From Candidatus Obscuribacterales bacterium (lineage in GTDB: Bacteria; Cyanobacteriota; Vampirovibrionia; Obscuribacterales; Obscuribacteraceae), in contig JAGVKG010000058.1 in NCBI GenBank assembly GCA_020050685.1, forward strand, positions 62,001 to 126,000: a stretch of 64,000 bases of DNA. The letters run 5' to 3'. The position numbers and the translations under genes were made by a program. Shown piece after piece: positions 1-64,000 of the stretch (positions are counted from its first letter, which is position 1; every line of letters starts with the position of its first letter). Below the pieces are notes generated by a model. It was not told where the DNA came from, did no database searches, and saw nothing but the letters and a program-made list of their open reading frames with translations.

Positions 1-177
1 ATCAAGAGCACTAAGTGCCTCTTGTTCTGCCTGAGCAAGTTGTTCTGTTATGAGAGCCAAAGCCAAATACCCACAAAAGTTCGTCCAAAATCCTTATTTA
101 CAGTATCAGACAACAGTAAAAGATGCTTTTGTTTTTCTTTTCACTTAAAATTGGTAAGCACTGGAAAGGCAACTTTT

Positions 178-654
178 GTGACTAAGAATCGATTTCGACG
201 CAGACCAGCCCCAACCATCCCGACCACGCGGATTTCAGTCATCATTATTGATGAAAACAAGAAGATCCTTTTGGTCCGCCACCGCAAAGGTAATCGCTCT
301 TACTGGGTGTTGCCAGGAGGAAGATTGGAATATGGCGAAACCTTCAATGAGTGCGCCATTCGCGAATTAAAAGAAGAGACCGGTCTGGAAATTCATCCGG
401 AAAGAATTGTCTTTCTTTCCGAGGCAATTGCTCCCGACCGCTCGCGCCACATTGTCAACATATACATTACCGGCAAAGTCACTGGTGGCTCAATGCAATT
501 GGGCAATGAACCGGTTTTGGCGGGCGTGGACTTTTTTGCCTTGTCCGAGCTTGAGCGCTTGACTTTATTCCCACCTATTGGCAAGAACATCATCAATGCC
601 ATTGCCAATGGTTTCCCTAACGACATTCAATACCTTGGCAACATTTGGGTCTAG
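178..654 (+). CDS. NUDIX hydrolase
   Basis: A complete Nudix box is present: GGRLEYGE, seven residues, then RELKEETGL, matching G-x5-E-x7-R-E-U-x-E-E-x-G-U, which binds the metal that cleaves nucleoside-diphosphate-linked substrates. The domain starts with a beta strand around TTRISVIIID and fills the whole 158-residue protein; the substrate cannot be told from sequence. I chose the GTG at 178 because GGAAAGG lies about nine bases upstream and the Nudix fold begins just after it. The frame is open back to an ATG at 22, but those 52 extra residues are Cys/Phe/Ser-rich and look unlike a Nudix N-terminus. The gene stands alone ahead of a small basic ORF. Confidence 0.85.
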   Translation: MTKNRFRRRPAPTIPTTRISVIIIDENKKILLVRHRKGNRSYWVLPGGRLEYGETFNECAIRELKEETGLEIHPERIVFLSEAIAPDRSRHIVNIYITGKVTGGSMQLGNEPVLAGVDFFALSELERLTLFPPIGKNIINAIANGFPNDIQYLGNIWV

Positions 655-731
655 TTACAAAGCACTTGTAGTATCATATGTGCTCTTCGCCAAAAAAAAC
701 CCCAGTGAAACACTAAGGAATTCATACTGTC

Positions 732-863
732 ATGCCACAACAAAAAGGTGCCAAAAGAGCCGTCAAAGTTGCCAAACGCAAGCGCAAACTTACTGCCAAG
801 GCCAAAGTCGCAACCCAAAAACGCCTAGTCCGCCAAGCCTCGGAAGACAAAACCGAAGAGTAA
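732..863 (+). CDS. small Lys/Arg-rich protein, 43 aa, unknown function
   Basis: The ORF runs from an ATG to a TAA and encodes 43 residues starting MPQQKGAKRAVKVAKRK. The first 33 residues are almost entirely Lys, Arg, Ala, Val and Gln; the tail is acidic (EDKTEE). AAGGAA lies about 12 bases before the ATG. The composition suggests a nucleic-acid- or ribosome-binding peptide, but I do not recognise a family. It sits between the NUDIX gene and the convergent obgE, and the ~100 bases after its stop are GC-rich with a possible imperfect hairpin and no T-run. It may be a chance ORF. Confidence 0.5.
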   Translation: MPQQKGAKRAVKVAKRKRKLTAKAKVATQKRLVRQASEDKTEE

Positions 864-967
864 TCGAAGCAACCGCAAACACCAGCGGAACGCAGCGCCG
901 CGAGGAGCGGTGCGCAGTAAAGCGTATTAACGCGCGGAGAAGCCGAGAGGCGCTTAAATCAAATCCC

Positions 968-2272
968 TTACATCAAATTTTCGCCAAATGTAAATTTGAT
1001 CTCGCCGATCACTACTTCCGCTCCCGGCTGAACGCCAAGAGTAATAAGTTCATCGATCACACCCATGGCTCTGATGATCCGTTGGAAGTGATGGATAGAT
1101 TCTGGCGAGCGCAAATCAGTTACGGTTAGAAGTCGCTCGATGCGTTTCCCTTCTATATAAAAGATGTTCTTGGCTCGACTGACCTTGAAACTGTCATCTT
1201 CCTGAGCCTGCGCTTTCAAGTCCGGCGTAATTTCCACTTGCGGCGCGGCAACTTCGAGCTTGGGCAAATTGGTAATCAAATAGTTGTTCAAATCCTCGAT
1301 GCCGAAATTAGTGGCACAAGAGATTGCCATAATTTGATCGGCAAACTTCTTGCCGTTTTGTTTGGCAAGCTTGGCAGAAATATCTTTGATGATTTCTTTG
1401 CGTGTCTCTTCATCAACCAAATCGCATTTGTTCAGAACCAGAATTTGCGGCAAATTCTGCAAGCGTTCACTGTGCAAACCAAGTTCTTTATTAATTGTCG
1501 TAATGTCCGCCAGCAGATCAACTTGGCTGATATCGACCAGGTGAAGCAAAAGGCGCGTACGTTCTATATGACGGAGGAATTGATGACCAAGACCGACACC
1601 TTCATGCGCGCCTTCAATTAGCCCTGGGATATCGGCAATCACATAACCGCCGCCTTCCGGTTTTTTGATCACGCCCAGATTTGGTATCAGTGTGGAAAAT
1701 GGATAGCTGGCAATTTTTGGTTTGGCGGCAGTTAGCCTCGACAGTAAAGATGATTTACCGGCGTTTGGCAGTCCCACCAAACCCACATCCGCTAAAAGCT
1801 TGAGTTCAAGTTCCAAGACTCTTTCCACACCCGGCTCACCTGGTTCGCAGTGATAAGGGGAGCGATGTGTCGATGAGGCTAATTCCGAATTGCCTCTGCC
1901 GCCGCGACCGCCGGCTGCCACCAAAACACGTTCACCGTCGGTAGCCAAATCAGCAATTGCTTGATGACTTTCCGCATCGAAGACGAGAGTGCCAACCGGC
2001 ACCCTTATTTCCATGTTCTCGGCATCTTTTCCATGTTTGGACTTTGGTCCGCCACGTGCGCCGGGCTCAGCGGCAAATTCATTCTTGTAGTGAAAGTCCA
2101 AAAGAGTTTGCAAATCTTTATCAGCCACCAGATAAACACTACCGCCGCGGCCACCCGAACCGCCAGCTGGGCCACCCATTGGTTCATATTTTTCCCGACG
2201 CCAGGCAATCATGCCATTGCCCCCGTCACCGGAAGCAACCTTGATTGTTACATGATCAACAAACTGATTCAT
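968..2272 (-). CDS. obgE: GTPase ObgE/CgtA
   Basis: Obg is an essential GTPase that works in 50S ribosome assembly and stress signalling. The 434-residue protein has the Gly-rich Obg fold at residues 1-158 (GGxGGRGG-type repeats). The G domain follows: P-loop GLPNAGKSS at about 167-175, switch II DIPGLIEGAHEGVGLG from 214, NKCD at 281-284 and SCA at 318-320. A C-terminal OCT-type domain spans about 355-430. Length is normal for the family. ATG start at 2272; transcription is divergent from the PC4-like gene across 191 bases, and its end converges on the small basic ORF. Confidence 0.97.
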   Translation of the reverse strand: MNQFVDHVTIKVASGDGGNGMIAWRREKYEPMGGPAGGSGGRGGSVYLVADKDLQTLLDFHYKNEFAAEPGARGGPKSKHGKDAENMEIRVPVGTLVFDAESHQAIADLATDGERVLVAAGGRGGRGNSELASSTHRSPYHCEPGEPGVERVLELELKLLADVGLVGLPNAGKSSLLSRLTAAKPKIASYPFSTLIPNLGVIKKPEGGGYVIADIPGLIEGAHEGVGLGHQFLRHIERTRLLLHLVDISQVDLLADITTINKELGLHSERLQNLPQILVLNKCDLVDEETRKEIIKDISAKLAKQNGKKFADQIMAISCATNFGIEDLNNYLITNLPKLEVAAPQVEITPDLKAQAQEDDSFKVSRAKNIFYIEGKRIERLLTVTDLRSPESIHHFQRIIRAMGVIDELITLGVQPGAEVVIGEIKFTFGENLM

Positions 2273-2377
2273 GGCAAAAACTCGCGAGCAAAATGTACCA
2301 AAGCTTCGTTGGGCTTAGTTTGCGCCCAATTCACCTCATAAATGTACACAAATAAGGCCCAGATATATATTTACTAT

Positions 2378-2407
2378 TTGTAAGAATTTAATATACTACT
2401 TTATATT
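2378..2407 (+). promoter_or_regulatory. candidate promoter for the PC4-like/M23 pair
   Basis: TTGTAA at 2378-2383 and TATATT at 2402-2407 are separated by 18 bases in a very AT-rich stretch upstream of the GTG at 2464. It is a plausible sigma70-type pair seen by eye only. Confidence 0.35.
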
Positions 2408-2463
2408 TAATTGCAGTCTTGGGTAGATTTTGGATAGAGCAGGGGCAAAGAGAGGAATTTCCC

Positions 2464-2682
2464 GTGGTTGAACACAAAATGACCGTACACGAGAAATCGC
2501 GCGGCGAAACCATCAATATTTATGTAGACGAATACAAAGGCACAAAGTATTTGCACATTCGTGAATGGTATGTCGACAAAGATCAGGAATCCAAGCCGTC
2601 CAAAAAAGGCGTGGCTATTCCCTTGGATAAGTTAGACAGCCTTCTGGATGCCTTAAAAGAACTCAAAGCGAGTATGAAATAA
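2464..2682 (+). CDS. PC4/p15-like ssDNA-binding protein
   Basis: The 72-residue protein resembles the PC4/YdbC fold. A strand with INIYVDEYKGTKYLHIREWY is followed by a charged loop, then KGVAIPLDKLDSLLDAL, the strand-turn-helix that closes the PC4 fold. Bacterial PC4-like proteins bind single-stranded DNA as dimers; the role here is inferred from the family. I chose GTG at 2464 because GAGAGGAA lies about eight bases upstream; ATG at 2479 has no good ribosome site and a TTG at 2419 would add an unlikely extension. The stop is four bases before the GTG of the M23 peptidase, so the two are probably cotranscribed. Confidence 0.75.
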   Translation: MVEHKMTVHEKSRGETINIYVDEYKGTKYLHIREWYVDKDQESKPSKKGVAIPLDKLDSLLDALKELKASMK

Positions 2683-2686
2683 ACCT

Positions 2687-3634
2687 GTGCGGACCTTCTC
2701 TACGTTTTCAAATCTTGTTGGCCATACAAGTTTGCTAGTTTCACTTTGCCTGATTCCGATGATTCGGGTTGAGGCGTCGGCAACTAGCACCGAAAATGAC
2801 TTGTCCGTTTCGGTGAGCAATCGCAATCCCAAGCAAGGACAAACTTTTGAAGTCGTAATCGAAAAGACTATTCCGGATGGCGAGGCAAGCTCGCAGGAGA
2901 TTTCTCCTGCCCCGGAAATTTCCTTCAATCACAAGACTTATAAATCCTTTCCGGCGGCCACAATCGATCAATCGAACAATGCGGGCACCACCGGTAGTGC
3001 TCCAAACAAGATTCAATATCGTGCTTTGATTGCCATTCCAGTGGATTTATCAGCTGGCAATTATCTTCTTCGGCTTGGTGAACAACAAGAATCTATAAAG
3101 GTACGTCCCGGAACATTTGTGATGCAACGTTTGGCACTCTCAAAAAAGACAGTAGCGCTCAAGCCATCACCTGGCGAACTTGAAGCAGTCGATCAAGCCA
3201 AGCAAGCGTTATCCTCCGATCGCCAATGGGCAGATCATTTTGTTGTTCCTTGTAGGGCACGCGTGTCCACGACATTTGGTGCCCAGCGTATCGTTAACGG
3301 TAAACGCTTACAAGATTATTTCCATTCCGGCATCGATTATGCCGGCAACCTCGGTGCACCAATTTATGCCACCGCTCCCGGCAAAGTGATCCTGGCTGCT
3401 AAAGGCTATGCTTTACACGGCAATGTTGTTTGTATCGATCACGGGCAGGGCGTTGTCTCGTTTTATTTGCACATGCAAAAGATGTTGGTCAAAGTTGGAC
3501 AAGTAGTCAAAGCCGGACAACAAATCGGCAATGTCGGTCAAAGCGGCCGCGCAAACGGCCCCCACCTGCACTTTAGCCTCTACGTAAACCAAGTCGCCAC
3601 GGATCCAAACAGTTGGTATCAAAAGGCCTTTTGA
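2687..3634 (+). CDS. secreted M23 family metallopeptidase (LytM-like)
   Basis: A signal-type N-terminus (hydrophobic run around residues 11-28, then EASATS) leads to a beta-rich region of about 160 residues and a C-terminal M23 domain. The zinc ligands are visible: His213 and Asp217 in FHSGID, and His293-Leu-His295 in GPHLHF. M23 enzymes cut peptide cross-links in peptidoglycan, so it should act in the periplasm or envelope. All metal ligands are present, so it is probably active rather than an EnvC/NlpD-type activator. The GTG start at 2687 lies just after the PC4-like stop, which suggests translational coupling. A CAAAAGGCCTTTTG palindrome overlaps the stop codon. Confidence 0.93.
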   Translation: MRTFSTFSNLVGHTSLLVSLCLIPMIRVEASATSTENDLSVSVSNRNPKQGQTFEVVIEKTIPDGEASSQEISPAPEISFNHKTYKSFPAATIDQSNNAGTTGSAPNKIQYRALIAIPVDLSAGNYLLRLGEQQESIKVRPGTFVMQRLALSKKTVALKPSPGELEAVDQAKQALSSDRQWADHFVVPCRARVSTTFGAQRIVNGKRLQDYFHSGIDYAGNLGAPIYATAPGKVILAAKGYALHGNVVCIDHGQGVVSFYLHMQKMLVKVGQVVKAGQQIGNVGQSGRANGPHLHFSLYVNQVATDPNSWYQKAF

Positions 3635-3690
3635 AAAGGCTATAGGTTCCTCAAATCTTATTATTTTGCGCGACTGCGGGGTTCAATAAC

Positions 3691-4404
3691 ATGATTGGCA
3701 AAATTGCAAAAATGTTGGTGGCAACGCTTTTGGTTATTTGCGTACTTGGCCTTGCATTGGACTACTTGTCATTTATTGGAATAGTGGGTCGCCACGAACC
3801 GAGGTGTTTGATATTTCGCGGTTCCGTCTGGGCAGTCTTGGGAGACATGAATAAAGCTACCAACTGCTTTAATGAGGCAATTCAGAGGGATCCTAAGTTC
3901 GCCCAGGGGTACTATGCTCGGGCAATGGTACGCGAATCAATTAAGGACTATGATGGCGCCAATAAAGACTGTTCCCAAGCAATAATGCTTCAACCTACTG
4001 ATACTAAATCCCTTTTTCTTCGTGCCGGCTGCCGAGCTAATCTCGGAGACAATAGTGGTGCTGTCCGCGATTTGGACAAGGTTTTGGAGCTTAAGACGCA
4101 TTTTGAAAATCGCCTTGCCTCAGTTCACGGACTAAGAGGGTGCTTCCGGCTTAGCATTACTGATAGACCACTAAGCACAAAAGACTATCAGGACTCTATT
4201 GCCGACCTCAACCGATATTTAGAATCGAATCCTCAAAATGAAAGTGATTCGCGACTTGCGATCATTTACGCCTCCCGCGGCCTATCCAAAGACAAGATTG
4301 GTGATCATAAGGGCGCACAAGAAGATTTCGGCAAAGCCAAACAACTTGATCCGAATGTACCTTTACCTTTGAGCACGGTGATTCCTTTAAGGAAGCATAA
4401 ATAG
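3691..4404 (+). CDS. membrane-anchored TPR protein
   Basis: A single hydrophobic segment at about residues 8-28 is followed by tetratricopeptide-like repeats. Recognisable units include the stretches ending CFNEAIQRDPKFAQGYYARA, DCSQAIMLQPTDTKSLFLRA, DLDKVLELK, DLNRYLESNPQ and DFGKAKQLDPN. TPRs mediate protein-protein contacts; the anchor places them on one face of the membrane. The partner cannot be deduced. The gene is 56 bases after the M23 peptidase and may be cotranscribed with it. Confidence 0.85.
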   Translation: MIGKIAKMLVATLLVICVLGLALDYLSFIGIVGRHEPRCLIFRGSVWAVLGDMNKATNCFNEAIQRDPKFAQGYYARAMVRESIKDYDGANKDCSQAIMLQPTDTKSLFLRAGCRANLGDNSGAVRDLDKVLELKTHFENRLASVHGLRGCFRLSITDRPLSTKDYQDSIADLNRYLESNPQNESDSRLAIIYASRGLSKDKIGDHKGAQEDFGKAKQLDPNVPLPLSTVIPLRKHK

Positions 4405-4539
4405 CCGTCCGATTATCGATAAGATTGCTGGCACTGCAAAATCCTGACCCAGCTTTTATCAGCGAACCTCAGTCTGGTTAAACTCGGATGCCAAGCAGCC
4501 GCTCTGGTAAACTAGTAATAACGTAAGAGGTTTCAATTG

Positions 4540-4794
4540 ATGGCTCAGCCAAATCCTAAGGAATCCCGAATAGAACAAGTATTGCAACTCGTTGAGCAGC
4601 TCCCCCCCGACGAGCAAATTGAACTGTGGCGTAAGCTTGACATAAAAACTTGGGGTAAGCGTTGGGACGAACTAGTTAAACGGATTCAAGAGCGACGAAG
4701 AAACTTGCCCCCGCTAACTGACGAGGAAATTGTTGCAGAGATGAAATCGATTAGAAGGGAAGTTTGGGCAGAGCGTGCTGAAGGCGATAATTGA
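4540..4794 (+). CDS. putative antitoxin of a PIN toxin
   Basis: The product is a short, charged, helical protein of 84 residues (EQVLQLVEQLPPDEQIELWR near the N-terminus, then a basic stretch with QERRRN). The ATG at 4540 has AGAGG about nine bases upstream. It overlaps the following PIN-domain gene by 20 bases in another frame, the usual arrangement of type II toxin-antitoxin pairs. I do not recognise a named DNA-binding fold; the assignment rests on size, composition and neighbour. Confidence 0.7.
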   Translation: MAQPNPKESRIEQVLQLVEQLPPDEQIELWRKLDIKTWGKRWDELVKRIQERRRNLPPLTDEEIVAEMKSIRREVWAERAEGDN

Positions 4795-5191
4795 CGCAAA
4801 TGTTTTTATAAGTGCCTTGCTCAATCCCGGCAAAGCACGACTGGTTGTTGAACATCTCAAGACAGATTCGTTCCAATTGATCTTCCCAGCGCAATTGCTG
4901 TTAGAAATTCGACGCGTTGCCACCAACCCAAAGTTGGGCATTTCGGAGAATGACACCGCTGATCTCCTTAGGCTAATCAGCACTAAGGGATCTCTAGTGG
5001 AGCCGGAGGAGATACAGACCATTTGCCGTGATCGATCCGATGATGTTTATCTAGCCTGCGCATCTGTTGCGAATTGCGACTTCGTCGTTACCGGGGATAA
5101 CGATTTGCTATCAATCGGGAGCTACCAATCAACAAGCATCATTTCTCCATCGGACTTCCTCACCGTCATAGGGTCCCAAAAGGACAAATAA
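4775..5191 (+). CDS. PIN-domain toxin (putative RNase)
   Basis: The 138-residue protein begins MLKAIIDANVFISALL, the first PIN strand with its catalytic Asp (D7). It continues with QLLLEIRRV (conserved Glu), RDRSDDVYLACA and VVTGDNDLL (the remaining acidic residues). PIN toxins are metal-dependent ribonucleases. It resembles the 'putative toxin-antitoxin system toxin component, PIN family' group. The GTG start at 4775 lies inside the end of the antitoxin gene. The substrate RNA is unknown. Confidence 0.88.
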   Translation: MLKAIIDANVFISALLNPGKARLVVEHLKTDSFQLIFPAQLLLEIRRVATNPKLGISENDTADLLRLISTKGSLVEPEEIQTICRDRSDDVYLACASVANCDFVVTGDNDLLSIGSYQSTSIISPSDFLTVIGSQKDK

Positions 5192-5230
5192 CACACAACG
5201 GCTTTCCCGATCGGCGAATCTCATGACAAA

Positions 5231-5265
5231 AATAGAGAGGACCTATCTGATAGGTCCTCTCTATT
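5231..5265. terminator. bidirectional intrinsic terminator
   Basis: A perfect 15-bp stem (5231-5245 with 5251-5265) encloses a five-base loop. On the minus strand it is followed by ATTTTTG, a good terminator tail for sepF, which ends at 5293. On the plus strand GGAATTTGTTTTC follows, giving a weaker tail for the toxin gene. Confidence 0.85.
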
Positions 5266-5292
5266 GGAATTTGTTTTCTAGGCAATCGGGGA

Positions 5293-5805
5293 TTAGGAGG
5301 TTTGAGTCTTGTTCCAGAATGCTTCCTTGATTGCTTTTGAGGAAGTCGATTCCGAGTTAATCATTACTGAGGCTGGTGCAAACAAAAATACACCATCACC
5401 AATTCGTTGCTGATGTCCATCGACAGCATGGGTGGCTCCAGAAAGGAAATCCACTACGCGCTGCGATTGCTCATTATCGAGCAAGTGCAAATTGAGAAGA
5501 ACCGAACGACGCGAACGCAAATGTTCGACAATCTCCAAAGCTTCGTCAAAAGATCTTGGTTCGATAACCATTACTTCTGAACTTGGTTGAGCACTTGGGT
5601 GATCAACCACCTTGGTTCCGATCGACGATGTAATTTGCGAGCGCAATGACTTAACAGGTTCCATTGGTGCCTTTGCCAGCGCCAATTGCCCCTGAGTCTC
5701 GTAAATATCATCTGTTGTTTCAAACAGATCCTCAAAATCTTCTTGGTCATAGGACTCTGATGGTCCAAACCAGAAGTTTTTGAACTTTTGTACTATGCTG
5801 CTCAC
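5293..5805 (-). CDS. sepF: cell division protein SepF
   Basis: SepF binds the membrane through an N-terminal amphipathic helix and binds FtsZ through its C-terminal domain, tethering and bundling the Z ring. The 170-residue protein shows this layout. An N-terminal helix (MSSIVQKFKNFWFG) is followed by an acidic disordered linker. The folded domain runs from about residue 76 (VMVIEPRSFDEALEIVEHL, then VLLNLHLLDNEQSQRVVDFL, then GDGVFLFAP). SepF is typical of Gram-positives and Cyanobacteria-related lineages and absent from Proteobacteria, which helps place the organism. It follows yggS by 68 bases, the order also found in Firmicutes and Cyanobacteria. Confidence 0.95.
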   Translation of the reverse strand: MSSIVQKFKNFWFGPSESYDQEDFEDLFETTDDIYETQGQLALAKAPMEPVKSLRSQITSSIGTKVVDHPSAQPSSEVMVIEPRSFDEALEIVEHLRSRRSVLLNLHLLDNEQSQRVVDFLSGATHAVDGHQQRIGDGVFLFAPASVMINSESTSSKAIKEAFWNKTQTS

Positions 5806-5873
5806 TACCTTCCTCCTTACCTAATCAACAAATCCTTACCTTGCCAAATCCGACTCAAGCGGAAAATCTTTTT

Positions 5874-6557
5874 TTAGTCGACGCTAACTTTCTGATCGTC
5901 TTTGCCAAATATTGCGCGTCCGATCCGCACCATCGTGCTACCACATGCGAGAGCTTCTTCGTAATCTTGCGTCATACCCATCGACAATTCCTTCAGTTCG
6001 ATGTCGAATTGCATTTGCAATTCATCACGCAATAATTTTAGCCCCTCGAAGCAATTATGCCAAATGGTGGCATCGGTGGTATTAGGCGAAATTGTCATCA
6101 AACCACAAACTTTTATCGAGGAAAGCTTTTGCAATTCCGCAAACTGGCTTCGTAACTCATTCGGTGTAAAACCTGATTTTGCGGGATCTTCAAGCATTTT
6201 TACTTGCAGCAAAACTGATTGAACCAAACCTTTTTTCTCGGCTTGCAAGGAAACTTCTTGCGCCAAACGCAAAGAATCTATTGAGTGAATTAATGTAACT
6301 TCCCCCACCACTTTGTTCACTTTGTTCGTTTGCAAATGACCAATGAAGTGCCAGTGAATTTTGTCTTGCACCATTTCAGGCATTTCGTTTTTCTTTTTCA
6401 AAAAATCGACGACGCGGTTTTCACCAAATTCGGTGACACCAGATCGAAATGCTTCCATCACCATATCCGGTGTAGCGCCTTTGCTAACGGCAATAAGCTT
6501 AACCGGATATACTCCGATGTTCTCTCTTATGCGTGCAAGATTGTCAGCCACGCTCAT
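5874..6557 (-). CDS. yggS: PLP homeostasis protein YggS/PLPBP
   Basis: This is a pyridoxal-phosphate-binding protein of the YggS/YBL036C/PROSC family, which buffers PLP and affects amino-acid pools. The 227-residue product is a fold-III TIM barrel. Lys26 in LIAVSK is the expected PLP lysine. FGENRV, HWHFIGHLQTNK, SGF and GLMTI are family signatures, and MGMTQDYEEAL...GSTMVRIGRAIFG lies at the C-terminus. The gene is upstream of sepF on the same strand and probably in the same operon. Confidence 0.95.
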   Translation of the reverse strand: MSVADNLARIRENIGVYPVKLIAVSKGATPDMVMEAFRSGVTEFGENRVVDFLKKKNEMPEMVQDKIHWHFIGHLQTNKVNKVVGEVTLIHSIDSLRLAQEVSLQAEKKGLVQSVLLQVKMLEDPAKSGFTPNELRSQFAELQKLSSIKVCGLMTISPNTTDATIWHNCFEGLKLLRDELQMQFDIELKELSMGMTQDYEEALACGSTMVRIGRAIFGKDDQKVSVD

Positions 6558-6609
6558 GCCTTCCCAGTTTTTCGGCGCACTAAATAAGCGACCAATTACA
6601 ACACCTACT

Positions 6610-6638
6610 ATGAAACTTGGAAATAGTTAATTTGTCAA
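6610..6638 (-). promoter_or_regulatory. candidate promoter for yggS-sepF
   Basis: On the minus strand a perfect TTGACA lies at 6638-6633, about 75 bases before the yggS ATG. After 17 bases comes TTTCAT, a poor -10. An 18-bp palindrome of A/T runs around TTGATCAA at 6716-6733 lies further upstream, towards rsmE. The -35 is convincing, the -10 is not. Confidence 0.3.
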
Positions 6639-6789
6639 GGCTTAAATCTATCTTCTGTAGTAAAAACAGCAAAAAAACAGATAAATCTTTTTGGCACCAC
6701 CCCTGACACCACTCAATTTTTTGATCAAAAAATCACAGACCAAATCCCCGAAAAGATCACAGGGGCGATCATTAGGCGTAATCAGCATC

Positions 6790-7569
6790 TCAATGATGAT
6801 CACCAATTGCAGAAATTATTTGCGAAAGTGCAAAAATGGCCGCTGTCTCCGATCGCAAAATCCTCGGACCAAGTGATACCAGATCGGCTTTGGCTTCCGA
6901 TGCCGCTGACATTTCCGATTGACTCAACCCACCCTCGGGACCGACGACCAAAAGTATATACATCGGCACCACGGAAGCCATCTTCCAGCCATGTATCACG
7001 TCAAGCAATCGGGGTACTTTTTGTCGTTCGGCACAAACGATGGTGGCATCGGCAGGCGAATTCTTGAGCAATTGATTGAAGGATGTGGGAGAAACTATTT
7101 GGGGAATGGTGGCACGTTCACATTGCTCACTGGCCTCGCGCAAAATTGTTTGCCAGCGATTCACCTTACTTTCCGCTTTGCCGTCTGAACCATCCTCGAC
7201 CCGCACCACAGAATGTTCAAAATTCACTGGTATCACAGAGGCGACACCAATTTCGCAAGCCTTTTCCAAAGCCCATTCGAAACGTCCGCCCTTCAAGAGA
7301 GGCAAAGCCAAGCAAACCTTCACCAGCGGATCGGATTCGAGCTTGCACTCAGCCAAAATGGTGGCATCAACTTGCTTGGCGGAAATGCTTTCGATTGCAC
7401 ACTCAAACGCGGCTCCTGTTCCATCAAGGCAAATGATCTTGTCGCCAAGTTTGGCGCGCAGAACCTTTGTAAGCTGCGCGACCTGATCTCGAGCGCTCAG
7501 CCGCACTCGCTTTCCAGTTCTTGTAATACAGGCGGGGTCCACGAAAAAACGCGGAGTAGATTTAGGCAT
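6790..7569 (-). CDS. rsmE: 16S rRNA (uracil1498-N3)-methyltransferase RsmE
   Basis: RsmE methylates N3 of U1498 of 16S rRNA using S-adenosylmethionine. The 259-residue protein has an N-terminal PUA-like domain followed by the SPOUT knot. Visible signatures are EKACEIGV, SEQCERATIPQI, the SAM-binding VGPEGGLS and LGPRILRSETAA near the C-terminus. ATG start at 7569. It lies upstream of yggS with a 232-base gap and is divergent from accD. Confidence 0.95.
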   Translation of the reverse strand: MPKSTPRFFVDPACITRTGKRVRLSARDQVAQLTKVLRAKLGDKIICLDGTGAAFECAIESISAKQVDATILAECKLESDPLVKVCLALPLLKGGRFEWALEKACEIGVASVIPVNFEHSVVRVEDGSDGKAESKVNRWQTILREASEQCERATIPQIVSPTSFNQLLKNSPADATIVCAERQKVPRLLDVIHGWKMASVVPMYILLVVGPEGGLSQSEMSAASEAKADLVSLGPRILRSETAAIFALSQIISAIGDHH

Positions 7570-7579
7570 GATTCAACTC

Positions 7580-7588
7580 TGTTATAAT
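7580..7588 (+). promoter_or_regulatory. candidate extended -10 promoter for accD-accA
   Basis: TGTTATAAT gives an extended -10 (TG, one base, perfect TATAAT at 7583-7588), 160 bases upstream of accD. No good -35 is visible. An isolated TTGACA near 7644 has no matching -10. Confidence 0.45.
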
Positions 7589-7748
7589 TCCCCTGTTCTT
7601 TTCCAGCTCCTGATTCTAGGAGATTTTTGTCGGCATCGGCTCTTGACAAAAACTTCTCCCGCAATCAAAGCCAAAGTTGGTGCCTTAATCAAGCTCAGCT
7701 TGTTGATGCACGAAGTCGAACTTTCCAAGTGGTGAACTGCGCGAAACT

Positions 7749-8669
7749 ATGGACTTAAAAGATTGGTTTGCTAGCAGACAAAAACGGCGTGACACCCTCG
7801 TAGTCAAGCAGCCCCTCACGACAGAAGAATACTGCGCTCTCTGGACATCTTGCTTCCAGTGCCGCGAACTAATTTACACACGGGATTTGCGTGCCAACAA
7901 CCACGTTTGCCCGAAATGCCAATTTCATTTTCGCATTGGCGCCAATCAAAGAATTGAACAATTATTGGACACTGACAGCTTTGTTGAAATTGACCGTGCA
8001 TTGACTTCCGCCGATCCTCTTGAATTCAAAGACACCGACACTTACGTGAATCGGCTGGCCGAAGCCAAGCGCAAATCCGGCTTAAACGAAGCAATCATTT
8101 GTGGTACAGGCACGATTGATGGCCAAAAATTAGCGCTTGCCGTCATGGAATTCGGTCACTTTGGTGGCTCAATGGGATCCGTAGTCGGTGAAAAGGTCAC
8201 ACGCACAGTTGAGCTTGCCTTGGAAGAGAAGCTTCCTGTAGTGATCATTTCTTCATCAGGTGGCGCCCGCATGCAAGAGGGCATTTTGAGTTTGATGCAA
8301 ATGGCCAAAACCAGTTCGGCATTGCAAGAATTGCACAAACAAGGTTTGCTCTACATTTCCATTTTGACTGAACCAACATTCGGTGGTGTGACAGCTTCAT
8401 TTGCTATGTTGGGCGACATCATCATTGCCGAGCCTGGCGCCCGTATCGGTTTTGCCGGACAGCGCGTCATTGAACAAACCATTCGCCAAAAACTGCCTGC
8501 CGATTTTCAAACTGCCGAATATTTGATGAAGCACGGACAAGTTGATTTGGTCGTGGAGCGCGGCAAGTTGCGCGATATGCTGGCAAAACTTTTGACCTCG
8601 CATTCGCCCAACAAAAATCAGACAAAACATCCAGTCGAGAATCAGAAAACAGCCTCCTCCAGACGCTAA
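7749..8669 (+). CDS. accD: acetyl-CoA carboxylase carboxyltransferase subunit beta
   Basis: AccD and AccA form the carboxyltransferase that moves CO2 from carboxybiotin to acetyl-CoA, giving malonyl-CoA for fatty-acid synthesis. The 306-residue protein begins MDLKDWF and has the four-Cys zinc ribbon typical of AccD (Cys35, Cys38, Cys54, Cys57). The crotonase-like fold follows with GHFGGSMGSVVGEK, SSSGGARMQEG and EPTFGGVTASFA. Length is normal. accA follows 44 bases later on the same strand. Confidence 0.97.
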   Translation: MDLKDWFASRQKRRDTLVVKQPLTTEEYCALWTSCFQCRELIYTRDLRANNHVCPKCQFHFRIGANQRIEQLLDTDSFVEIDRALTSADPLEFKDTDTYVNRLAEAKRKSGLNEAIICGTGTIDGQKLALAVMEFGHFGGSMGSVVGEKVTRTVELALEEKLPVVIISSSGGARMQEGILSLMQMAKTSSALQELHKQGLLYISILTEPTFGGVTASFAMLGDIIIAEPGARIGFAGQRVIEQTIRQKLPADFQTAEYLMKHGQVDLVVERGKLRDMLAKLLTSHSPNKNQTKHPVENQKTASSRR

Positions 8670-8713
8670 GTTCCAGTATCAATCCGAAACATCTATCACA
8701 AGTACGACTCACT

Positions 8714-9685
8714 ATGCCAGCACCAGAAAAAAAACCAGCGCCATTGGAATTCGAGGCACCACTCTTGGCCTTATCAGGGCAGATTGAAACCTTGGAAAAA
8801 CAACTTGCCGACAATCCCAATCCGGATCTGGATGAAGATGTGCGTCGTTTGAAAGAACAATACAATCATTTGCGCCAGACGCTTTATACGAATTTGCGTC
8901 CGCTTGATCATTTAGCGATTGCCCGCCACCCACAAAGACCATACTCACGCGATTATTTTGGCCGCTGGGATCCAAACTGGATTGAACTACATGGTGATCG
9001 TAAAGGTGCAGATGATCCAGCCATGGTTGGCGGATTAATGCAACTTGATGGAATGGATATCATGGTTGTCGGCACGCAAAAGGGCCGTGCCCTGCGCGAC
9101 AAGCAACAATGTAATTTCGGCATGCCACAACCGGAAGGTTATCGCAAGGCTCTCAGGCTATTCCGCCATGCAGACAAATTTGGTTTCCCGATTGTTACCC
9201 TAATCGATACACCTGGTGCTTATCCTGGCATGACGGCAGAAGAGCACAATCAATCGGAAGCAATTGCCTTGAATCTACGGGAAATGGCCGGACTGACTGT
9301 GCCTGTGATTTCCGTGATTACTGGTGAAGGTGGTTCAGGTGGTGCTTTGGCCATTGGTGTGGCCAATCGCATACTGATGCTTGAACATTCGGTTTATTCC
9401 GTGATTTCACCGGAAGGTTGTGCCTCTATTCTTTGGCGCTCGGCAGACAAAGTTTCTCAAGCCTGCCAGGCCATGAAAATGACAGCGCGCGAAATCAAAG
9501 CATTGAAAGTTTGTGATGAAGTTATTGGTGAACCACTTGGTGGTGCTCACCATAATTTTGATCTGGCAGCAGACAATTTGAAAAAAGCGCTTGCTCGCCA
9601 TCTCAAAGATCTCGTAAAACTTTCCAAAGAAGAAGTCCGGCAAGATCGCTACAACAAGTTCCGCCAAATTGGTGTGGTCGCCTAA
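8714..9685 (+). CDS. accA: acetyl-CoA carboxylase carboxyltransferase subunit alpha
   Basis: This is the partner of AccD. The 323-residue protein shows the alpha-subunit layout: an N-terminal helical region (IETLEKQLADNP), then RPYSRDYF and ELHGDRKGADDPAMVGG. These are followed by GMPQPEGYRKALRL, FPIVTLIDTPGAYPG, ITGEGGSGGALAIG and SVISPEGCASILW. The stop codon (9683-9685) is one base away from the stop of the convergent kinase gene, so the two transcripts must overlap or end inside each other. Confidence 0.97.
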   Translation: MPAPEKKPAPLEFEAPLLALSGQIETLEKQLADNPNPDLDEDVRRLKEQYNHLRQTLYTNLRPLDHLAIARHPQRPYSRDYFGRWDPNWIELHGDRKGADDPAMVGGLMQLDGMDIMVVGTQKGRALRDKQQCNFGMPQPEGYRKALRLFRHADKFGFPIVTLIDTPGAYPGMTAEEHNQSEAIALNLREMAGLTVPVISVITGEGGSGGALAIGVANRILMLEHSVYSVISPEGCASILWRSADKVSQACQAMKMTAREIKALKVCDEVIGEPLGGAHHNFDLAADNLKKALARHLKDLVKLSKEEVRQDRYNKFRQIGVVA

Positions 9686-9686
9686 T

Positions 9687-11288
9687 TTATTTTACTAGTG
9701 GCTTGATTCTTCGCCGCAAACTTTTGGCCCGATTGACTTGGCTGCCACCGGCAGAAACCTTGCCAAGCAAAGCATAGGCTTTATCGTAATGCTTGCTACT
9801 TATTTCTCGTTTTGCCAAACGCACATAAAGCCTGTCCAATTCATCCAAGTCGGCTTTGCTAGCACTGCCTCGAGCTCTTTTTTGTTCGAAAGCAGCAATT
9901 GCCTCGCCCCATTTGCCTTGATTGATCAATTTCTGCGTGTCAACAGCACCAATTCCCAAATCTTGTCTGGGCAGAAATTGCTGCCAGAATGATTTGTTTG
10001 GCAGGTCCAATTTCTTTTCCCTGATTGTATAAACGGCTAAGGCACCAATGATCAATATGGTGGCAATATATGGAAATGAGATTTGCAACAATGCCACAAG
10101 CCGAACCGAAAGTGGTGCCCGCCAAGCAGAAGAGCGTGCCTTCGGTGCAGCCTGAAATGATTGGCGCCATTCTTCTCTTTGCTTGACCTTTTCCGCTTGG
10201 TCTTTCACGTGTTCGGAAAATACTTTCGCAACATCTTCACTTGCCGCTGGTTGAGAGACAGTAGAAAAGACATTGGATGTGATTGTCGAAAGCGACAAAT
10301 TGGCAAAACTATTGTGTGCGCCACCACCAGGTTCGCTTGTTTCTTTCAAGGCTTGCTTAAGCTCAGAGGCAAATTCAGCCATATTCCGTTGTCTGAGATT
10401 AGGATCTTTGGCTAACGCCTTGGCCACCAATTTTTCTAGGCGGGGCGAATAGCCAATTTCCGAATTAACGGAAGCAAGCGATGGTGCTGGTTGCGTTAAG
10501 TGCAAACTCATTAGTCCTTGCAAATTACTGGAAAGAAATGGTGCTCTACCTGTCAACGCTTCAAAGAGAGTCACACCGAGCGAATAAATATCCGAATGAT
10601 GATCAACTGCGCGTCCTTCAAAACGTTCAGGGCTCATGTAAGTTGGCGAGCCGCAAATTGTACCCGGCTTAGTCAAATTGGTTAGCGTTTCAGAATTGAT
10701 CTCGACAATTTTGGCAATACCGAAGTCAACCACTTGGACAAAGCGTTTGTCTTGCCCTCGCTCAGTCAAAACAATATTTTCCGGTTTCACATCTCGGTGA
10801 ATCACACCTTGGCGGTGAGCTTCTTCCAGAGCGTCACAGACTTGACGAAAAATTGGCTCAGCCTCAGCAAGGCCCATGAATCGTCTTTCCTTAATCAGCT
10901 TGGTTAGCGTCACACCGCGTAAGAAATCCATGACGATATAAGGCTGACCACCGGGAATCACACCATAATCAAACACCGAAACAATGTGCGGATGATTGAG
11001 CCGGCTGGCTGCCTTTGCTTCCTGATGAAAGCGCTTCAATGCGTCCTTATCGGCCACATGGAAGCTATGCATGACCTTAACCGCGACCTTTCGTCCGATA
11101 AACTCTTGAGTGGCGCGATAAACGACACCCATTGCCCCTTTGCCGACTACTTCCTCGACCCGATAACGCCCCTCGAGGACTTGTCCAATCAAGGGATCTT
11201 GGCCAACCAAAACCAGGCGCGTGCCGTCTTTTGGACAAAGCACCTCCTCATCGCCAAATTCTGCATTGCATCGAAAACAAAGTTTCAT
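9687..11288 (-). CDS. transmembrane Ser/Thr protein kinase with N-terminal zinc-ribbon motif
   Basis: An N-terminal CxxC...CPKDG ribbon half (Cys4, Cys7, Cys18) precedes a full Hanks-type kinase domain. It has the Gly-rich loop GKGAMGVVY at about 50-58, catalytic Lys71 (VAVK), HRD at 164-166, DFG at 188-190 and SPTYMSPER in the activation segment. All catalytic residues are present. A linker leads to one membrane segment (IATILIIGALAVYTI) and a C-terminal helical, TPR-like tail of about 100 residues. I chose ATG 11288 over a TTG at 11315 because GAGG lies about eight bases upstream and the protein then starts directly with the ribbon. The substrate is unknown; the gene is divergent from an MFS transporter. 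Confidence 0.93.
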   Translation of the reverse strand: MKLCFRCNAEFGDEEVLCPKDGTRLVLVGQDPLIGQVLEGRYRVEEVVGKGAMGVVYRATQEFIGRKVAVKVMHSFHVADKDALKRFHQEAKAASRLNHPHIVSVFDYGVIPGGQPYIVMDFLRGVTLTKLIKERRFMGLAEAEPIFRQVCDALEEAHRQGVIHRDVKPENIVLTERGQDKRFVQVVDFGIAKIVEINSETLTNLTKPGTICGSPTYMSPERFEGRAVDHHSDIYSLGVTLFEALTGRAPFLSSNLQGLMSLHLTQPAPSLASVNSEIGYSPRLEKLVAKALAKDPNLRQRNMAEFASELKQALKETSEPGGGAHNSFANLSLSTITSNVFSTVSQPAASEDVAKVFSEHVKDQAEKVKQREEWRQSFQAAPKARSSAWRAPLSVRLVALLQISFPYIATILIIGALAVYTIREKKLDLPNKSFWQQFLPRQDLGIGAVDTQKLINQGKWGEAIAAFEQKRARGSASKADLDELDRLYVRLAKREISSKHYDKAYALLGKVSAGGSQVNRAKSLRRRIKPLVK

Positions 11289-11514
11289 CGCTGTCCTCGA
11301 CAATTTCTTTCCCAAAATTTTCCTTATTCAAAACAACTAATACAGTCCTCAATGCCAGGCAAAATCCGCCTCCGCCGCGACAATGCCCCACAGGCATTGG
11401 CTTAGGCGGGCTAAAATCAATTTCTATTTCAAATTGATCCTTAAGTAAGCCTTATCAGACTAATAGAGGCCTAATACTAAAATACACAGATAAAGTTGAA
11501 AGGAAGCTCAGACC

Positions 11515-12801
11515 ATGAAGGAAAAGTCATCTCAATCAAACGGGTCCGCCCAAGCCGAGACGGCCAACGGCAAGTCAAGCAAAATGCCGCTTTTGCTTAT
11601 CTTCCTCACCGTCTTTATCGATTTAGTCGGCTTCGGTGTGATCATTCCCTTGTTGCCGACTTATGCGGAAAAGTTTGGTGCCAATGCACTGGAAATTGGT
11701 TTCTTGCTGATGAGCTATTCTTTGGCACAATTTTTCTTCACTCCCTTTTGGGGCAGACTGTCGGACAATGTCGGCCGCAAACCAATTTTGTTAACCTCAC
11801 TTGCCGCATCGACAATTGGTTATGTGATGTGGGGCTTTTCCGGATCGCTTCTGATGCTCTTTGCCTCGCGCATTGTTGCCGGTCTGGGCAATGCCAACAT
11901 TGCCGTGGCTCAAGCTTACATCTCCGACATCACCACTGAACAAAACCGCGCCAAAGGCATGGGTTTAGTTGGTGCAGCATTCGGTTTGGGCTTTGTCCTT
12001 GGACCTGCTATTGGCGGTGCGCTTAGTTCTTTTGGTTTGCAATTTGCTGGTTTTATTGCCGCATTCTTCTCTTTGCTTGATTTGGTTCTAACATTTTTCT
12101 TCCTGCCCGAGCCGAAAGAACGCAGCCGTGCCGGTCACGAACGCTTTAAGTTAGATCTCGGATTTTACACTCGTAATCTCACAGCCAAAAATTTGCGGGT
12201 GGCGCTAGCCATCTTTTTGATTTCCACATTTGCCTTTGCCAACATGGAAGCCACGCTTGTGCTTTTGACCGAAAAACGTTTTGGTTATAGCGCTCAGCAA
12301 AATGGTTGGATGTTTGCCTTCATTGGTCTTGTTATGGTCATTATGCAAGGCGGCCTGATTGGCAGACTATCCCAAAAATTCGGCGAGAAAAAACTGGTGA
12401 TTGCCGGATCGTTTATTGCTGGCTGCGGACTACTTGCTACTGCCTATGCCTCAAACCAAGCTTTGCTTTACTTTGCTTGCGCCTTGTTAGCAATTGGCTC
12501 GGGCATGTACACACCATCGAACCAAAGCGTAATTTCCAAGTTGTCTAACAAGGAAGAGGTTGGTGGTGTCTTGGGCATCGGCCAATCACTTTCCACATTA
12601 GGGCGAATCTTAGGACCAGTGGCCGGTGGTGCCGCGTTTGAATATATCGGCATGGAAAGCCCATATTTCATTGGTGCTGGCGTGATGGCATTTGCTGTTG
12701 GCCTAGCACTTCTTTTGCCAACCATTCCGGAAACAGCCAGCCAAGCCAAGCTCAATTCCGATGCTAAGGCCGCCGATCCCAAAACCGTCGAGATTTGCTA
12801 A
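11515..12801 (+). CDS. MFS transporter, TetA-like drug/proton antiporter family
   Basis: The 428-residue protein has about 12 hydrophobic segments after a polar N-terminal tail of roughly 22 residues. Motif A (GRLSDNVGRKP) follows helix 2, and GFGVIIPLLP in helix 1 is typical of the Tet(A)/multidrug branch. A loop with EPKERSRAGHERF separates the two halves. It probably exports a small molecule in exchange for protons; the substrate cannot be called. The ATG at 11515 has AAGGAA about nine bases upstream. The gene is divergent from the kinase. A short ATACC/GGTAT hairpin with eight Ts (about 12801-12829) follows the stop and may terminate it. Confidence 0.92.
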   Translation: MKEKSSQSNGSAQAETANGKSSKMPLLLIFLTVFIDLVGFGVIIPLLPTYAEKFGANALEIGFLLMSYSLAQFFFTPFWGRLSDNVGRKPILLTSLAASTIGYVMWGFSGSLLMLFASRIVAGLGNANIAVAQAYISDITTEQNRAKGMGLVGAAFGLGFVLGPAIGGALSSFGLQFAGFIAAFFSLLDLVLTFFFLPEPKERSRAGHERFKLDLGFYTRNLTAKNLRVALAIFLISTFAFANMEATLVLLTEKRFGYSAQQNGWMFAFIGLVMVIMQGGLIGRLSQKFGEKKLVIAGSFIAGCGLLATAYASNQALLYFACALLAIGSGMYTPSNQSVISKLSNKEEVGGVLGIGQSLSTLGRILGPVAGGAAFEYIGMESPYFIGAGVMAFAVGLALLLPTIPETASQAKLNSDAKAADPKTVEIC

Positions 12802-12853
12802 TACCGCATTTGGTATCACAGTTTTTTTTGCGATTAAATTGCGGTAGCTTGAA

Positions 12854-15800
12854 TTAGCTGCTCCATCTAAACATGCGCTGACAACCATAGTCGTCAATCG
12901 TATAGAACACCAGCTGCAAGTAGACCATCCACCTTTCTAGTTGCACTCTGGTACCCCAGACCCTTGCTGCTGCACCAGTCCTACTAGTATCAGTAATCTC
13001 CGCATCTTGTGCCAGACCACCGGTATTGGTAATTAGCTTATAAGCATTCCACCATTCCAAGGCTTTCTCCCTTGTCTTGGGTATTTGATCGACTGTGGTC
13101 AAATCCAATTCGTTGGCAATCTGTTGCACTGAGTCCGTGCCGGCAGCGGTATTTTGTCCGGCATTTCCCATTTGAATGGCAGTCCACCATTCTTCAAAGT
13201 CTGTATAAAAATGCATGAGGTATTCCGGTCTACCGACATTTTCCGATCCTAGATAATAGGAGATATCGTTATTTGAATTGACAGAAGGCGTGACCATCTT
13301 CAATGCATAAACAGTGTCGCCTTTGCCGTCTTTATATTCGGCAGATCCTTTGGCAGTACCACCAGAGTGTACATAAGTCCAGTTCTGTTTCAAATTTGGA
13401 TCGGGGCAAACCGGTGCCGGGCAGCGAATAGTCCATTCGCTAATTAACGGATAGCCTTGCGACTCGGCAGCAAATGCCGCCGGCATAAAATCGTTATTTC
13501 GATCACTTGATGCCGATGCCAGCTTTGCCGTACCGCTATAGCCTTGTTGATGTGAGTCGCCATAGAAGGCACCAACGTCATTAGCACCATTCAAGCGTGC
13601 CACACAATTCCAGTCCATGTAGCTGTTCTGTACACTCTTAATTGGCGTTAGCTTAGCGGCAGTATTTTGGTATTCATATTGGTCTTCCAAAATATTTTCG
13701 CCATATGCTTCCAATCCCAAATTGGTAACCTTGATTTTCTCTCCCACGGCGACAAACATGAAGCGTTGCGTTACTTCATTTAGATTGAAGGCCGCTTGAG
13801 CCATGACGGGTGGCAAGAAAGGATCGCGACCGGTGTTTGTGTTTGACGAAGCAACATTGGTGCGTGTATAGACAGACATTTGGCTTTGGCCATTTTTTAA
13901 AGGTTGAGCCCAATCATTTCCGGAAGCAGGAGCCGATTGACCCATGTTGATCTTGCCTTCTTCGTTGAAGTCCGCCTCCGTCGGTACTCTCGTCGGTGGA
14001 GAGAATTGTCCGTTCACAATTTGGAATTGATGGCTGCCGGTCTTAGTTACACCGGTTACCGACAGAGCCTTAAGATCGTTGAGCATTCCGGCAGCAACAT
14101 CCATAACATGCACAGCGTTTACCAGCGTGTTCATGGATCTTTCTGCTTTCTTCATTGCCTTATCGCGCTTACTTGCTTGATTGTTAATCTCAGAGCGCAA
14201 TTGATCAATACTTTCATTACCGGAAATGCCTATTTGTTGTTTGCTGGCAGATCCTCCTTCTCCCTGACCAGAACCTTCTTCTTGTTGATTAACCGGCTTG
14301 CCCTTTTTCTTATGCTGAGCAGCAAGAGCCTCATCTTGATCTTCTTCATTGCTGAGCGAACCACCTTTGCGTTTTATTTCCGTACGCAAGGCTGAAATGC
14401 TGTCGTTTGCATCACGAGCCTCCGCAACTTTGCCCTTAGCTACCTTTTGAGCAATTTTGGCCGTGTCAGACGCCACCACATTCATCTTGTATATTTCACT
14501 TTGGAAATCGAGCAAAGTTTGCATTGGCTGCCCATTTGTCGTCAGGGCATTACCATCTTGCCCAATTGAAACCAACATTGTCCTTTCCGAAAGTGTTGGT
14601 GCTGCTGGAACATAGCCAAAGACATTAGCAATTTGTCTGCGGTAAGCATTTGGATCTTCCATAAAGCGACGTTGATCTCTTGGATCACCAATGCCATCAG
14701 CTGGAACATTGACGATGCCAAAAGTTACAGGCAAGTGTTCACCTTGTTTAGCATATGCCGGAACAAAGAAATCCGGATTCTCCCTCAAGGCAAAAGCAAA
14801 TTTGTCCTGCCCACCAGTATATGCCGAATTACCAGCGATTTGCGAAAGAGGCGTGCTTAATGCTGCCACCACTTCTTGCGGGCACGGGCGCAAAGCCATA
14901 TTGCGCAACCAATCATATACACAGATAGAAAGCACCACACTTGGATCGTCAGCTAGCCGTCCGCGCAAATTTTTCGGCTGCATTCTCGCATTGGCACTCG
15001 TTGGTACAGCACCACCTTTGGCCCGCAGATAACCGCCCAAAGATTTATTGTTCCATCCTGTGTATGGACTCGGCGAGCCTAAGGACGTCACACTGGAAAT
15101 ATCATTTAGTTTGGTGTTCGTTGTCTTACCTTGATTGGCAAATGTGTTTTTGAAGTCAATTTGAGAATTATTCATGATGCTTTGCACGGAGGTAAAGTCA
15201 ACTCCATTGCCGGATGCCGGAATAGTTTGGGGAAATCCAAGCACCAAAGACCCTGAAGGGTTAAAATTTGAAGCCGGTCTGCCACCCACCTCTGCATGAG
15301 AAGAAATTGTAATGGAATCTCGTTTAGGTTTAGATCCACCCTTTGTCGTGCCAGTTGTCTGCTTCTGTGCTTCTCGTGTTGTCACCTGTACAGCCGCGGG
15401 CACCACATAATCAGGCAAGCCGGAATCCGCTAAAGCAACAAATGATCCAGAATCGACAATCTTGGCAGAATCGGCAATCGAAGCAAATACAAATTGCAGC
15501 TTTTCACCAGCCACTTTTGTATCTATAAAAGTATAGGCAGGATAATATGCGCCACTAACTTTGTTTTCGCCCACCGCACCACAAGGTGTAGGTGTGCTAG
15601 TTTGCGCATAACCCGGCTTAATCGTCCCGAGCGTAACTTTCACTTCGTCCAAGCGTTCAGTAGTTCCATTAAGACGTACGTTGGCATCATAAGCCTCGCT
15701 TGCCGAATTATTCAGATTAATAAGGTTGCCGGATTTATCCTTGGCACCAGCACCATCAACTGCCGCGCTAATAGCTAGGCGCAATTTCAATGAGTCTTGT

Positions 15801-16228
15801 CTAGCGCGCACCAGATCTTCTGCAGCCAGCACTGCCATGGTTTTGTTCTTCAACAAATCGGCAACGATGGCATCTAAACGGATAGTCGCCATAATTGTAT
15901 TGATGCTGCGTACTGCCCTTTTATTAGGATCGTTGCCGACACCAGCATCATCCATCAAGCCAACCGTACCAAAATTTGTTCCATCACTTGAGCTGACAAC
16001 AATGCGGCTCATGTCGCGCGCCACTTGTAGCGCGGATGCATCAATAGCCGTTTGTGCTTCCCGATGTAAAACAAACCATTTGGAATACATAATCCCAAAG
16101 GCCGCTAAGAGAACCAGCACAACCACGACTGCCACTACTAAAAGGAATGTGTTTCCTTTTGTAATTCGCAAATTTTTCTGAGCCTGAGTTGAGCAAGCAA
16201 GCTTGCCGGAAAGTGGTCTTGCGCGCAT
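12854..16228 (-). CDS. large TadG-like pilus-assembly-type protein, 1124 aa
   Basis: The N-terminus is a TadE/TadG-type segment: KGNTFLLVVAVVVVLVLLAA forms the single membrane helix (about residues 24-48). It is followed by a polar helix with REAQTAIDASALQVARDMSR, very like the N-terminal domain of Flp-pilus TadG proteins. The remaining ~1,050 residues are exported and not recognisable. They include a charged coiled-coil stretch in the middle (around RKGGSLSNEEDQDEALAAQH) with a Gly/Ser/Gln-rich linker, and a Trp/Tyr-rich C-terminal part. I chose ATG 16228 because GAGGAA lies about six bases upstream; an upstream start at 16291 adds 21 residues. No tadA, tadB, tadC or cpa genes are next to it. 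Confidence 0.75.
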   Translation of the reverse strand: MRARPLSGKLACSTQAQKNLRITKGNTFLLVVAVVVVLVLLAAFGIMYSKWFVLHREAQTAIDASALQVARDMSRIVVSSSDGTNFGTVGLMDDAGVGNDPNKRAVRSINTIMATIRLDAIVADLLKNKTMAVLAAEDLVRARQDSLKLRLAISAAVDGAGAKDKSGNLINLNNSASEAYDANVRLNGTTERLDEVKVTLGTIKPGYAQTSTPTPCGAVGENKVSGAYYPAYTFIDTKVAGEKLQFVFASIADSAKIVDSGSFVALADSGLPDYVVPAAVQVTTREAQKQTTGTTKGGSKPKRDSITISSHAEVGGRPASNFNPSGSLVLGFPQTIPASGNGVDFTSVQSIMNNSQIDFKNTFANQGKTTNTKLNDISSVTSLGSPSPYTGWNNKSLGGYLRAKGGAVPTSANARMQPKNLRGRLADDPSVVLSICVYDWLRNMALRPCPQEVVAALSTPLSQIAGNSAYTGGQDKFAFALRENPDFFVPAYAKQGEHLPVTFGIVNVPADGIGDPRDQRRFMEDPNAYRRQIANVFGYVPAAPTLSERTMLVSIGQDGNALTTNGQPMQTLLDFQSEIYKMNVVASDTAKIAQKVAKGKVAEARDANDSISALRTEIKRKGGSLSNEEDQDEALAAQHKKKGKPVNQQEEGSGQGEGGSASKQQIGISGNESIDQLRSEINNQASKRDKAMKKAERSMNTLVNAVHVMDVAAGMLNDLKALSVTGVTKTGSHQFQIVNGQFSPPTRVPTEADFNEEGKINMGQSAPASGNDWAQPLKNGQSQMSVYTRTNVASSNTNTGRDPFLPPVMAQAAFNLNEVTQRFMFVAVGEKIKVTNLGLEAYGENILEDQYEYQNTAAKLTPIKSVQNSYMDWNCVARLNGANDVGAFYGDSHQQGYSGTAKLASASSDRNNDFMPAAFAAESQGYPLISEWTIRCPAPVCPDPNLKQNWTYVHSGGTAKGSAEYKDGKGDTVYALKMVTPSVNSNNDISYYLGSENVGRPEYLMHFYTDFEEWWTAIQMGNAGQNTAAGTDSVQQIANELDLTTVDQIPKTREKALEWWNAYKLITNTGGLAQDAEITDTSRTGAAARVWGTRVQLERWMVYLQLVFYTIDDYGCQRMFRWSS

Positions 16229-16912
16229 GGAGAGTTCCTCGCAAAAAGCAGCAAGAAGGCCGGGCAACAAACCGCCGCCTCCTACGTACATCGCTATATA
16301 CAGATGGTAACCTCAGACAATATTAACACAGTCTCATACAGCAGTCAAGACCGCACCTGTCCAGACGCCCGATTAGCCGAACACTATGATTGACAAGCCT
16401 TTCGAGGTTTCCACCCGCGAATCGCCAGTATATTTTAGGTAACGGGCGGAGAATTTAATCAAAACATTTCCACTGACACCATATTTAGTATCACTGTATC
16501 TGCCAGGTATCGCCCAAGACCCGGACACCGACTACTTCCAGCTCCCGTACCCTTTTCTATACAGGGTCACGTCGCCAGGCAAGCGATTGGGCGTATCTTT
16601 CAACGTACAGACAATGCCGCCTGGTTTTCAAGCCAAAGTCAAACAGCCACAAGCACCGTGCCGGCTTGGTTTCCGCCAAGGCCCACCATCCTTCTTGTCC
16701 GGAAAAGCGATTTAAATCAAGCCTCGCGGGTATATGAGAAATAGCAACGGTTTTATACGTTGTCAGGAGAAAAGTGATTAAATTATGACTTGTATTTAAT
16801 GAAATCCATGCTATATTTTTCCAACTTGCAGAAAACTAGTTCTCTTTTCTCCGAATAATCTCGGGCACTTTTGCCCCCTCAAGACTAGGCAAGACACAAC
16901 GGTAATAGCCAG
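16229..16912. other. 684-base stretch without a recognised gene
   Basis: No ORF with a convincing start or composition was found on either strand. The stretch lies upstream of the TadG-like gene (minus strand) and of a small ORF (plus strand), so it should hold promoters for both. It is relatively GC-rich up to about 16740 and AT-rich after that. A structured leader or non-coding RNA for the TadG-like gene is possible but I recognise no known family in it. Confidence 0.4.
16790..16817 (+). promoter_or_regulatory. candidate promoter upstream of small ORF
   Basis: TTGTAT at 16790-16795 and TATATT at 16812-16817 are 16 bases apart in an AT-rich stretch, about 95 bases before the 45-codon ORF. 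Seen by eye only. Confidence 0.3.
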
Positions 16913-17050
16913 ATGGCGAGAGCAGACATGCAATCCAGCAACAAGACCAATCAAAAAGACGTGCAAAAGCGCTATCAGCACGAGCTGAAGAACTATCAAA
17001 AGCAAATTGAGAAAACCAAAAAGCTTTTAGGCAAGCGCAAGATAGCCTAG
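16913..17050 (+). CDS. small Lys/Gln-rich helical protein, 45 aa, unknown
   Basis: The ORF runs from an ATG to a TAG and encodes 45 residues starting MARADMQSSNKTNQK. The second half (KRYQHELKNYQKQIEKTKKL) has the spacing of an amphipathic or coiled-coil helix and is strongly basic. The composition is protein-like and unlike the flanking non-coding DNA, but no strong ribosome site is present. No family recognised. A longer opposite-strand frame covers the same DNA (17135-16836) but is rich in Cys, Trp and Ser and I judge it a shadow. Confidence 0.4.
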   Translation: MARADMQSSNKTNQKDVQKRYQHELKNYQKQIEKTKKLLGKRKIA

Positions 17051-17215
17051 GACTCGATTTCCTAGCAACTAGATTTAGCAAAATTGGCTCAGACTGCCGC
17101 GCTTGGTCTTCCAGCGGCAAGATTAAATTTTCCATATTTTATCTTTGAGATGAGTGTTGTCGCCTTTTGCCGGGTATTTAGGAAATAGCGGCTTTTTACG
17201 GGCAAATGAACCTGC

Positions 17216-17674
17216 ATGTTTCATCCATCGTCTCAACACGTGCCATTCCGACAGCAAGTGATATCACTTGTTCAGAATTATCCATGCCCCCGCTGCACAC
17301 CGGGCATCATGGAGCCGTTTGGTTTAACGGAAACGTTCAGGTGTAATTCTTGTACGCGCACCTATGTACCACTAAAGGGTGGACGCTTCCTTTACCCAGC
17401 CAAAAATCTGGGCTTTCGCATCGCACCAACCTACTGGTGGGACGGCTGCCGCTGGCATTTTGCCGGCACCACCGCCACCAACAAACAATTACTAACCATC
17501 GTCTTAATTAGCCTTATGCCGGTCATCGCCCTCAACTTACTGATTAGCTTTGATTTGTGGGCGCAGCGGCCTATCTGGTTCAATCCTATATTGGCCAGCC
17601 CAATCATTGGCTTGATTAGCTTGCAACTTTCATTTCTTTCTTGCTGGGATTTTGATTTCCTCGGCAATGGCTGA
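17216..17674 (+). CDS. zinc-ribbon protein with two membrane segments, unknown function
   Basis: Two CxxC pairs (Cys24/Cys27 in CPRC and Cys43/Cys46 in CNSC) form a likely zinc ribbon. They are followed by a Trp-rich stretch (PTYWWDGCRWHF) and two hydrophobic helices (about residues 93-112 and 125-143). The 152-residue protein is therefore probably membrane-bound with a cytoplasmic ribbon. I do not know a function. It sits 49 bases upstream of rsmH on the same strand and could be the first gene of that operon. Confidence 0.75.
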   Translation: MFHPSSQHVPFRQQVISLVQNYPCPRCTPGIMEPFGLTETFRCNSCTRTYVPLKGGRFLYPAKNLGFRIAPTYWWDGCRWHFAGTTATNKQLLTIVLISLMPVIALNLLISFDLWAQRPIWFNPILASPIIGLISLQLSFLSCWDFDFLGNG

Positions 17675-17723
17675 ATTTTTACTTTAGGTTGGCACAACTT
17701 GCGCAATCCGTTATTCTGAGTGA

Positions 17724-18659
17724 GTGACGGAAACTTATGCCACACCATACAGCCATGAGCCGGTCATGCTTGAGCAAGCCTTGGCCTTACTCAACATTAG
17801 GCCTGGCAAAACTTACGTAGATGCCACAGCTGGTTTTGGCGGGCATCTTTTATCAATCGCCAACCTGGCAGGACCAGAAAGCAAAATCATTGGCATCGAT
17901 CGTGACAAAAAAACGATTGCCAATTTAGCCAAGCGGGTGGGAGAGAATATCACCCTCTTCAACAATAATTTTTCCGAAATTCGCCAAGTTGCTCAGGCCT
18001 CCGGGCTCGACACCATAGATGGTGGCATACTGGCTGACTTTGGTGTTTCATCCATGCAGATAGATGATCCGGAGCGAGGCTTCAGTTTTTCTGCCGATGG
18101 CCCATTGGATATGAGAATGGATACCAGCCAAAGAGAAACTGCTGCCGATCTGGTAAATAATCTTAGTGAAGAAAAGTTGGCAGAAATAATTTTTAGGTAT
18201 GGCGAAGAAAGGTTCTCAAGGAGAATCGCCAGGACAATTGTCGCCAACCGTCCATTGTCAAGCACCGCACAATTGGCCAGCTTGGTTAGCCGAGCAGTCG
18301 GTCACTCACATGGGCAAATTCATCCGGCTACACGGACCTTTCAGGCATTACGCATTGCTGTGAATGACGAGCTTGGTTCGATTGAAAAATTTCTCCGCGA
18401 ATCTGTTGATATCTTGGCTCCCGGTGCACGTATTGCAGTGATTACCTTCCATAGTTTGGAAGATCGGCTTGTCAAGCAGACCTTTCGTGAACTTGCTGCC
18501 GAATGCCTCTGTCCTCCGCGTCAACCAATCTGCACTTGCCAAGCAAAATCTCAATTACTTGTAATCACCCGCAAACCGATTGCGGCAGATAAAAAAGAAG
18601 TGCTTGCCAATCCCCGGTCTCGAAGTGCTAAACTACGGGCTGGAGAAAAGAGGGCCTAA
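17724..18659 (+). CDS. rsmH: 16S rRNA (cytosine1402-N4)-methyltransferase RsmH
   Basis: RsmH (MraW) methylates N4 of C1402 in the ribosomal P site. The 311-residue protein starts TETYATPYSHEPVMLEQAL and has SAM motif I VDATAGFGGH. It also carries the family-specific stretches DFGVSSMQIDDPERGFSF, DGPLDMRMD and ARTFQALRIAVNDEL. Later come VITFHSLEDRLVKQTFRE and a C-terminal Cys cluster (CLCPPRQPICTC). The start is GTG at 17724. It opens the division cluster rsmH-ftsL-ftsI-murJ; mraZ is not found upstream. Confidence 0.96.
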   Translation: MTETYATPYSHEPVMLEQALALLNIRPGKTYVDATAGFGGHLLSIANLAGPESKIIGIDRDKKTIANLAKRVGENITLFNNNFSEIRQVAQASGLDTIDGGILADFGVSSMQIDDPERGFSFSADGPLDMRMDTSQRETAADLVNNLSEEKLAEIIFRYGEERFSRRIARTIVANRPLSSTAQLASLVSRAVGHSHGQIHPATRTFQALRIAVNDELGSIEKFLRESVDILAPGARIAVITFHSLEDRLVKQTFRELAAECLCPPRQPICTCQAKSQLLVITRKPIAADKKEVLANPRSRSAKLRAGEKRA

Positions 18660-18665
18660 ATATAC

Positions 18666-19157
18666 ATGCCAAGTGTAAACCTTGCCAAATCCGATCTCAG
18701 AGATGAGCCCAAAAGCAGTATGGGTTTATATCCACCAGTGTCACTGGTGCAATCTTCCGCTAGCGGAAGATATTCTGGCAAAGTCGAATTACAAGCGCTC
18801 GAATCACAAAGCGTAAAAACCAGGCACGTACCTTTGGTGGTGCGGGCCAATCGTGCTTTACGCACAGTACTGATTGGCTTGTGTGGTTTGGCTATCCTTG
18901 GTTATGGTTTGGATGTTGCCTCCTCCAACGATGTAGGCAAAATGCAAGAACAAGCCCGCCGCTTGAGCGAACAAAACACTGAGCTTTCCGCCCAGCTTTT
19001 GCGGGTAATTTCCTTTCAAGGAATTGCCGACAGCATGCATGGACGGTCCGGTCTGCGTGTGCCCGATCAAGTCATGATCGTCAAAGAAGTGCAACCCTAT
19101 CCGCTTTCTGCCTTTGAGCCGGCAAAGCATCACTTGCCAGTTCTGTCTGGCTACTAA
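18666..19157 (+). CDS. FtsL-like division protein
   Basis: The 163-residue protein has a long polar cytoplasmic tail and one membrane helix (about residues 66-84). A periplasmic coiled-coil-like stretch follows (KMQEQARRLSEQNTELSAQL, about 92-111). This layout and its place between rsmH and ftsI match FtsL, which scaffolds FtsB, FtsQ and FtsI/W at the septum. Sequence conservation in FtsL is low, so the call rests on topology and position. It begins six bases after rsmH, with GAGGG just upstream, so the two are cotranscribed. Confidence 0.7.
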   Translation: MPSVNLAKSDLRDEPKSSMGLYPPVSLVQSSASGRYSGKVELQALESQSVKTRHVPLVVRANRALRTVLIGLCGLAILGYGLDVASSNDVGKMQEQARRLSEQNTELSAQLLRVISFQGIADSMHGRSGLRVPDQVMIVKEVQPYPLSAFEPAKHHLPVLSGY

Positions 19158-19164
19158 ATAAGTA

Positions 19165-21033
19165 ATGACCGGTCCTGTCAAAGAAAATCCCAAAACAAAA
19201 CTTGCGCTTATGGGTGGACGCCAACCACGTTGGCCTCTATGGCGCTTAAGAGTTTGGCAACTGCTTTTAATCTTAGGACTGACAATTATTGTCGGCCGTC
19301 TTTATTATCTGCAAGTTTTGAAAGGCCCGGAGTTGCGAGAGCGAGCCAGCCAGCAACGCCAGCAGTCGAACTTGCTCGTGCACCGGGGAGCAATTACCGA
19401 TAGACACGGATTGCCACTGGCAATTGATACCACTCGCTACGACATATATGTACACAAGGATTTACTCAAGGTTGGACAAGAACAAGCAATTTCCACGCTG
19501 GCTCAAATCTGCCACCAAGATCCTATAAAGGTAGCCAAACAATTTGCAGCAAGTAGCTCAGTCATCACTTTGGCTCGCCATTTGAATCGCGAAGCAATTG
19601 ATGAACTGACAGCCTTAAATTGGACGGGCATCGATGTGGTGCCAAGATCATTTCGTCATTATCCGGAAGGCAAACTTGCTGCTCACGTGCTTGGCTATAC
19701 CAACTATGACGCGCACGGACAGGGCGGTGTAGAGCAAGCAGGCGAAGGTCTATTGAAAGACATTGGCAAAATTGCCAAACCAGAATTGGATGGACATGGA
19801 AGACCAATTCTTAATTCCAGTGCAGCACCAATCACGGAAATCACTCCGCCTTTAGGCAGACAAATTGAGCTTTCCGTAGACAATTATTTGCAGCATCTGG
19901 CAGAAAAAGAATTAGGTGCCATGTGCGTTCACACCCGAGCCTTGCGGGGTGCTGTGATCATTACCGATCCACTCACCGGTGAGATTCTGGCTTGGGCAAA
20001 TTATCCAGGTTACGATCCTAATCAATACTCCAAGTATCCCTATGAAGTGACCAAGAATTGGTCCATGGTTGATGTTTATCAACCCGGTTCAACCTTTAAG
20101 ATCATTACAGCTGCCTCTGCCTTGGATCTTGGCACTATCCGGGAAGATTCTACTTTTTACGATGCCGGCACCCTAAAAGTTGGCAACCGGATTTTGCACA
20201 ATCACGAACCAGGTGGGCATGGTGCACTTGATCTTTTGCACATGTTCATTCATTCCTCCAACGTTGCTGCAGCCCAAATTGGACTGACTATGACACGCGA
20301 GCAATTTTATAAAAAATTGTGGGACTTCGGCATCGGACAAGAAACAGGAATTGAGCTTGCCGGAGAGTCTTCCGGTCTTTTGCTCGATGCCAAATACTGG
20401 CGACCAATTGACCAAGCAACTACTGCTTTTGGTCAAGGTGCAATTGCCGTCACACCATTGCAGTTGGTAGCTGCTGTCGGTTCTGTTGCCAATGGTGGCA
20501 CGTGGGTGCAACCGCACATAATTAGACGCGTCTACGATCCCAAAACTAGTGTGACGGAAAAATGGACGGAAGCCAAACGCCACACCGTTTTATCACCCCA
20601 GACAGCCAGCGTGATTTCCAAACTACTTGCGGAAAGCATTGCTCAAGGCACACAAATGGCTGGCAAAGTTCCTGGTTATTCTGTTGCCGGCAAAACTGGC
20701 ACAGCCCAAAAATCCATTGCTGGTGGCCACGGTTACATACCGGGTGCAACAGTGGCATCATTTATTGGTTACTTACCTTATGATCACCCGCAACTCTTGT
20801 GTCTGGTAGTTGTTGATAGTCCGCAATCGGAAGGCCGCTGGGGAAACACTGTAGCCGGTCCGGTTTTCAATGCCATTTGTGTTGAAGCCGCGCGTTATTT
20901 AGGCATTCCGCCAGCCAGCAATTTGCAATTATCCGCCAAAGACAAGACGCAAACAGTGGCCCCTTCGGTTTTATACGCGCGCGAACTAGTCCAAGCCAAA
21001 GAAAAGTCTGAATCTGCCAATGACTCAGAATAA
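19165..21033 (+). CDS. ftsI: septal peptidoglycan transpeptidase FtsI/PBP2-3 class
   Basis: This is a class B penicillin-binding protein that cross-links septal peptidoglycan. The 622-residue protein has a membrane anchor (about 33-52, QLLLILGLTIIVGRLYYLQ) and an N-terminal dimerisation domain (from RQQSNLLVHRGAITDRHGLP). The transpeptidase domain has all three motifs: SxxK at Ser309-Lys312 (STFK), SxN at 364-366 and KTG at 510-512. Length and motifs are complete, so it should be active and beta-lactam-sensitive. ATG start seven bases after the ftsL-like stop; its end overlaps murJ by 14 bases. Confidence 0.95.
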   Translation: MTGPVKENPKTKLALMGGRQPRWPLWRLRVWQLLLILGLTIIVGRLYYLQVLKGPELRERASQQRQQSNLLVHRGAITDRHGLPLAIDTTRYDIYVHKDLLKVGQEQAISTLAQICHQDPIKVAKQFAASSSVITLARHLNREAIDELTALNWTGIDVVPRSFRHYPEGKLAAHVLGYTNYDAHGQGGVEQAGEGLLKDIGKIAKPELDGHGRPILNSSAAPITEITPPLGRQIELSVDNYLQHLAEKELGAMCVHTRALRGAVIITDPLTGEILAWANYPGYDPNQYSKYPYEVTKNWSMVDVYQPGSTFKIITAASALDLGTIREDSTFYDAGTLKVGNRILHNHEPGGHGALDLLHMFIHSSNVAAAQIGLTMTREQFYKKLWDFGIGQETGIELAGESSGLLLDAKYWRPIDQATTAFGQGAIAVTPLQLVAAVGSVANGGTWVQPHIIRRVYDPKTSVTEKWTEAKRHTVLSPQTASVISKLLAESIAQGTQMAGKVPGYSVAGKTGTAQKSIAGGHGYIPGATVASFIGYLPYDHPQLLCLVVVDSPQSEGRWGNTVAGPVFNAICVEAARYLGIPPASNLQLSAKDKTQTVAPSVLYARELVQAKEKSESANDSE

Positions 21034-22588
21034 GTCAGGTCTGGGAAAAGTATTTGGTCTGGTTGCCATTTCCACGGTAGCGTCCAAGTTCGTCGGCTTA
21101 GCACGGGACATAGTCGTTCTCTCAGCCTTTGGTACTTCTTATATTGCGGATGCCTACAATTTTGCTTATTTGCTCACCGGCAATATTTTTGTTTTGTTCG
21201 GTGGATTAGGCGGTCCTTTTCATTCATCGGCCGTGGCGATACTCGCCTCGCGCAAAAACCAGGTGAATGTCGGAGCACTGGCTTCGCAGATTCTGACAAT
21301 CACCGCTTTGGTTACCGTGATACTATCGGCGGTAGCATGGCTCTTGGCGCCAATCATTGTGCCCTTGCTCGCGCCAGCTACTGGCCACCCGATTGAATAC
21401 AAGCATGAGTTCTGGCAGCTTACCGTCACCCAGCTTCGGATTATGTTACCGCTGATCGTCATTGCTGGTTTGGTTGGCATATTCTATGGCATCGCCAACA
21501 TCTTCGACAAATATTTTTGGCCTTCGATTGCGCCAGCCGCGGCTTCGGCAGCCATTATTGTTGCTGTTTTATTTTTTCGCGATCAATTAGGACTTTGTCT
21601 GGCCTTTGGCACTCTTGTCGGTGCTGTGCTGCAGCTCGTAATTCAAATTCCACAAGTGGTGCGCTCCGGATTGAAATGGAGTTTGCCAACCAAACTTGAG
21701 CCCGGCTGTGCTTCATTTTTCACCATGCTTTGGCCGGCGGTAATTTCCACCTCCATTGGTCAACTGACAGTTTATGTTGATGCTTTCTTCACTTCTCAAT
21801 TACAAGAAGGTGCATGGACAGCGATTTTCAATGCCAATAAGTTGGTTCAACTTCCGCTGGGTGTTTTGGTCACCGCCATGATTGTGCCCATTCTCGCTCG
21901 CTTCACATTACAAGTTGCCGAGCAAAAAATTGCCGATCTGAAATTAGAGCTGCGCCGCGCCTTACGCTTCCTTTGGTTTTTAGCTCTGCCAATTAGCGCC
22001 ATTTTGCTGGCTATGCCGGGAACGATCATTTCTTTGCTTTTCGAGCGCGGGCATTTCAACGATATGTCCCGAGATCTGATGACCACAGCGCTTGTCTTTT
22101 TGATACCATCAGTTTTCTTCTATGTCGCTCGCGATCTAGTGACTCGCGTCTTCTATGCTCACCATGACACTCAAACACCTTATTTAGTCGGCATGGCCGC
22201 CATAGTCTTGAAATTCATTTTGGACTGGGCATTAATTGGCCCGTTTGGCGTTGGTGGAATAACACTTTCCACGACGTTTGTGACGATATTCAATCTCAGT
22301 TTGCTCAGCTATTTGCTCACCAAAAAAATTGGCACTCTCGAATGGCAGTCCCTGGCACAACCTGTGGCAATTATGCTTACCGCATCGGCTCTCTGCGGTG
22401 GTGCCACATATTACGTACACCAAATCATACTAGGACAATTTGTCCACCCAAATTGGCTGGCTTTATTTGCCGCCACCTCACTTGCTAGCCTCAGTGGACT
22501 GGCCGCCTATTTAGCGGTCTGCTTCGCCACTCGTTTAGATGAGCCACTCATGTTGGTCAATAGCCTAAGGGCAAAATTAGGCAAGTAA
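21020..22588 (+). CDS. murJ: lipid II flippase MurJ (MviN)
   Basis: MurJ flips lipid II across the inner membrane for peptidoglycan synthesis. The 522-residue protein is hydrophobic throughout with about 14 membrane segments. It carries the MurJ N-terminal signature (STVASKFVGLARDIVVLSAF, then ADAYNFAYLL), the RIMLPL stretch and RVFYAHHDTQTP in the second half. The ATG at 21020 lies inside the end of ftsI, implying translational coupling. The cluster stops here; no murE, mraY or murD follows. Confidence 0.95.
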   Translation: MTQNKSGLGKVFGLVAISTVASKFVGLARDIVVLSAFGTSYIADAYNFAYLLTGNIFVLFGGLGGPFHSSAVAILASRKNQVNVGALASQILTITALVTVILSAVAWLLAPIIVPLLAPATGHPIEYKHEFWQLTVTQLRIMLPLIVIAGLVGIFYGIANIFDKYFWPSIAPAAASAAIIVAVLFFRDQLGLCLAFGTLVGAVLQLVIQIPQVVRSGLKWSLPTKLEPGCASFFTMLWPAVISTSIGQLTVYVDAFFTSQLQEGAWTAIFNANKLVQLPLGVLVTAMIVPILARFTLQVAEQKIADLKLELRRALRFLWFLALPISAILLAMPGTIISLLFERGHFNDMSRDLMTTALVFLIPSVFFYVARDLVTRVFYAHHDTQTPYLVGMAAIVLKFILDWALIGPFGVGGITLSTTFVTIFNLSLLSYLLTKKIGTLEWQSLAQPVAIMLTASALCGGATYYVHQIILGQFVHPNWLALFAATSLASLSGLAAYLAVCFATRLDEPLMLVNSLRAKLGK

Positions 22589-22678
22589 GTGAAAGTTTTT
22601 GTTTTAACTATCTATTGAAAACCAGAAATATTCTGCAAATCGTTTGATGTCAAGCGTTTTGTTCATAGTCCTCCGGGT

Positions 22679-22828
22679 ATGAAAGTTGTAGGCGGGTTGC
22701 TAGAAGCGCAAACAACATTAGCGGTGGCAGCCCCAAAAAAGATTTCAGATGCAATTGCGCAAGCAGATTCTCTGGAGTGTTTTTCGCAAGCGCAAAATTT
22801 TTTGCAGGGCATGAATTACTGGGGGTAA
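22679..22828 (+). CDS. small ORF A, 49 aa, unknown
   Basis: The ORF runs from ATG to TAA and encodes MKVVGGLLEAQTTLAVAAPK and 29 more residues ending GMNYWG. It has the look of an amphipathic helical peptide with one Cys and no membrane segment. It is followed after five bases by a second ORF of exactly the same length, so the two may form a bicistronic unit. No family recognised and no strong ribosome site. An opposite-strand frame covers part of the region but looks like a shadow. Confidence 0.4.
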   Translation: MKVVGGLLEAQTTLAVAAPKKISDAIAQADSLECFSQAQNFLQGMNYWG

Positions 22829-22833
22829 CTGCC

Positions 22834-22983
22834 ATGACTAATATAAGCAAATGGTTTGATTTGTTCTTTCAGGTGATCTTTCCAAGCTCGTCAGAATGCG
22901 CTTGGGATGAATACAGAGCCGCTCGCAATTCCAAGCTTTGGAATGACGCTCCGGATGCCTCGCTGGATGTCTCGAGAATATAA
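22834..22983 (+). CDS. small ORF B, 49 aa, unknown
   Basis: It starts at the ATG five bases after small ORF A, with GGGGG about eight bases upstream inside the end of ORF A. It encodes MTNISKWFDLFFQVIFPSSS and 29 further polar residues. The first 17 residues could form a membrane-associated amphipathic helix. The frame stays open upstream to 22777, but the shorter start has the better ribosome site. Function unknown. It lies 70 bases before the hydrolase gene. Confidence 0.4.
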   Translation: MTNISKWFDLFFQVIFPSSSECAWDEYRAARNSKLWNDAPDASLDVSRI

Positions 22984-23053
22984 ACCTCCGGAACATTCAG
23001 CCAATCTGTAAGTCTATAAAGCTATACGGTCGTCCTTGACCATGAGGGTGTAC

Positions 23054-23947
23054 ATGAGAGTACGAGATGGAATGTGCTTAGCGGCAATATTCCTGACTGG
23101 ACTGATTTGGGTTTATGTCTTGATGTCGCCAAAACTAGCAGAGCCGCTTTACTATCCAGCTTTGTTCCGTCCGGCAGTTTTTCCGAGCGGCAATTGGCAG
23201 CGGACAGAAGTTTCTGGCATTGAGCGCCAAGAATGTTTCTTCAAGAACAAAAATGGAGCCGAGCTTTCCGGCTGGTTATTTTCACAACCAAATTCTTCTA
23301 GAACTATTTTGCTTAGCCATGGCAATGGTGGCAACGTTACTTCCTATCTTGATCTGGTCGAACTGCTCCTGAGCACAGGTGCCTCCGTTTTCATTTATGA
23401 CTATGAGGGTTACGGCAAGAGTACTGGTCATCCAAGCCTTTCTGGCATTTGTCGCGATGGCGTTTCTGCTTACGATTATTTGCACAAGCAAAGAGGCGTT
23501 GCCAAAGAACAAATTATTGCTTACGGTCAGTCTCTGGGAACTGGTGTTGCTTGCTTCATTGCTCGCCAAAGACAATGTGCCGGCATCGTTTTGCAATCCG
23601 GATATGCCTCACTGGCTCGGATTGGCGATGAGATGTGCCCATTGTTTAGTCTTTATCCTGGTTGGCTGCAATTTAATCAACGCTTGGATAATTTGGCATA
23701 TCTGCAAAGGCCGCATCCGCCACTTCTGCTCTTGCATGGCATGAAAGACGCAGTTATTCCGGCCAGTCATTCCGAGGACTTGTACAAGTACTCGCTTGGG
23801 CCCAAAACTTTTACCTGCTTACCGCATGCCGATCATGATCACGGTTGGAACACAGATGCCAAAATCTTCACCACGGCCCTGCATAACTTTCTCACCGAAC
23901 TTTCAAGCCATGCCCAGAAAGACCACACACCCTCAAACGAGAGCTAA
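23054..23947 (+). CDS. membrane-anchored alpha/beta hydrolase
   Basis: One N-terminal membrane segment (CLAAIFLTGLIWVYVLM) precedes an alpha/beta hydrolase domain of the BEM46/YfhR-like type. The nucleophile elbow is GQSLG with Ser160; Asp232 (HGMKDAVI) and a His in HADHDHGW (258-265) complete the triad. LLSHGNGGN supplies the oxyanion loop. The substrate is unknown; relatives are serine esterases or peptidases. I chose ATG 23054 because GAGGG lies five bases upstream; ATG 23042 and TTG 23036 are in frame upstream with no ribosome site. The gene converges on dodecin. Confidence 0.88.
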   Translation: MRVRDGMCLAAIFLTGLIWVYVLMSPKLAEPLYYPALFRPAVFPSGNWQRTEVSGIERQECFFKNKNGAELSGWLFSQPNSSRTILLSHGNGGNVTSYLDLVELLLSTGASVFIYDYEGYGKSTGHPSLSGICRDGVSAYDYLHKQRGVAKEQIIAYGQSLGTGVACFIARQRQCAGIVLQSGYASLARIGDEMCPLFSLYPGWLQFNQRLDNLAYLQRPHPPLLLLHGMKDAVIPASHSEDLYKYSLGPKTFTCLPHADHDHGWNTDAKIFTTALHNFLTELSSHAQKDHTPSNES

Positions 23948-23978
23948 GTGGAAATCCGGGCAGCCAATCGGCAAAAGA

Positions 23979-24185
23979 CTAGTCTTCCAGGCGGAAGCCA
24001 ACTTTCAGGGTGACTTGGAATTCTGCCACGTTGCCGTCTTTAATCAAGCCGCGCATTTCCACGACTTCAAACCAACCAAGGTTTCTCAATGTTTTTGCCG
24101 CACGACTGACGCCTTCTTGCGTTGCATCGGCAAAGCTTTTGGTTGATGTGCCGACAATCTCGGTAATTTTATACGTACCAGGCAT
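23979..24185 (-). CDS. dodecin
   Basis: Dodecins are ~70-residue flavin-binding proteins that form hollow dodecamers storing FMN or riboflavin. The 68-residue product matches the family along its whole length: YKITEIVGTS, ATQEGVSRAAKTLRN, WFEVVEMRG with the flavin-stacking Trp38, and VTLKVGFRLED at the end. ATG at 24185 with GAGGAG six bases upstream. It is the last gene before the leader of the giant ORF and is transcribed away from it. Confidence 0.95.
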   Translation of the reverse strand: MPGTYKITEIVGTSTKSFADATQEGVSRAAKTLRNLGWFEVVEMRGLIKDGNVAEFQVTLKVGFRLED

Positions 24186-24642
24186 GTTTGCTCCTCACTA
24201 AATTTTCTGACTAGTCTTTTCGTTGAACGCGTTTGAAGTTCTTTTTTAAATCTAACTGCCTGGAAACTAATTCTGCTAATCAAATAGCGATTGTGACAAT
24301 GAAATTTGACAATCAAACAGAAAATAATCGACACGATCATCCCTCCAATGCCCTCGCAACCGGCGTCGAAATGCAGGCGCAAATTACGTCTCGGAGTTTT
24401 TCTTTTTAAGTAATAGATATATAACAAATTGTCAAGCGCAAGCTGGGCAAACCTCTTGCGCGTTATCGGCCTCAGGAGGAAGATAGAGTTAGCTAACACG
24501 GGGGATAAGGTCAATTTGCTAGTTGGAGCTTTAGGAAGCAAAGCAAATATTTGACCAGGTGGGTTAGTTATAACGGTATCGACGTTCGGGTTAGATTTCG
24601 CTTTTAGCAGCGCATCAGCGCACAAAGAACGCAAAACAAAGC

Positions 24643-24666
24643 AACAACTAGTTCTCACTAGTTGTT
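24643..24666 (+). repeat. perfect hairpin 1 in the giant-gene leader
   Basis: AACAACTAGT (24643-24652), loop TCTC, ACTAGTTGTT (24657-24666): a perfect 10-bp inverted repeat 126 bases upstream of the start codon. It lacks a T-run, so it is not a classic terminator; it may be a protein-binding site or RNA stem. Confidence 0.75.
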
Positions 24667-24716
24667 AGCATCAGTCGTAGGGGAGACGATAAATCTCAAT
24701 TGAATTGGTCATGAAG

Positions 24717-24740
24717 GCCGACAGATGCCCATCTGTCGGC
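24717..24740 (+). promoter_or_regulatory. perfect hairpin 2 in the giant-gene leader
   Basis: GCCGACAGAT (24717-24726), loop GCCC, ATCTGTCGGC (24731-24740): a GC-rich perfect 10-bp stem 52 bases upstream of the start codon. There is no T-run. If transcribed it would be a stable 5'-UTR stem-loop that could affect mRNA stability or translation. Confidence 0.75.
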
Positions 24741-24779
24741 TCAGGCGATATTGGCTATTTTATCGGCGGTCCTAGTTTC

Positions 24780-24785
24780 GGGGAC
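24780..24785 (+). promoter_or_regulatory. ribosome binding site of the giant ORF
   Basis: GGGGAC ends about seven bases before the ATG at 24792. It decides between this start and an in-frame ATG at 24711, which has no such site and would place hairpin 2 inside the coding region ahead of the signal peptide. Confidence 0.7.
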
Positions 24786-24791
24786 AGAATT

Positions 24792-27700
24792 ATGACAGTG
24801 CAACATACCCAGTTGATTGGCTTAATAGTTGTCTTAACGGTGCAACTAATTTTCCCACCGGCAATGCTAGCGCAATTCAGGGAACGCCGTGAACAAGCCG
24901 CAATGCCCGCCGCACCAATGGCGGGAGCTACCGCACAGACTCCCCTTAATCTTGACCTAACTTCAACCATGCAATCCGTTTCTGCGGCCGCCTTGGTCTC
25001 ATCCGGCCAAGTCAATATAAATGTAGGGGGCCAGGTTCGCACTGTCACCCCACAAGACATGTTGACGCCGGCAGAATTTGTGGCAGCCAGCCAAGTTATG
25101 TCTGGTGGTGCCCAAATGCTCAGACTAGGAGCCGAAGGTCAAGCCGTCAAAGGCCTATTTTCCTTAACCGGCAGCTTGGCGGAACAGGTCGGCAACTTAG
25201 TCATTCCTGAGTCAGTCAAACTCTTTCAAAATTTTGGCACCAATTCTATTGTAAATATATCCGGCGATCTCACCAATTCAGGTAAAGTTTTTGCTTATTC
25301 AACTAACCCCCAAGTGACAAACGCAACCCTTAATGCATCCAACATATACAATGCAGCCAGCGGTCTGATCACATCTACACTCCCCGTTGATAGATTGACC
25401 GCAGGCGCATCACAAACACTCGATCTAACCCTAAACGCTCTCCAAAATATCGTTAATGCCGGGACAATCACGAGCTCCGGCAATCTATTTATGAATGCTG
25501 CCTCGATCACAAATCAAGGCATGCTTGCTGCAGCCGGCAATCTGTCGTTAGCTGCCAGCACCTTGCAAAATGCAGCTGGCGCGCAAGCTGTGGCGCAACA
25601 ATCTATGTACGTCAACGCAGCCAACTTAGTCAACTCCGGACTAATGAGTGCTGTGGCAGGAAATTTAGCTGTCACCAATTCGAATACAGACCAAGCAATG
25701 AATGTCCTGAACACAAATGGTGTCATGCAAGCTTTAGCTGGAGAAATTTCATTTAGCGTGCCTGATTTGCTGGTCAAACAAAATATGACTGTCACAGGTG
25801 GAAACTTATTGGCAAACGAATTGAACTTCAATAACGGCGAAGGTCACTTGAACGTCAACGTTGTCGATGCACTAGGAGTGATTAACGTGTATGCCGGCAC
25901 TGCCGAACTGGCGGTGACAGAAGGCACTCATGGCATGACCATTGATCAATTCGTCATTACTGGCGATCCCAACCTCACTTATAGTGGTGGCGGCAATTAC
26001 ACTTCGCCAGCATTTTCTTCTCTTGGTGGCTTTGTCAACATTGATACTACTCAAGGTGCCAGCCCCGGATCAATCACATTTACAGGGGTGATTGATACCA
26101 CAAATACTGTTGCCGGCGGCGATGCCGGTAGTGTTACCCTCAAGGCAGGAACCTTTATAAGCTTGCAGGGAATCAACGCTTGGGGACGTGGTGGCGCAGG
26201 TGGTGCCGGCGGTGATGGTGGCGATGGTATTAGTGTAGTCGGCGGGCAAGGAACAGCGGGCGACCTTGGTTTTGCTGGTGGAGCCGGTGGTGACGGCGGT
26301 AGCGTCACCTTAACAGCCTATGGCACAAACGGTTCCGGACAGTCCATTATAGTGAACGGTTCAATCAACACTTCCGGTGGTGGCGGTGGTGGTGGTGGCG
26401 GTGGTGGCGGTGGTGCTGTCGATACCTTTTTGCCAATTTCAGGTGGTAGTGGTGGCGCCGCTGGTGCAGCCGGGCTTGCTGGTACGATTCAATTAAACTC
26501 TGCTGGCACGGTCAACGTAACCGGTAGCTTAATCTCAGCCAATGGTGGCTCCGGTGGAGCCGGTGGATTGGGTGGCAGCGCCAACAATACGAGCGGTATC
26601 ACATCTGGTGCTGGTGGTGGCGGTGGTGGCGGTGGCGGCAGTGCCGGTGGTGCAGGAGCACTTGGTGGTGCTGGTGGTGGTGGTGGTGGTGGCGGTGGAA
26701 ACGCCTTCACGCCAGGAGGAGCAGGCGGAGCCGGTGGCACATCAGGAGTAGCCGGTGGAAATGGCAGCAGCGCAGGTAGTGCTGGAACACCTGGTATTTG
26801 GGGCGGCATTGGCGGCAGCATTGGCACATCAAGCACAGGTGGAGCTGGTGGCGCCGGTGGTGGCACGGGTGCTCTTGGCACCACACCAATTAATCCGACA
26901 TCTAATCCAGCTCGCGGTCAACCGGGAGGCAGTGGCACGTTTCCAGCCACAAATGCCGGACGCACCATTACTATTACTGGTGGCACTCCTAACAATCCTT
27001 ATTTAGTCAGCGGCAACTATGCTACTGCTGGTGCATCAGACAAAGCAGCTGCCAGTATTACTGCTCCTTCTACGAGTGGCATGGTGAGCATTACTGGTGG
27101 AACAGCCGGCGTAACCATTAACTCGATTGGGCAAGTTGTGATTACCGAAAATACGCTTTTGAAGGTGATTCAAAACGGTGACTTAGTTACTCCCGCCGAG
27201 TGGGTAGCTGCCATTCAAGAAGGCCGCACGGTCGCGCAAGGCGGACAGAAAGATACGACTGGACAAACGATTGTTCTCAATTCAAGCGGCAATGCTACAA
27301 GCGGTACGTTTACGATTGGCACCAGCAATATTCCAGGAAGTGATTTTTCTTACTTGAACTTGCCAGCCAATGTAACTGCCACAGTTACTGCGCCAACACT
27401 TCGCTATACCAATTCAACTAACACCGTAAATGTTGATGGTACATTAACGTTTACAGCAGCGACAGGCACACTCACCGCTAATACGGTGAATGTCTCAAAT
27501 GCTACAGCTAACACCAAGATAAACAACTCCACGGCCGGGTCAACCTTGATCCTGCAGCCAAACAGCGGTAATTTAACTACATCAGGAAACGGTGATGTGA
27601 CTGCACCAAACCTGACTCTGCGCACAACAGCAGGCAACGGCAGCATCGCCATTGGTGCGGCACTTAGTGCTACCAACTTAACCGTGAGCGCAAATGGCTC

Positions 27701-30700
27701 AGGCAATATCACTTTCACATCCGGTACGTCTCGCTCAATCGGATCAACAAAGGTCGATCTCCTATCTTCAACTGGCTCGATTGGTACATCAGGGGCCAAT
27801 ATTCTCACGACTACCCCAAGCTTGACTGGCAACACCGCAGGTTCCGGCAATGCCTATATTGATAACAACCAAGCAGTGAATTTGGGTAACTCAACTGCCG
27901 GCAATACATTCCAGTTAACCAACGCCGGCACAATAACTGCCAATGGTTCCAATCCAAACGGAGTGGCGGCAAGCGTAGTCTCTTTGCAGACAACTGCGAA
28001 TGGTTCAATTGCCTTGAACACAAATCTTTCCGGTACGTCCAGCGTTGCCCTTAGCGCCAATGGTAGCGGAAATATTACTCAAGGCTCTGGCTTTACGGTA
28101 AATACACCCACCTTAACAATGACTACCGGCTCAGGCAACATCGGCACAAGCACAAACAACATCACAACTAACGCCTCAACCTTGAGCGCCAATGTGACAA
28201 ACTTTGCCGGCATGCTTGGCAATATTTACCTCAAAGATACAAACTCAGTCACCTTGAACACATCTAGAGCTGGTGGCACATTCTCATTAGTTACTACATC
28301 AGCGGCCACGACATTGACAGTCGCGAATTCTGCGACTGTGTCGGCAGAGCAAGGTAACCTCTATCTCGAAAATGACAATACAGCAAGTGGCTCAATCATC
28401 ATTGGCACAAACGCAACGGTTTATGCCAAGAACACTGCGACTTGCGACGGCTTCGTCTACATAACCATGGGACCACCACCAGCTGCTCCGACTTTTGGTT
28501 CATCACCAGCTAATACAACAGTCAACATTAGCAATGGCGGCTTGGTCTTTTTTGGCAGCAACGGCATTAACGCTCTTTCTCCCAACAATACAGTGACAGC
28601 CAACGGCGGAGCCGTGATATTCAACACAGGCTCTGCTTCATCAACAGCAATCAGACTTAGCGGTGGAACCTCAGTCAGCTCTAATTGCCCCACCGGCTGT
28701 GGCACCACTACCATTACAACCGTTACACCGACACTAAACAGCTTGGACTTTACTGATCCAGTTGTCACATCGGCGGTGCGTTATTTCCAAAATACAGGAA
28801 CAATCGGAGGAACCCTGTTACAAGTTAATGGTAGTGGTGTTGCCACCAGCGGCAATCCAATTATTGACCCCAGTGATCTCACGCCGACAATCGTTGCTAA
28901 AAACATAACTTCTGGTACCGCTGTTACATTACAAGGATTTACTTCGGCCAATCCTTTAAATGTGAATATCACAGCCTCGAGTCACACAAGCCAAGCAATC
29001 ATTAGCGGAACTACTGAGTTCACCAATGGCGATGGTGTGATGAACATTACTTCCAATCAAGCTGGCCCAGCCTTCCAAATTAACAGTGGCGGACAATTGA
29101 CCGGTTCAGCAGGACTGACAGTCACAGCCAACGGCAGCATGGCAAACTCCGGTCTGATAAGCGGTACTACGGTATCACTTTCAACCACAAGCAACGGCAG
29201 CATTGGTCTGGGTAACACAACTGGTACGACCAGCGTCACTGCCAATGCCAATGGCTCTGGCAATATTACTCAAACCAGTGGAACCATGGTTACCACTCCC
29301 ACGCTCAGCTTAGCATCAGGCTCAGGCAATATTGGCAGCGGCGGTGCCAGAGTTACCACCGACGCCACGTCCGTGAGCACAAGCACCACTGGTAGTGCCT
29401 TTATGCATATAACTCATGGCTTAAACGTCGGCAGTACGTTCAGTGCCACCACAGCCTTTGATCTCACCGCTGCTGGTGCAATAAATGTAAATGCGAACGT
29501 TGCAACTAACAACCTTAGCCTGGCTACAACTACTGGCAATGCCGGTATCACAGTAAACACAGATCTGAACAATACAGGATCTGTAACTCTATCGGCCAAT
29601 GGCTCAGGCAACATCACTCAAACGGCCGGTTACATTACCACTGGTTCTCTGACAATGTTAAGTGGCTCAGGCAATGTCGGTGCACCAAACGCCAGAATAT
29701 TTGCTACCGGTGTCGGTGCAAACAACGGGCTATCCGTTCAGACTGGCGGCAATGCTTATGTCAGCTATCGCGGCAACGTGACTTTAGGGCAGTCTAGTGT
29801 CGGCAACATGTTGGATTTAGTTACCACCACTAATCAGCAAGTATGGAACAATGCCACCATATTAATAGATGGTGCCTCGGTTCAGGCTGCTGGTACAATT
29901 AATCTTACCGCGGGCGGAACAGGGAACATTTTCCAAACCACCAATAATCTGAATTTCACTGCCGGTCAAATCAATTTGAAATCTGATATCGGCGATATTG
30001 GTGGACCAAATGGCCCGACAGCCAATGATCTTTTATTAGGTTATGCTACCAGTACTGTCACAGTAAACACAAATGGAAATGCATACGTCAAACAGGCTAA
30101 TGCACCATCAAACCCTCAGGCAGTCGTGTTGAATGTTGGTTCCTCGCATGCTACCTCCATTCTGCATGTAACTGGTGGTCTTCTGGGGGTAAACATATTG
30201 CCTGGGTCAATGTTGGAAGTTGCCGGCCAATTCCAACAATCGCCACCAGGTGACTTGACCATTACCGGCGCCAATGTGGTTAATTCCACTCAACCGGATA
30301 TTTCCGTTGGTGCTGGTGCGACAGTGCAAATGGTTGGTTGGGGAGTGGTGACTCTCAACGCTAACGGCCAAGGCAAAATCGTAAACAACGGTATGGTAAG
30401 TGTGTCTCAAAGTGACGCCACCTACGCTATAAACCCCGATGGTATTAACTCCACCAGCCGAGTTGCAATCAACTCGCCGACATCTCTTACTGTTACAGGC
30501 ACCGGCAGTACGAATGGCAGGCTTGTTTTAACTGCAGGAAGCGGAGCTGTGTCGGTTACGCAAAATTCAGTCAGTGGCTTGGTTGGAGGTACTGCTACCG
30601 GCAACTTCTCTGTGGCAGCCCAAACCGGAACTCTCCTTGCCGATAATATCACCTCTGGTGGTCATGTCTCGCTCACTGCTTACGATGGCGAGGTATGGGT

Positions 30701-33700
30701 AAAAAATCTTTCGCTTTTGCAGAGCACGATGGCCGGTGGCAGTATAACGTTGACCACAGGGGGAAACAATTCCGTATTCGTAATGGGGAACAACTTCCAA
30801 GCGGACCATCTTGTGTTTAACACGAAACAATTCCAGACATCTTCACACTTTGGAACTGGTGTAGCCATTTCAGCTAATCAGTCTATTACAGTTCAAAATG
30901 CCGACGGTGTCACTATAGGCAACTCCTTTAACTTCACAGCCCCGACAATCAATATCAATAGCAGCAATGGTTCAGTTGTAGCAAATCTCAACAAGGTGAC
31001 TGGTACACTAAATGTGACAGCAGATAAAAACATTCTGGTCTCATTCCAAGATTACTCAAATACACCAACTGTCAATGTTAACTCCACTTCCGGTTATTCT
31101 GTTCAATCGACGACTGATTTTTCGTCTCACAAACTTTTCATAGCCGCTGCATCGGTGCAAAACTTTGGCAATGGTGCTCTCATAGTTCTCAATGACAGCT
31201 TAACACCGGCTGGCGTTACCATGGGCACCTTGGGTGGTGCTTCGCTCACTGGGAACCTGACCATAAATAACACCGCCGGCGACTTAGTCCTTCATATCAA
31301 CCCCAGTACTGGATTGTTTGTAAGCGGCAACATCTCCGTTACAAATAGCGGCGGTAATATGGTGGTCGATGGCGGAGTGCCTGGCTTCGGTACATTTAAC
31401 GGTCAGGGACAAGTACAAATTGTAAATACATCCGGCGATCTGGTAATCAACACCGGCGGGGGTTTCAAAACATCCAGCGCCACTCAGGGTGTGAGCGTAC
31501 AAAATACGTCCGGTGACTTTGTGATGATGGCCAATTCCATTGTCTCCAATGGTGCATCCGTATACACCACAATAAACAACGACAATGGCAGTATTTTGAT
31601 GAGTTATGGTTCTCAATTGGGCATTGAAATTTTCAATAATCAAACCTCCGTTACCAACGCATTTGGAGACATTAGGAATTTAGGAGGTCAAATATTGGGC
31701 GGCTCACTTTCAGTAACAAACAGTGCAGGCGACATATTTACCTCAGGCGTAATGGCCGGTAATCAGCAAATCACCGTAACTAATACCAATGGGAATATTA
31801 CACTGAATGCCTTGAATGGCAGGGCGGGGTTCATTCGCCAAGATGGCGCAAGTACTACCACAGTAAGAGTAAATAGTTCCGGTAATATACTTATAAGTGA
31901 CGGCTCTGCCGTCAGGGCAAACTCAGCTCCCCAAATTTTGCTGTCAAACACTGGAACTGGCAATACGATTGTCACCAATGCTTCCGGACTGATCGGAAGT
32001 GCCAGTGGCAGCATTGAAATGAGCAACACTAATGGCTTGCTAGTAATCAGCAATTTGTCCGTTGTCATACCCAATCAACCGGCGCCCAATATAGGCAACA
32101 TAATATTGTCTAATGGTACCGGCGCCATCGTTATCAACAATGGTGCGCTTCTAGAAGCGGATCAATTAACAATTACTGGAACTGTATCGAATTCAATCTA
32201 TATTAATCAAGCTGCTTCATTGCGAGCCAACGCAATTACGATGAACAATACTGGTGGCGCTGTCTGTGTGGACACCTCACCGTTTTTCAGACAGTTTATT
32301 ACCATCCCTATTCCCGATAATCCGGTGATGTTCCTTTCTCAATTTGCACCGCTGACAATTAACAGCACTGGCGATATCTCGATTACCGGTTATAACGTAC
32401 CGCCCGGAGTGTATCCTCTTTTAAGTACGCCTATAGTTGCCAGTGGCAGCGGCATCAATAATCTCATTCTCAATAGCAGCCAAGGATCGGTTTGGGTTCA
32501 CCAAACTTTTGCACCGGTTGTCCTATGGGGTCCAGCTTCCTCTGCCGCCATTGGTGGCTCAGCAGCCGGAACTTTCTCTGTGAACATAACAGATCAAAGT
32601 TTTATCGCCGGTAGCATCACCACCAATCAAAGTGGCGCCGCAGCTGATGGTTCAATAACTCTAGTTGCCGGTGGCTGGCCAGCTGGATTTGCCACCTATC
32701 TTACGGTTAAGGGCGGAGCTCAAATTTCAGCTAATAAAGGCAATGTTCTTCTACAGAATGGTGATGGTACTTTAGGAGCGATAAACATTTTATCCGGGCC
32801 CTCGCCTGCACAGATGACAAAAATTGAAGCTACTAGCAGTGTGAATGGTTTGGGAAATGTATATATAGGATTGGGTAGACCACCGTTTGCAACTACCAAC
32901 GAAAAGTTTACTGGATTTGATTCAGCCACCAACATGACCGTGAGCAGCACAAACGGCGGGCATGTATATGTCAATAATGGCGTAACGGGCTTAGGTTCAA
33001 CCACTACCTCCAGTGCAAATGGTGGCACAATCATCTACCGTGGACCGTCAGCCTCTAGTATCACCATCGGTGCAAATGCACTAGTTTCCGCTACAGCACC
33101 GGCTAATAGCGTTGCCTTGCCGCCAATTCCGCCACCACCTTGTACCTCATGCGGGGGAGCAACGCCATCGGCAGGGGCATATTCTCTCAAATTGTATAGT
33201 TTAGATTTTACAGATCCTAACTTGGTTAACATTGCATTGCTTATGCAATCTCAAGGGCGCGTGCAAGGCACGTTGATAACTGCCGGTGGTATCGCTACCG
33301 GTGGCAATGCAATTATTCAACCGAACGACTTGGAACCCACGCTCACAGGACAGAATATCCCCAGCGGTGTGACCATTACCATGGACAGCTTCCTTTCTGC
33401 AAATCCACTTAATTTTTCGATCACAGGCTCGAGCTACACTAGCCAAGCGCTGCTGGGTGGTACGCATGAATTTACTGGTTCCGGTACGGTGGCCACACTT
33501 AACTATACTTCCACAAACCCGGGTCCTCTATTGGTGGTGGCACCGACTGGTTTACTGACAAGCACTAGCAGTTTGACAGTTTCCGCCGATAGCGTCAGCA
33601 ATTCCGGGACAATGCAAGCTAATGGTGGCACTTTGTCGATGACCACGACAAGTTTGACCAATAATGGCAATATTGTTAGTACGGCTTCCGTAGGTACGGG

Positions 33701-36700
33701 GATCTCCGTTCAAAGTACAGGCGCTTTGACAGTCGGCGGCACTGGTAATTTCCAAGCAACTGGCACTGGCAGCACTCACATAAATTTATCCGCAGGTGGT
33801 GCAAATGCTCTGAGCTTTACTGGCAATCAAACATTTGTCTCTAACGGCACCGGTGTATTCTTTAATGCAACAGCGACGGGCGGATCGGTTAATCTGGCCG
33901 CTGGCACCACGCAGACTGCTACCACAGGCTCAGGCTGGGTGTTAGAAGTAAGCACGCCTTCGCTTGTATTTGGTGCAGGTGCCGCACTTCATAGTACAAG
34001 AACAACCGGTGGAGCAATCACAGTAAACTCAGGTGGCGCAACCCCACTAACTCTGACGATGCAAGATGGAAGCAGTGGCACAATTTCTACGGCTGGTGGT
34101 ACAGTCAACATCTTCCCAGGCGGACCGTCTGGCGTGGTGGCAACCCCTGGTCAATCCCTGCTCCTAACGAAGACAGCAGGCGGCGGTACCGGTACACTGA
34201 ACCTCTTTGGTCCTACAAATGTTTTCACGAGCAATGCACCGATTACGATCGATCCGGGAGTTGCTCTCAACCTTACAAGCAGCACTCTTATCAGACCGGA
34301 AAATAACACATTCAATAATAGTGGCAGCATTACAACATCCGGACCAGTGCTAAATATTAGCAATAGTGGAGCATTAACATTAGCCGGTACACCATTGCCA
34401 ATCACTGCTACTACAGGCACACAAGTAAACTTCTCAGCCGGCGGTAGTAACCCGGTAAATTTCAACACTAATTACACTGTCACATATACAGGCACTGCAG
34501 GCAATGTGGTGCTTGTCTCCGATAGTGCAGCCGGAGGCGACATCAATCTTGCAGACGGAAAATCCGTCAGTGCTACCGGCGGCGGCGTGCTCAACGTTTT
34601 GACTCGCAATTTGAACTTGGGTGCAGGAAGCTCGTTCAATAGTGACAAAACTTCCGGTGTAGCTATGATTTTCAAGTCGGATACAGGCTCATTTACAATG
34701 AATGGACCGGACAGCTCATCTGCTTCCATATCAACAGCCGGTGCCGAAATGCGAGTGGGTTTCAATGCTCAACCAATCACGTTTGGCAAGACTTCCGGAT
34801 CTGGTGCCACCACAATTAACTTCAATGGCGGTCCTGTCACCGTGAACAATAGCGGCAGCGCAAGCAATACTATGACAGTGAACCCATCCACAAATCTGGT
34901 TACCACCGGCAACTTATTGATGACCGCAGCCGGAGCACTAACCGTAGACGGAACAATTACCACCGGTGGCAGTTTGACCTTACAGACGAATGCCAATAAC
35001 AGCAATATCGCGCTGAATGGTAATGTCTCCGGCGCAGCGAGCACCTATATAAGCGCCAATGGAACAGGCGCTATTGGTGTAGGTTCTGGAGCTACAGTAT
35101 CATCCGGTGGACTAGTGACCATGATTACAGATCACTTGACACACAACGGTACAATCAGCTCTTCCGCTACCTTTGCCGGTCAGAAGATCCTAATTCAAAA
35201 TTCCGTTGGCGATCTTACTTTAGATGGCGGACCAAATCTAACAATACTCACCGGCGCAACTCCTTTAGCGCAGACAGGCAATGCAAATCTGAATGCGATC
35301 AACGTTGTTGTTTCGGCAAGTCATGCCCTTAACATGAATTCTTCATATACCTTCAATCCGGGTCCGGATGCATGTTTCCCTTGTCGGGCTGTCACCTTGC
35401 AAGCTGATACCGTGAACGTTGGTGCAGGAACTACACAATCGGTAAATGGTGGTGGTCAATTAAATATTGATACAGATAATTTGAACCTGGGGAATAATTC
35501 CACGGTTGTGGTGAACGTACCGAATAACATTCCGAATCGCTTCTATAATGCATTGTTTATCAATGCACTTGGTTCATCCAACCCGGTGACGATTACCACG
35601 CCGGATGGTGGTTCAGCCACGCTCGCCACTACCGTTAATACTGGCGGAGCGAATATTTCCATTAATGGCAATGGTGTTAACTTTGCAAAGACCGCTGGCG
35701 GAAATCAGACCACTCTAAACTTAAATGGATTCCAGGTTCAAACGCTGGCAAATACCGGTTCATCAATGAATATTGATAGTGGTGTAAACATCGCTTCCAA
35801 TGGTGCCTTGTACTTCTACGTTAGTGATGGCACTTTCAACAACAATGGCACAATTACATCAACAATTTCAAATCCGCTTTCCGGTTATTCTGGCTTGGTT
35901 AATATCGGTGCTTTGGTGCCAAATACCACGTTGACCTTAGCTGGTAATCCGGGATTAATTATGGCCAGTGGACCTGATGGTGCAATTTCGGTTGGCGGAT
36001 CTGCACGTATCGTCAACCTCAACTCGTCCTATACATTTAGTAGTGGAATTGGGGTGACCCTGGGAACCACGTCCTCAACTGGATCTGTAAACATCGCAGC
36101 TGGTACTACTCAAACCTCAACAGGTGGTGGTTACTATAGCTTAGTAGCACCAACTTTCAATTTTGGTGCAGGCTCGGCGATTGTTAATGACGCCGTGGTA
36201 GCTCCAAATGGTGTAAGCAATTATGGCAAGGTATTTGTTAGCAATCAAAGCGGAACAGCGACAACGGTCAATTTGCCCAGCAACTCATCTGCCTCCATCA
36301 CCACCAGTGGTGGCAATATTCAATTCTCTGGCGGGTTTAACCAGGCGCTCAACTTCAATAACGCCGGTGGCACCGGTACGGCATCACTGGCACTAAATGC
36401 TGCAGGAGCGGAAGTCAAATTCCTCACACAAGGTGCAGCATCAGGGACAATGCATGTCGGCAGCGGAGTTGCCATTAGTGGTGACAACTATTTAAATGCT
36501 ACGTCCGTAGGACCAATGTTATTAGACGGCACAGTTAGTGCTGGCAATTTGACATTGCAAACCAGTGCCCACAATAGCAATATTACGATCAATGCCAACG
36601 CCACTGGTACACAGACAATGATTGTATCTGCAAATGGGGCAGGAAGTATTACGCAAGCAGGAGGAACGACACTGTATACGCCGGACCTGACGCTCATTTC

Positions 36701-39700
36701 CGGCAGCGGGGATATTGGTGTAGGCGATCCAATAAATACATCCGCGACACTACTGTCGGCAAACACCACTGGTGGTGGCAATGTTCTAGTCAACACAACT
36801 GGCCCAGTCAGCTTAAGGGAATCTAGCGCCGGACAAGTATTTGACCTCACAGCCAATGGCCACCTGACTACAATTGGATCATTGTCTGGGGGCTATGTTT
36901 ATCTGACTACAATGGCCGGATCTGGTGGCAACCTGACCATTGGCTCAAACGTCACAGGTGCAAGCGGCGCTACTTTAGTTGCTGATTGTCCTGCCAAAGT
37001 GGAAGTAACTCCTCTCGGCAGTGTGCTTGCCGGATCTGGCGGTGATGTGCACATTACCACGAGTCATCTGAGCAACAATGGCTTGATTGGTGGTGGTACT
37101 CTAACCACCTGCGAAGATTGTGGAACCGGCCTACTTTTGGATGGCGGTGGCACCTTTACCGGTGGCGCAATTACCATTCGGGTTAATGGTAATAACGCCT
37201 TATCATTTGCCGGCAACGAGACTTTCAGTGCCGCAAGTTCGGGACAAGTTAGTTTCTTGGCCCAATCGCCTGGTGCTTCCATGGTCTTTTATCCAAATAC
37301 CAACTTAACAGTCGGCTCCGGAAACATGCTGAGAATGAGCTCTCCCAATTTCACGTTTGGGGCAAATAGTACGATCAATACATTTACCAACCTGGTAATG
37401 ATAGATCCACACACAGCACAAACTATGACCATTACGGCACCATCATCGGCAACACCGGCTCAAATTCAGACAGCTGGTGGAGCAATTCATGTTTTATCCA
37501 GCGCCATTGTTGTATTCCAAGCCGACACGCCGTTTACTTCATCCAAACTGAATCTGCTTGGCGGTCAGGTGACTGTTGAGGCACCAGTTGGTGTATCCAT
37601 AGGTTCAAATATCGGTCCACAAATGACCTTGGCTGCCGACAACAATGTGATTGTCACAACCCCACTTTTGGAAATGCGTAATCTCTCAGTATTAAGTACT
37701 GTTGGTGCTTTCCCCAACAATCACTCAATCAACATCGGCAGCACGACAATGGGAAGCGGTGCTGTGACCATTCGTGTAGTTGACGCCGTCGGTCCAGGAG
37801 CAACTATTACTGCTGGAGGCGGAATGTTAGGTGGGCCAATAAATATCACTGATGGCTTGGTGGTTTTTGACGCCACAAATAGTGCAGGCAATCCAAGCTT
37901 CGGTGTACTTAATTTCTCTGGTGGTAACGTAAATATAACCACACCAGTGGTCGGCAGCATATTGGGCAGTGTGCTTGTCAAAGACAATGTGAGCATATCC
38001 AGTGACCATGATTTGAACATTGTCACATCCAAGTTGACAATGCACAACGGCTCAAACTTGAAGACAACACATTTTACGCATCCCATGCCAGTGACGCTAG
38101 TCACTGCTAATTTCTCCCTCACTTCAACCGCACTTGGCACTTCGTTAACCGTGGTCCCTGTTGGTACAGCCACCATCGAAACAGAAGCTGGTGGCACTAT
38201 GACCATTCAGCCATACATGGATGAACAAGGGCCAGCCCAGCTACCTTTAGGTGGTAACAATCTCACCTTTGGTGAATCACCAGTAATTGGAACACTTTAC
38301 CTCAACAACGCTCCAGTTACGCTTTCCACAAATGCCAATGGCATGATTACCATGGAGCAAAATACAACAATTGTTGCTAATAACGGAATGAGTATTCACA
38401 CTCCACATTTGGCCATGTACAACGGCTCCGAGATTCGTACTACAAGTGGCAATTTGAACATAGATAGTAATGGCAACAGTTTATTGACGATTAGCGGCTC
38501 CGGAACTTCCACGATTCGCTCCTCTGAGCTACTACCAGACTCACTCAACATCAGCTCGCCTCAAGATATTCTTTTTACAGGCACCTTTTGGCATTTGGAT
38601 CTCGGAGGGTCAAATGCATTTGTCACGGCTGGCAACGGTGTGACGATCGGTGATTTGGTTCATGTGAGCGGGACCTCTGGTAGTCTCACTGTGTCAACAC
38701 CCAATTTGACATTGGGAAGCGCCTCGACATTAGGGTCACTGGCGGCAACTACACAAGTAAACTCTAACGGATCTTCACTTTTAACAGTTTATTTGCCCAG
38801 CTTGTTTGACATGGCCACCCTTGCCGGTAGTTCCGTCTCGATTGCCTCGTCTGGTAGTTTGACATTTGCCACCACTGGCTTCAATGCTGATGGTGGGTTG
38901 ACAATGCACACTACCGGTGGAGTGACTCTTTCGGCTGCAAACAATGGCACCACAACACTTGGTCAAAACATTGAGCTGTATGCCGACGATGATGTACAAG
39001 TAAAGACTACTGTGTTAGACATGGGCGCAAACTCCAAGCTTAGCTTATCAAATTCAATGTTTGGCACAAGCAATTTGGATGTCACATCCTCTACTATGGG
39101 AACAAGTTTAACGGTGAAGACTCCTGATTATGCCAGTGCCACCATGCAAACTGCCGGTGGGGGCATTTCCTTTAGCGCCGAGACCGGCAATGAATTGCGC
39201 TTCTCGATGGCTTCCGGTTTTGGTAGTTCTGGCACGCTCTATTTATATGGCGGACCAGTGGTAACTAATTCGCAGTATCAAAACACTACTGTTGATGCTG
39301 GGGTTTCATTGGTTGCAGACAATACAGTCCAAATGACCTCTTCAAATGCCGCCATGGACAACTTCGGTTCAGTGACAGGTACAGACCTGAATCTATACGC
39401 GACATACAACTTGAACACAAATAATCTAACAGCCACAAACGGCTATGTGCGCGCCTATAGTTCTGTGTCCAATCTCACAACCCTTGCCGGATCATACATT
39501 TCTGCCAACGAAGGCAATGTTGAACTGGCCAGTGGCAATACTTCATCTGGAATGATCTCGCTTGGTGACAACTCGACGGTTACTGCCTATGGTTCAAATA
39601 ATGATGTGGGTAATGTCTATGTAACGGTTGGCAATGTACCACCAACGCCCACCACTGGCACCAATGCCAATGTCAGCCAGGTTCGCCTGAATGGAGGCAA

Positions 39701-42700
39701 AATTTACCTGGGTGCCAACAACATAGATGCACAGTCACCAACCAGCACATTTACTTCGGATGGCTCCAAGATTATCTTTGATACCAATGGGCTACCTGCC
39801 TCATCTATATATGTTGGTGGCAACACTACTATTAACGCTACCAATCCGCCAGATTTGGTTTTCCTCGACAGTCTTGATTTAACACACGTGTCTGTAACCA
39901 CTACTATCTTGGAGATGCAGTCTCAAGGAATAGTCGGCGGCACACTGATCGTCGACGGTTTAGGAGTAGCCATTGGTGGCAATGCCATAATTGATCCAAC
40001 CGATTTTTCTACACTAACAATTACGGCTAAAAATATTCCAGCCAATGTGACAGTGACATTGCTAGACTTCAATGCCACAACTCCTCTGACGGTGGATCTC
40101 ACAGGTGGCAGCAGCACCACGCAGGTAGTGATTGGAGGGACCAGTCAATTTGTTGGACAATTTAGTCCGTCTGACGCCGTGTTGAATATCAACTCAACCT
40201 TGGGCGGAACTGTCATGGCTGTTAGTGGCACTTTGAGCTCTGACGGCTCTCTTGCAGTCACCGCCAATGGTGATCTTGAAGTCTCTGGTACCGGCACATT
40301 AAGTGCAAGCACCAACTTGTCTGTGAATACAACTGGTAATATTTTGCAAACCGGATCTAATGCAATGATGACTGCCACTGCAATGAACTTACAATCTGGC
40401 GGCGCGATTGGATCATCGGCCCAAAGTCTTAACACATCAACTTCCAGCTTAACGGCAACTGCCGCCAGCAATGCCTACATATATAACACAGGCAACACCG
40501 CGCTTAATACTTCATCGGCAGCCGGTACATTCCAAATGGTCAATGTCGGTCACCTCACGCAAAGCGTAGGGTCAACACTTTCGGCCAACCAAATACTGCT
40601 TGCCACCACTGGTGCAACACCTGGCGTGTTGACCTTGTCCGGCACGCTGACAAATTCAGGCACCGACAATAAGGCTCTCACCCTGATTTCCAACTCTCAC
40701 ATTACCACCACCGGATCGTTCGGTGGCAGTCTCAACACTTCCAGTGCGACTGGTAATGGCGGCAATATTAGTCTTGTTGCCGGCGCCGATTCCACCTATG
40801 ACCAGGGAACATCCACCTTAACCTTGACGGGCGCTTCCGCTACTGGCGGTGCAATCACATTTGTGCCGCTGGTTTCAGCGATAAGTGTCAATTCACGCTC
40901 AACTCTGGCATCCGGCAACGGCGGCAAAGTTGTTATGATGGCATTTACAGGCAGTGATGCCGGCTCCGGTGCCATCACCATGCCATCCACTAGTAGTATT
41001 ACCTCATTTGGTGGTGGCACAGGAAGCACCAACGGCTCGGTAACATTGCTGGCAAACAATGTTAGCACTGGCACCATCGACACGAAAGGCGGATCAGCCA
41101 ATGTAGCCTTGCTCGGTGGTGACGTAGTTGCCCTGGCGCAAGACCCAACTCTTCCAGGCACCGGTGTAGCAGTTAGTTCAAGCAGCGGCGTCAGCACATC
41201 CTGGCTAGATCCTTACTCTAACGCCACAGCATTCCCTGGATCGTTTAGTGCCACTACCATGAGTGTCGGTGGCAACCTAATCCTCAAAGGCGCATCACTA
41301 AGTGTTCCCAGCAGGGTTACCAACGTTAATGGTGACATCATCATAAACACAAGCGCCAATCTCACCTTAAACGCCTTTTCCAGTAGCGCCATAGCCAATA
41401 CCTTCTCACTTGATCCACTGCAAGGCTTAAATGGATCCTTGATTGTCAATGCCGCCGGTGGACTGACAATCAATAATTCAACCCAAATGTCATCCGGAAC
41501 CAGTGCATCCAAGTATGTCTCTCTAACATCCAGCGCCGGCAATATCAACTACACCTATGGCATCTTCACGACAGGAGGTTCAATAGCCTTAGCAGCGGCA
41601 CATAATATTGGTCAAGCTTCGGGTGGTGGTGGTGGCACAATCGACGCTGTTCGAGACAGTGGATCGGGTAATGGTGGGACTGTATCCATAGTAGCCGGTG
41701 TCAATATAGCAACACCAAACGACCAGACTGTGATTTTGAGCGGTGCCTCCACAACAGGTGGATCGATCAACTTGCCTTCTGTCTACGCCATCAATACTTA
41801 CGCCATGACTAGTGGTAGCGGTGGCGATGTAAATGTAATGGCCTTTGCCGGCAATGACGCGGCTTCCGGGCAAGTTTCACTGTCAGGCTCCACTTATACT
41901 CAGACACATGGTGTAGGAGGCGGAGCAAGCGGTAACCTAAGTGTTTATGCCGGTGCTTCCTCTGGCACTTCGATTACGTACAATCTTGGTTACTTAACTT
42001 ACAACGGTACAGCTCTCGCCGGAACCGGCAATGTTAGTGTCGTCACGGCACAGCCGGTAGTTAACGGCGGCACCCTGACTCTAACCAATGGTCTTACTCC
42101 CGCCAATGCATTCTCTGCAGGGACAGTGCAAAACGCATCCATTGCAATGAACAACGTCAATGGCAGTGACGCACGTGGTACCGTTGCCCTGACCGCCGGA
42201 CAAAACATTTCACACATGACCGGACTCGCCCGAGCTGCCGGCAGTGGTCTTACACCAGGAGCAACATTCACAGCCGGCGGTACTATTACAGCCAATTACG
42301 TCGGGCTTGTAGGCAGCGGCGTCACCAATGGTATTCTCCTTAATGCTGGTGGCACTATACAGACACAGGATCTAAATGCAGCTGCTGGCAATATCATCGC
42401 TACAAATAGTAGTGGCAACATCACGCTTTCTGGTCCAATAAACACAACAGGCTCTGGCTTCGTTGCAGTCACCACTCCAGGCAACATTACCTTCGGGCGT
42501 ACAGGCAATGGTGGCATCAGCACCGCCGGCGGTGCCGTTGCAATGGTGGCAAGCGGCAATATTACAAGTCAATCTAATTCCGGCGCACAAGTCGTTACCA
42601 GCGGAGGAACGGTAAATCTACTTTCTGGTGTCAACTATACTGGTTCGGGCAATAGCATTACAGTAACCGGTGCCTCCGCTACCGGTGGTAATATCAATCT

Positions 42701-45700
42701 AACCAGCATGAGCTTTGGCAGCTCCGGCATTGTCACAGCCAAGACAACCACAGGTGGTGTCGCCGGCGACATTAACCTAATCGCCTTTACAGATGGCAGC
42801 GGCGCACAAGGAACAGTTACCATGTCGGCAAGCGGCAGCGGCATGAACGCCTCAGGCGGTTCAGGTGGTGCCAGCGGCAATATCACGGTACTTGCTGGAT
42901 CACCGACAGCTAATCTCACCACCGGCTGGTTCAATACCAATGGTACCTCCACGACAGGCGGCAACGTTGTGATAAGCACGGCTACTCCTGTGATCAATGG
43001 CGGTAGCGTAACCCTCACCAACGCTGCAACGCCTAGCAATACTTTCAGCGCTGGCGCCTTACAAACAGGAGCATCAATTACAGTTGATTCAACAACTGCT
43101 AATCAAGCTGAAGGTTATGTATCAATAATTGCAGGACAAAACATATCTATAGGTGGCGGTGTCACGAACTCATCGGACACTGGCGCAACCAATGCCCTGA
43201 CACTGATCGCCACGGGCGGCACATTAGCTACCGGCTTCCTGACAAACAGCTTCGGCAATGTCTTTGCCACAGCCCAAGGGAACATGACAATAAGCGGACC
43301 AATCAACGTGACCAAAGCCGGTTCATTCGTTGAGCTAACCACGCCCGCCAATATAACCATGGGTGTATCTGGCAACGGCGGTGTATTTACAGCTGGCGGT
43401 CCGATCGCAGTTGTGGCCGGTGGCAATATAACCACACTATCCAATAGCGGTGCGCTAATTAGCACCAACTCCGGTGGCTCTGGGTCAACCGGAAGCGTAT
43501 CACTTCTAGCCGGCGCAGCCTATTCACAAGTGGGCAGCACAATCACAGTCACTGGTGCATCTGCCACTGGCGGCAAGATTGACATATCAAGCATGACCAG
43601 CGTCGGCGGCGGAGGGATTTCTACTGCTCGCACCACGGCAGGCTCTGTTGCCGGCAGCGTCAACTTGATTGCCTTTGCCGGCAGCGGCACTGGCGCTGGA
43701 ACAATTACAATGAATACGGGAGCCGTAATTAGCACAGGTGGTGGCAGTGGCGCCGGCAGCAGCGGCAATGTCATGGTCCTTGCCGGTGCTTCCTCAGGCA
43801 CACTGCAGACAGGCTACTTTAACACTCTGGGTAGCACCACCAGTGGTGGCAATGTTGTCATTGCGCCGGCAACCCCGATAATCAATGGTGGCAGCGTTTC
43901 AATTGTAAATGGTGCTACACCGAGCAGTTCCTTCAGCGCCGGCACTCTACAGACAGCGGTTCCTGTAGCTGTCGGCTCGACAACAGCCAGCAGTGCCAGG
44001 GGCTATGTCAGCATTACCTCTGGGCAATCAGTAGCAATCGGTAGCGGCGGCATCAATGCCGCATTCAACGTCGGAGCAAACAATGCCGTTACTCTCGCTG
44101 CGGGAACATCAGTCTCATCAGGACCAATTTCCAACATTAGTGGCAATGTCACAGCTACAGCTGCCAATGGCCCCTTAACCATATCCGGAGCCATGTTGAG
44201 TAATGCAGGCAACGTTTTCCTCAGTTCCACCGGCAACCTGGCAGTGAATGGACCCATGTCCGTGACTGCCTCAGGTGCCTACATTGAAATAGCTTCCGGT
44301 GGGAATGTAAGTCTCGGCATAGCTGGTAATGGTGGGGTGACAACATTCGGTGGCGCCATTGGTATTGTTGCTGGAGGCAACATCACTACCGCTTCTAATT
44401 CCGGCGCTTCATTTAGTACCGTAGCCGGCGGCTCACTCAGCGGTGCACCAATCACACTCGTCGCTGGTGCCGCCTTCTCAACAGCAGGCACAACAGTAAA
44501 CATCACGGGCGGTTCAGCAACTGGTGGTTTCATTAATACCTCCAGTATGACCAGCACTGCCTTTAACACTTCCCGTACCTCCAGCAATCAGTCAGGAGGA
44601 AACGTTAACCTGATTGCTTATAACGGAACAGGTACAAGTTCCGGAACGATCACAATGGGCACAGGCAGTCAAATGTTTGTCGGCGGCAATGGCACGGGAT
44701 CGGCCGGCAATGTAACCATGATCGCCGGTGGCGAAAGTGGCACAGCAATTTCATTTGGTGTAATTTCAGCCAGTAGCGGCGCCAACAACGGCAATGTGTT
44801 AATTGCCACCGCTGAACCCACTCTAGCTGGTGGTACCGTAAGTATGACAAATGGCGCAGTGGCCAGCAACTCATTTGGCGCTGGAACGACTGGACAAGGC
44901 TCTATAAACTTTGTGGGTCCGACATTCATTCAATCAATCAATGCCAAAGGTTCAGTTTCAATGACAGCCGGCGATTTCCTGACCACTGGCACAACGACAC
45001 TTAACAGTATAACGGCCGGTACATTCGTCAACCTTAAGGCAGGAACCGGAATGACCATGCAGACTGTAACCGCCAACAATGGTTCACTTACTGCAGTTAG
45101 CGACACAGGCGTGATTACTTTGACAGCCACGTCAGGTCTCCAATCGTTCCAGGGCAACACGACAATAAGAAATAACGATACAACCAGCGGCACCATTGTC
45201 ATTCAAAACAATGCTCAAGTCCGTGCTGAAAGCACCGTTACTCCTTTTGGTAATGTCTTTGTTACCATCGGTCCCGTACCAACTTTTGCAAGTCAAGTTA
45301 CCAATGCCAATTTTGCTGAGACAGAACTAAATGGCGGCAAAGTTTATCTGCTGCCCAATAACATCACTTTAACCAGCACCGGCAATGCCACCGCAGATGG
45401 TGCTGCTGTCGTACTGGCTACCGCGCCAGCCAATGCCAATGCCATTACCGTCGGTACAGGCGGTCCTCTGCAATTTTATGCCAAGTCTCCAAGCAACACG
45501 GTGACAATTGCCTCACCCACATTAGACAGCCTCGACTTTACAGATCCGGACGTCACCGGCCTCACTCTGCAATTGCAAGCGGCAGGTGTTGTTGGAGGCA
45601 CTCTGATAGTGAATGGCAGCGGTGTGGCTACCGGTGGTACCGCCATTATTGATCCAACTGACTTAACTAGTCTGACAATTACTGCCAAGAACATACCGGC

Positions 45701-48700
45701 AAACGTGACAATAACGTTGCAAGACTTCAATGCCACCACTCCTCTGACAGTAGATCTCACGGCTAGCAGTACGACCTCACAGGTACTGATTGGAGGAACG
45801 AGTCAATTCGTCGGACAGCTTAGCCCATCGGCAGCAGTCCTCAATATTACGTCTGTCTTTCCTGGTACGGTCATGGACGTGAGCGGTACCTTAAGCTCTG
45901 ATGGATCACTGGCTGTCACGGCAAATGGTGATATTCAAATGTCTGGCTCCGGTGTCATGAGTGCAAGCACCAATTTATCTCTAGATACAACTGGCAGTAT
46001 TTTGCAGAGCGGCTCAAGTACTGCGATGACAGCTACCTCGATGAATTTGCAGGCTGGCGGTTCAATAGGTTCCGTTTCTCAGAATATAATGACATCAACT
46101 GCTAACTTGGCGGCAACGGCTAGTCTGAATGCATACTTGGCCAATAACACAGCAATGACCTTAGGAATGTCATCGGCTGGTGGTACATTCTCTCTCACGA
46201 ATAATGGTGCGCTGACAACCAGTGGATCTGTCACAGGCAACGTGGTGAATATGACAGCAACATCAGCGCTATTAAATGCGGATGTCAGCGCCACAAATGC
46301 CTTGTCAATTACAACTAACAATTCACTGGCAATCAGTTCTGGTACTACCGTTAGCAGCTCTGCCGGCGCAGTAACTCTCACAAGCAGCACCTTTACCGAT
46401 GACGGTACGGTAAGCGCCCACGGCGATGTCACCATTCAGGGTTGGCAGAATTTGCCAATGTTTACTCTCACCAGCACCGGTACTCCCGGACCGATTACCT
46501 CGACAACTGGGAACATTACAGTCAGCGCACTACAGTATGGCGGTGTGACAATTGATGCACCATTTACCTTTAACGCCACTACAGATGGTGCCTCAATTAG
46601 GGTAATCGCGTACTCGAATGTGCTTGGTGTAAATCAGATCAACATCAACTCGGCAAACACATTCAATACTGGAGACAACGCTACTATTTCTTTCCAAGAT
46701 ACTTATTCCGGCGGAGTAAATTTGAATGCTACTCAAACTTACAACACTGGTTCCAATGCCACCATCAATATTAGTTCGCAGACTGGGCCAATAGCACTAA
46801 ATGCTACACAAATCCCGAGCGATTTCACTTATACCGGAACAGCACCCACAGTTTCTGTATCCGGCGGGAGTGTTGATCTAGCCAGCAACCAGTCATTATC
46901 CGTTCCAGGCACTCTCTATGTTTCAGCTGGTGGGACTATGAGCCTCAATTCCGGATCAACAGTTAGTAATTTGGCAGGCACGGTAACTCTTACCGCCTCT
47001 ACATTGATAGATAATGGCACTATCACCGCATACGGCGATCTGACCATTCAAGGTTGGCAAAATCTTCCTACATTTACTCTAACTAGCACTGGTGCTCATG
47101 GAGATATTACATCCACAACTGGAAACATATCAGTGGTTGGACAACCATGGGGTGGTGTGACAATTGACGCACCGTTTACTTTCAACGCCACTACAGATGG
47201 TGCCTCAATTAGGGTAATCGGCAATTCCCTTCAACTTGGCATAAATCCAGTCACCCTCAACTCATCAAATACCTTTAATACTGGTAACAACTCCACTATT
47301 TCCTTCCAGGATAATTATTATGGCGGCGTAGATCTAAATGCCGTTCAAACCTTCAACACCGGCTCAAACGCAGCTATAAACATTAGCTCTCAGATTGGTC
47401 CTATCAACCTCAACGTTTCGCAAGTACCAGGCGACTTCATTTACACTGGAACCGCACCTACCGTTTCTGTTTCTGGCGGTAGCGTTGATCTAGCCAGCAA
47501 TCAGTCATTATCCGTTCCAGGCACTCTCTATGTTTCAGCTGGTGGGACCATGAGCCTCAATTCCGGATCAACAGTTAGCAATTTGACAGGAGCGGTAACA
47601 CTCACCAGTTCAACATTGATTGACAATGGAACTATTACCGCCAACGGCAATCTCACCATTCAAGGCTGGCAAAATCTTCCTACATTTACTCTAACTAGCA
47701 CTGGTGCTCATGGAGATATTACATCAATGACTGGAAACATAACGGTGCTTGGACAACCATGGGGTGGTGTGACAATTGATGCGCCGTTTACCTTCAACGC
47801 TACCACAAATGGTGCTGCCATAAGGGTAATTGGCAATTCACTTCAACCAGGTGTTAATCCGGTCACAATCAATTCATCGAACACCTTTAACACCGGGGAC
47901 AACTCCACTATTGCCTTCCAGGATAATTATTATGGTGGCGTAGATCTAAATGCTGGTCAAACCTTCAACACCGGCTCAAACGCAGCTATAAACATTAGCT
48001 CTCAGACTGGACCTATCAACCTCAACGCTTCGCAAGAATCGGGCAACTTCACTTACACTGGAGTCGCACCTACAGTTTCTGTTTCTGGCGGTAGCGTAAC
48101 CTTGGCTGCCAATCAATCTCTATCTGTGCCAGGCACACTAAATGTTTCCTCGACATCAGTAAATCTTAATTCTGGTTCGTTGCTCAGCAGTACTGGTGGA
48201 GCTATAGACATACAAACATCGACCCTAGATCTCAATGGAACAGTGGCTTCTTACGGCAATTTGACCATTCGCAATTTAACTCATTTGGGTGTCCTTGATA
48301 TTACAAGCACAAGCACGCCAGGAACCCTTACTGCAGTTGTCGGAGACATAAGTGTTTATCAGGGAAATTATGGCACCTTGTCAATAAACGCACCTATTAC
48401 ATTTAATGCTACATCGAACAATTCTTCCATTACTATTTCAGGAAACTCACAGACAGGTACGGCAGTTTTCCTCAACTCCGATAATACGTTCAATACTGGT
48501 GATGGCTCGACAGTTACTATTCAAAGTCTTTATACGGGAATAGATGTGAATGGTTCCAACACCTTTAACACTGGTGCAGGTGGCAGTGTAAACTTTACAA
48601 CAACCTGTGCTAATGCAATTAACATTGCAGCCGACAGCACCCAGTCGGTTACAGGTGGTGCCTCATTATTGCTTACCACCGGCACTCTCACAATTGGCTC

Positions 48701-51700
48701 AGGAGCAACAGTGAGTGGTGAAAGCAACATAACTGCTACCATGCATACCCTTAGCAATAGCGGCACAATTACATCTTCTGGCACGAGCGCGTTGATAAAT
48801 TGTCAGGAATGTGGATCCGGATTAACTCTTACTGGTGACGGTAATGGTGTCATATCTACTACTGGTGGCACCAGCGGGCCAAGCAAGATGATTCAAGTTC
48901 TCGTGACCTCAGGCAATGCTCTCAACATCAATTCATCCATGACCTTTGATGGCGGAAGCAACAGCGCTGTTTTCCTGACTGCTAACAACGGCTCCTTCAG
49001 TGTTGGTAGTGGTGCCAGCATTGACGTAAGTACAGGCAATTTCACTATATCTAGCCCGGCGGTGACTCTCAATAGTGGTTCTGCAGTTAGCAGTGATGGA
49101 AATCTTGCGATTTACACTACAGCTCTCACCAATAATAACTCCACTATCTCCACCAGTGGATCCGGCAATCCTGTTTTGAGCATCAACGGCAGTTATGGAA
49201 CAGGCAATCTAACACTGACTGGCGTCAACCCTGGTTTAATTTCTGCACCTAATGGTGTCATCACTGTAGAAGCTTATGGTACGGGCAATGTCAACTTTGA
49301 CTCCAACTACACCTTCTTCACCAATTCAGGAATGAACCTCTTTGCGCACAACGGCTCAGTTAACTTCGCCTCCGGCACCATTATGACTGCTAATTCCAGC
49401 CTCATTGTCTCCAGTCCAGCTGTGAACATTGGTAGTGGTGCCACACTTACCTCCGACAGTACCATGAATGTAAATACTTCGGTACTTAACAATAACGGTA
49501 CGATGACAACAACAAATGGCAATATGGGAATACATGGTAGCTATGGTACAGGCAATCTTACAATGACAGGCACTCCTGTCGCTATGACTGCTCCTGGCAG
49601 ATCTGTTTACTTCCGCACATTTACCGCAGGCAGCACTATAGATTTCAATACTTCATATTCACCAACCACTGCTGGCGGTTTTGAAGTCGGAATGGAAACA
49701 CCGTCTGATGGCAATGTTGTTATTTCATCCGGCGCTACAGTTGGTGCTCTGGATGGAGGTACTCTATATATCAGAACCGGCACCCTGACAGTCGAAGATA
49801 CAGGTGCTTTAAGCTCAACGGGCATGATTGATATTTACGCCAACACCGTCATCAACAGTGGCGCAGTCACAACATCTAGCACATTTGTAAGAGTACAAGA
49901 AGGTTGGGGAGCGGGACTTAACTTAGCAGGTGATGGCAGTGGTGTTTACTCTGCTACTGCTGCTGACCCGAGTACTCGAGTCGAAATTTTATCCAATAAT
50001 GCGCTCAATATTAATTCAAGTAATTCTTATTCGGCTGGTTCCGCCGGTAATATCACCTGGTCGGCAGGAGGAACTCTCAGTGTTGCCAACGCGACAACGC
50101 AAACAATTTCTACCGGCAGTCAATTCTCTGCTACGGCACCGACCATGAATTTGGGTACTGGTTCGGCAGTGAATAGCAATGGTCAATACATGACGTTCAC
50201 GACCAACAACTTTAATGACAACGGCACCATTAGTTCTTCGTCAACAACAGCTAACTTATCCATACGTGGACTAAGTGGTGATCTAACTCTAGCTGGTACG
50301 CCAGGACTAACTTCTGTTGCCGGTGGCAATATCAGCGTGTTAGGAACATCGGGCGCCTACAATATTAATGTCAATTCGTCTTACAACTTCACTGCCGGTT
50401 CATCCGGACAGGTTGATGTGACGACCAATCCTGGTGGGGCTATTAATGTCGCGGACGGCAAGACATTATCAACTTCTGGTGGCAGCAACTTAGTGCTATC
50501 GGCACCGACAGTCAATGTTGGATCTGCTGCTTCAGTAACATCAAATCGGAACCTCACCGTTTATACAACCAACCTGGTGGACAACGGTACATTGTCTGCT
50601 GCTGGCACCAGTGGTACCACATTATCCTTGCTTGGTTTGCATGATGGCAATTTGACCCTTTCGGGCACACCAAACCCAGTAACTGCATCGGGTGGTCGCA
50701 TACTCGTTCAAACAGTCGGGGTAGGCTCTGTAATCGACTTTGATTCATCCTATACTTTCACAACAACAAGCACTGGAAGTGGTGACGTGTTATTTAACAC
50801 CAATTGCCAAGGCGGAGTGACTGTCTCCTCCGGTACGACTGTCACCGTAACTAATGCCCGTCCGTGGACAGTTACTACAGGTGCGCTCACGGTCGAAGAC
50901 AATGGCACAATGAACTCGTCTGATGGACTGACTCTTAACGTTGACGTACTGTCCAACAGCGGCTTGATTACTTCAACTGGTGCCAGCGCCAACATGACCA
51001 TTCAACAGTGCTGCACACCAAACCTAACTTTAACAGGCGATGGTACAGGCGTGTATAGCACGACAGGCACTGGCAGCCCACAAATAAATGTGCAAGTTAC
51101 CGGCGCTGGTGCTCTAACTCTAGCTTCTTCCAATACGTTTAGTGCAGGTGCTGCCGGCACAGTTAATTTCAAGGCTGAATCAGCCGGAGCGTCAGTGAAT
51201 GTCGGTGGCGGGACAACGCAAAGCTTAACTGCTGGTGGCACCAATGGAACGACAGTAAGCACACCAATGCTTTCAATGGGCGCAGGCTCAACAGTCTCTA
51301 CAACAAAGGCTACTGGAACTGGTATCACTGTCAATAGCGGGGCAACTGCTCAGCCGATGACAATTCAAATAATGGATGGTGCCGCTGCTACCCTGTCGAC
51401 AGCCGGATCTACTCTCAACATATCGCCAGCATCGAATCAATCACTATCGTTTACAGATGGTGACAGCTCCGGCGCTACGGCCGCTACGTTGAATATGAAT
51501 CAAACAGCGGGCACTGTCACCATTGTGCCAGCAGCTACAACTAACACTCCTGCTTCAATTGCATCTGGCGTAACGGTAACCTCTAACCGCAGCGTAACAA
51601 TGAACGTTAACAACAGCACTTTCACAAACAATGGTACTTTAGATAGTACGCTTAATAACGGCATTGTCACTGTTCAAAGCACTGGCTCTCTCACTGTGGA

Positions 51701-54700
51701 TGGTGCGGGTGGCACGATTAGCGTTACAGGCACCGGCACAGGTGCTAGCCGCTCAATTGTGGTATCAGCCGGTGGTGCAAATCCGTTGAACTTGAATTCC
51801 GACATGTTCTTGAATACACAAGGACTAGGTAGTGTCACACTGCGGTCGCAAGCTGCTGGTGGATCAATTAACCTTGCCAGCGGTGCTTTGGTAGATGCAG
51901 ACGGTAGCACAGTCACCATGAGTGCACAGAATTTCTTATTCAACGATGGGTCTGGTGTAACCACGGCTCGCACTTCCGGAAATATTTTCACCATGAACAC
52001 GGGTGGAACTGCTGTGCCAATGACAGTAACCGTTGCTGATGGTGGTACAGCTTCTCTGACGACCGGTGGCGGCAACTTTACCATCGCACCTACATCTGGA
52101 CAGTCGCTGACATTTAACAAGACTGCTGGTACAGGAAGCTCTACATTGTCATTTAGTGGTGGCACAATGGCCGCTACAACCACAAACTCCGACACAACGA
52201 TTGTAAGCAATATGAATCTTACAGGCGATCCGATTACCTCGCTTCAATTCAACGTAAATAACGGAACATTTACAAATAATGGCTCGGTGACAGCTGTTAG
52301 TGGCACTGGCGGCATACTGATTCAAAGTCAAGCATCAAATGGTAACCTCGTCGTTAATAATAACGGCAATTTGAGCGCTGTGGGCTCGCTCACGATTCAG
52401 ACAGCGCCCGGAGCTGGACTCGGCGGCGTCATGACGCTAAACAACAGCGGCACCATAGCATCCGGAACAACCATGACACTGCAAAACGTGGGCAGCGTCA
52501 GCGGCGGTAATTTTGTTTTGACGAATGATGGCTCGATTACCTCCGGTACCACCATGACGGTTACGAATTCTGCTCTTGGTGGTTCGCTCAATTTTAACAA
52601 CAACAATCTCATGACGGCGGGTGGAGTCATGACTGTGCAAAATACTGCAGCAAATGGCCAGCTTAATTTTGACAACAATAGTACATTCCAAGCCGGTTCA
52701 ACATTCACGATTCAAAATACAGGTTCAGGCGGCACGGCACTGGTGAACAACGATGGTACCTTGGCTGCTGGCTCTGGAACTTCTCTAATTCGCAATACTG
52801 GCGCTAATGGTTCGCTCACGCTCACACAAAATGGCACCATTTCCACTACCAGCGGTGGTGCTCTGACCATTGACCAAACCGGTGCCGGTGGCAGTTCTTC
52901 GGTGACCAATTCTGGTGCCATGAATATTAACGGTGCCCTTATTGTTCAGACAAATCCGTCCGGTGGCGTTGGCGGAACAGGAACTTTGACCTTTGTGAAC
53001 ACTGCAACCGGTACTGTATCTACTTCCATAAATTCAATTACTATCCAGAATTTAGGCAGCGTCAGCGGCGGTAACTTTACCTTTACTAACGATGGTTCCT
53101 TAAGCTCTGGTGTTGCCATGACGGTAACCAATAGTGCGGCTGGTTCTACTTTGAACTTTGATAACAATGGTACTATGACCGCCAACACAACTATGACTGT
53201 TCAAAATACGGCTGCTAGTGGCGCCCTGGACTTCGATAATAACAACCTTATTCAAGCTGGAACTATATTCACAATTCAAAATACCGGCTCAAGCGGTACA
53301 GCTTTAGTGCAAAATGACGGCACACTAGTAGCTGGCGCCGGCACATCTTTAATTCGCAATACGGGAGCATCCGGTACCCTCTCCTTCACTCAAGCAGGCA
53401 CGGTAACAACCACCGGCAGCACTGCTCATCTTACAGTCGACCAAACCGGTGCCGGTGGCAGCTCAACTGTTCTTAACTCGGGCGCAATGAATATCGGCGG
53501 CAATCTGACGATTCAAACCAATCCCACAGGTGGCGTGGGCGGCACATTGAACCTGACCAATACTTCAACCGGCACAATGTCAGCCGGAGCAGCAGTACTC
53601 TTCCAAAATCTTGGCTCTGTAAGCGGCGGTAACTTCACATTTGCAAACGATGGCAGTGTCAGTGCTGCTACGACGATGACAGTGAGAAATAGCACGGTTG
53701 GCGGTTCGCACTATTTTGATAACAATGGCACTATGACCTCCGGCACAACCATGGCTGTTGACAATACTGCTGCTGGAGGATCAATGTATTTCACAAACGG
53801 CAATACTATGTCTGCAACCACCACCATGACAGTGCAAAATACCGGTAGCAGCGGTTCCCTGGAATTCGAGAATAATGGAACAATGTCGGCCGTAACAAGT
53901 ATGACCGTACAAAACACTGGCTCGGGTGGTTCAGCATTGGTGACCAACGACGGAACAATGTCGTCTGGCACAAATCTCGTCGTGCGTAATTCTGGAGCTA
54001 ATGGAGCACTCAACTTCACGCAAAACAACATTTTCACTTCCGGCGCTGTAATTACCATTGAGCAAACCGGAACTAACGGTACAGCAACCGTCACCAACAA
54101 TGGCAGTATTTCCAGCACTGGCACTACAACGGGTGGTATCACTATCCAAAACACCATGGGTGATCTCACATTTGGCGGTACTGGCTCGTTGTCTACACTG
54201 GAAGATCCAAGTCTTGCTTCGTTGCATATTCTCTTGGAAGCAGGTTCATTAACGCTTGCAGCAAACTTGAATATAACTTCGTCGCATACTTACACTACAA
54301 ACACCACTGATGGCGAAGTTGGTTTCTATGCCAGAGGCACAGGCGGTGCGGTAAATCTGGCTGCCGGTTCCACCCAGACCGTACTTGGACAACTAAGTGT
54401 CATTACCCCGACTGTTAACGCAGGTGCTGGTACGACACTGGATGTGGACAGAGCGACAGGCAACGCCGTCAGATTCCAAACTTCCGGCACCGGCAACGAC
54501 CTAATACTTAATTTGCCTGATAGTTCTTCATTTACTGTGAACTCAACAGGAGGTTCCATAGCTGTAGGCAATAATGCAGCAGTTTCAACCGTGTTTAGAA
54601 GCACAGGCAGCGGAGCAACTGCATTCAATGCCTTTGGCGGAGCATTGACCATTAACTCCTCAATGCTCACAGACATCCAAGATAATGTCACAGTATTGTC

Positions 54701-57700
54701 TAATCACAACATCACAATGAGTCAAGGCTCTTACGGTGGAGTGATTAGAATCAACGGCAGAATCGAATCGACAGCCACCGGCGATTATACGTGGGTGGAC
54801 AATGCTGCCGGTCATGTAAATATTTCACCTTCCGGCTCGATAGGTTCAATTAATATTCAACCCGGTACCACCATAGTCTCCGGCGGTCAGAGCATTAGTT
54901 TAGGTACTGTTGAAGGAAATGGCAGTGTCGTTCAGTCAGGATCAGGCACGCCCATGATTTTCGTACAGTTTGCAGGCAATGGTAACACAACGCATCACTT
55001 AATTCTCGACGGCGACTTAACGTTCAATGCCGGTGCAAATGGTTCGGTCTACATCAAATCCTCAGCGAATACTGGCTATCAAGGCATAACCGAATTAACC
55101 GACAACTCGACGATAACAGTAGCAGGCGGTAGCGACGTTGTGATGTCCTCACCGGTACTCAAATTCGGCGCTGATGCTTTGCTGGATATAGATCGGGCAA
55201 CTGGGAATGCTATCTTCTTTAGAGCTAACTGGGTGGGATACAATTTCAACGGTGCCCCCATTAATCCCGCATATGGTCAAGGCAGAGCTATCATCGGAAC
55301 GGAAGGCTCATCGGGCACCATTAGAACAGCTGGCGGTCAAATCCTTATCAACGATTGCTGCTCTGCCCCGATGTTGTTCGGCACGGATACCGGCGCCGGA
55401 TCCACCACGATTAATCTACTTGGTGGCAACGTTTCCATGCCAATAACCAATATTACTGTTAACAGTGGCGTCACCGTACAAGCCGATCACAATATAACAA
55501 TGTCGTCGGCCTGGCAACCTTATTTTACTGATCCCACCCCCGGTTCAGTCGTTAACAACGGTTTGATAACAACTTCTGCGGCAAATGGTTCTATCAGTAT
55601 GAGCTTTAATACTGGCGGCAATGTTCCGTTTGGACCGAATAACATTTCCGGCACAGGTAAATTTGAAGTGACGGGCACAAATGGAAATATTACAGTTAGT
55701 GAAACCTCATCTGACCAGACTTTGATATTCGGAGGAAACCTCACTTTCGATCCAGGCAGCAGCGGCTCTGTTACCTTTAGATCTACTGCGTCTGGCTCCG
55801 GCTTAGCATTTGCCGCCAACAGCGTACAAACCATCGCCTCTGGTGCACCGTTAACACTAACGACGCCGAACTTGACGATGTTTGCCAATTCACTCATTGA
55901 TGTTACGGCATCATCCGGAACAGGCGTAACCATGAATTCCGGTAACGCATCTCGTCCGATGGTTGTGACTATCGAAGCCGGTTCATCTGCAGAGATTCAA
56001 ACTGCCGGAGGTACATTCAACATTACGCAAGCTCTCGATCAAACACTGACATTTGCCAATACAAATCCAGCTGGTCCGCTCGCCATACTTAACCTCAATG
56101 GTGGCGATGTGAATATGACCACATCCGGCACTGGCGTGACAACAATCAATCCTTATGTATGCGTTGCCTGCGACAACGACATTAACATTAGCGGTGCGTT
56201 TGTTAACAACGGTGGGTGCTTGGAGTCCGACACCAACATTACATTCACTGGCATAACCGGCTTCACCAACAATGGTGACATTGCTGCAGGAGGTTCAATC
56301 AACCTGACGACTTCCGGGGATCTTACTGTAACCGGTACTGGCACACTTGATTCGCCGGCGATTAACTTCACCAGCACGAGTGGTGCCTTAGATGTTACTC
56401 AGGGGAGCATCCTTGGTGCCTTAAATGGCTCGGCCGCAACTACATTCGGTATCACAGCCAGCACAGGCAATTTGATGGTCGGCAACATGTCCGGGACAAC
56501 GGGCGTACTTTCCGCCGCCGGCACTCTTGATATTTCCGGCAATGTCACCACTACCTCTTGCTGCGCTTGTTGCATTGGTACATCGCTCAATTTGTACGGC
56601 GGTGATTTCAATTTGACCGGCACCGTAACCGCTCCGTCCGTGTCCCTGCTGCCACAGAACAACCAACAAATCGGTATCAGTGACGGTGTGGCAGCAAACT
56701 CTGCTCCATTTTTAGTCACAGAAGACGAACTGCTCAGATTTAACACGCCGACGCTCAACATCGGTGCGTGGTATCAAAACGGAGGCGTGTTGGTGACTGG
56801 CGATATTGATCTCACAACTGCTTCATTCACTTCCTTCAATATCACCAACGGTGGTAACGGCACCTTCGGCGGAACATATCTTGGCACAGGTTCATCAATG
56901 ACCTTTGATGGTGCTAGAACTTCGATTGGCATTACTGCAGGCGATATCTATACCGGCAGCATAGTCACTGCTAAAACTGGTGTTATAACTGCCAACGGGG
57001 TCATGCATGTAGATGGAGATGTTTCCACAACTACCTGCTGTGCCTGCTGTATCGGCACATCACTCAATCTATTTGCCGCTGACATGGATATTACTGGAAC
57101 AATTACCGCACCTTCAGTCTCAATAGTGCCGGTAAACAATCAACAAATTGGCATCACAGACGGCGTGGCTGTCAACGCCGCACCATTCCAACTCTCAGAA
57201 GATGAATTGCTGCGCGTTAATGCTTCAACTTTGAATATTGGTGCCTGGTACCTTTCAGGTGGCGTGCTTGTCACAGGGGACATTGACCTCACCACTGCCA
57301 ACATAGGTACCCTAAATGTCATCATGGGTGGCAATGGCAATCCTGGCGGTGATTATGTCGCAACGGGCTCTAACATCGAGTTCAACGGCACAACTTCTTT
57401 CAACGTTACCGCTAATAATCTCTACACCGGTTCATTCATTAATGCCGGCACTGCTACCATGTATGCAAACAATCTCCTCACGGTTGATGGCGATATCTCA
57501 ACAACTCAATGCTGCGCTTGCTGCTATGGCACGTCAATGAATCTATTTGCCTCGGATATATCCGTCACAGGTTCCATTGCTGGTCCATCAGTTCTAATTG
57601 CGCCGAACAACGACAATCAACAAATTGGCATCACAGATGGTGTTGCCACCAACACTGCCACGTTCCAGCTATCCGAAGCCGAGTTACTTAACATCTCCAC

Positions 57701-60700
57701 TCCAAGCCTAGTCTTAGGCAGATGGCATTTTGATGGCGGCTTCCAAGTCACAGGCGACATCGATTTGACTACAGCAAACATCGGAAGCCTTTCGATGGTA
57801 AGTGGTGGCAACGGCAATGATGGTGGTGACTATGTGGCAACTGGTTCCAACATCGAGTTCAACGGCACAACTTCTTTCAACGTTACCGCTAACAATCTCT
57901 ACACTGGTTCATTCACTAATGCCGGCACTGCTACCATGTATGCAAACAACCTTCTCACGGTTGATGGCGATATCTCAACAACTCAATGCTGCGCTTGTTG
58001 CTATGGCACGTCAATGAATCTATTTGCCTCGGATATTTCCGTCACAGGTTCCATTGCTGGTCCATCAGTTCTAATTGCGCCAAACAACGACAATCAACAA
58101 ATTGGCATCACAGACGGTGTTGCCACCAACACTGCCACGTTCCAGCTATCCGAAGCCGAGTTACTTAACATCTCCACTCCAAGCCTGGTCTTGGGCAGAT
58201 GGCATTTTGATGGCGGCTTCCAAGTCACAGGCGACATCGATTTGACTACAGCAAACATCGGAAGCCTTTCGATGATAAGTGGTGGCAACGGCAATGATGG
58301 TGGCAATTATGTTGCCACAGGTTCTACGTTGCGCTTGGATTGCGATCAATCACTTTCTATCACCGCCCAAAGTATCAACACTGGCAATGTTGTTGCCCAT
58401 AATCCGTCTTACAATGTCACAACTGGTAGTCTGACCGTAGACGGCATACAGCTTGATTCTTGCAGCCTCTGTGTCACCAGTCTCGATTTGATGAATACGG
58501 CTGCCGTGCAGCAAATAGTTGGATTGCAAACCCTTGGTTATCTTGATGGCACATTGCAAACATCAGGTGGTATCGCAATTGGTGGCGACATACTCATGAG
58601 CCCGTGCGGACCTGGCTGCGAATTGACGGCTGTGAATGTGCCAGCCAATGTAACAATTTCATTTGATGGTTTTGCAAACACGCCGGTCAATGTCACACTT
58701 ACTGGTTCAAGCACGACACCAAGCTTTATCCTTGGTGGCACGATGAATTTTGACAACAGCTCGGGGTTGATCAATATAGTATCTGATCAGGGAGGAACTG
58801 TGATGCAGGTCACAGGCACTGGTCTGCTTTCTGCAGACGGATCTCTCACCGTTAATGTTAATGGTGATGTCGCCATGGCAGGCACCATGACCTCCGCTGC
58901 CGATTTAAGTCTTACAACCACTGCAAACAATGGCAACATTGCTCTTGCCGGTAATCTCACCGCAAATAGCACTATGAACATAGCTGCTAACAGCTTTGGC
59001 AATATCACCCAGACAACAGGAACCCTTACCGCCGATGCAGTCGTTTTGAATTCACAGCTTGGCTCCATTGGCACATCCACTGATGCTATTTCCACAACGA
59101 CCAGCAATTTAACCGCCAATGCAGGAGGCAATGTTTACGTAGCGAACACCGGTTCGGTCAATTTGAGTGGAGCATCCTCAGCCGGTACGGGCAGTGCATT
59201 TTCGTTGGCATCAGTCGCCGATACAAGCGGTAATGCAACAATACACTTCCTTAACTCATCTACTATTACAACAGGTACTGGTGGTTCAGTTACTCTAAAT
59301 GCTGAAGCCATAAGCGCAGGCACAAATACAAGCATTACAGCAACGTCCGGGACAATAACTCTGGAGGCAACAGATGGCTCATTGACAGTTGGCAATGTCA
59401 GCACAAACGCAATCGGTACTGGGTCCGGAGGGGAGATCAGTATAACGGCAACAGGAAATATAACGACCGGCAACATTACCACTAATGCTGCAACGTCCGG
59501 CGACGCTGGAGCTATTACGCTAGACTCCAGCGGCGGTAGCATCAGCACCCTACTTGTTGAAGCCAGAGCACTGGGCACGGGCACTTCGGCTGGTGATATA
59601 AATATCACCGCTTTCGGAGATGTGAACGCTAATGGTAATAGAATTCGCACATTATCACGCACAGGCGGCACCCCTGGCGAATTAAACATAACTGCCGGTG
59701 GAAACATCAATGCTAGCTGGATTCAAACTTCATCGTTTAGTGGAGATTTACCTGGTTCAATCACAATAAGCTCAGGAGGAAATGTCACGGTCAGCAATTT
59801 CTTCTTCGCTAGCAGCTGCTGTTCGGTGACTGGTAATCCCGGCGGTGACATCACAATTACAGCAAGCGGCAACGTAACCGGATCAATACAAACCGTCGGA
59901 GGACTGGGTAGTGGTGACATTTATGTAAATGCCGGTGGCAACATCAACGGTATGGGCATAATTACTTCAGCGTCGGTTGGATCGGGCAATGCAGGCGATA
60001 TTACGCTAATTGCTGGTGGCACTGTATCCACAAATACTACCGGAGGCTCCGGTATCAACGCTTCTGGTGCCAACCAAGGTAACGGTACTGGAGACGGCGG
60101 GAATATAACGGTACAGGCTGGATCAGACATTAGCACCATGTTTGTCGCTGCTAATGCCAGTGCCGCCGGTAAAAACGGTGGAAACATAAGTCTAAGTACA
60201 GCCAACGGCGATATTCTTGTGACCTCAGCAGTATTTTCATCGGCCGCATTAGGCACGGGCGGCGACATCCACCTGCAAGCCACGAATGGCACCATTGCCG
60301 TTCAGAACAATGCTTGTACCGGTTGTGGGGCTGCCCCTCCCAACTCACTTATGGCAATAAATTCGTCGGGAGGCAGCGCAGGTAGTGCCGGAAACATCAC
60401 CATTGAATATTCATCAGCCGGCAATTTTGTCATCGATGGCACCAATCATACATTAACTGACGGCGTTGGTGGTGGCATTAGTGCCGCTACCTCAGGATCA
60501 GGTGATGGTGGAACTATTACGATCAGCAACTTGAGCGGAAACTCCAATATTACCCTGAGTGACACCATTACCGCCCAATCGGCATCCGGCACAACTGGTT
60601 CAATCAACTTTGTACAGCCTGCCGGTAGTTTCGTCACCGTAACAGGTAACAGCGTCGGAAATCTCGTTGGCACTGTCAATGCCACCGCCACATCCGTTAC

Positions 60701-63700
60701 CATGAACTTGCCGAATTCAGCAACGAATTTGACTGTCGGACAAATCAGCTCAACGAGCGGCAATGTATCATTGACTACTCTTGGTTCCATCACCGTGCTT
60801 GAAAGCATAAGCGCTACCTCAGGTAGTCTCAGTCTAGAAGCTTGCCCGGCAATTACAATCGACTCTCTAGCAACAGTTACCGGTACCGGGAACATCACAC
60901 TCACAACCGGACTGCTTTCTAATAGCGGTACCATTACCACTTCCGGCACCAGCGCAACAATACTGTGTCAAGAATGCGGTTCCGGTCTGACATTAACAGG
61001 AGATGGCAATGGTGTCTTCTCCACCACCGGTAGTGGCACACCACAGATCAATCTGCTCGTATCCTCTGGCAATGCCTTGAGCATAGATGCATCGTTTGCT
61101 TTCGATGCCGGCGCCAGTGGAAACGTTTACTTCAATGCTCTAGCCAGTGGTGCCTCCGTGGAGTTAGGCGCAAATACCACACAAAATATTACAGGCGTAT
61201 TGAATGTCTGGACATCAGACCTGACAGCTGAAGCAAACACTAACGTCAATGTTAATCAAGCTACTGGAACTGCGGTGAATATTTACTCTGGCAGTTCAAA
61301 CAATCCTTTGACGATTACATCTCCGGATGGTTCTGCTTTGACCATGCAAACCACCGGTGGTTCCTATTGGATCGGCGGATACAATACTGATTCTGTGACC
61401 TTTGCTAGCTCTGGTGGTTCCGGCACCTTCAATGCCTTTGGTGGTGATGTAACGACTCTTGCTGCAAACGCAGTGACCGTAGATCAAAATGCCACATTCG
61501 CTGCTGATACCGGCACGATGCGCTTGCTTACATATTCCACAACCGGCACCCCAACTATTACTGTCAATGGAACGGTAACATCATCGGCCGCAGGCAACTA
61601 TACATATGACAGTATTAACTCCTATTCCGGAACAACAGGTGCGATTATCCTTGAGGTCAATCTAAATAATGGCAATACCGGAACAAGCGAACAAGGAGCC
61701 TCGGGCTTAATCACTGGTACCGGCAGCATATTGCAAACTGGAACTGGAACGCCTTTGATAAGCTTGTCCGGTGGATGCTGTGATCCAAGTGAGTTACACT
61801 TCTCTGGAGATTTGACAGCGAATGCTGGTGCTGATGGTCGAGTTTATATTGAGCACCCAGGCTATGTGTTCTTGCCACCATTGGTTGCAGAATTTGATGA
61901 CAATGCCAGCCTAAATGTAACCGGAGAAAGCATGCTTGTTATGCGCGTGGCTGTGGTGAAGATGGGTGCCGATTCCTCGATTAATGTAGATCGCTCTACA
62001 GGCGAAGCAATTTCCTTCACCGGAAACTTTGTTTCTCAAAGAGCAATTCTTGTCGAGGACGGCGCATCCGCCACCATTAGTTCAGGCGGAGGGACATTGT
62101 CACTCTCGTCTTGCTGCTCCAATTCAATGACCTTCGGTAGCTTCGTGGATGGACAGGACGTTCCGCTGGTTCACCAAGTTAATTACCCGGGAGTTCTGGT
62201 CACCGACTATTACGATATCGTGCCTGGTCCGACCTCAGCAACAACCACACTAAATTTGACTGGCGGTAACACATCGGTCGGTGCTGCTACTGTTGTCGTT
62301 AGTGATGGCATGGTACTTTCTGCCGACAAGAACGTCGCTGTGAGCGCTTTCTGGAATCCATACTACGGTGATCCCGGAACGGTAACCAATAATGGACTAG
62401 TCACCACTTCCAATCCCAATGGATCGGTCACTGTCAGCTTTGCCAATAGCTACAATAATAACTCTACCTATTTGCTCGGAGATGGCACCTTCTCCGCAAC
62501 CGGTGGTGGCACAAGCAACATTACGATCACCGAGGCCACTGCCAACAAGGTCCTAACATTCGGAGGTAATCTCACCTATGATGCCGGCGCGACAGGAGCA
62601 GTTACCTTCGGTTCGACCACAAGTGGCAGCAACACCGGTCTAACCTTTGCGGCTGACACAACTCAAACGGTCGCATCTGGTGCACCGCTAACAATTAGTA
62701 CTGCCAAACTAACCTTCGGTGACAACTCAGAAATTGATGTCTTCCGTTCAACTGGCACAGCAGTTACAGTGCAGCCAGGCACGCCGCGACAAATGACAAT
62801 TACTGCGCCAAGCGATGGCTCAGCATTGATTCATACCAGCGGTGGTGCCATCGCCTTTACGAACTTCTTCCAGCAACCAGTTACGTTTGCGACCTCTGGA
62901 TCCGGAGCGGCCACATTAGAACTAGAAGGTGGTGCTGTTACGGTAAACAATCCGAGCATTACAGTAAACAGCGGCTTTACACTGCAAGCTGACAATAACA
63001 TCACAATGACAGCAAGTTACAACAATACTTGCGGTGGATGTACTACTTTACCCAATCTAGGACTCGTGAATAACGGCACCATCACTACATCGAGAGTGAA
63101 TGGCGTAATTACATACAACCTGTCGTCCACCACGACTAACCAAGGATTCTTGTCCGGCTCTGGCGACTTTTCCGTGACCGGTGGTGGCACAGCTGCCATT
63201 AACATAACCAACAGCACTTCTGCTGGAACGCTCAACATTAGTGGTGCACTCGAATACGATCCTGGTTCGACAGGTAGCGTGACTTTCACAGCCAATGCCG
63301 CAGGCTCTCGTTTGAACTTTGACGACAATACTGTACAGCGCGTTGAAAGTGGAGCACCAATGACCATTTCCACTCCGAACTTGCTATTTGGCTCTAATGC
63401 ATCACTTTATGTTGACAGAGCAACAGGCACAGCATTAACAATCAACGATGGTAGCGGATCCAACAACATGGTCATCACCATGGAAGCAGGCTCAACCGCA
63501 AGCATAACAACACTCGGTGGTGCTATCAATATTGCTCCGACGCCATCTACGCAATCTCTAACATTCGCCAACTCGTCAGGATCCGGACCGACAGCAACAC
63601 TACAATTTAATGGTGGTGTCGCAAACATAACCACGTCTGGTGCCGGTACAACTACCCTTAATTCGTTTGTGACTCTTGAATCCACCTTCACAAATAACCT

Positions 63701-64000
63701 CTGCTGTGGAACCATTAAGTTCACCGCAAATAACATGACTACTCAAGCCAATTCAACTATTGCAGGAGTAGACAACATTTACGTATTTGCCAATAATTTC
63801 AGTCACAATGGCGCAATTGTCACATCGGATACAAATGGAGATAACTTCGGTACATCCATCGGTATCATAGACAACAATGGTGCAGCATTGACCATGACAG
63901 GCAATGGCTCGTTCACTGCAGCAGGCGGCCATATCAACGTACAAGTTGACTCAAGCAGCGTGCTCAACGTCGATGGATCCTTCACCTATAGCACTGGCTC
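24792..64000 (+). CDS. giant secreted beta-solenoid repeat protein, 3' end beyond window
   Basis: One reading frame stays open from the ATG at 24792 to the last base: 13,069 complete codons. Codon phase was checked at many points along it. The N-terminus is a Sec signal peptide (hydrophobic LIGLIVVLTV core, probable cleavage after PPAMLA, about residue 26) followed by QFRERREQ. The rest is Thr/Ser/Asn/Gly/Ala-rich with few Lys, Arg or Glu, in short strand-turn units such as ANGSGNIT, as in filamentous-haemagglutinin-like beta-solenoids. A Gly-rich insert lies at about residues 455-700, then nested repeat families (see repeats). There is no recognisable enzymatic domain and no N-terminal TPS domain. 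Likely role: surface filament or adhesin for contact with cells or substrate; this is inferred from architecture. The C-terminus, which should show how it is anchored or secreted, is outside the window. Confidence 0.93.
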   Translation, partial: MTVQHTQLIGLIVVLTVQLIFPPAMLAQFRERREQAAMPAAPMAGATAQTPLNLDLTSTMQSVSAAALVSSGQVNINVGGQVRTVTPQDMLTPAEFVAASQVMSGGAQMLRLGAEGQAVKGLFSLTGSLAEQVGNLVIPESVKLFQNFGTNSIVNISGDLTNSGKVFAYSTNPQVTNATLNASNIYNAASGLITSTLPVDRLTAGASQTLDLTLNALQNIVNAGTITSSGNLFMNAASITNQGMLAAAGNLSLAASTLQNAAGAQAVAQQSMYVNAANLVNSGLMSAVAGNLAVTNSNTDQAMNVLNTNGVMQALAGEISFSVPDLLVKQNMTVTGGNLLANELNFNNGEGHLNVNVVDALGVINVYAGTAELAVTEGTHGMTIDQFVITGDPNLTYSGGGNYTSPAFSSLGGFVNIDTTQGASPGSITFTGVIDTTNTVAGGDAGSVTLKAGTFISLQGINAWGRGGAGGAGGDGGDGISVVGGQGTAGDLGFAGGAGGDGGSVTLTAYGTNGSGQSIIVNGSINTSGGGGGGGGGGGGGAVDTFLPISGGSGGAAGAAGLAGTIQLNSAGTVNVTGSLISANGGSGGAGGLGGSANNTSGITSGAGGGGGGGGGSAGGAGALGGAGGGGGGGGGNAFTPGGAGGAGGTSGVAGGNGSSAGSAGTPGIWGGIGGSIGTSSTGGAGGAGGGTGALGTTPINPTSNPARGQPGGSGTFPATNAGRTITITGGTPNNPYLVSGNYATAGASDKAAASITAPSTSGMVSITGGTAGVTINSIGQVVITENTLLKVIQNGDLVTPAEWVAAIQEGRTVAQGGQKDTTGQTIVLNSSGNATSGTFTIGTSNIPGSDFSYLNLPANVTATVTAPTLRYTNSTNTVNVDGTLTFTAATGTLTANTVNVSNATANTKINNSTAGSTLILQPNSGNLTTSGNGDVTAPNLTLRTTAGNGSIAIGAALSATNLTVSANGSGNITFTSGTSRSIGSTKVDLLSSTGSIGTSGANILTTTPSLTGNTAGSGNAYIDNNQAVNLGNSTAGNTFQLTNAGTITANGSNPNGVAASVVSLQTTANGSIALNTNLSGTSSVALSANGSGNITQGSGFTVNTPTLTMTTGSGNIGTSTNNITTNASTLSANVTNFAGMLGNIYLKDTNSVTLNTSRAGGTFSLVTTSAATTLTVANSATVSAEQGNLYLENDNTASGSIIIGTNATVYAKNTATCDGFVYITMGPPPAAPTFGSSPANTTVNISNGGLVFFGSNGINALSPNNTVTANGGAVIFNTGSASSTAIRLSGGTSVSSNCPTGCGTTTITTVTPTLNSLDFTDPVVTSAVRYFQNTGTIGGTLLQVNGSGVATSGNPIIDPSDLTPTIVAKNITSGTAVTLQGFTSANPLNVNITASSHTSQAIISGTTEFTNGDGVMNITSNQAGPAFQINSGGQLTGSAGLTVTANGSMANSGLISGTTVSLSTTSNGSIGLGNTTGTTSVTANANGSGNITQTSGTMVTTPTLSLASGSGNIGSGGARVTTDATSVSTSTTGSAFMHITHGLNVGSTFSATTAFDLTAAGAINVNANVATNNLSLATTTGNAGITVNTDLNNTGSVTLSANGSGNITQTAGYITTGSLTMLSGSGNVGAPNARIFATGVGANNGLSVQTGGNAYVSYRGNVTLGQSSVGNMLDLVTTTNQQVWNNATILIDGASVQAAGTINLTAGGTGNIFQTTNNLNFTAGQINLKSDIGDIGGPNGPTANDLLLGYATSTVTVNTNGNAYVKQANAPSNPQAVVLNVGSSHATSILHVTGGLLGVNILPGSMLEVAGQFQQSPPGDLTITGANVVNSTQPDISVGAGATVQMVGWGVVTLNANGQGKIVNNGMVSVSQSDATYAINPDGINSTSRVAINSPTSLTVTGTGSTNGRLVLTAGSGAVSVTQNSVSGLVGGTATGNFSVAAQTGTLLADNITSGGHVSLTAYDGEVWVKNLSLLQSTMAGGSITLTTGGNNSVFVMGNNFQADHLVFNTKQFQTSSHFGTGVAISANQSITVQNADGVTIGNSFNFTAPTININSSNGSVVANLNKVTGTLNVTADKNILVSFQDYSNTPTVNVNSTSGYSVQSTTDFSSHKLFIAAASVQNFGNGALIVLNDSLTPAGVTMGTLGGASLTGNLTINNTAGDLVLHINPSTGLFVSGNISVTNSGGNMVVDGGVPGFGTFNGQGQVQIVNTSGDLVINTGGGFKTSSATQGVSVQNTSGDFVMMANSIVSNGASVYTTINNDNGSILMSYGSQLGIEIFNNQTSVTNAFGDIRNLGGQILGGSLSVTNSAGDIFTSGVMAGNQQITVTNTNGNITLNALNGRAGFIRQDGASTTTVRVNSSGNILISDGSAVRANSAPQILLSNTGTGNTIVTNASGLIGSASGSIEMSNTNGLLVISNLSVVIPNQPAPNIGNIILSNGTGAIVINNGALLEADQLTITGTVSNSIYINQAASLRANAITMNNTGGAVCVDTSPFFRQFITIPIPDNPVMFLSQFAPLTINSTGDISITGYNVPPGVYPLLSTPIVASGSGINNLILNSSQGSVWVHQTFAPVVLWGPASSAAIGGSAAGTFSVNITDQSFIAGSITTNQSGAAADGSITLVAGGWPAGFATYLTVKGGAQISANKGNVLLQNGDGTLGAINILSGPSPAQMTKIEATSSVNGLGNVYIGLGRPPFATTNEKFTGFDSATNMTVSSTNGGHVYVNNGVTGLGSTTTSSANGGTIIYRGPSASSITIGANALVSATAPANSVALPPIPPPPCTSCGGATPSAGAYSLKLYSLDFTDPNLVNIALLMQSQGRVQGTLITAGGIATGGNAIIQPNDLEPTLTGQNIPSGVTITMDSFLSANPLNFSITGSSYTSQALLGGTHEFTGSGTVATLNYTSTNPGPLLVVAPTGLLTSTSSLTVSADSVSNSGTMQANGGTLSMTTTSLTNNGNIVSTASVGTGISVQSTGALTVGGTGNFQATGTGSTHINLSAGGANALSFTGNQTFVSNGTGVFFNATATGGSVNLAAGTTQTATTGSGWVLEVSTPSLVFGAGAALHSTRTTGGAITVNSGGATPLTLTMQDGSSGTISTAGGTVNIFPGGPSGVVATPGQSLLLTKTAGGGTGTLNLFGPTNVFTSNAPITIDPGVALNLTSSTLIRPENNTFNNSGSITTSGPVLNISNSGALTLAGTPLPITATTGTQVNFSAGGSNPVNFNTNYTVTYTGTAGNVVLVSDSAAGGDINLADGKSVSATGGGVLNVLTRNLNLGAGSSFNSDKTSGVAMIFKSDTGSFTMNGPDSSSASISTAGAEMRVGFNAQPITFGKTSGSGATTINFNGGPVTVNNSGSASNTMTVNPSTNLVTTGNLLMTAAGALTVDGTITTGGSLTLQTNANNSNIALNGNVSGAASTYISANGTGAIGVGSGATVSSGGLVTMITDHLTHNGTISSSATFAGQKILIQNSVGDLTLDGGPNLTILTGATPLAQTGNANLNAINVVVSASHALNMNSSYTFNPGPDACFPCRAVTLQADTVNVGAGTTQSVNGGGQLNIDTDNLNLGNNSTVVVNVPNNIPNRFYNALFINALGSSNPVTITTPDGGSATLATTVNTGGANISINGNGVNFAKTAGGNQTTLNLNGFQVQTLANTGSSMNIDSGVNIASNGALYFYVSDGTFNNNGTITSTISNPLSGYSGLVNIGALVPNTTLTLAGNPGLIMASGPDGAISVGGSARIVNLNSSYTFSSGIGVTLGTTSSTGSVNIAAGTTQTSTGGGYYSLVAPTFNFGAGSAIVNDAVVAPNGVSNYGKVFVSNQSGTATTVNLPSNSSASITTSGGNIQFSGGFNQALNFNNAGGTGTASLALNAAGAEVKFLTQGAASGTMHVGSGVAISGDNYLNATSVGPMLLDGTVSAGNLTLQTSAHNSNITINANATGTQTMIVSANGAGSITQAGGTTLYTPDLTLISGSGDIGVGDPINTSATLLSANTTGGGNVLVNTTGPVSLRESSAGQVFDLTANGHLTTIGSLSGGYVYLTTMAGSGGNLTIGSNVTGASGATLVADCPAKVEVTPLGSVLAGSGGDVHITTSHLSNNGLIGGGTLTTCEDCGTGLLLDGGGTFTGGAITIRVNGNNALSFAGNETFSAASSGQVSFLAQSPGASMVFYPNTNLTVGSGNMLRMSSPNFTFGANSTINTFTNLVMIDPHTAQTMTITAPSSATPAQIQTAGGAIHVLSSAIVVFQADTPFTSSKLNLLGGQVTVEAPVGVSIGSNIGPQMTLAADNNVIVTTPLLEMRNLSVLSTVGAFPNNHSINIGSTTMGSGAVTIRVVDAVGPGATITAGGGMLGGPINITDGLVVFDATNSAGNPSFGVLNFSGGNVNITTPVVGSILGSVLVKDNVSISSDHDLNIVTSKLTMHNGSNLKTTHFTHPMPVTLVTANFSLTSTALGTSLTVVPVGTATIETEAGGTMTIQPYMDEQGPAQLPLGGNNLTFGESPVIGTLYLNNAPVTLSTNANGMITMEQNTTIVANNGMSIHTPHLAMYNGSEIRTTSGNLNIDSNGNSLLTISGSGTSTIRSSELLPDSLNISSPQDILFTGTFWHLDLGGSNAFVTAGNGVTIGDLVHVSGTSGSLTVSTPNLTLGSASTLGSLAATTQVNSNGSSLLTVYLPSLFDMATLAGSSVSIASSGSLTFATTGFNADGGLTMHTTGGVTLSAANNGTTTLGQNIELYADDDVQVKTTVLDMGANSKLSLSNSMFGTSNLDVTSSTMGTSLTVKTPDYASATMQTAGGGISFSAETGNELRFSMASGFGSSGTLYLYGGPVVTNSQYQNTTVDAGVSLVADNTVQMTSSNAAMDNFGSVTGTDLNLYATYNLNTNNLTATNGYVRAYSSVSNLTTLAGSYISANEGNVELASGNTSSGMISLGDNSTVTAYGSNNDVGNVYVTVGNVPPTPTTGTNANVSQVRLNGGKIYLGANNIDAQSPTSTFTSDGSKIIFDTNGLPASSIYVGGNTTINATNPPDLVFLDSLDLTHVSVTTTILEMQSQGIVGGTLIVDGLGVAIGGNAIIDPTDFSTLTITAKNIPANVTVTLLDFNATTPLTVDLTGGSSTTQVVIGGTSQFVGQFSPSDAVLNINSTLGGTVMAVSGTLSSDGSLAVTANGDLEVSGTGTLSASTNLSVNTTGNILQTGSNAMMTATAMNLQSGGAIGSSAQSLNTSTSSLTATAASNAYIYNTGNTALNTSSAAGTFQMVNVGHLTQSVGSTLSANQILLATTGATPGVLTLSGTLTNSGTDNKALTLISNSHITTTGSFGGSLNTSSATGNGGNISLVAGADSTYDQGTSTLTLTGASATGGAITFVPLVSAISVNSRSTLASGNGGKVVMMAFTGSDAGSGAITMPSTSSITSFGGGTGSTNGSVTLLANNVSTGTIDTKGGSANVALLGGDVVALAQDPTLPGTGVAVSSSSGVSTSWLDPYSNATAFPGSFSATTMSVGGNLILKGASLSVPSRVTNVNGDIIINTSANLTLNAFSSSAIANTFSLDPLQGLNGSLIVNAAGGLTINNSTQMSSGTSASKYVSLTSSAGNINYTYGIFTTGGSIALAAAHNIGQASGGGGGTIDAVRDSGSGNGGTVSIVAGVNIATPNDQTVILSGASTTGGSINLPSVYAINTYAMTSGSGGDVNVMAFAGNDAASGQVSLSGSTYTQTHGVGGGASGNLSVYAGASSGTSITYNLGYLTYNGTALAGTGNVSVVTAQPVVNGGTLTLTNGLTPANAFSAGTVQNASIAMNNVNGSDARGTVALTAGQNISHMTGLARAAGSGLTPGATFTAGGTITANYVGLVGSGVTNGILLNAGGTIQTQDLNAAAGNIIATNSSGNITLSGPINTTGSGFVAVTTPGNITFGRTGNGGISTAGGAVAMVASGNITSQSNSGAQVVTSGGTVNLLSGVNYTGSGNSITVTGASATGGNINLTSMSFGSSGIVTAKTTTGGVAGDINLIAFTDGSGAQGTVTMSASGSGMNASGGSGGASGNITVLAGSPTANLTTGWFNTNGTSTTGGNVVISTATPVINGGSVTLTNAATPSNTFSAGALQTGASITVDSTTANQAEGYVSIIAGQNISIGGGVTNSSDTGATNALTLIATGGTLATGFLTNSFGNVFATAQGNMTISGPINVTKAGSFVELTTPANITMGVSGNGGVFTAGGPIAVVAGGNITTLSNSGALISTNSGGSGSTGSVSLLAGAAYSQVGSTITVTGASATGGKIDISSMTSVGGGGISTARTTAGSVAGSVNLIAFAGSGTGAGTITMNTGAVISTGGGSGAGSSGNVMVLAGASSGTLQTGYFNTLGSTTSGGNVVIAPATPIINGGSVSIVNGATPSSSFSAGTLQTAVPVAVGSTTASSARGYVSITSGQSVAIGSGGINAAFNVGANNAVTLAAGTSVSSGPISNISGNVTATAANGPLTISGAMLSNAGNVFLSSTGNLAVNGPMSVTASGAYIEIASGGNVSLGIAGNGGVTTFGGAIGIVAGGNITTASNSGASFSTVAGGSLSGAPITLVAGAAFSTAGTTVNITGGSATGGFINTSSMTSTAFNTSRTSSNQSGGNVNLIAYNGTGTSSGTITMGTGSQMFVGGNGTGSAGNVTMIAGGESGTAISFGVISASSGANNGNVLIATAEPTLAGGTVSMTNGAVASNSFGAGTTGQGSINFVGPTFIQSINAKGSVSMTAGDFLTTGTTTLNSITAGTFVNLKAGTGMTMQTVTANNGSLTAVSDTGVITLTATSGLQSFQGNTTIRNNDTTSGTIVIQNNAQVRAESTVTPFGNVFVTIGPVPTFASQVTNANFAETELNGGKVYLLPNNITLTSTGNATADGAAVVLATAPANANAITVGTGGPLQFYAKSPSNTVTIASPTLDSLDFTDPDVTGLTLQLQAAGVVGGTLIVNGSGVATGGTAIIDPTDLTSLTITAKNIPANVTITLQDFNATTPLTVDLTASSTTSQVLIGGTSQFVGQLSPSAAVLNITSVFPGTVMDVSGTLSSDGSLAVTANGDIQMSGSGVMSASTNLSLDTTGSILQSGSSTAMTATSMNLQAGGSIGSVSQNIMTSTANLAATASLNAYLANNTAMTLGMSSAGGTFSLTNNGALTTSGSVTGNVVNMTATSALLNADVSATNALSITTNNSLAISSGTTVSSSAGAVTLTSSTFTDDGTVSAHGDVTIQGWQNLPMFTLTSTGTPGPITSTTGNITVSALQYGGVTIDAPFTFNATTDGASIRVIAYSNVLGVNQININSANTFNTGDNATISFQDTYSGGVNLNATQTYNTGSNATINISSQTGPIALNATQIPSDFTYTGTAPTVSVSGGSVDLASNQSLSVPGTLYVSAGGTMSLNSGSTVSNLAGTVTLTASTLIDNGTITAYGDLTIQGWQNLPTFTLTSTGAHGDITSTTGNISVVGQPWGGVTIDAPFTFNATTDGASIRVIGNSLQLGINPVTLNSSNTFNTGNNSTISFQDNYYGGVDLNAVQTFNTGSNAAINISSQIGPINLNVSQVPGDFIYTGTAPTVSVSGGSVDLASNQSLSVPGTLYVSAGGTMSLNSGSTVSNLTGAVTLTSSTLIDNGTITANGNLTIQGWQNLPTFTLTSTGAHGDITSMTGNITVLGQPWGGVTIDAPFTFNATTNGAAIRVIGNSLQPGVNPVTINSSNTFNTGDNSTIAFQDNYYGGVDLNAGQTFNTGSNAAINISSQTGPINLNASQESGNFTYTGVAPTVSVSGGSVTLAANQSLSVPGTLNVSSTSVNLNSGSLLSSTGGAIDIQTSTLDLNGTVASYGNLTIRNLTHLGVLDITSTSTPGTLTAVVGDISVYQGNYGTLSINAPITFNATSNNSSITISGNSQTGTAVFLNSDNTFNTGDGSTVTIQSLYTGIDVNGSNTFNTGAGGSVNFTTTCANAINIAADSTQSVTGGASLLLTTGTLTIGSGATVSGESNITATMHTLSNSGTITSSGTSALINCQECGSGLTLTGDGNGVISTTGGTSGPSKMIQVLVTSGNALNINSSMTFDGGSNSAVFLTANNGSFSVGSGASIDVSTGNFTISSPAVTLNSGSAVSSDGNLAIYTTALTNNNSTISTSGSGNPVLSINGSYGTGNLTLTGVNPGLISAPNGVITVEAYGTGNVNFDSNYTFFTNSGMNLFAHNGSVNFASGTIMTANSSLIVSSPAVNIGSGATLTSDSTMNVNTSVLNNNGTMTTTNGNMGIHGSYGTGNLTMTGTPVAMTAPGRSVYFRTFTAGSTIDFNTSYSPTTAGGFEVGMETPSDGNVVISSGATVGALDGGTLYIRTGTLTVEDTGALSSTGMIDIYANTVINSGAVTTSSTFVRVQEGWGAGLNLAGDGSGVYSATAADPSTRVEILSNNALNINSSNSYSAGSAGNITWSAGGTLSVANATTQTISTGSQFSATAPTMNLGTGSAVNSNGQYMTFTTNNFNDNGTISSSSTTANLSIRGLSGDLTLAGTPGLTSVAGGNISVLGTSGAYNINVNSSYNFTAGSSGQVDVTTNPGGAINVADGKTLSTSGGSNLVLSAPTVNVGSAASVTSNRNLTVYTTNLVDNGTLSAAGTSGTTLSLLGLHDGNLTLSGTPNPVTASGGRILVQTVGVGSVIDFDSSYTFTTTSTGSGDVLFNTNCQGGVTVSSGTTVTVTNARPWTVTTGALTVEDNGTMNSSDGLTLNVDVLSNSGLITSTGASANMTIQQCCTPNLTLTGDGTGVYSTTGTGSPQINVQVTGAGALTLASSNTFSAGAAGTVNFKAESAGASVNVGGGTTQSLTAGGTNGTTVSTPMLSMGAGSTVSTTKATGTGITVNSGATAQPMTIQIMDGAAATLSTAGSTLNISPASNQSLSFTDGDSSGATAATLNMNQTAGTVTIVPAATTNTPASIASGVTVTSNRSVTMNVNNSTFTNNGTLDSTLNNGIVTVQSTGSLTVDGAGGTISVTGTGTGASRSIVVSAGGANPLNLNSDMFLNTQGLGSVTLRSQAAGGSINLASGALVDADGSTVTMSAQNFLFNDGSGVTTARTSGNIFTMNTGGTAVPMTVTVADGGTASLTTGGGNFTIAPTSGQSLTFNKTAGTGSSTLSFSGGTMAATTTNSDTTIVSNMNLTGDPITSLQFNVNNGTFTNNGSVTAVSGTGGILIQSQASNGNLVVNNNGNLSAVGSLTIQTAPGAGLGGVMTLNNSGTIASGTTMTLQNVGSVSGGNFVLTNDGSITSGTTMTVTNSALGGSLNFNNNNLMTAGGVMTVQNTAANGQLNFDNNSTFQAGSTFTIQNTGSGGTALVNNDGTLAAGSGTSLIRNTGANGSLTLTQNGTISTTSGGALTIDQTGAGGSSSVTNSGAMNINGALIVQTNPSGGVGGTGTLTFVNTATGTVSTSINSITIQNLGSVSGGNFTFTNDGSLSSGVAMTVTNSAAGSTLNFDNNGTMTANTTMTVQNTAASGALDFDNNNLIQAGTIFTIQNTGSSGTALVQNDGTLVAGAGTSLIRNTGASGTLSFTQAGTVTTTGSTAHLTVDQTGAGGSSTVLNSGAMNIGGNLTIQTNPTGGVGGTLNLTNTSTGTMSAGAAVLFQNLGSVSGGNFTFANDGSVSAATTMTVRNSTVGGSHYFDNNGTMTSGTTMAVDNTAAGGSMYFTNGNTMSATTTMTVQNTGSSGSLEFENNGTMSAVTSMTVQNTGSGGSALVTNDGTMSSGTNLVVRNSGANGALNFTQNNIFTSGAVITIEQTGTNGTATVTNNGSISSTGTTTGGITIQNTMGDLTFGGTGSLSTLEDPSLASLHILLEAGSLTLAANLNITSSHTYTTNTTDGEVGFYARGTGGAVNLAAGSTQTVLGQLSVITPTVNAGAGTTLDVDRATGNAVRFQTSGTGNDLILNLPDSSSFTVNSTGGSIAVGNNAAVSTVFRSTGSGATAFNAFGGALTINSSMLTDIQDNVTVLSNHNITMSQGSYGGVIRINGRIESTATGDYTWVDNAAGHVNISPSGSIGSINIQPGTTIVSGGQSISLGTVEGNGSVVQSGSGTPMIFVQFAGNGNTTHHLILDGDLTFNAGANGSVYIKSSANTGYQGITELTDNSTITVAGGSDVVMSSPVLKFGADALLDIDRATGNAIFFRANWVGYNFNGAPINPAYGQGRAIIGTEGSSGTIRTAGGQILINDCCSAPMLFGTDTGAGSTTINLLGGNVSMPITNITVNSGVTVQADHNITMSSAWQPYFTDPTPGSVVNNGLITTSAANGSISMSFNTGGNVPFGPNNISGTGKFEVTGTNGNITVSETSSDQTLIFGGNLTFDPGSSGSVTFRSTASGSGLAFAANSVQTIASGAPLTLTTPNLTMFANSLIDVTASSGTGVTMNSGNASRPMVVTIEAGSSAEIQTAGGTFNITQALDQTLTFANTNPAGPLAILNLNGGDVNMTTSGTGVTTINPYVCVACDNDINISGAFVNNGGCLESDTNITFTGITGFTNNGDIAAGGSINLTTSGDLTVTGTGTLDSPAINFTSTSGALDVTQGSILGALNGSAATTFGITASTGNLMVGNMSGTTGVLSAAGTLDISGNVTTTSCCACCIGTSLNLYGGDFNLTGTVTAPSVSLLPQNNQQIGISDGVAANSAPFLVTEDELLRFNTPTLNIGAWYQNGGVLVTGDIDLTTASFTSFNITNGGNGTFGGTYLGTGSSMTFDGARTSIGITAGDIYTGSIVTAKTGVITANGVMHVDGDVSTTTCCACCIGTSLNLFAADMDITGTITAPSVSIVPVNNQQIGITDGVAVNAAPFQLSEDELLRVNASTLNIGAWYLSGGVLVTGDIDLTTANIGTLNVIMGGNGNPGGDYVATGSNIEFNGTTSFNVTANNLYTGSFINAGTATMYANNLLTVDGDISTTQCCACCYGTSMNLFASDISVTGSIAGPSVLIAPNNDNQQIGITDGVATNTATFQLSEAELLNISTPSLVLGRWHFDGGFQVTGDIDLTTANIGSLSMVSGGNGNDGGDYVATGSNIEFNGTTSFNVTANNLYTGSFTNAGTATMYANNLLTVDGDISTTQCCACCYGTSMNLFASDISVTGSIAGPSVLIAPNNDNQQIGITDGVATNTATFQLSEAELLNISTPSLVLGRWHFDGGFQVTGDIDLTTANIGSLSMISGGNGNDGGNYVATGSTLRLDCDQSLSITAQSINTGNVVAHNPSYNVTTGSLTVDGIQLDSCSLCVTSLDLMNTAAVQQIVGLQTLGYLDGTLQTSGGIAIGGDILMSPCGPGCELTAVNVPANVTISFDGFANTPVNVTLTGSSTTPSFILGGTMNFDNSSGLINIVSDQGGTVMQVTGTGLLSADGSLTVNVNGDVAMAGTMTSAADLSLTTTANNGNIALAGNLTANSTMNIAANSFGNITQTTGTLTADAVVLNSQLGSIGTSTDAISTTTSNLTANAGGNVYVANTGSVNLSGASSAGTGSAFSLASVADTSGNATIHFLNSSTITTGTGGSVTLNAEAISAGTNTSITATSGTITLEATDGSLTVGNVSTNAIGTGSGGEISITATGNITTGNITTNAATSGDAGAITLDSSGGSISTLLVEARALGTGTSAGDINITAFGDVNANGNRIRTLSRTGGTPGELNITAGGNINASWIQTSSFSGDLPGSITISSGGNVTVSNFFFASSCCSVTGNPGGDITITASGNVTGSIQTVGGLGSGDIYVNAGGNINGMGIITSASVGSGNAGDITLIAGGTVSTNTTGGSGINASGANQGNGTGDGGNITVQAGSDISTMFVAANASAAGKNGGNISLSTANGDILVTSAVFSSAALGTGGDIHLQATNGTIAVQNNACTGCGAAPPNSLMAINSSGGSAGSAGNITIEYSSAGNFVIDGTNHTLTDGVGGGISAATSGSGDGGTITISNLSGNSNITLSDTITAQSASGTTGSINFVQPAGSFVTVTGNSVGNLVGTVNATATSVTMNLPNSATNLTVGQISSTSGNVSLTTLGSITVLESISATSGSLSLEACPAITIDSLATVTGTGNITLTTGLLSNSGTITTSGTSATILCQECGSGLTLTGDGNGVFSTTGSGTPQINLLVSSGNALSIDASFAFDAGASGNVYFNALASGASVELGANTTQNITGVLNVWTSDLTAEANTNVNVNQATGTAVNIYSGSSNNPLTITSPDGSALTMQTTGGSYWIGGYNTDSVTFASSGGSGTFNAFGGDVTTLAANAVTVDQNATFAADTGTMRLLTYSTTGTPTITVNGTVTSSAAGNYTYDSINSYSGTTGAIILEVNLNNGNTGTSEQGASGLITGTGSILQTGTGTPLISLSGGCCDPSELHFSGDLTANAGADGRVYIEHPGYVFLPPLVAEFDDNASLNVTGESMLVMRVAVVKMGADSSINVDRSTGEAISFTGNFVSQRAILVEDGASATISSGGGTLSLSSCCSNSMTFGSFVDGQDVPLVHQVNYPGVLVTDYYDIVPGPTSATTTLNLTGGNTSVGAATVVVSDGMVLSADKNVAVSAFWNPYYGDPGTVTNNGLVTTSNPNGSVTVSFANSYNNNSTYLLGDGTFSATGGGTSNITITEATANKVLTFGGNLTYDAGATGAVTFGSTTSGSNTGLTFAADTTQTVASGAPLTISTAKLTFGDNSEIDVFRSTGTAVTVQPGTPRQMTITAPSDGSALIHTSGGAIAFTNFFQQPVTFATSGSGAATLELEGGAVTVNNPSITVNSGFTLQADNNITMTASYNNTCGGCTTLPNLGLVNNGTITTSRVNGVITYNLSSTTTNQGFLSGSGDFSVTGGGTAAINITNSTSAGTLNISGALEYDPGSTGSVTFTANAAGSRLNFDDNTVQRVESGAPMTISTPNLLFGSNASLYVDRATGTALTINDGSGSNNMVITMEAGSTASITTLGGAINIAPTPSTQSLTFANSSGSGPTATLQFNGGVANITTSGAGTTTLNSFVTLESTFTNNLCCGTIKFTANNMTTQANSTIAGVDNIYVFANNFSHNGAIVTSDTNGDNFGTSIGIIDNNGAALTMTGNGSFTAAGGHINVQVDSSSVLNVDGSFTYSTG
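25062..25250 (+). repeat. header module N1 (LTPAEFVAA type)
   Basis: Near the N-terminus of the giant protein, LTPAEFVAASQVMSGG, QMLRLGAEGQAVKGLFSL and NLVIPESVKL occur in order. N2 at 27186 repeats this pattern, and in looser form so do five later modules. It precedes the first block of beta-strand repeats. Confidence 0.6.
26171..26970 (+). repeat. glycine-rich insertion with poly-Gly tracts
   Basis: Segments such as GRGGAGGAGGDGGDG alternate with beta-strand rungs (SVTLTAYG, GTIQLNSAGTVNVTG). The longest tract is 13 consecutive Gly codons, GGT or GGC, at 26376-26414; another of nine Gly is near 26673. The pattern resembles PGRS-like Gly loops or polyglycine-II ridges projecting from a solenoid. 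The triplet composition means slippage would change length without shifting frame. Confidence 0.85.
27186..27377 (+). repeat. header module N2 (VTPAEWVAA type)
   Basis: VTPAEWVAAIQEGRTVAQGG, then QTIVLNSSGNATSGTFTI and LNLPANVTATV. It aligns with N1 at the TPAE[FW]VAA motif, and with the five SLDF modules at the L-x-G-x-A-x-x-G and [NL][IL]PANVT positions. It sits right after the Gly-rich insertion and before the first long solenoid block. Confidence 0.65.
27690..29990 (+). repeat. cluster of dispersed ~75-aa 'GNITQ...GSIG...GNAY' modules
   Basis: Each unit reads roughly GSGNITQ, ~15 residues, L-x-SGSGNIG, a T/S-rich strand pair, GNAY, then AGGTFxL. Copies in this cluster start near 27697, 28059, 29250, 29598 and 29915. 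Further copies start near 36633, 40335, 45985 and 58998. They are diverged from each other, unlike the tandem arrays downstream. Confidence 0.75.
28740..29054 (+). repeat. SLDF module copy 1 (105 aa)
   Basis: It starts SLDFTDPVVT and contains GGTLLQVNGSGVATSG, IIDPSDL, KNITSG, LQGF, ANPLNVNITAS, TSQAIISGTTEF and ends MNITS. First of five dispersed, diverged copies. Confidence 0.85.
33198..33512 (+). repeat. SLDF module copy 2 (105 aa)
   Basis: SLDFTDPNLVN, QGTLITAGGIATGGNAII, NIPSGVTITMDSF, ANPLNFSITGSS, TSQALLGGTHEFTG. It is preceded by a CTSC cysteine pair. Confidence 0.85.
39870..40196 (+). repeat. SLDF module copy 3 (109 aa)
   Basis: SLDLTHVSV, GGTLIVDGLGVAIGGNAII, KNIPANVTVTLLDFNATTPL, TTQVVIGGTSQFVGQFSPS. 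Very close to copy 4, and the flanking ~300 bases on each side are related too. Confidence 0.88.
40750..45010 (+). repeat. five tandem ~300-aa repeats
   Basis: The anchor motif T-G-A-S-A-T-G-G recurs at 40827, 41739, 42666, 43551 and 44505, giving periods of 912, 927, 885 and 954 bases (295-318 residues). Each unit also has a 'V-x-x-A-T-P-x-I-N-G-G-S-V-T-L-T-N' strand (for example near 42975 and 43860), SNTFSAG-like and NLIAF stretches. Units are diverged in sequence but in register. Confidence 0.85.
45528..45854 (+). repeat. SLDF module copy 4 (109 aa)
   Basis: SLDFTDPDVTGL, GGTLIVNGSGVATGGTAII, KNIPANVTITLQDFNATTPL, TSQVLIGGTSQFVGQLSPS. It directly follows the ~300-aa repeat array. Closest to copy 3. 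Confidence 0.88.
46371..48740 (+). repeat. four tandem ~204-aa repeats
   Basis: Units start with V-T-L-T-x-S-T at 46371, 46983 and 47595 (exact 612-base period), and a diverged fourth at 48204 (609 bases). Shared markers are LTIQGWQNLPTFTLTSTG, GGVTIDAPFTFNAT, NTFNTG and VSVSGGSVDLASNQSLSVPG. Units 2 and 3 are nearly identical in long DNA stretches; unit 4 loses the GWQN strand and gains a single Cys. Confidence 0.9.
52395..54150 (+). repeat. 23-aa solenoid rungs with ~187-aa super-period
   Basis: Consecutive rungs of about 23 residues follow the pattern T-M-T-V-x-N-T-x-x-x-G-x-L-x-F-x-N-N-G-T-M. They group into super-units marked by LGSVSGGNF at 52491, 53055 and 53613 (564 and 558 bases; 188 and 186 residues). 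DQTGAGGSS and QTNP.GGVGGT recur once per super-unit. This is the most regular part of the protein. Confidence 0.9.
56395..58320 (+). repeat. four tandem ~159-aa repeats with a CCACC motif
   Basis: The TGCTG(C/T)GC(T/C)TG(C/T)TG(C/T) block encoding CCACC occurs at 56559, 57036, 57510 and 57987 (periods 477, 474 and 477 bases). Around it are TTxCCACCxGTSxNL, NQQIGITDGVA and GDIDLTTA. Copies 3 (57362-57838) and 4 (57839-58315) differ at only about 20 of 477 positions by hand count; copies 1 and 2 are more diverged. Confidence 0.92.
58479..58784 (+). repeat. SLDF module copy 5 (102 aa)
   Basis: SLDLMNTAAV, DGTLQTSGGIAIGGD, VPANVTISFDGF, NTPVNVTLTGSS, FILGGTMNF. It carries a CGPGC pair where copies 1-4 have the IIDPxDL stretch, and follows directly on the CCACC repeat array. 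Confidence 0.8.

Follow-up and report, generated by a model that had tools for sequence, protein, structure and literature searches.

A stretch of 64,000 nucleotides from a Candidatus Obscuribacterales genome (hereafter the window, G000:C1:62001-126000 of the source MAG, G000) carries, as the first-pass annotation of this DNA had reported, a single open frame of more than 13,000 codons; our analysis confirms this observation, reveals it to be an underestimate of length, and identifies the gene not as a single oddity but as a member of an order-restricted family with no fewer than 35 paralogues in this genome. We regard it as likely that this is a real gene encoding a Sec-exported, extremely long beta-solenoid surface protein within a large paralogous family that is, as far as sampled, private to the order, and a surface fibre for attachment or matrix is the best reading of its role. 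The Obscuribacterales are non-photosynthetic cyanobacterial relatives known chiefly through metagenomes and belong to the Melainabacteria/Vampirovibrionia.

The frame (Table 1) contains no stop up to the edge of the window and continues for a further 1,011 codons to the end of the contig (C1:129031), where it is still open after 14,080 codons counted from the ATG at 24792. Two TTG starts (24705 and 24711) precede this ATG, and an in-frame stop is found upstream at 24690. Under a first-order Markov model of this DNA, about 474 stops are expected in the giant frame, and under one that keeps the base composition of each codon position about 230, against none observed; each of the five remaining frames contains between 305 and 1,122 stops over the DNA of the giant gene.

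Table 1. Features of the giant gene in the window (window coordinates; the module HMM was built from the copies listed here)
Feature	Coordinates	Strand	Basis or remark
Giant open reading frame	24792..64000	+	13,069 codons in the window, stop-free
Sec-type signal peptide region (predicted), residues 1-29	24792..24878	+	hydropathy scan; equivalent in aligned paralogues
Conserved N-terminal head, residues 50-439	24939..26108	+	paralogue alignment, HMM, AlphaFold2
SLDF module copy 1, ~290 residues	28338..29231	+	alignment; HMM 381.7 bits
SLDF module copy 2	32712..33626	+	alignment; HMM 348.7 bits
SLDF module copy 3	39498..40361	+	alignment; HMM 399.8 bits
SLDF module copy 4	45138..46001	+	alignment; HMM 404.5 bits
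Three successive ~200-residue repeats, residues 7165-7770	46284..48101	+	translation; pairwise codon comparison
Tandem repeat, 477 bp x 2.1, 94% matches	57327..58324	+	copies differ by dN 0.008, dS 0.16
SLDF module copy 5, first half reduced	58239..58976	+	alignment; HMM 215.8 bits

As for the surroundings of the gene, the upstream part of the window (17724-22588) holds a division and cell-wall cluster composed of rsmH, a small ORF, a penicillin-binding transpeptidase and murJ, and an alpha/beta hydrolase (23036-23947) lies between the murJ cluster and the giant gene. An inverted repeat with an 11-pair stem (24642-24667), terminator-like on the minus strand, separates the giant gene from the minus-strand ORF that precedes it. 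Farther away on the minus strand are sepF (5293-5805) and a 1,145-residue protein (12854-16291) with an N-terminal TadE/G-like (Tad pilus) domain.

The earlier description of the product as giant, secreted and repeat-rich is borne out by its length, by its signal-like N-terminus and by repeats that show a periodicity. The hydrophobic segment of the putative signal (residues 3-29, ending ...AMLA-QF) is the sole stretch in 14,080 residues whose 19-residue mean hydropathy exceeds 1.6, and the same hydropathy scan detects no transmembrane-like segment after it in the part of the protein encoded on C1. The head that follows presents 34 invariant columns in an alignment of 15 paralogues and is modelled by AlphaFold2 as a beta-helix with an N-terminal cap (mean pLDDT 78, pTM 0.78). 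Its top Foldseek matches among PDB folds are the beta-helical exoproteins or secretion domains HxuA, HMW1 and EtpA, all of them weak (E 0.04-0.4, TM up to 0.43), and a PDB sequence search with the profiles of the head and of the class II C-terminal domain described below returned chance matches only. The head, of about 390 residues, appears to be new.

The body of the protein is rich in Gly, Thr, Ser, Asn and Ala and low in charge, Lys and Arg together accounting for 1.3% of residues, and about 7% of the sequence falls in usable tryptic peptides. Large hydrophobic residues alternate (autocorrelation at lag 2) and hydrophobicity recurs at lags 27-29 in two giants of the source genome and at lags 26-27 in a 25,007-residue member from another genus, a combination that fits the expectation for a beta-solenoid. 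Five copies of a module with the motif SLDFTDP are interspersed in the window protein; further paralogues share this module, as do members in other genera, and in many cases its first half directly precedes the C-terminus. The AlphaFold2 model of copy 4 is too poor to use (pLDDT 53). Clusters of cysteines, e.g. TTCCACCIG and CQECGSG, recur in a protein that is otherwise cysteine-poor (residues 10590-11100 among others) and could be disulphide or metal sites.

The suggestion that selection maintains the intact product also holds, since the repeat copies differ mostly by synonymous changes, with dN/dS values of 0.05 for the 477-bp tandem and 0.15, 0.17 and 0.16 for other comparisons, the estimates for the more diverged pairs (dS >1) being rough; such values point to purifying selection on the repeats. 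Because of this low ratio, and because other genera also carry long frames of this family, the frame is not the result of chance.

The stop of the gene lies beyond C1, very probably on a second contig of the same assembly, C64. The last 700 residues of the C1 frame have one other good match, at the end of C64, from which a frame reads inward and meets its stop after 1,237 codons. The first 245 bp of C64 share 84% DNA identity with the tail repeat near the end of C1, with no comparable match elsewhere in the sampled material, and the first 130 residues encoded by C64 match C1 at 70%, as against at most 43% for any other sampled family frame. Since these matches point to the C1 tail and to nothing else comparable, C64 very probably carries the final 1,237 residues and the stop of the giant gene, which would probably bring the total to at least 15,317 codons plus a gap of indefinite size, the two contig ends showing no exact overlap. 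C64 also contains a copy of the SLDF module and terminates in VVDTGDVYEDEEPGVVAQGN, an acidic and non-hydrophobic C-terminus, so that, if the proposed join is correct, the window gene would end in a VDTGD tag. In the same assembly, the contig ends G000:C16:1 and G000:C70:57393 (L041, L187) overlap by exactly 99 bases within one family gene, and when joined they give a class II product some 12,100 residues long; breaks within family genes are thus typical of this assembly, in which repeat arrays may, in addition, be collapsed.

The source genome (4.20 Mb in 70 contigs, 98.7% complete) matches the first 1,000 residues of the giant protein in 37 places. An HMM of the head, built from six sequences, identifies at least 35 frames bearing this domain at their N-terminus, a count that includes four giants dropped by HMMER's bias filter; these frames are scattered over many contigs and comprise 134,988 codons, or 9.6% of the genome. 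The longest measure 14,495, 14,113 (the frame of the window, open), 10,226, 8,837, 8,610, 7,186 (open), 6,972 and 6,195 codons, and the remainder run down to about 1,500 codons, plus fragments. One paralogue (C34:129585-173048) is complete at 14,487 residues, with both start and stop present, and a few are truncated (C52:21300, C70:34). Unlike other members, another head-bearing paralogue (G000:C13:136797-139118, L088) passes at a contig end into a long tandem repeat of proline and glycine (GPPDPP). Profiles from Pfam and NCBIfam gave nothing above cut-off across the whole giant frame, and the family is absent from both collections and previously unnamed. A literature search that fell short of most subscription papers returned neither a description of the family nor papers on giant or adhesin proteins of the Obscuribacterales, and Cyanobacteria go unmentioned in a survey of huge proteins.

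Family members end in one of two ways. In class I, the motif VDTG[DE] or a close variant lies 11-27 mostly acidic residues from the stop; searched as a DNA pattern, VDTG[DE] has 21 matches throughout the source genome versus 3 for the reversed control pattern, and in 17 of these 21 cases the match is followed, after 11-27 residues, by the stop of a long frame, mostly of the repeat type. Class II consists of a domain of about 225 residues ending in KMAACL..T..HGPYS, which looks FecR-like in the absence of any Pfam model backing the likeness, and which is also found in some short proteins; it occurs in 35 of 39 order genomes, the source genome included, and in none of 21 genomes outside the order. 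The head-bearing frames of the source genome comprise 20 of class I and 7 of class II out of 35, the rest being open at contig ends or truncated. Both conserved C-termini appear, like the head, to be new.

When the named genomes were scanned with the window's own head alone, no relative emerged, whereas an alignment of four paralogues recovered relatives, which are MAGs of Candidatus Obscuribacterales. The head is present in 29 of the 38 other order genomes, with up to 36 copies per genome, and in none of 21 class relatives that belong to other orders; about 290 further genomes of the phylum yielded a single marginal match (18 bits), and tblastn of the head against plasmid records yielded nothing. 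As far as sampled, the family would therefore seem to be private to Candidatus Obscuribacterales. The window member scores 499.6 bits with the head model, of which it is itself one row, and matches in independent genera reach E values down to 1e-138. The longest member mentioned above, G021:C2:174643-249666 (loci L175-L178), is complete at 25,007 codons, begins with ATG, lies without any N on a single contig of an assembly of about 10 contigs, and combines the head (E 2e-68) with seven copies of the module and a class II C-terminus; to our knowledge, this frame is among the longest bacterial frames known. Further long members with the same ends measure 15,075 codons (G010) and 12,520 and 10,865 codons (G021). 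In a quick tree of the heads, the window protein falls in a clade of 12 members (SH-aLRT 99) that takes in the 25,007-, 15,075- and 12,520-residue proteins, so that the subfamily of the window spans genera; other paralogues are partly grouped by genome, and the median end branch is 0.63 changes per site. In a relative from MAG SW_5 (L071, 9749-21181), a poly-proline stretch lies within a family frame, close to where the locus ends on its far side.

The manner in which these proteins leave the cell bears directly on what they are. They resemble the exoproteins of two-partner secretion (TPS), such as FHA, HMW1, HxuA and EtpA, in having a putative Sec signal, a head modelled as a beta-helix and a long beta-helix-like repeat body, and the window protein could be a classical member of that group (TpsA, FhaB-like) that leaves the cell through its cognate TpsB/FhaC channel; the structural matches of the head, its N-terminal position after the signal peptide and the Asn/Gly-rich repeats reminiscent of filamentous haemagglutinin all speak for this. 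Yet the TPS domain PF05860, positive in 114 of 244 phylum genomes, has no match in the source genome; hhalign of the head against cyanobacterial TPS domains gives probabilities of 0.3-1.1%; and ShlB (PF03865), present in all nine phylum genomes chosen as positive controls, is without a match in the source genome and in 31 of 32 order genomes, the remaining one of the 32 showing a sub-threshold match that overlaps the Omp85 gene. Since domain, channel and profile-profile similarity all fail, we do not file the family under TPS, an assignment that we consider improbable; by sequence it would not be classical two-partner secretion, and in shape it may be TPS-like. Apart from lacking the TPS domain and ShlB, it differs from the TPS exoproteins in its new C-termini and in lengths up to several times greater.

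Other routes find no better footing. No Pfam outer-membrane beta-barrel, the mark of a classical autotransporter (type Va/Vc), was detected on the window protein or at the C64 C-terminus, which closes with an acidic VDTGD tail; no Pfam RTX match occurs on the protein, and its signal-like N-terminus is at odds with a type I-secreted RTX adhesin; and the combination of a C-terminal LPXTG, a transmembrane segment and a positive tail that marks sortase substrates is lacking. One Omp85, presumably BamA, is encoded in nearly all order genomes (36 of 38 others), and the two without it are only 65-66% complete. None was found in the draft source genome, probably owing to a contig gap; an organism devoid of an outer membrane was considered on that account and rejected in view of the 36 genomes with Omp85 and of the diderm-envelope genes carried by Melainabacteria (PMC4040986).

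The remaining alternatives concern the function of the protein and the reality of its length. A matrix, sheath or S-layer-like structural protein, whose solenoids would pack side by side with no specific partner, would agree with the many paralogues of like composition, the missing binding domain, the share of about 10% of coding capacity, the low charge and the richness in Gly, Ser, Thr and Asn; lengths from about 1,500 to 25,000 residues and the divergence seen in the end branches of the tree are more in keeping with fibres that have diversified than with a regular lattice, and we rate such a coat as a minority possibility, less improbable than the TPS assignment. That the length is an assembly artefact, with separate repeat genes joined or repeats misassembled, is an idea invited by a MAG of 70 contigs in which breaks fall within family genes; it is hard to reconcile with 14,080 stop-free codons, with codon-level purifying selection between copies, with the complete 14,487-codon paralogue and with the four long frames bearing the same ends in two other genomes, and if repeats have been collapsed, the assembly understates the length of the true gene instead of inflating it, so we hold this explanation to be very improbable. 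We think equally little of a repeat frame drifting without function: the large variation in copy number and length and the few truncated paralogues might suggest it, but the low dN/dS of the repeats speaks against drift, as does the conservation of head and C-termini across genera.

Returning to the Sec-exported surface fibre, the Sec machinery would, to judge from the signal, export the chain, after which the head would start and cap the solenoid and the repeats would build the fibre, as the structural model and the periodicity suggest. A beta-helix rises by 0.48 nm per turn, so that 15,317 residues in turns of 27 would amount to about 270 nm, and fibres of several hundred nm could be formed. 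From their position and conservation, the C-terminal tag or the class II domain would sort or anchor the protein in place of a TpsB channel or a sortase, and paralogues of varied length would form an adhesive or matrix coat with which to attach to particles or other cells. More tentatively, and as a possibility that we would not call probable, the order may possess a previously undescribed system of its own by which megadalton beta-solenoid fibres are exported and anchored in a diderm without TpsB or sortase, based on the shared head and on two interchangeable C-terminal sorting ends, one being the acidic VDTG[DE] tag and the other the class II domain. As regards the initial proposal of an adhesin for cell-cell contact, its giant secreted repeat protein stands; Pfam and NCBIfam recognise no adhesive, enzymatic or anchoring domain, and it is from how large the protein is, where it presumably sits and how far the family has expanded that we infer an adhesion or matrix role.

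Giant surface proteins are nothing new among bacteria; the novelty here lies in an order-wide head, in two C-termini and in how much of the genome the family occupies. An Omnitrophota giant ORF of Velamenicoccus archaeovorus encodes 39,678 aa, reportedly with 42 transmembrane helices, and the giants of that group are reported to be poorly conserved (PMC10066038). Our family is like the Omnitrophota giants, in kind only, in extreme length, presumed surface role and few annotated domains, and unlike them in its conserved head and tail and in that nothing transmembrane-like follows the signal over the 14,080 residues encoded on C1. In the Gram-positive Apilactobacillus kunkeei, five consecutive genes encode Giant1-5, of 3,000-8,000 aa and up to 6% of the genome (PMC12863079). 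These too are a set of giant extracellular proteins that fill a large part of the genome, in contrast to which the present family has at least 35 genes over many contigs in a diderm lineage. The adhesin-like giants of Chlorobium chlorochromatii and SwmB of Synechococcus, which are reportedly surface proteins of more than 10,000 residues in photosynthetic lineages, are alike in size and kind only, the Obscuribacterales being non-photosynthetic.

These findings also bear on why such proteins may go unnoticed: with no Pfam or NCBIfam match and so little of the sequence in usable tryptic peptides, the family is nearly invisible to standard methods. Its conserved ends turn isolated giant ORFs into a comparative system, in which one can ask, across dozens of genes and across genera, how a diderm exports and anchors fibres of megadalton size. 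A family that takes up about one tenth of a 4.2-Mb genome, with members of up to 25,007 residues, must matter for the way in which these cells meet their surroundings.
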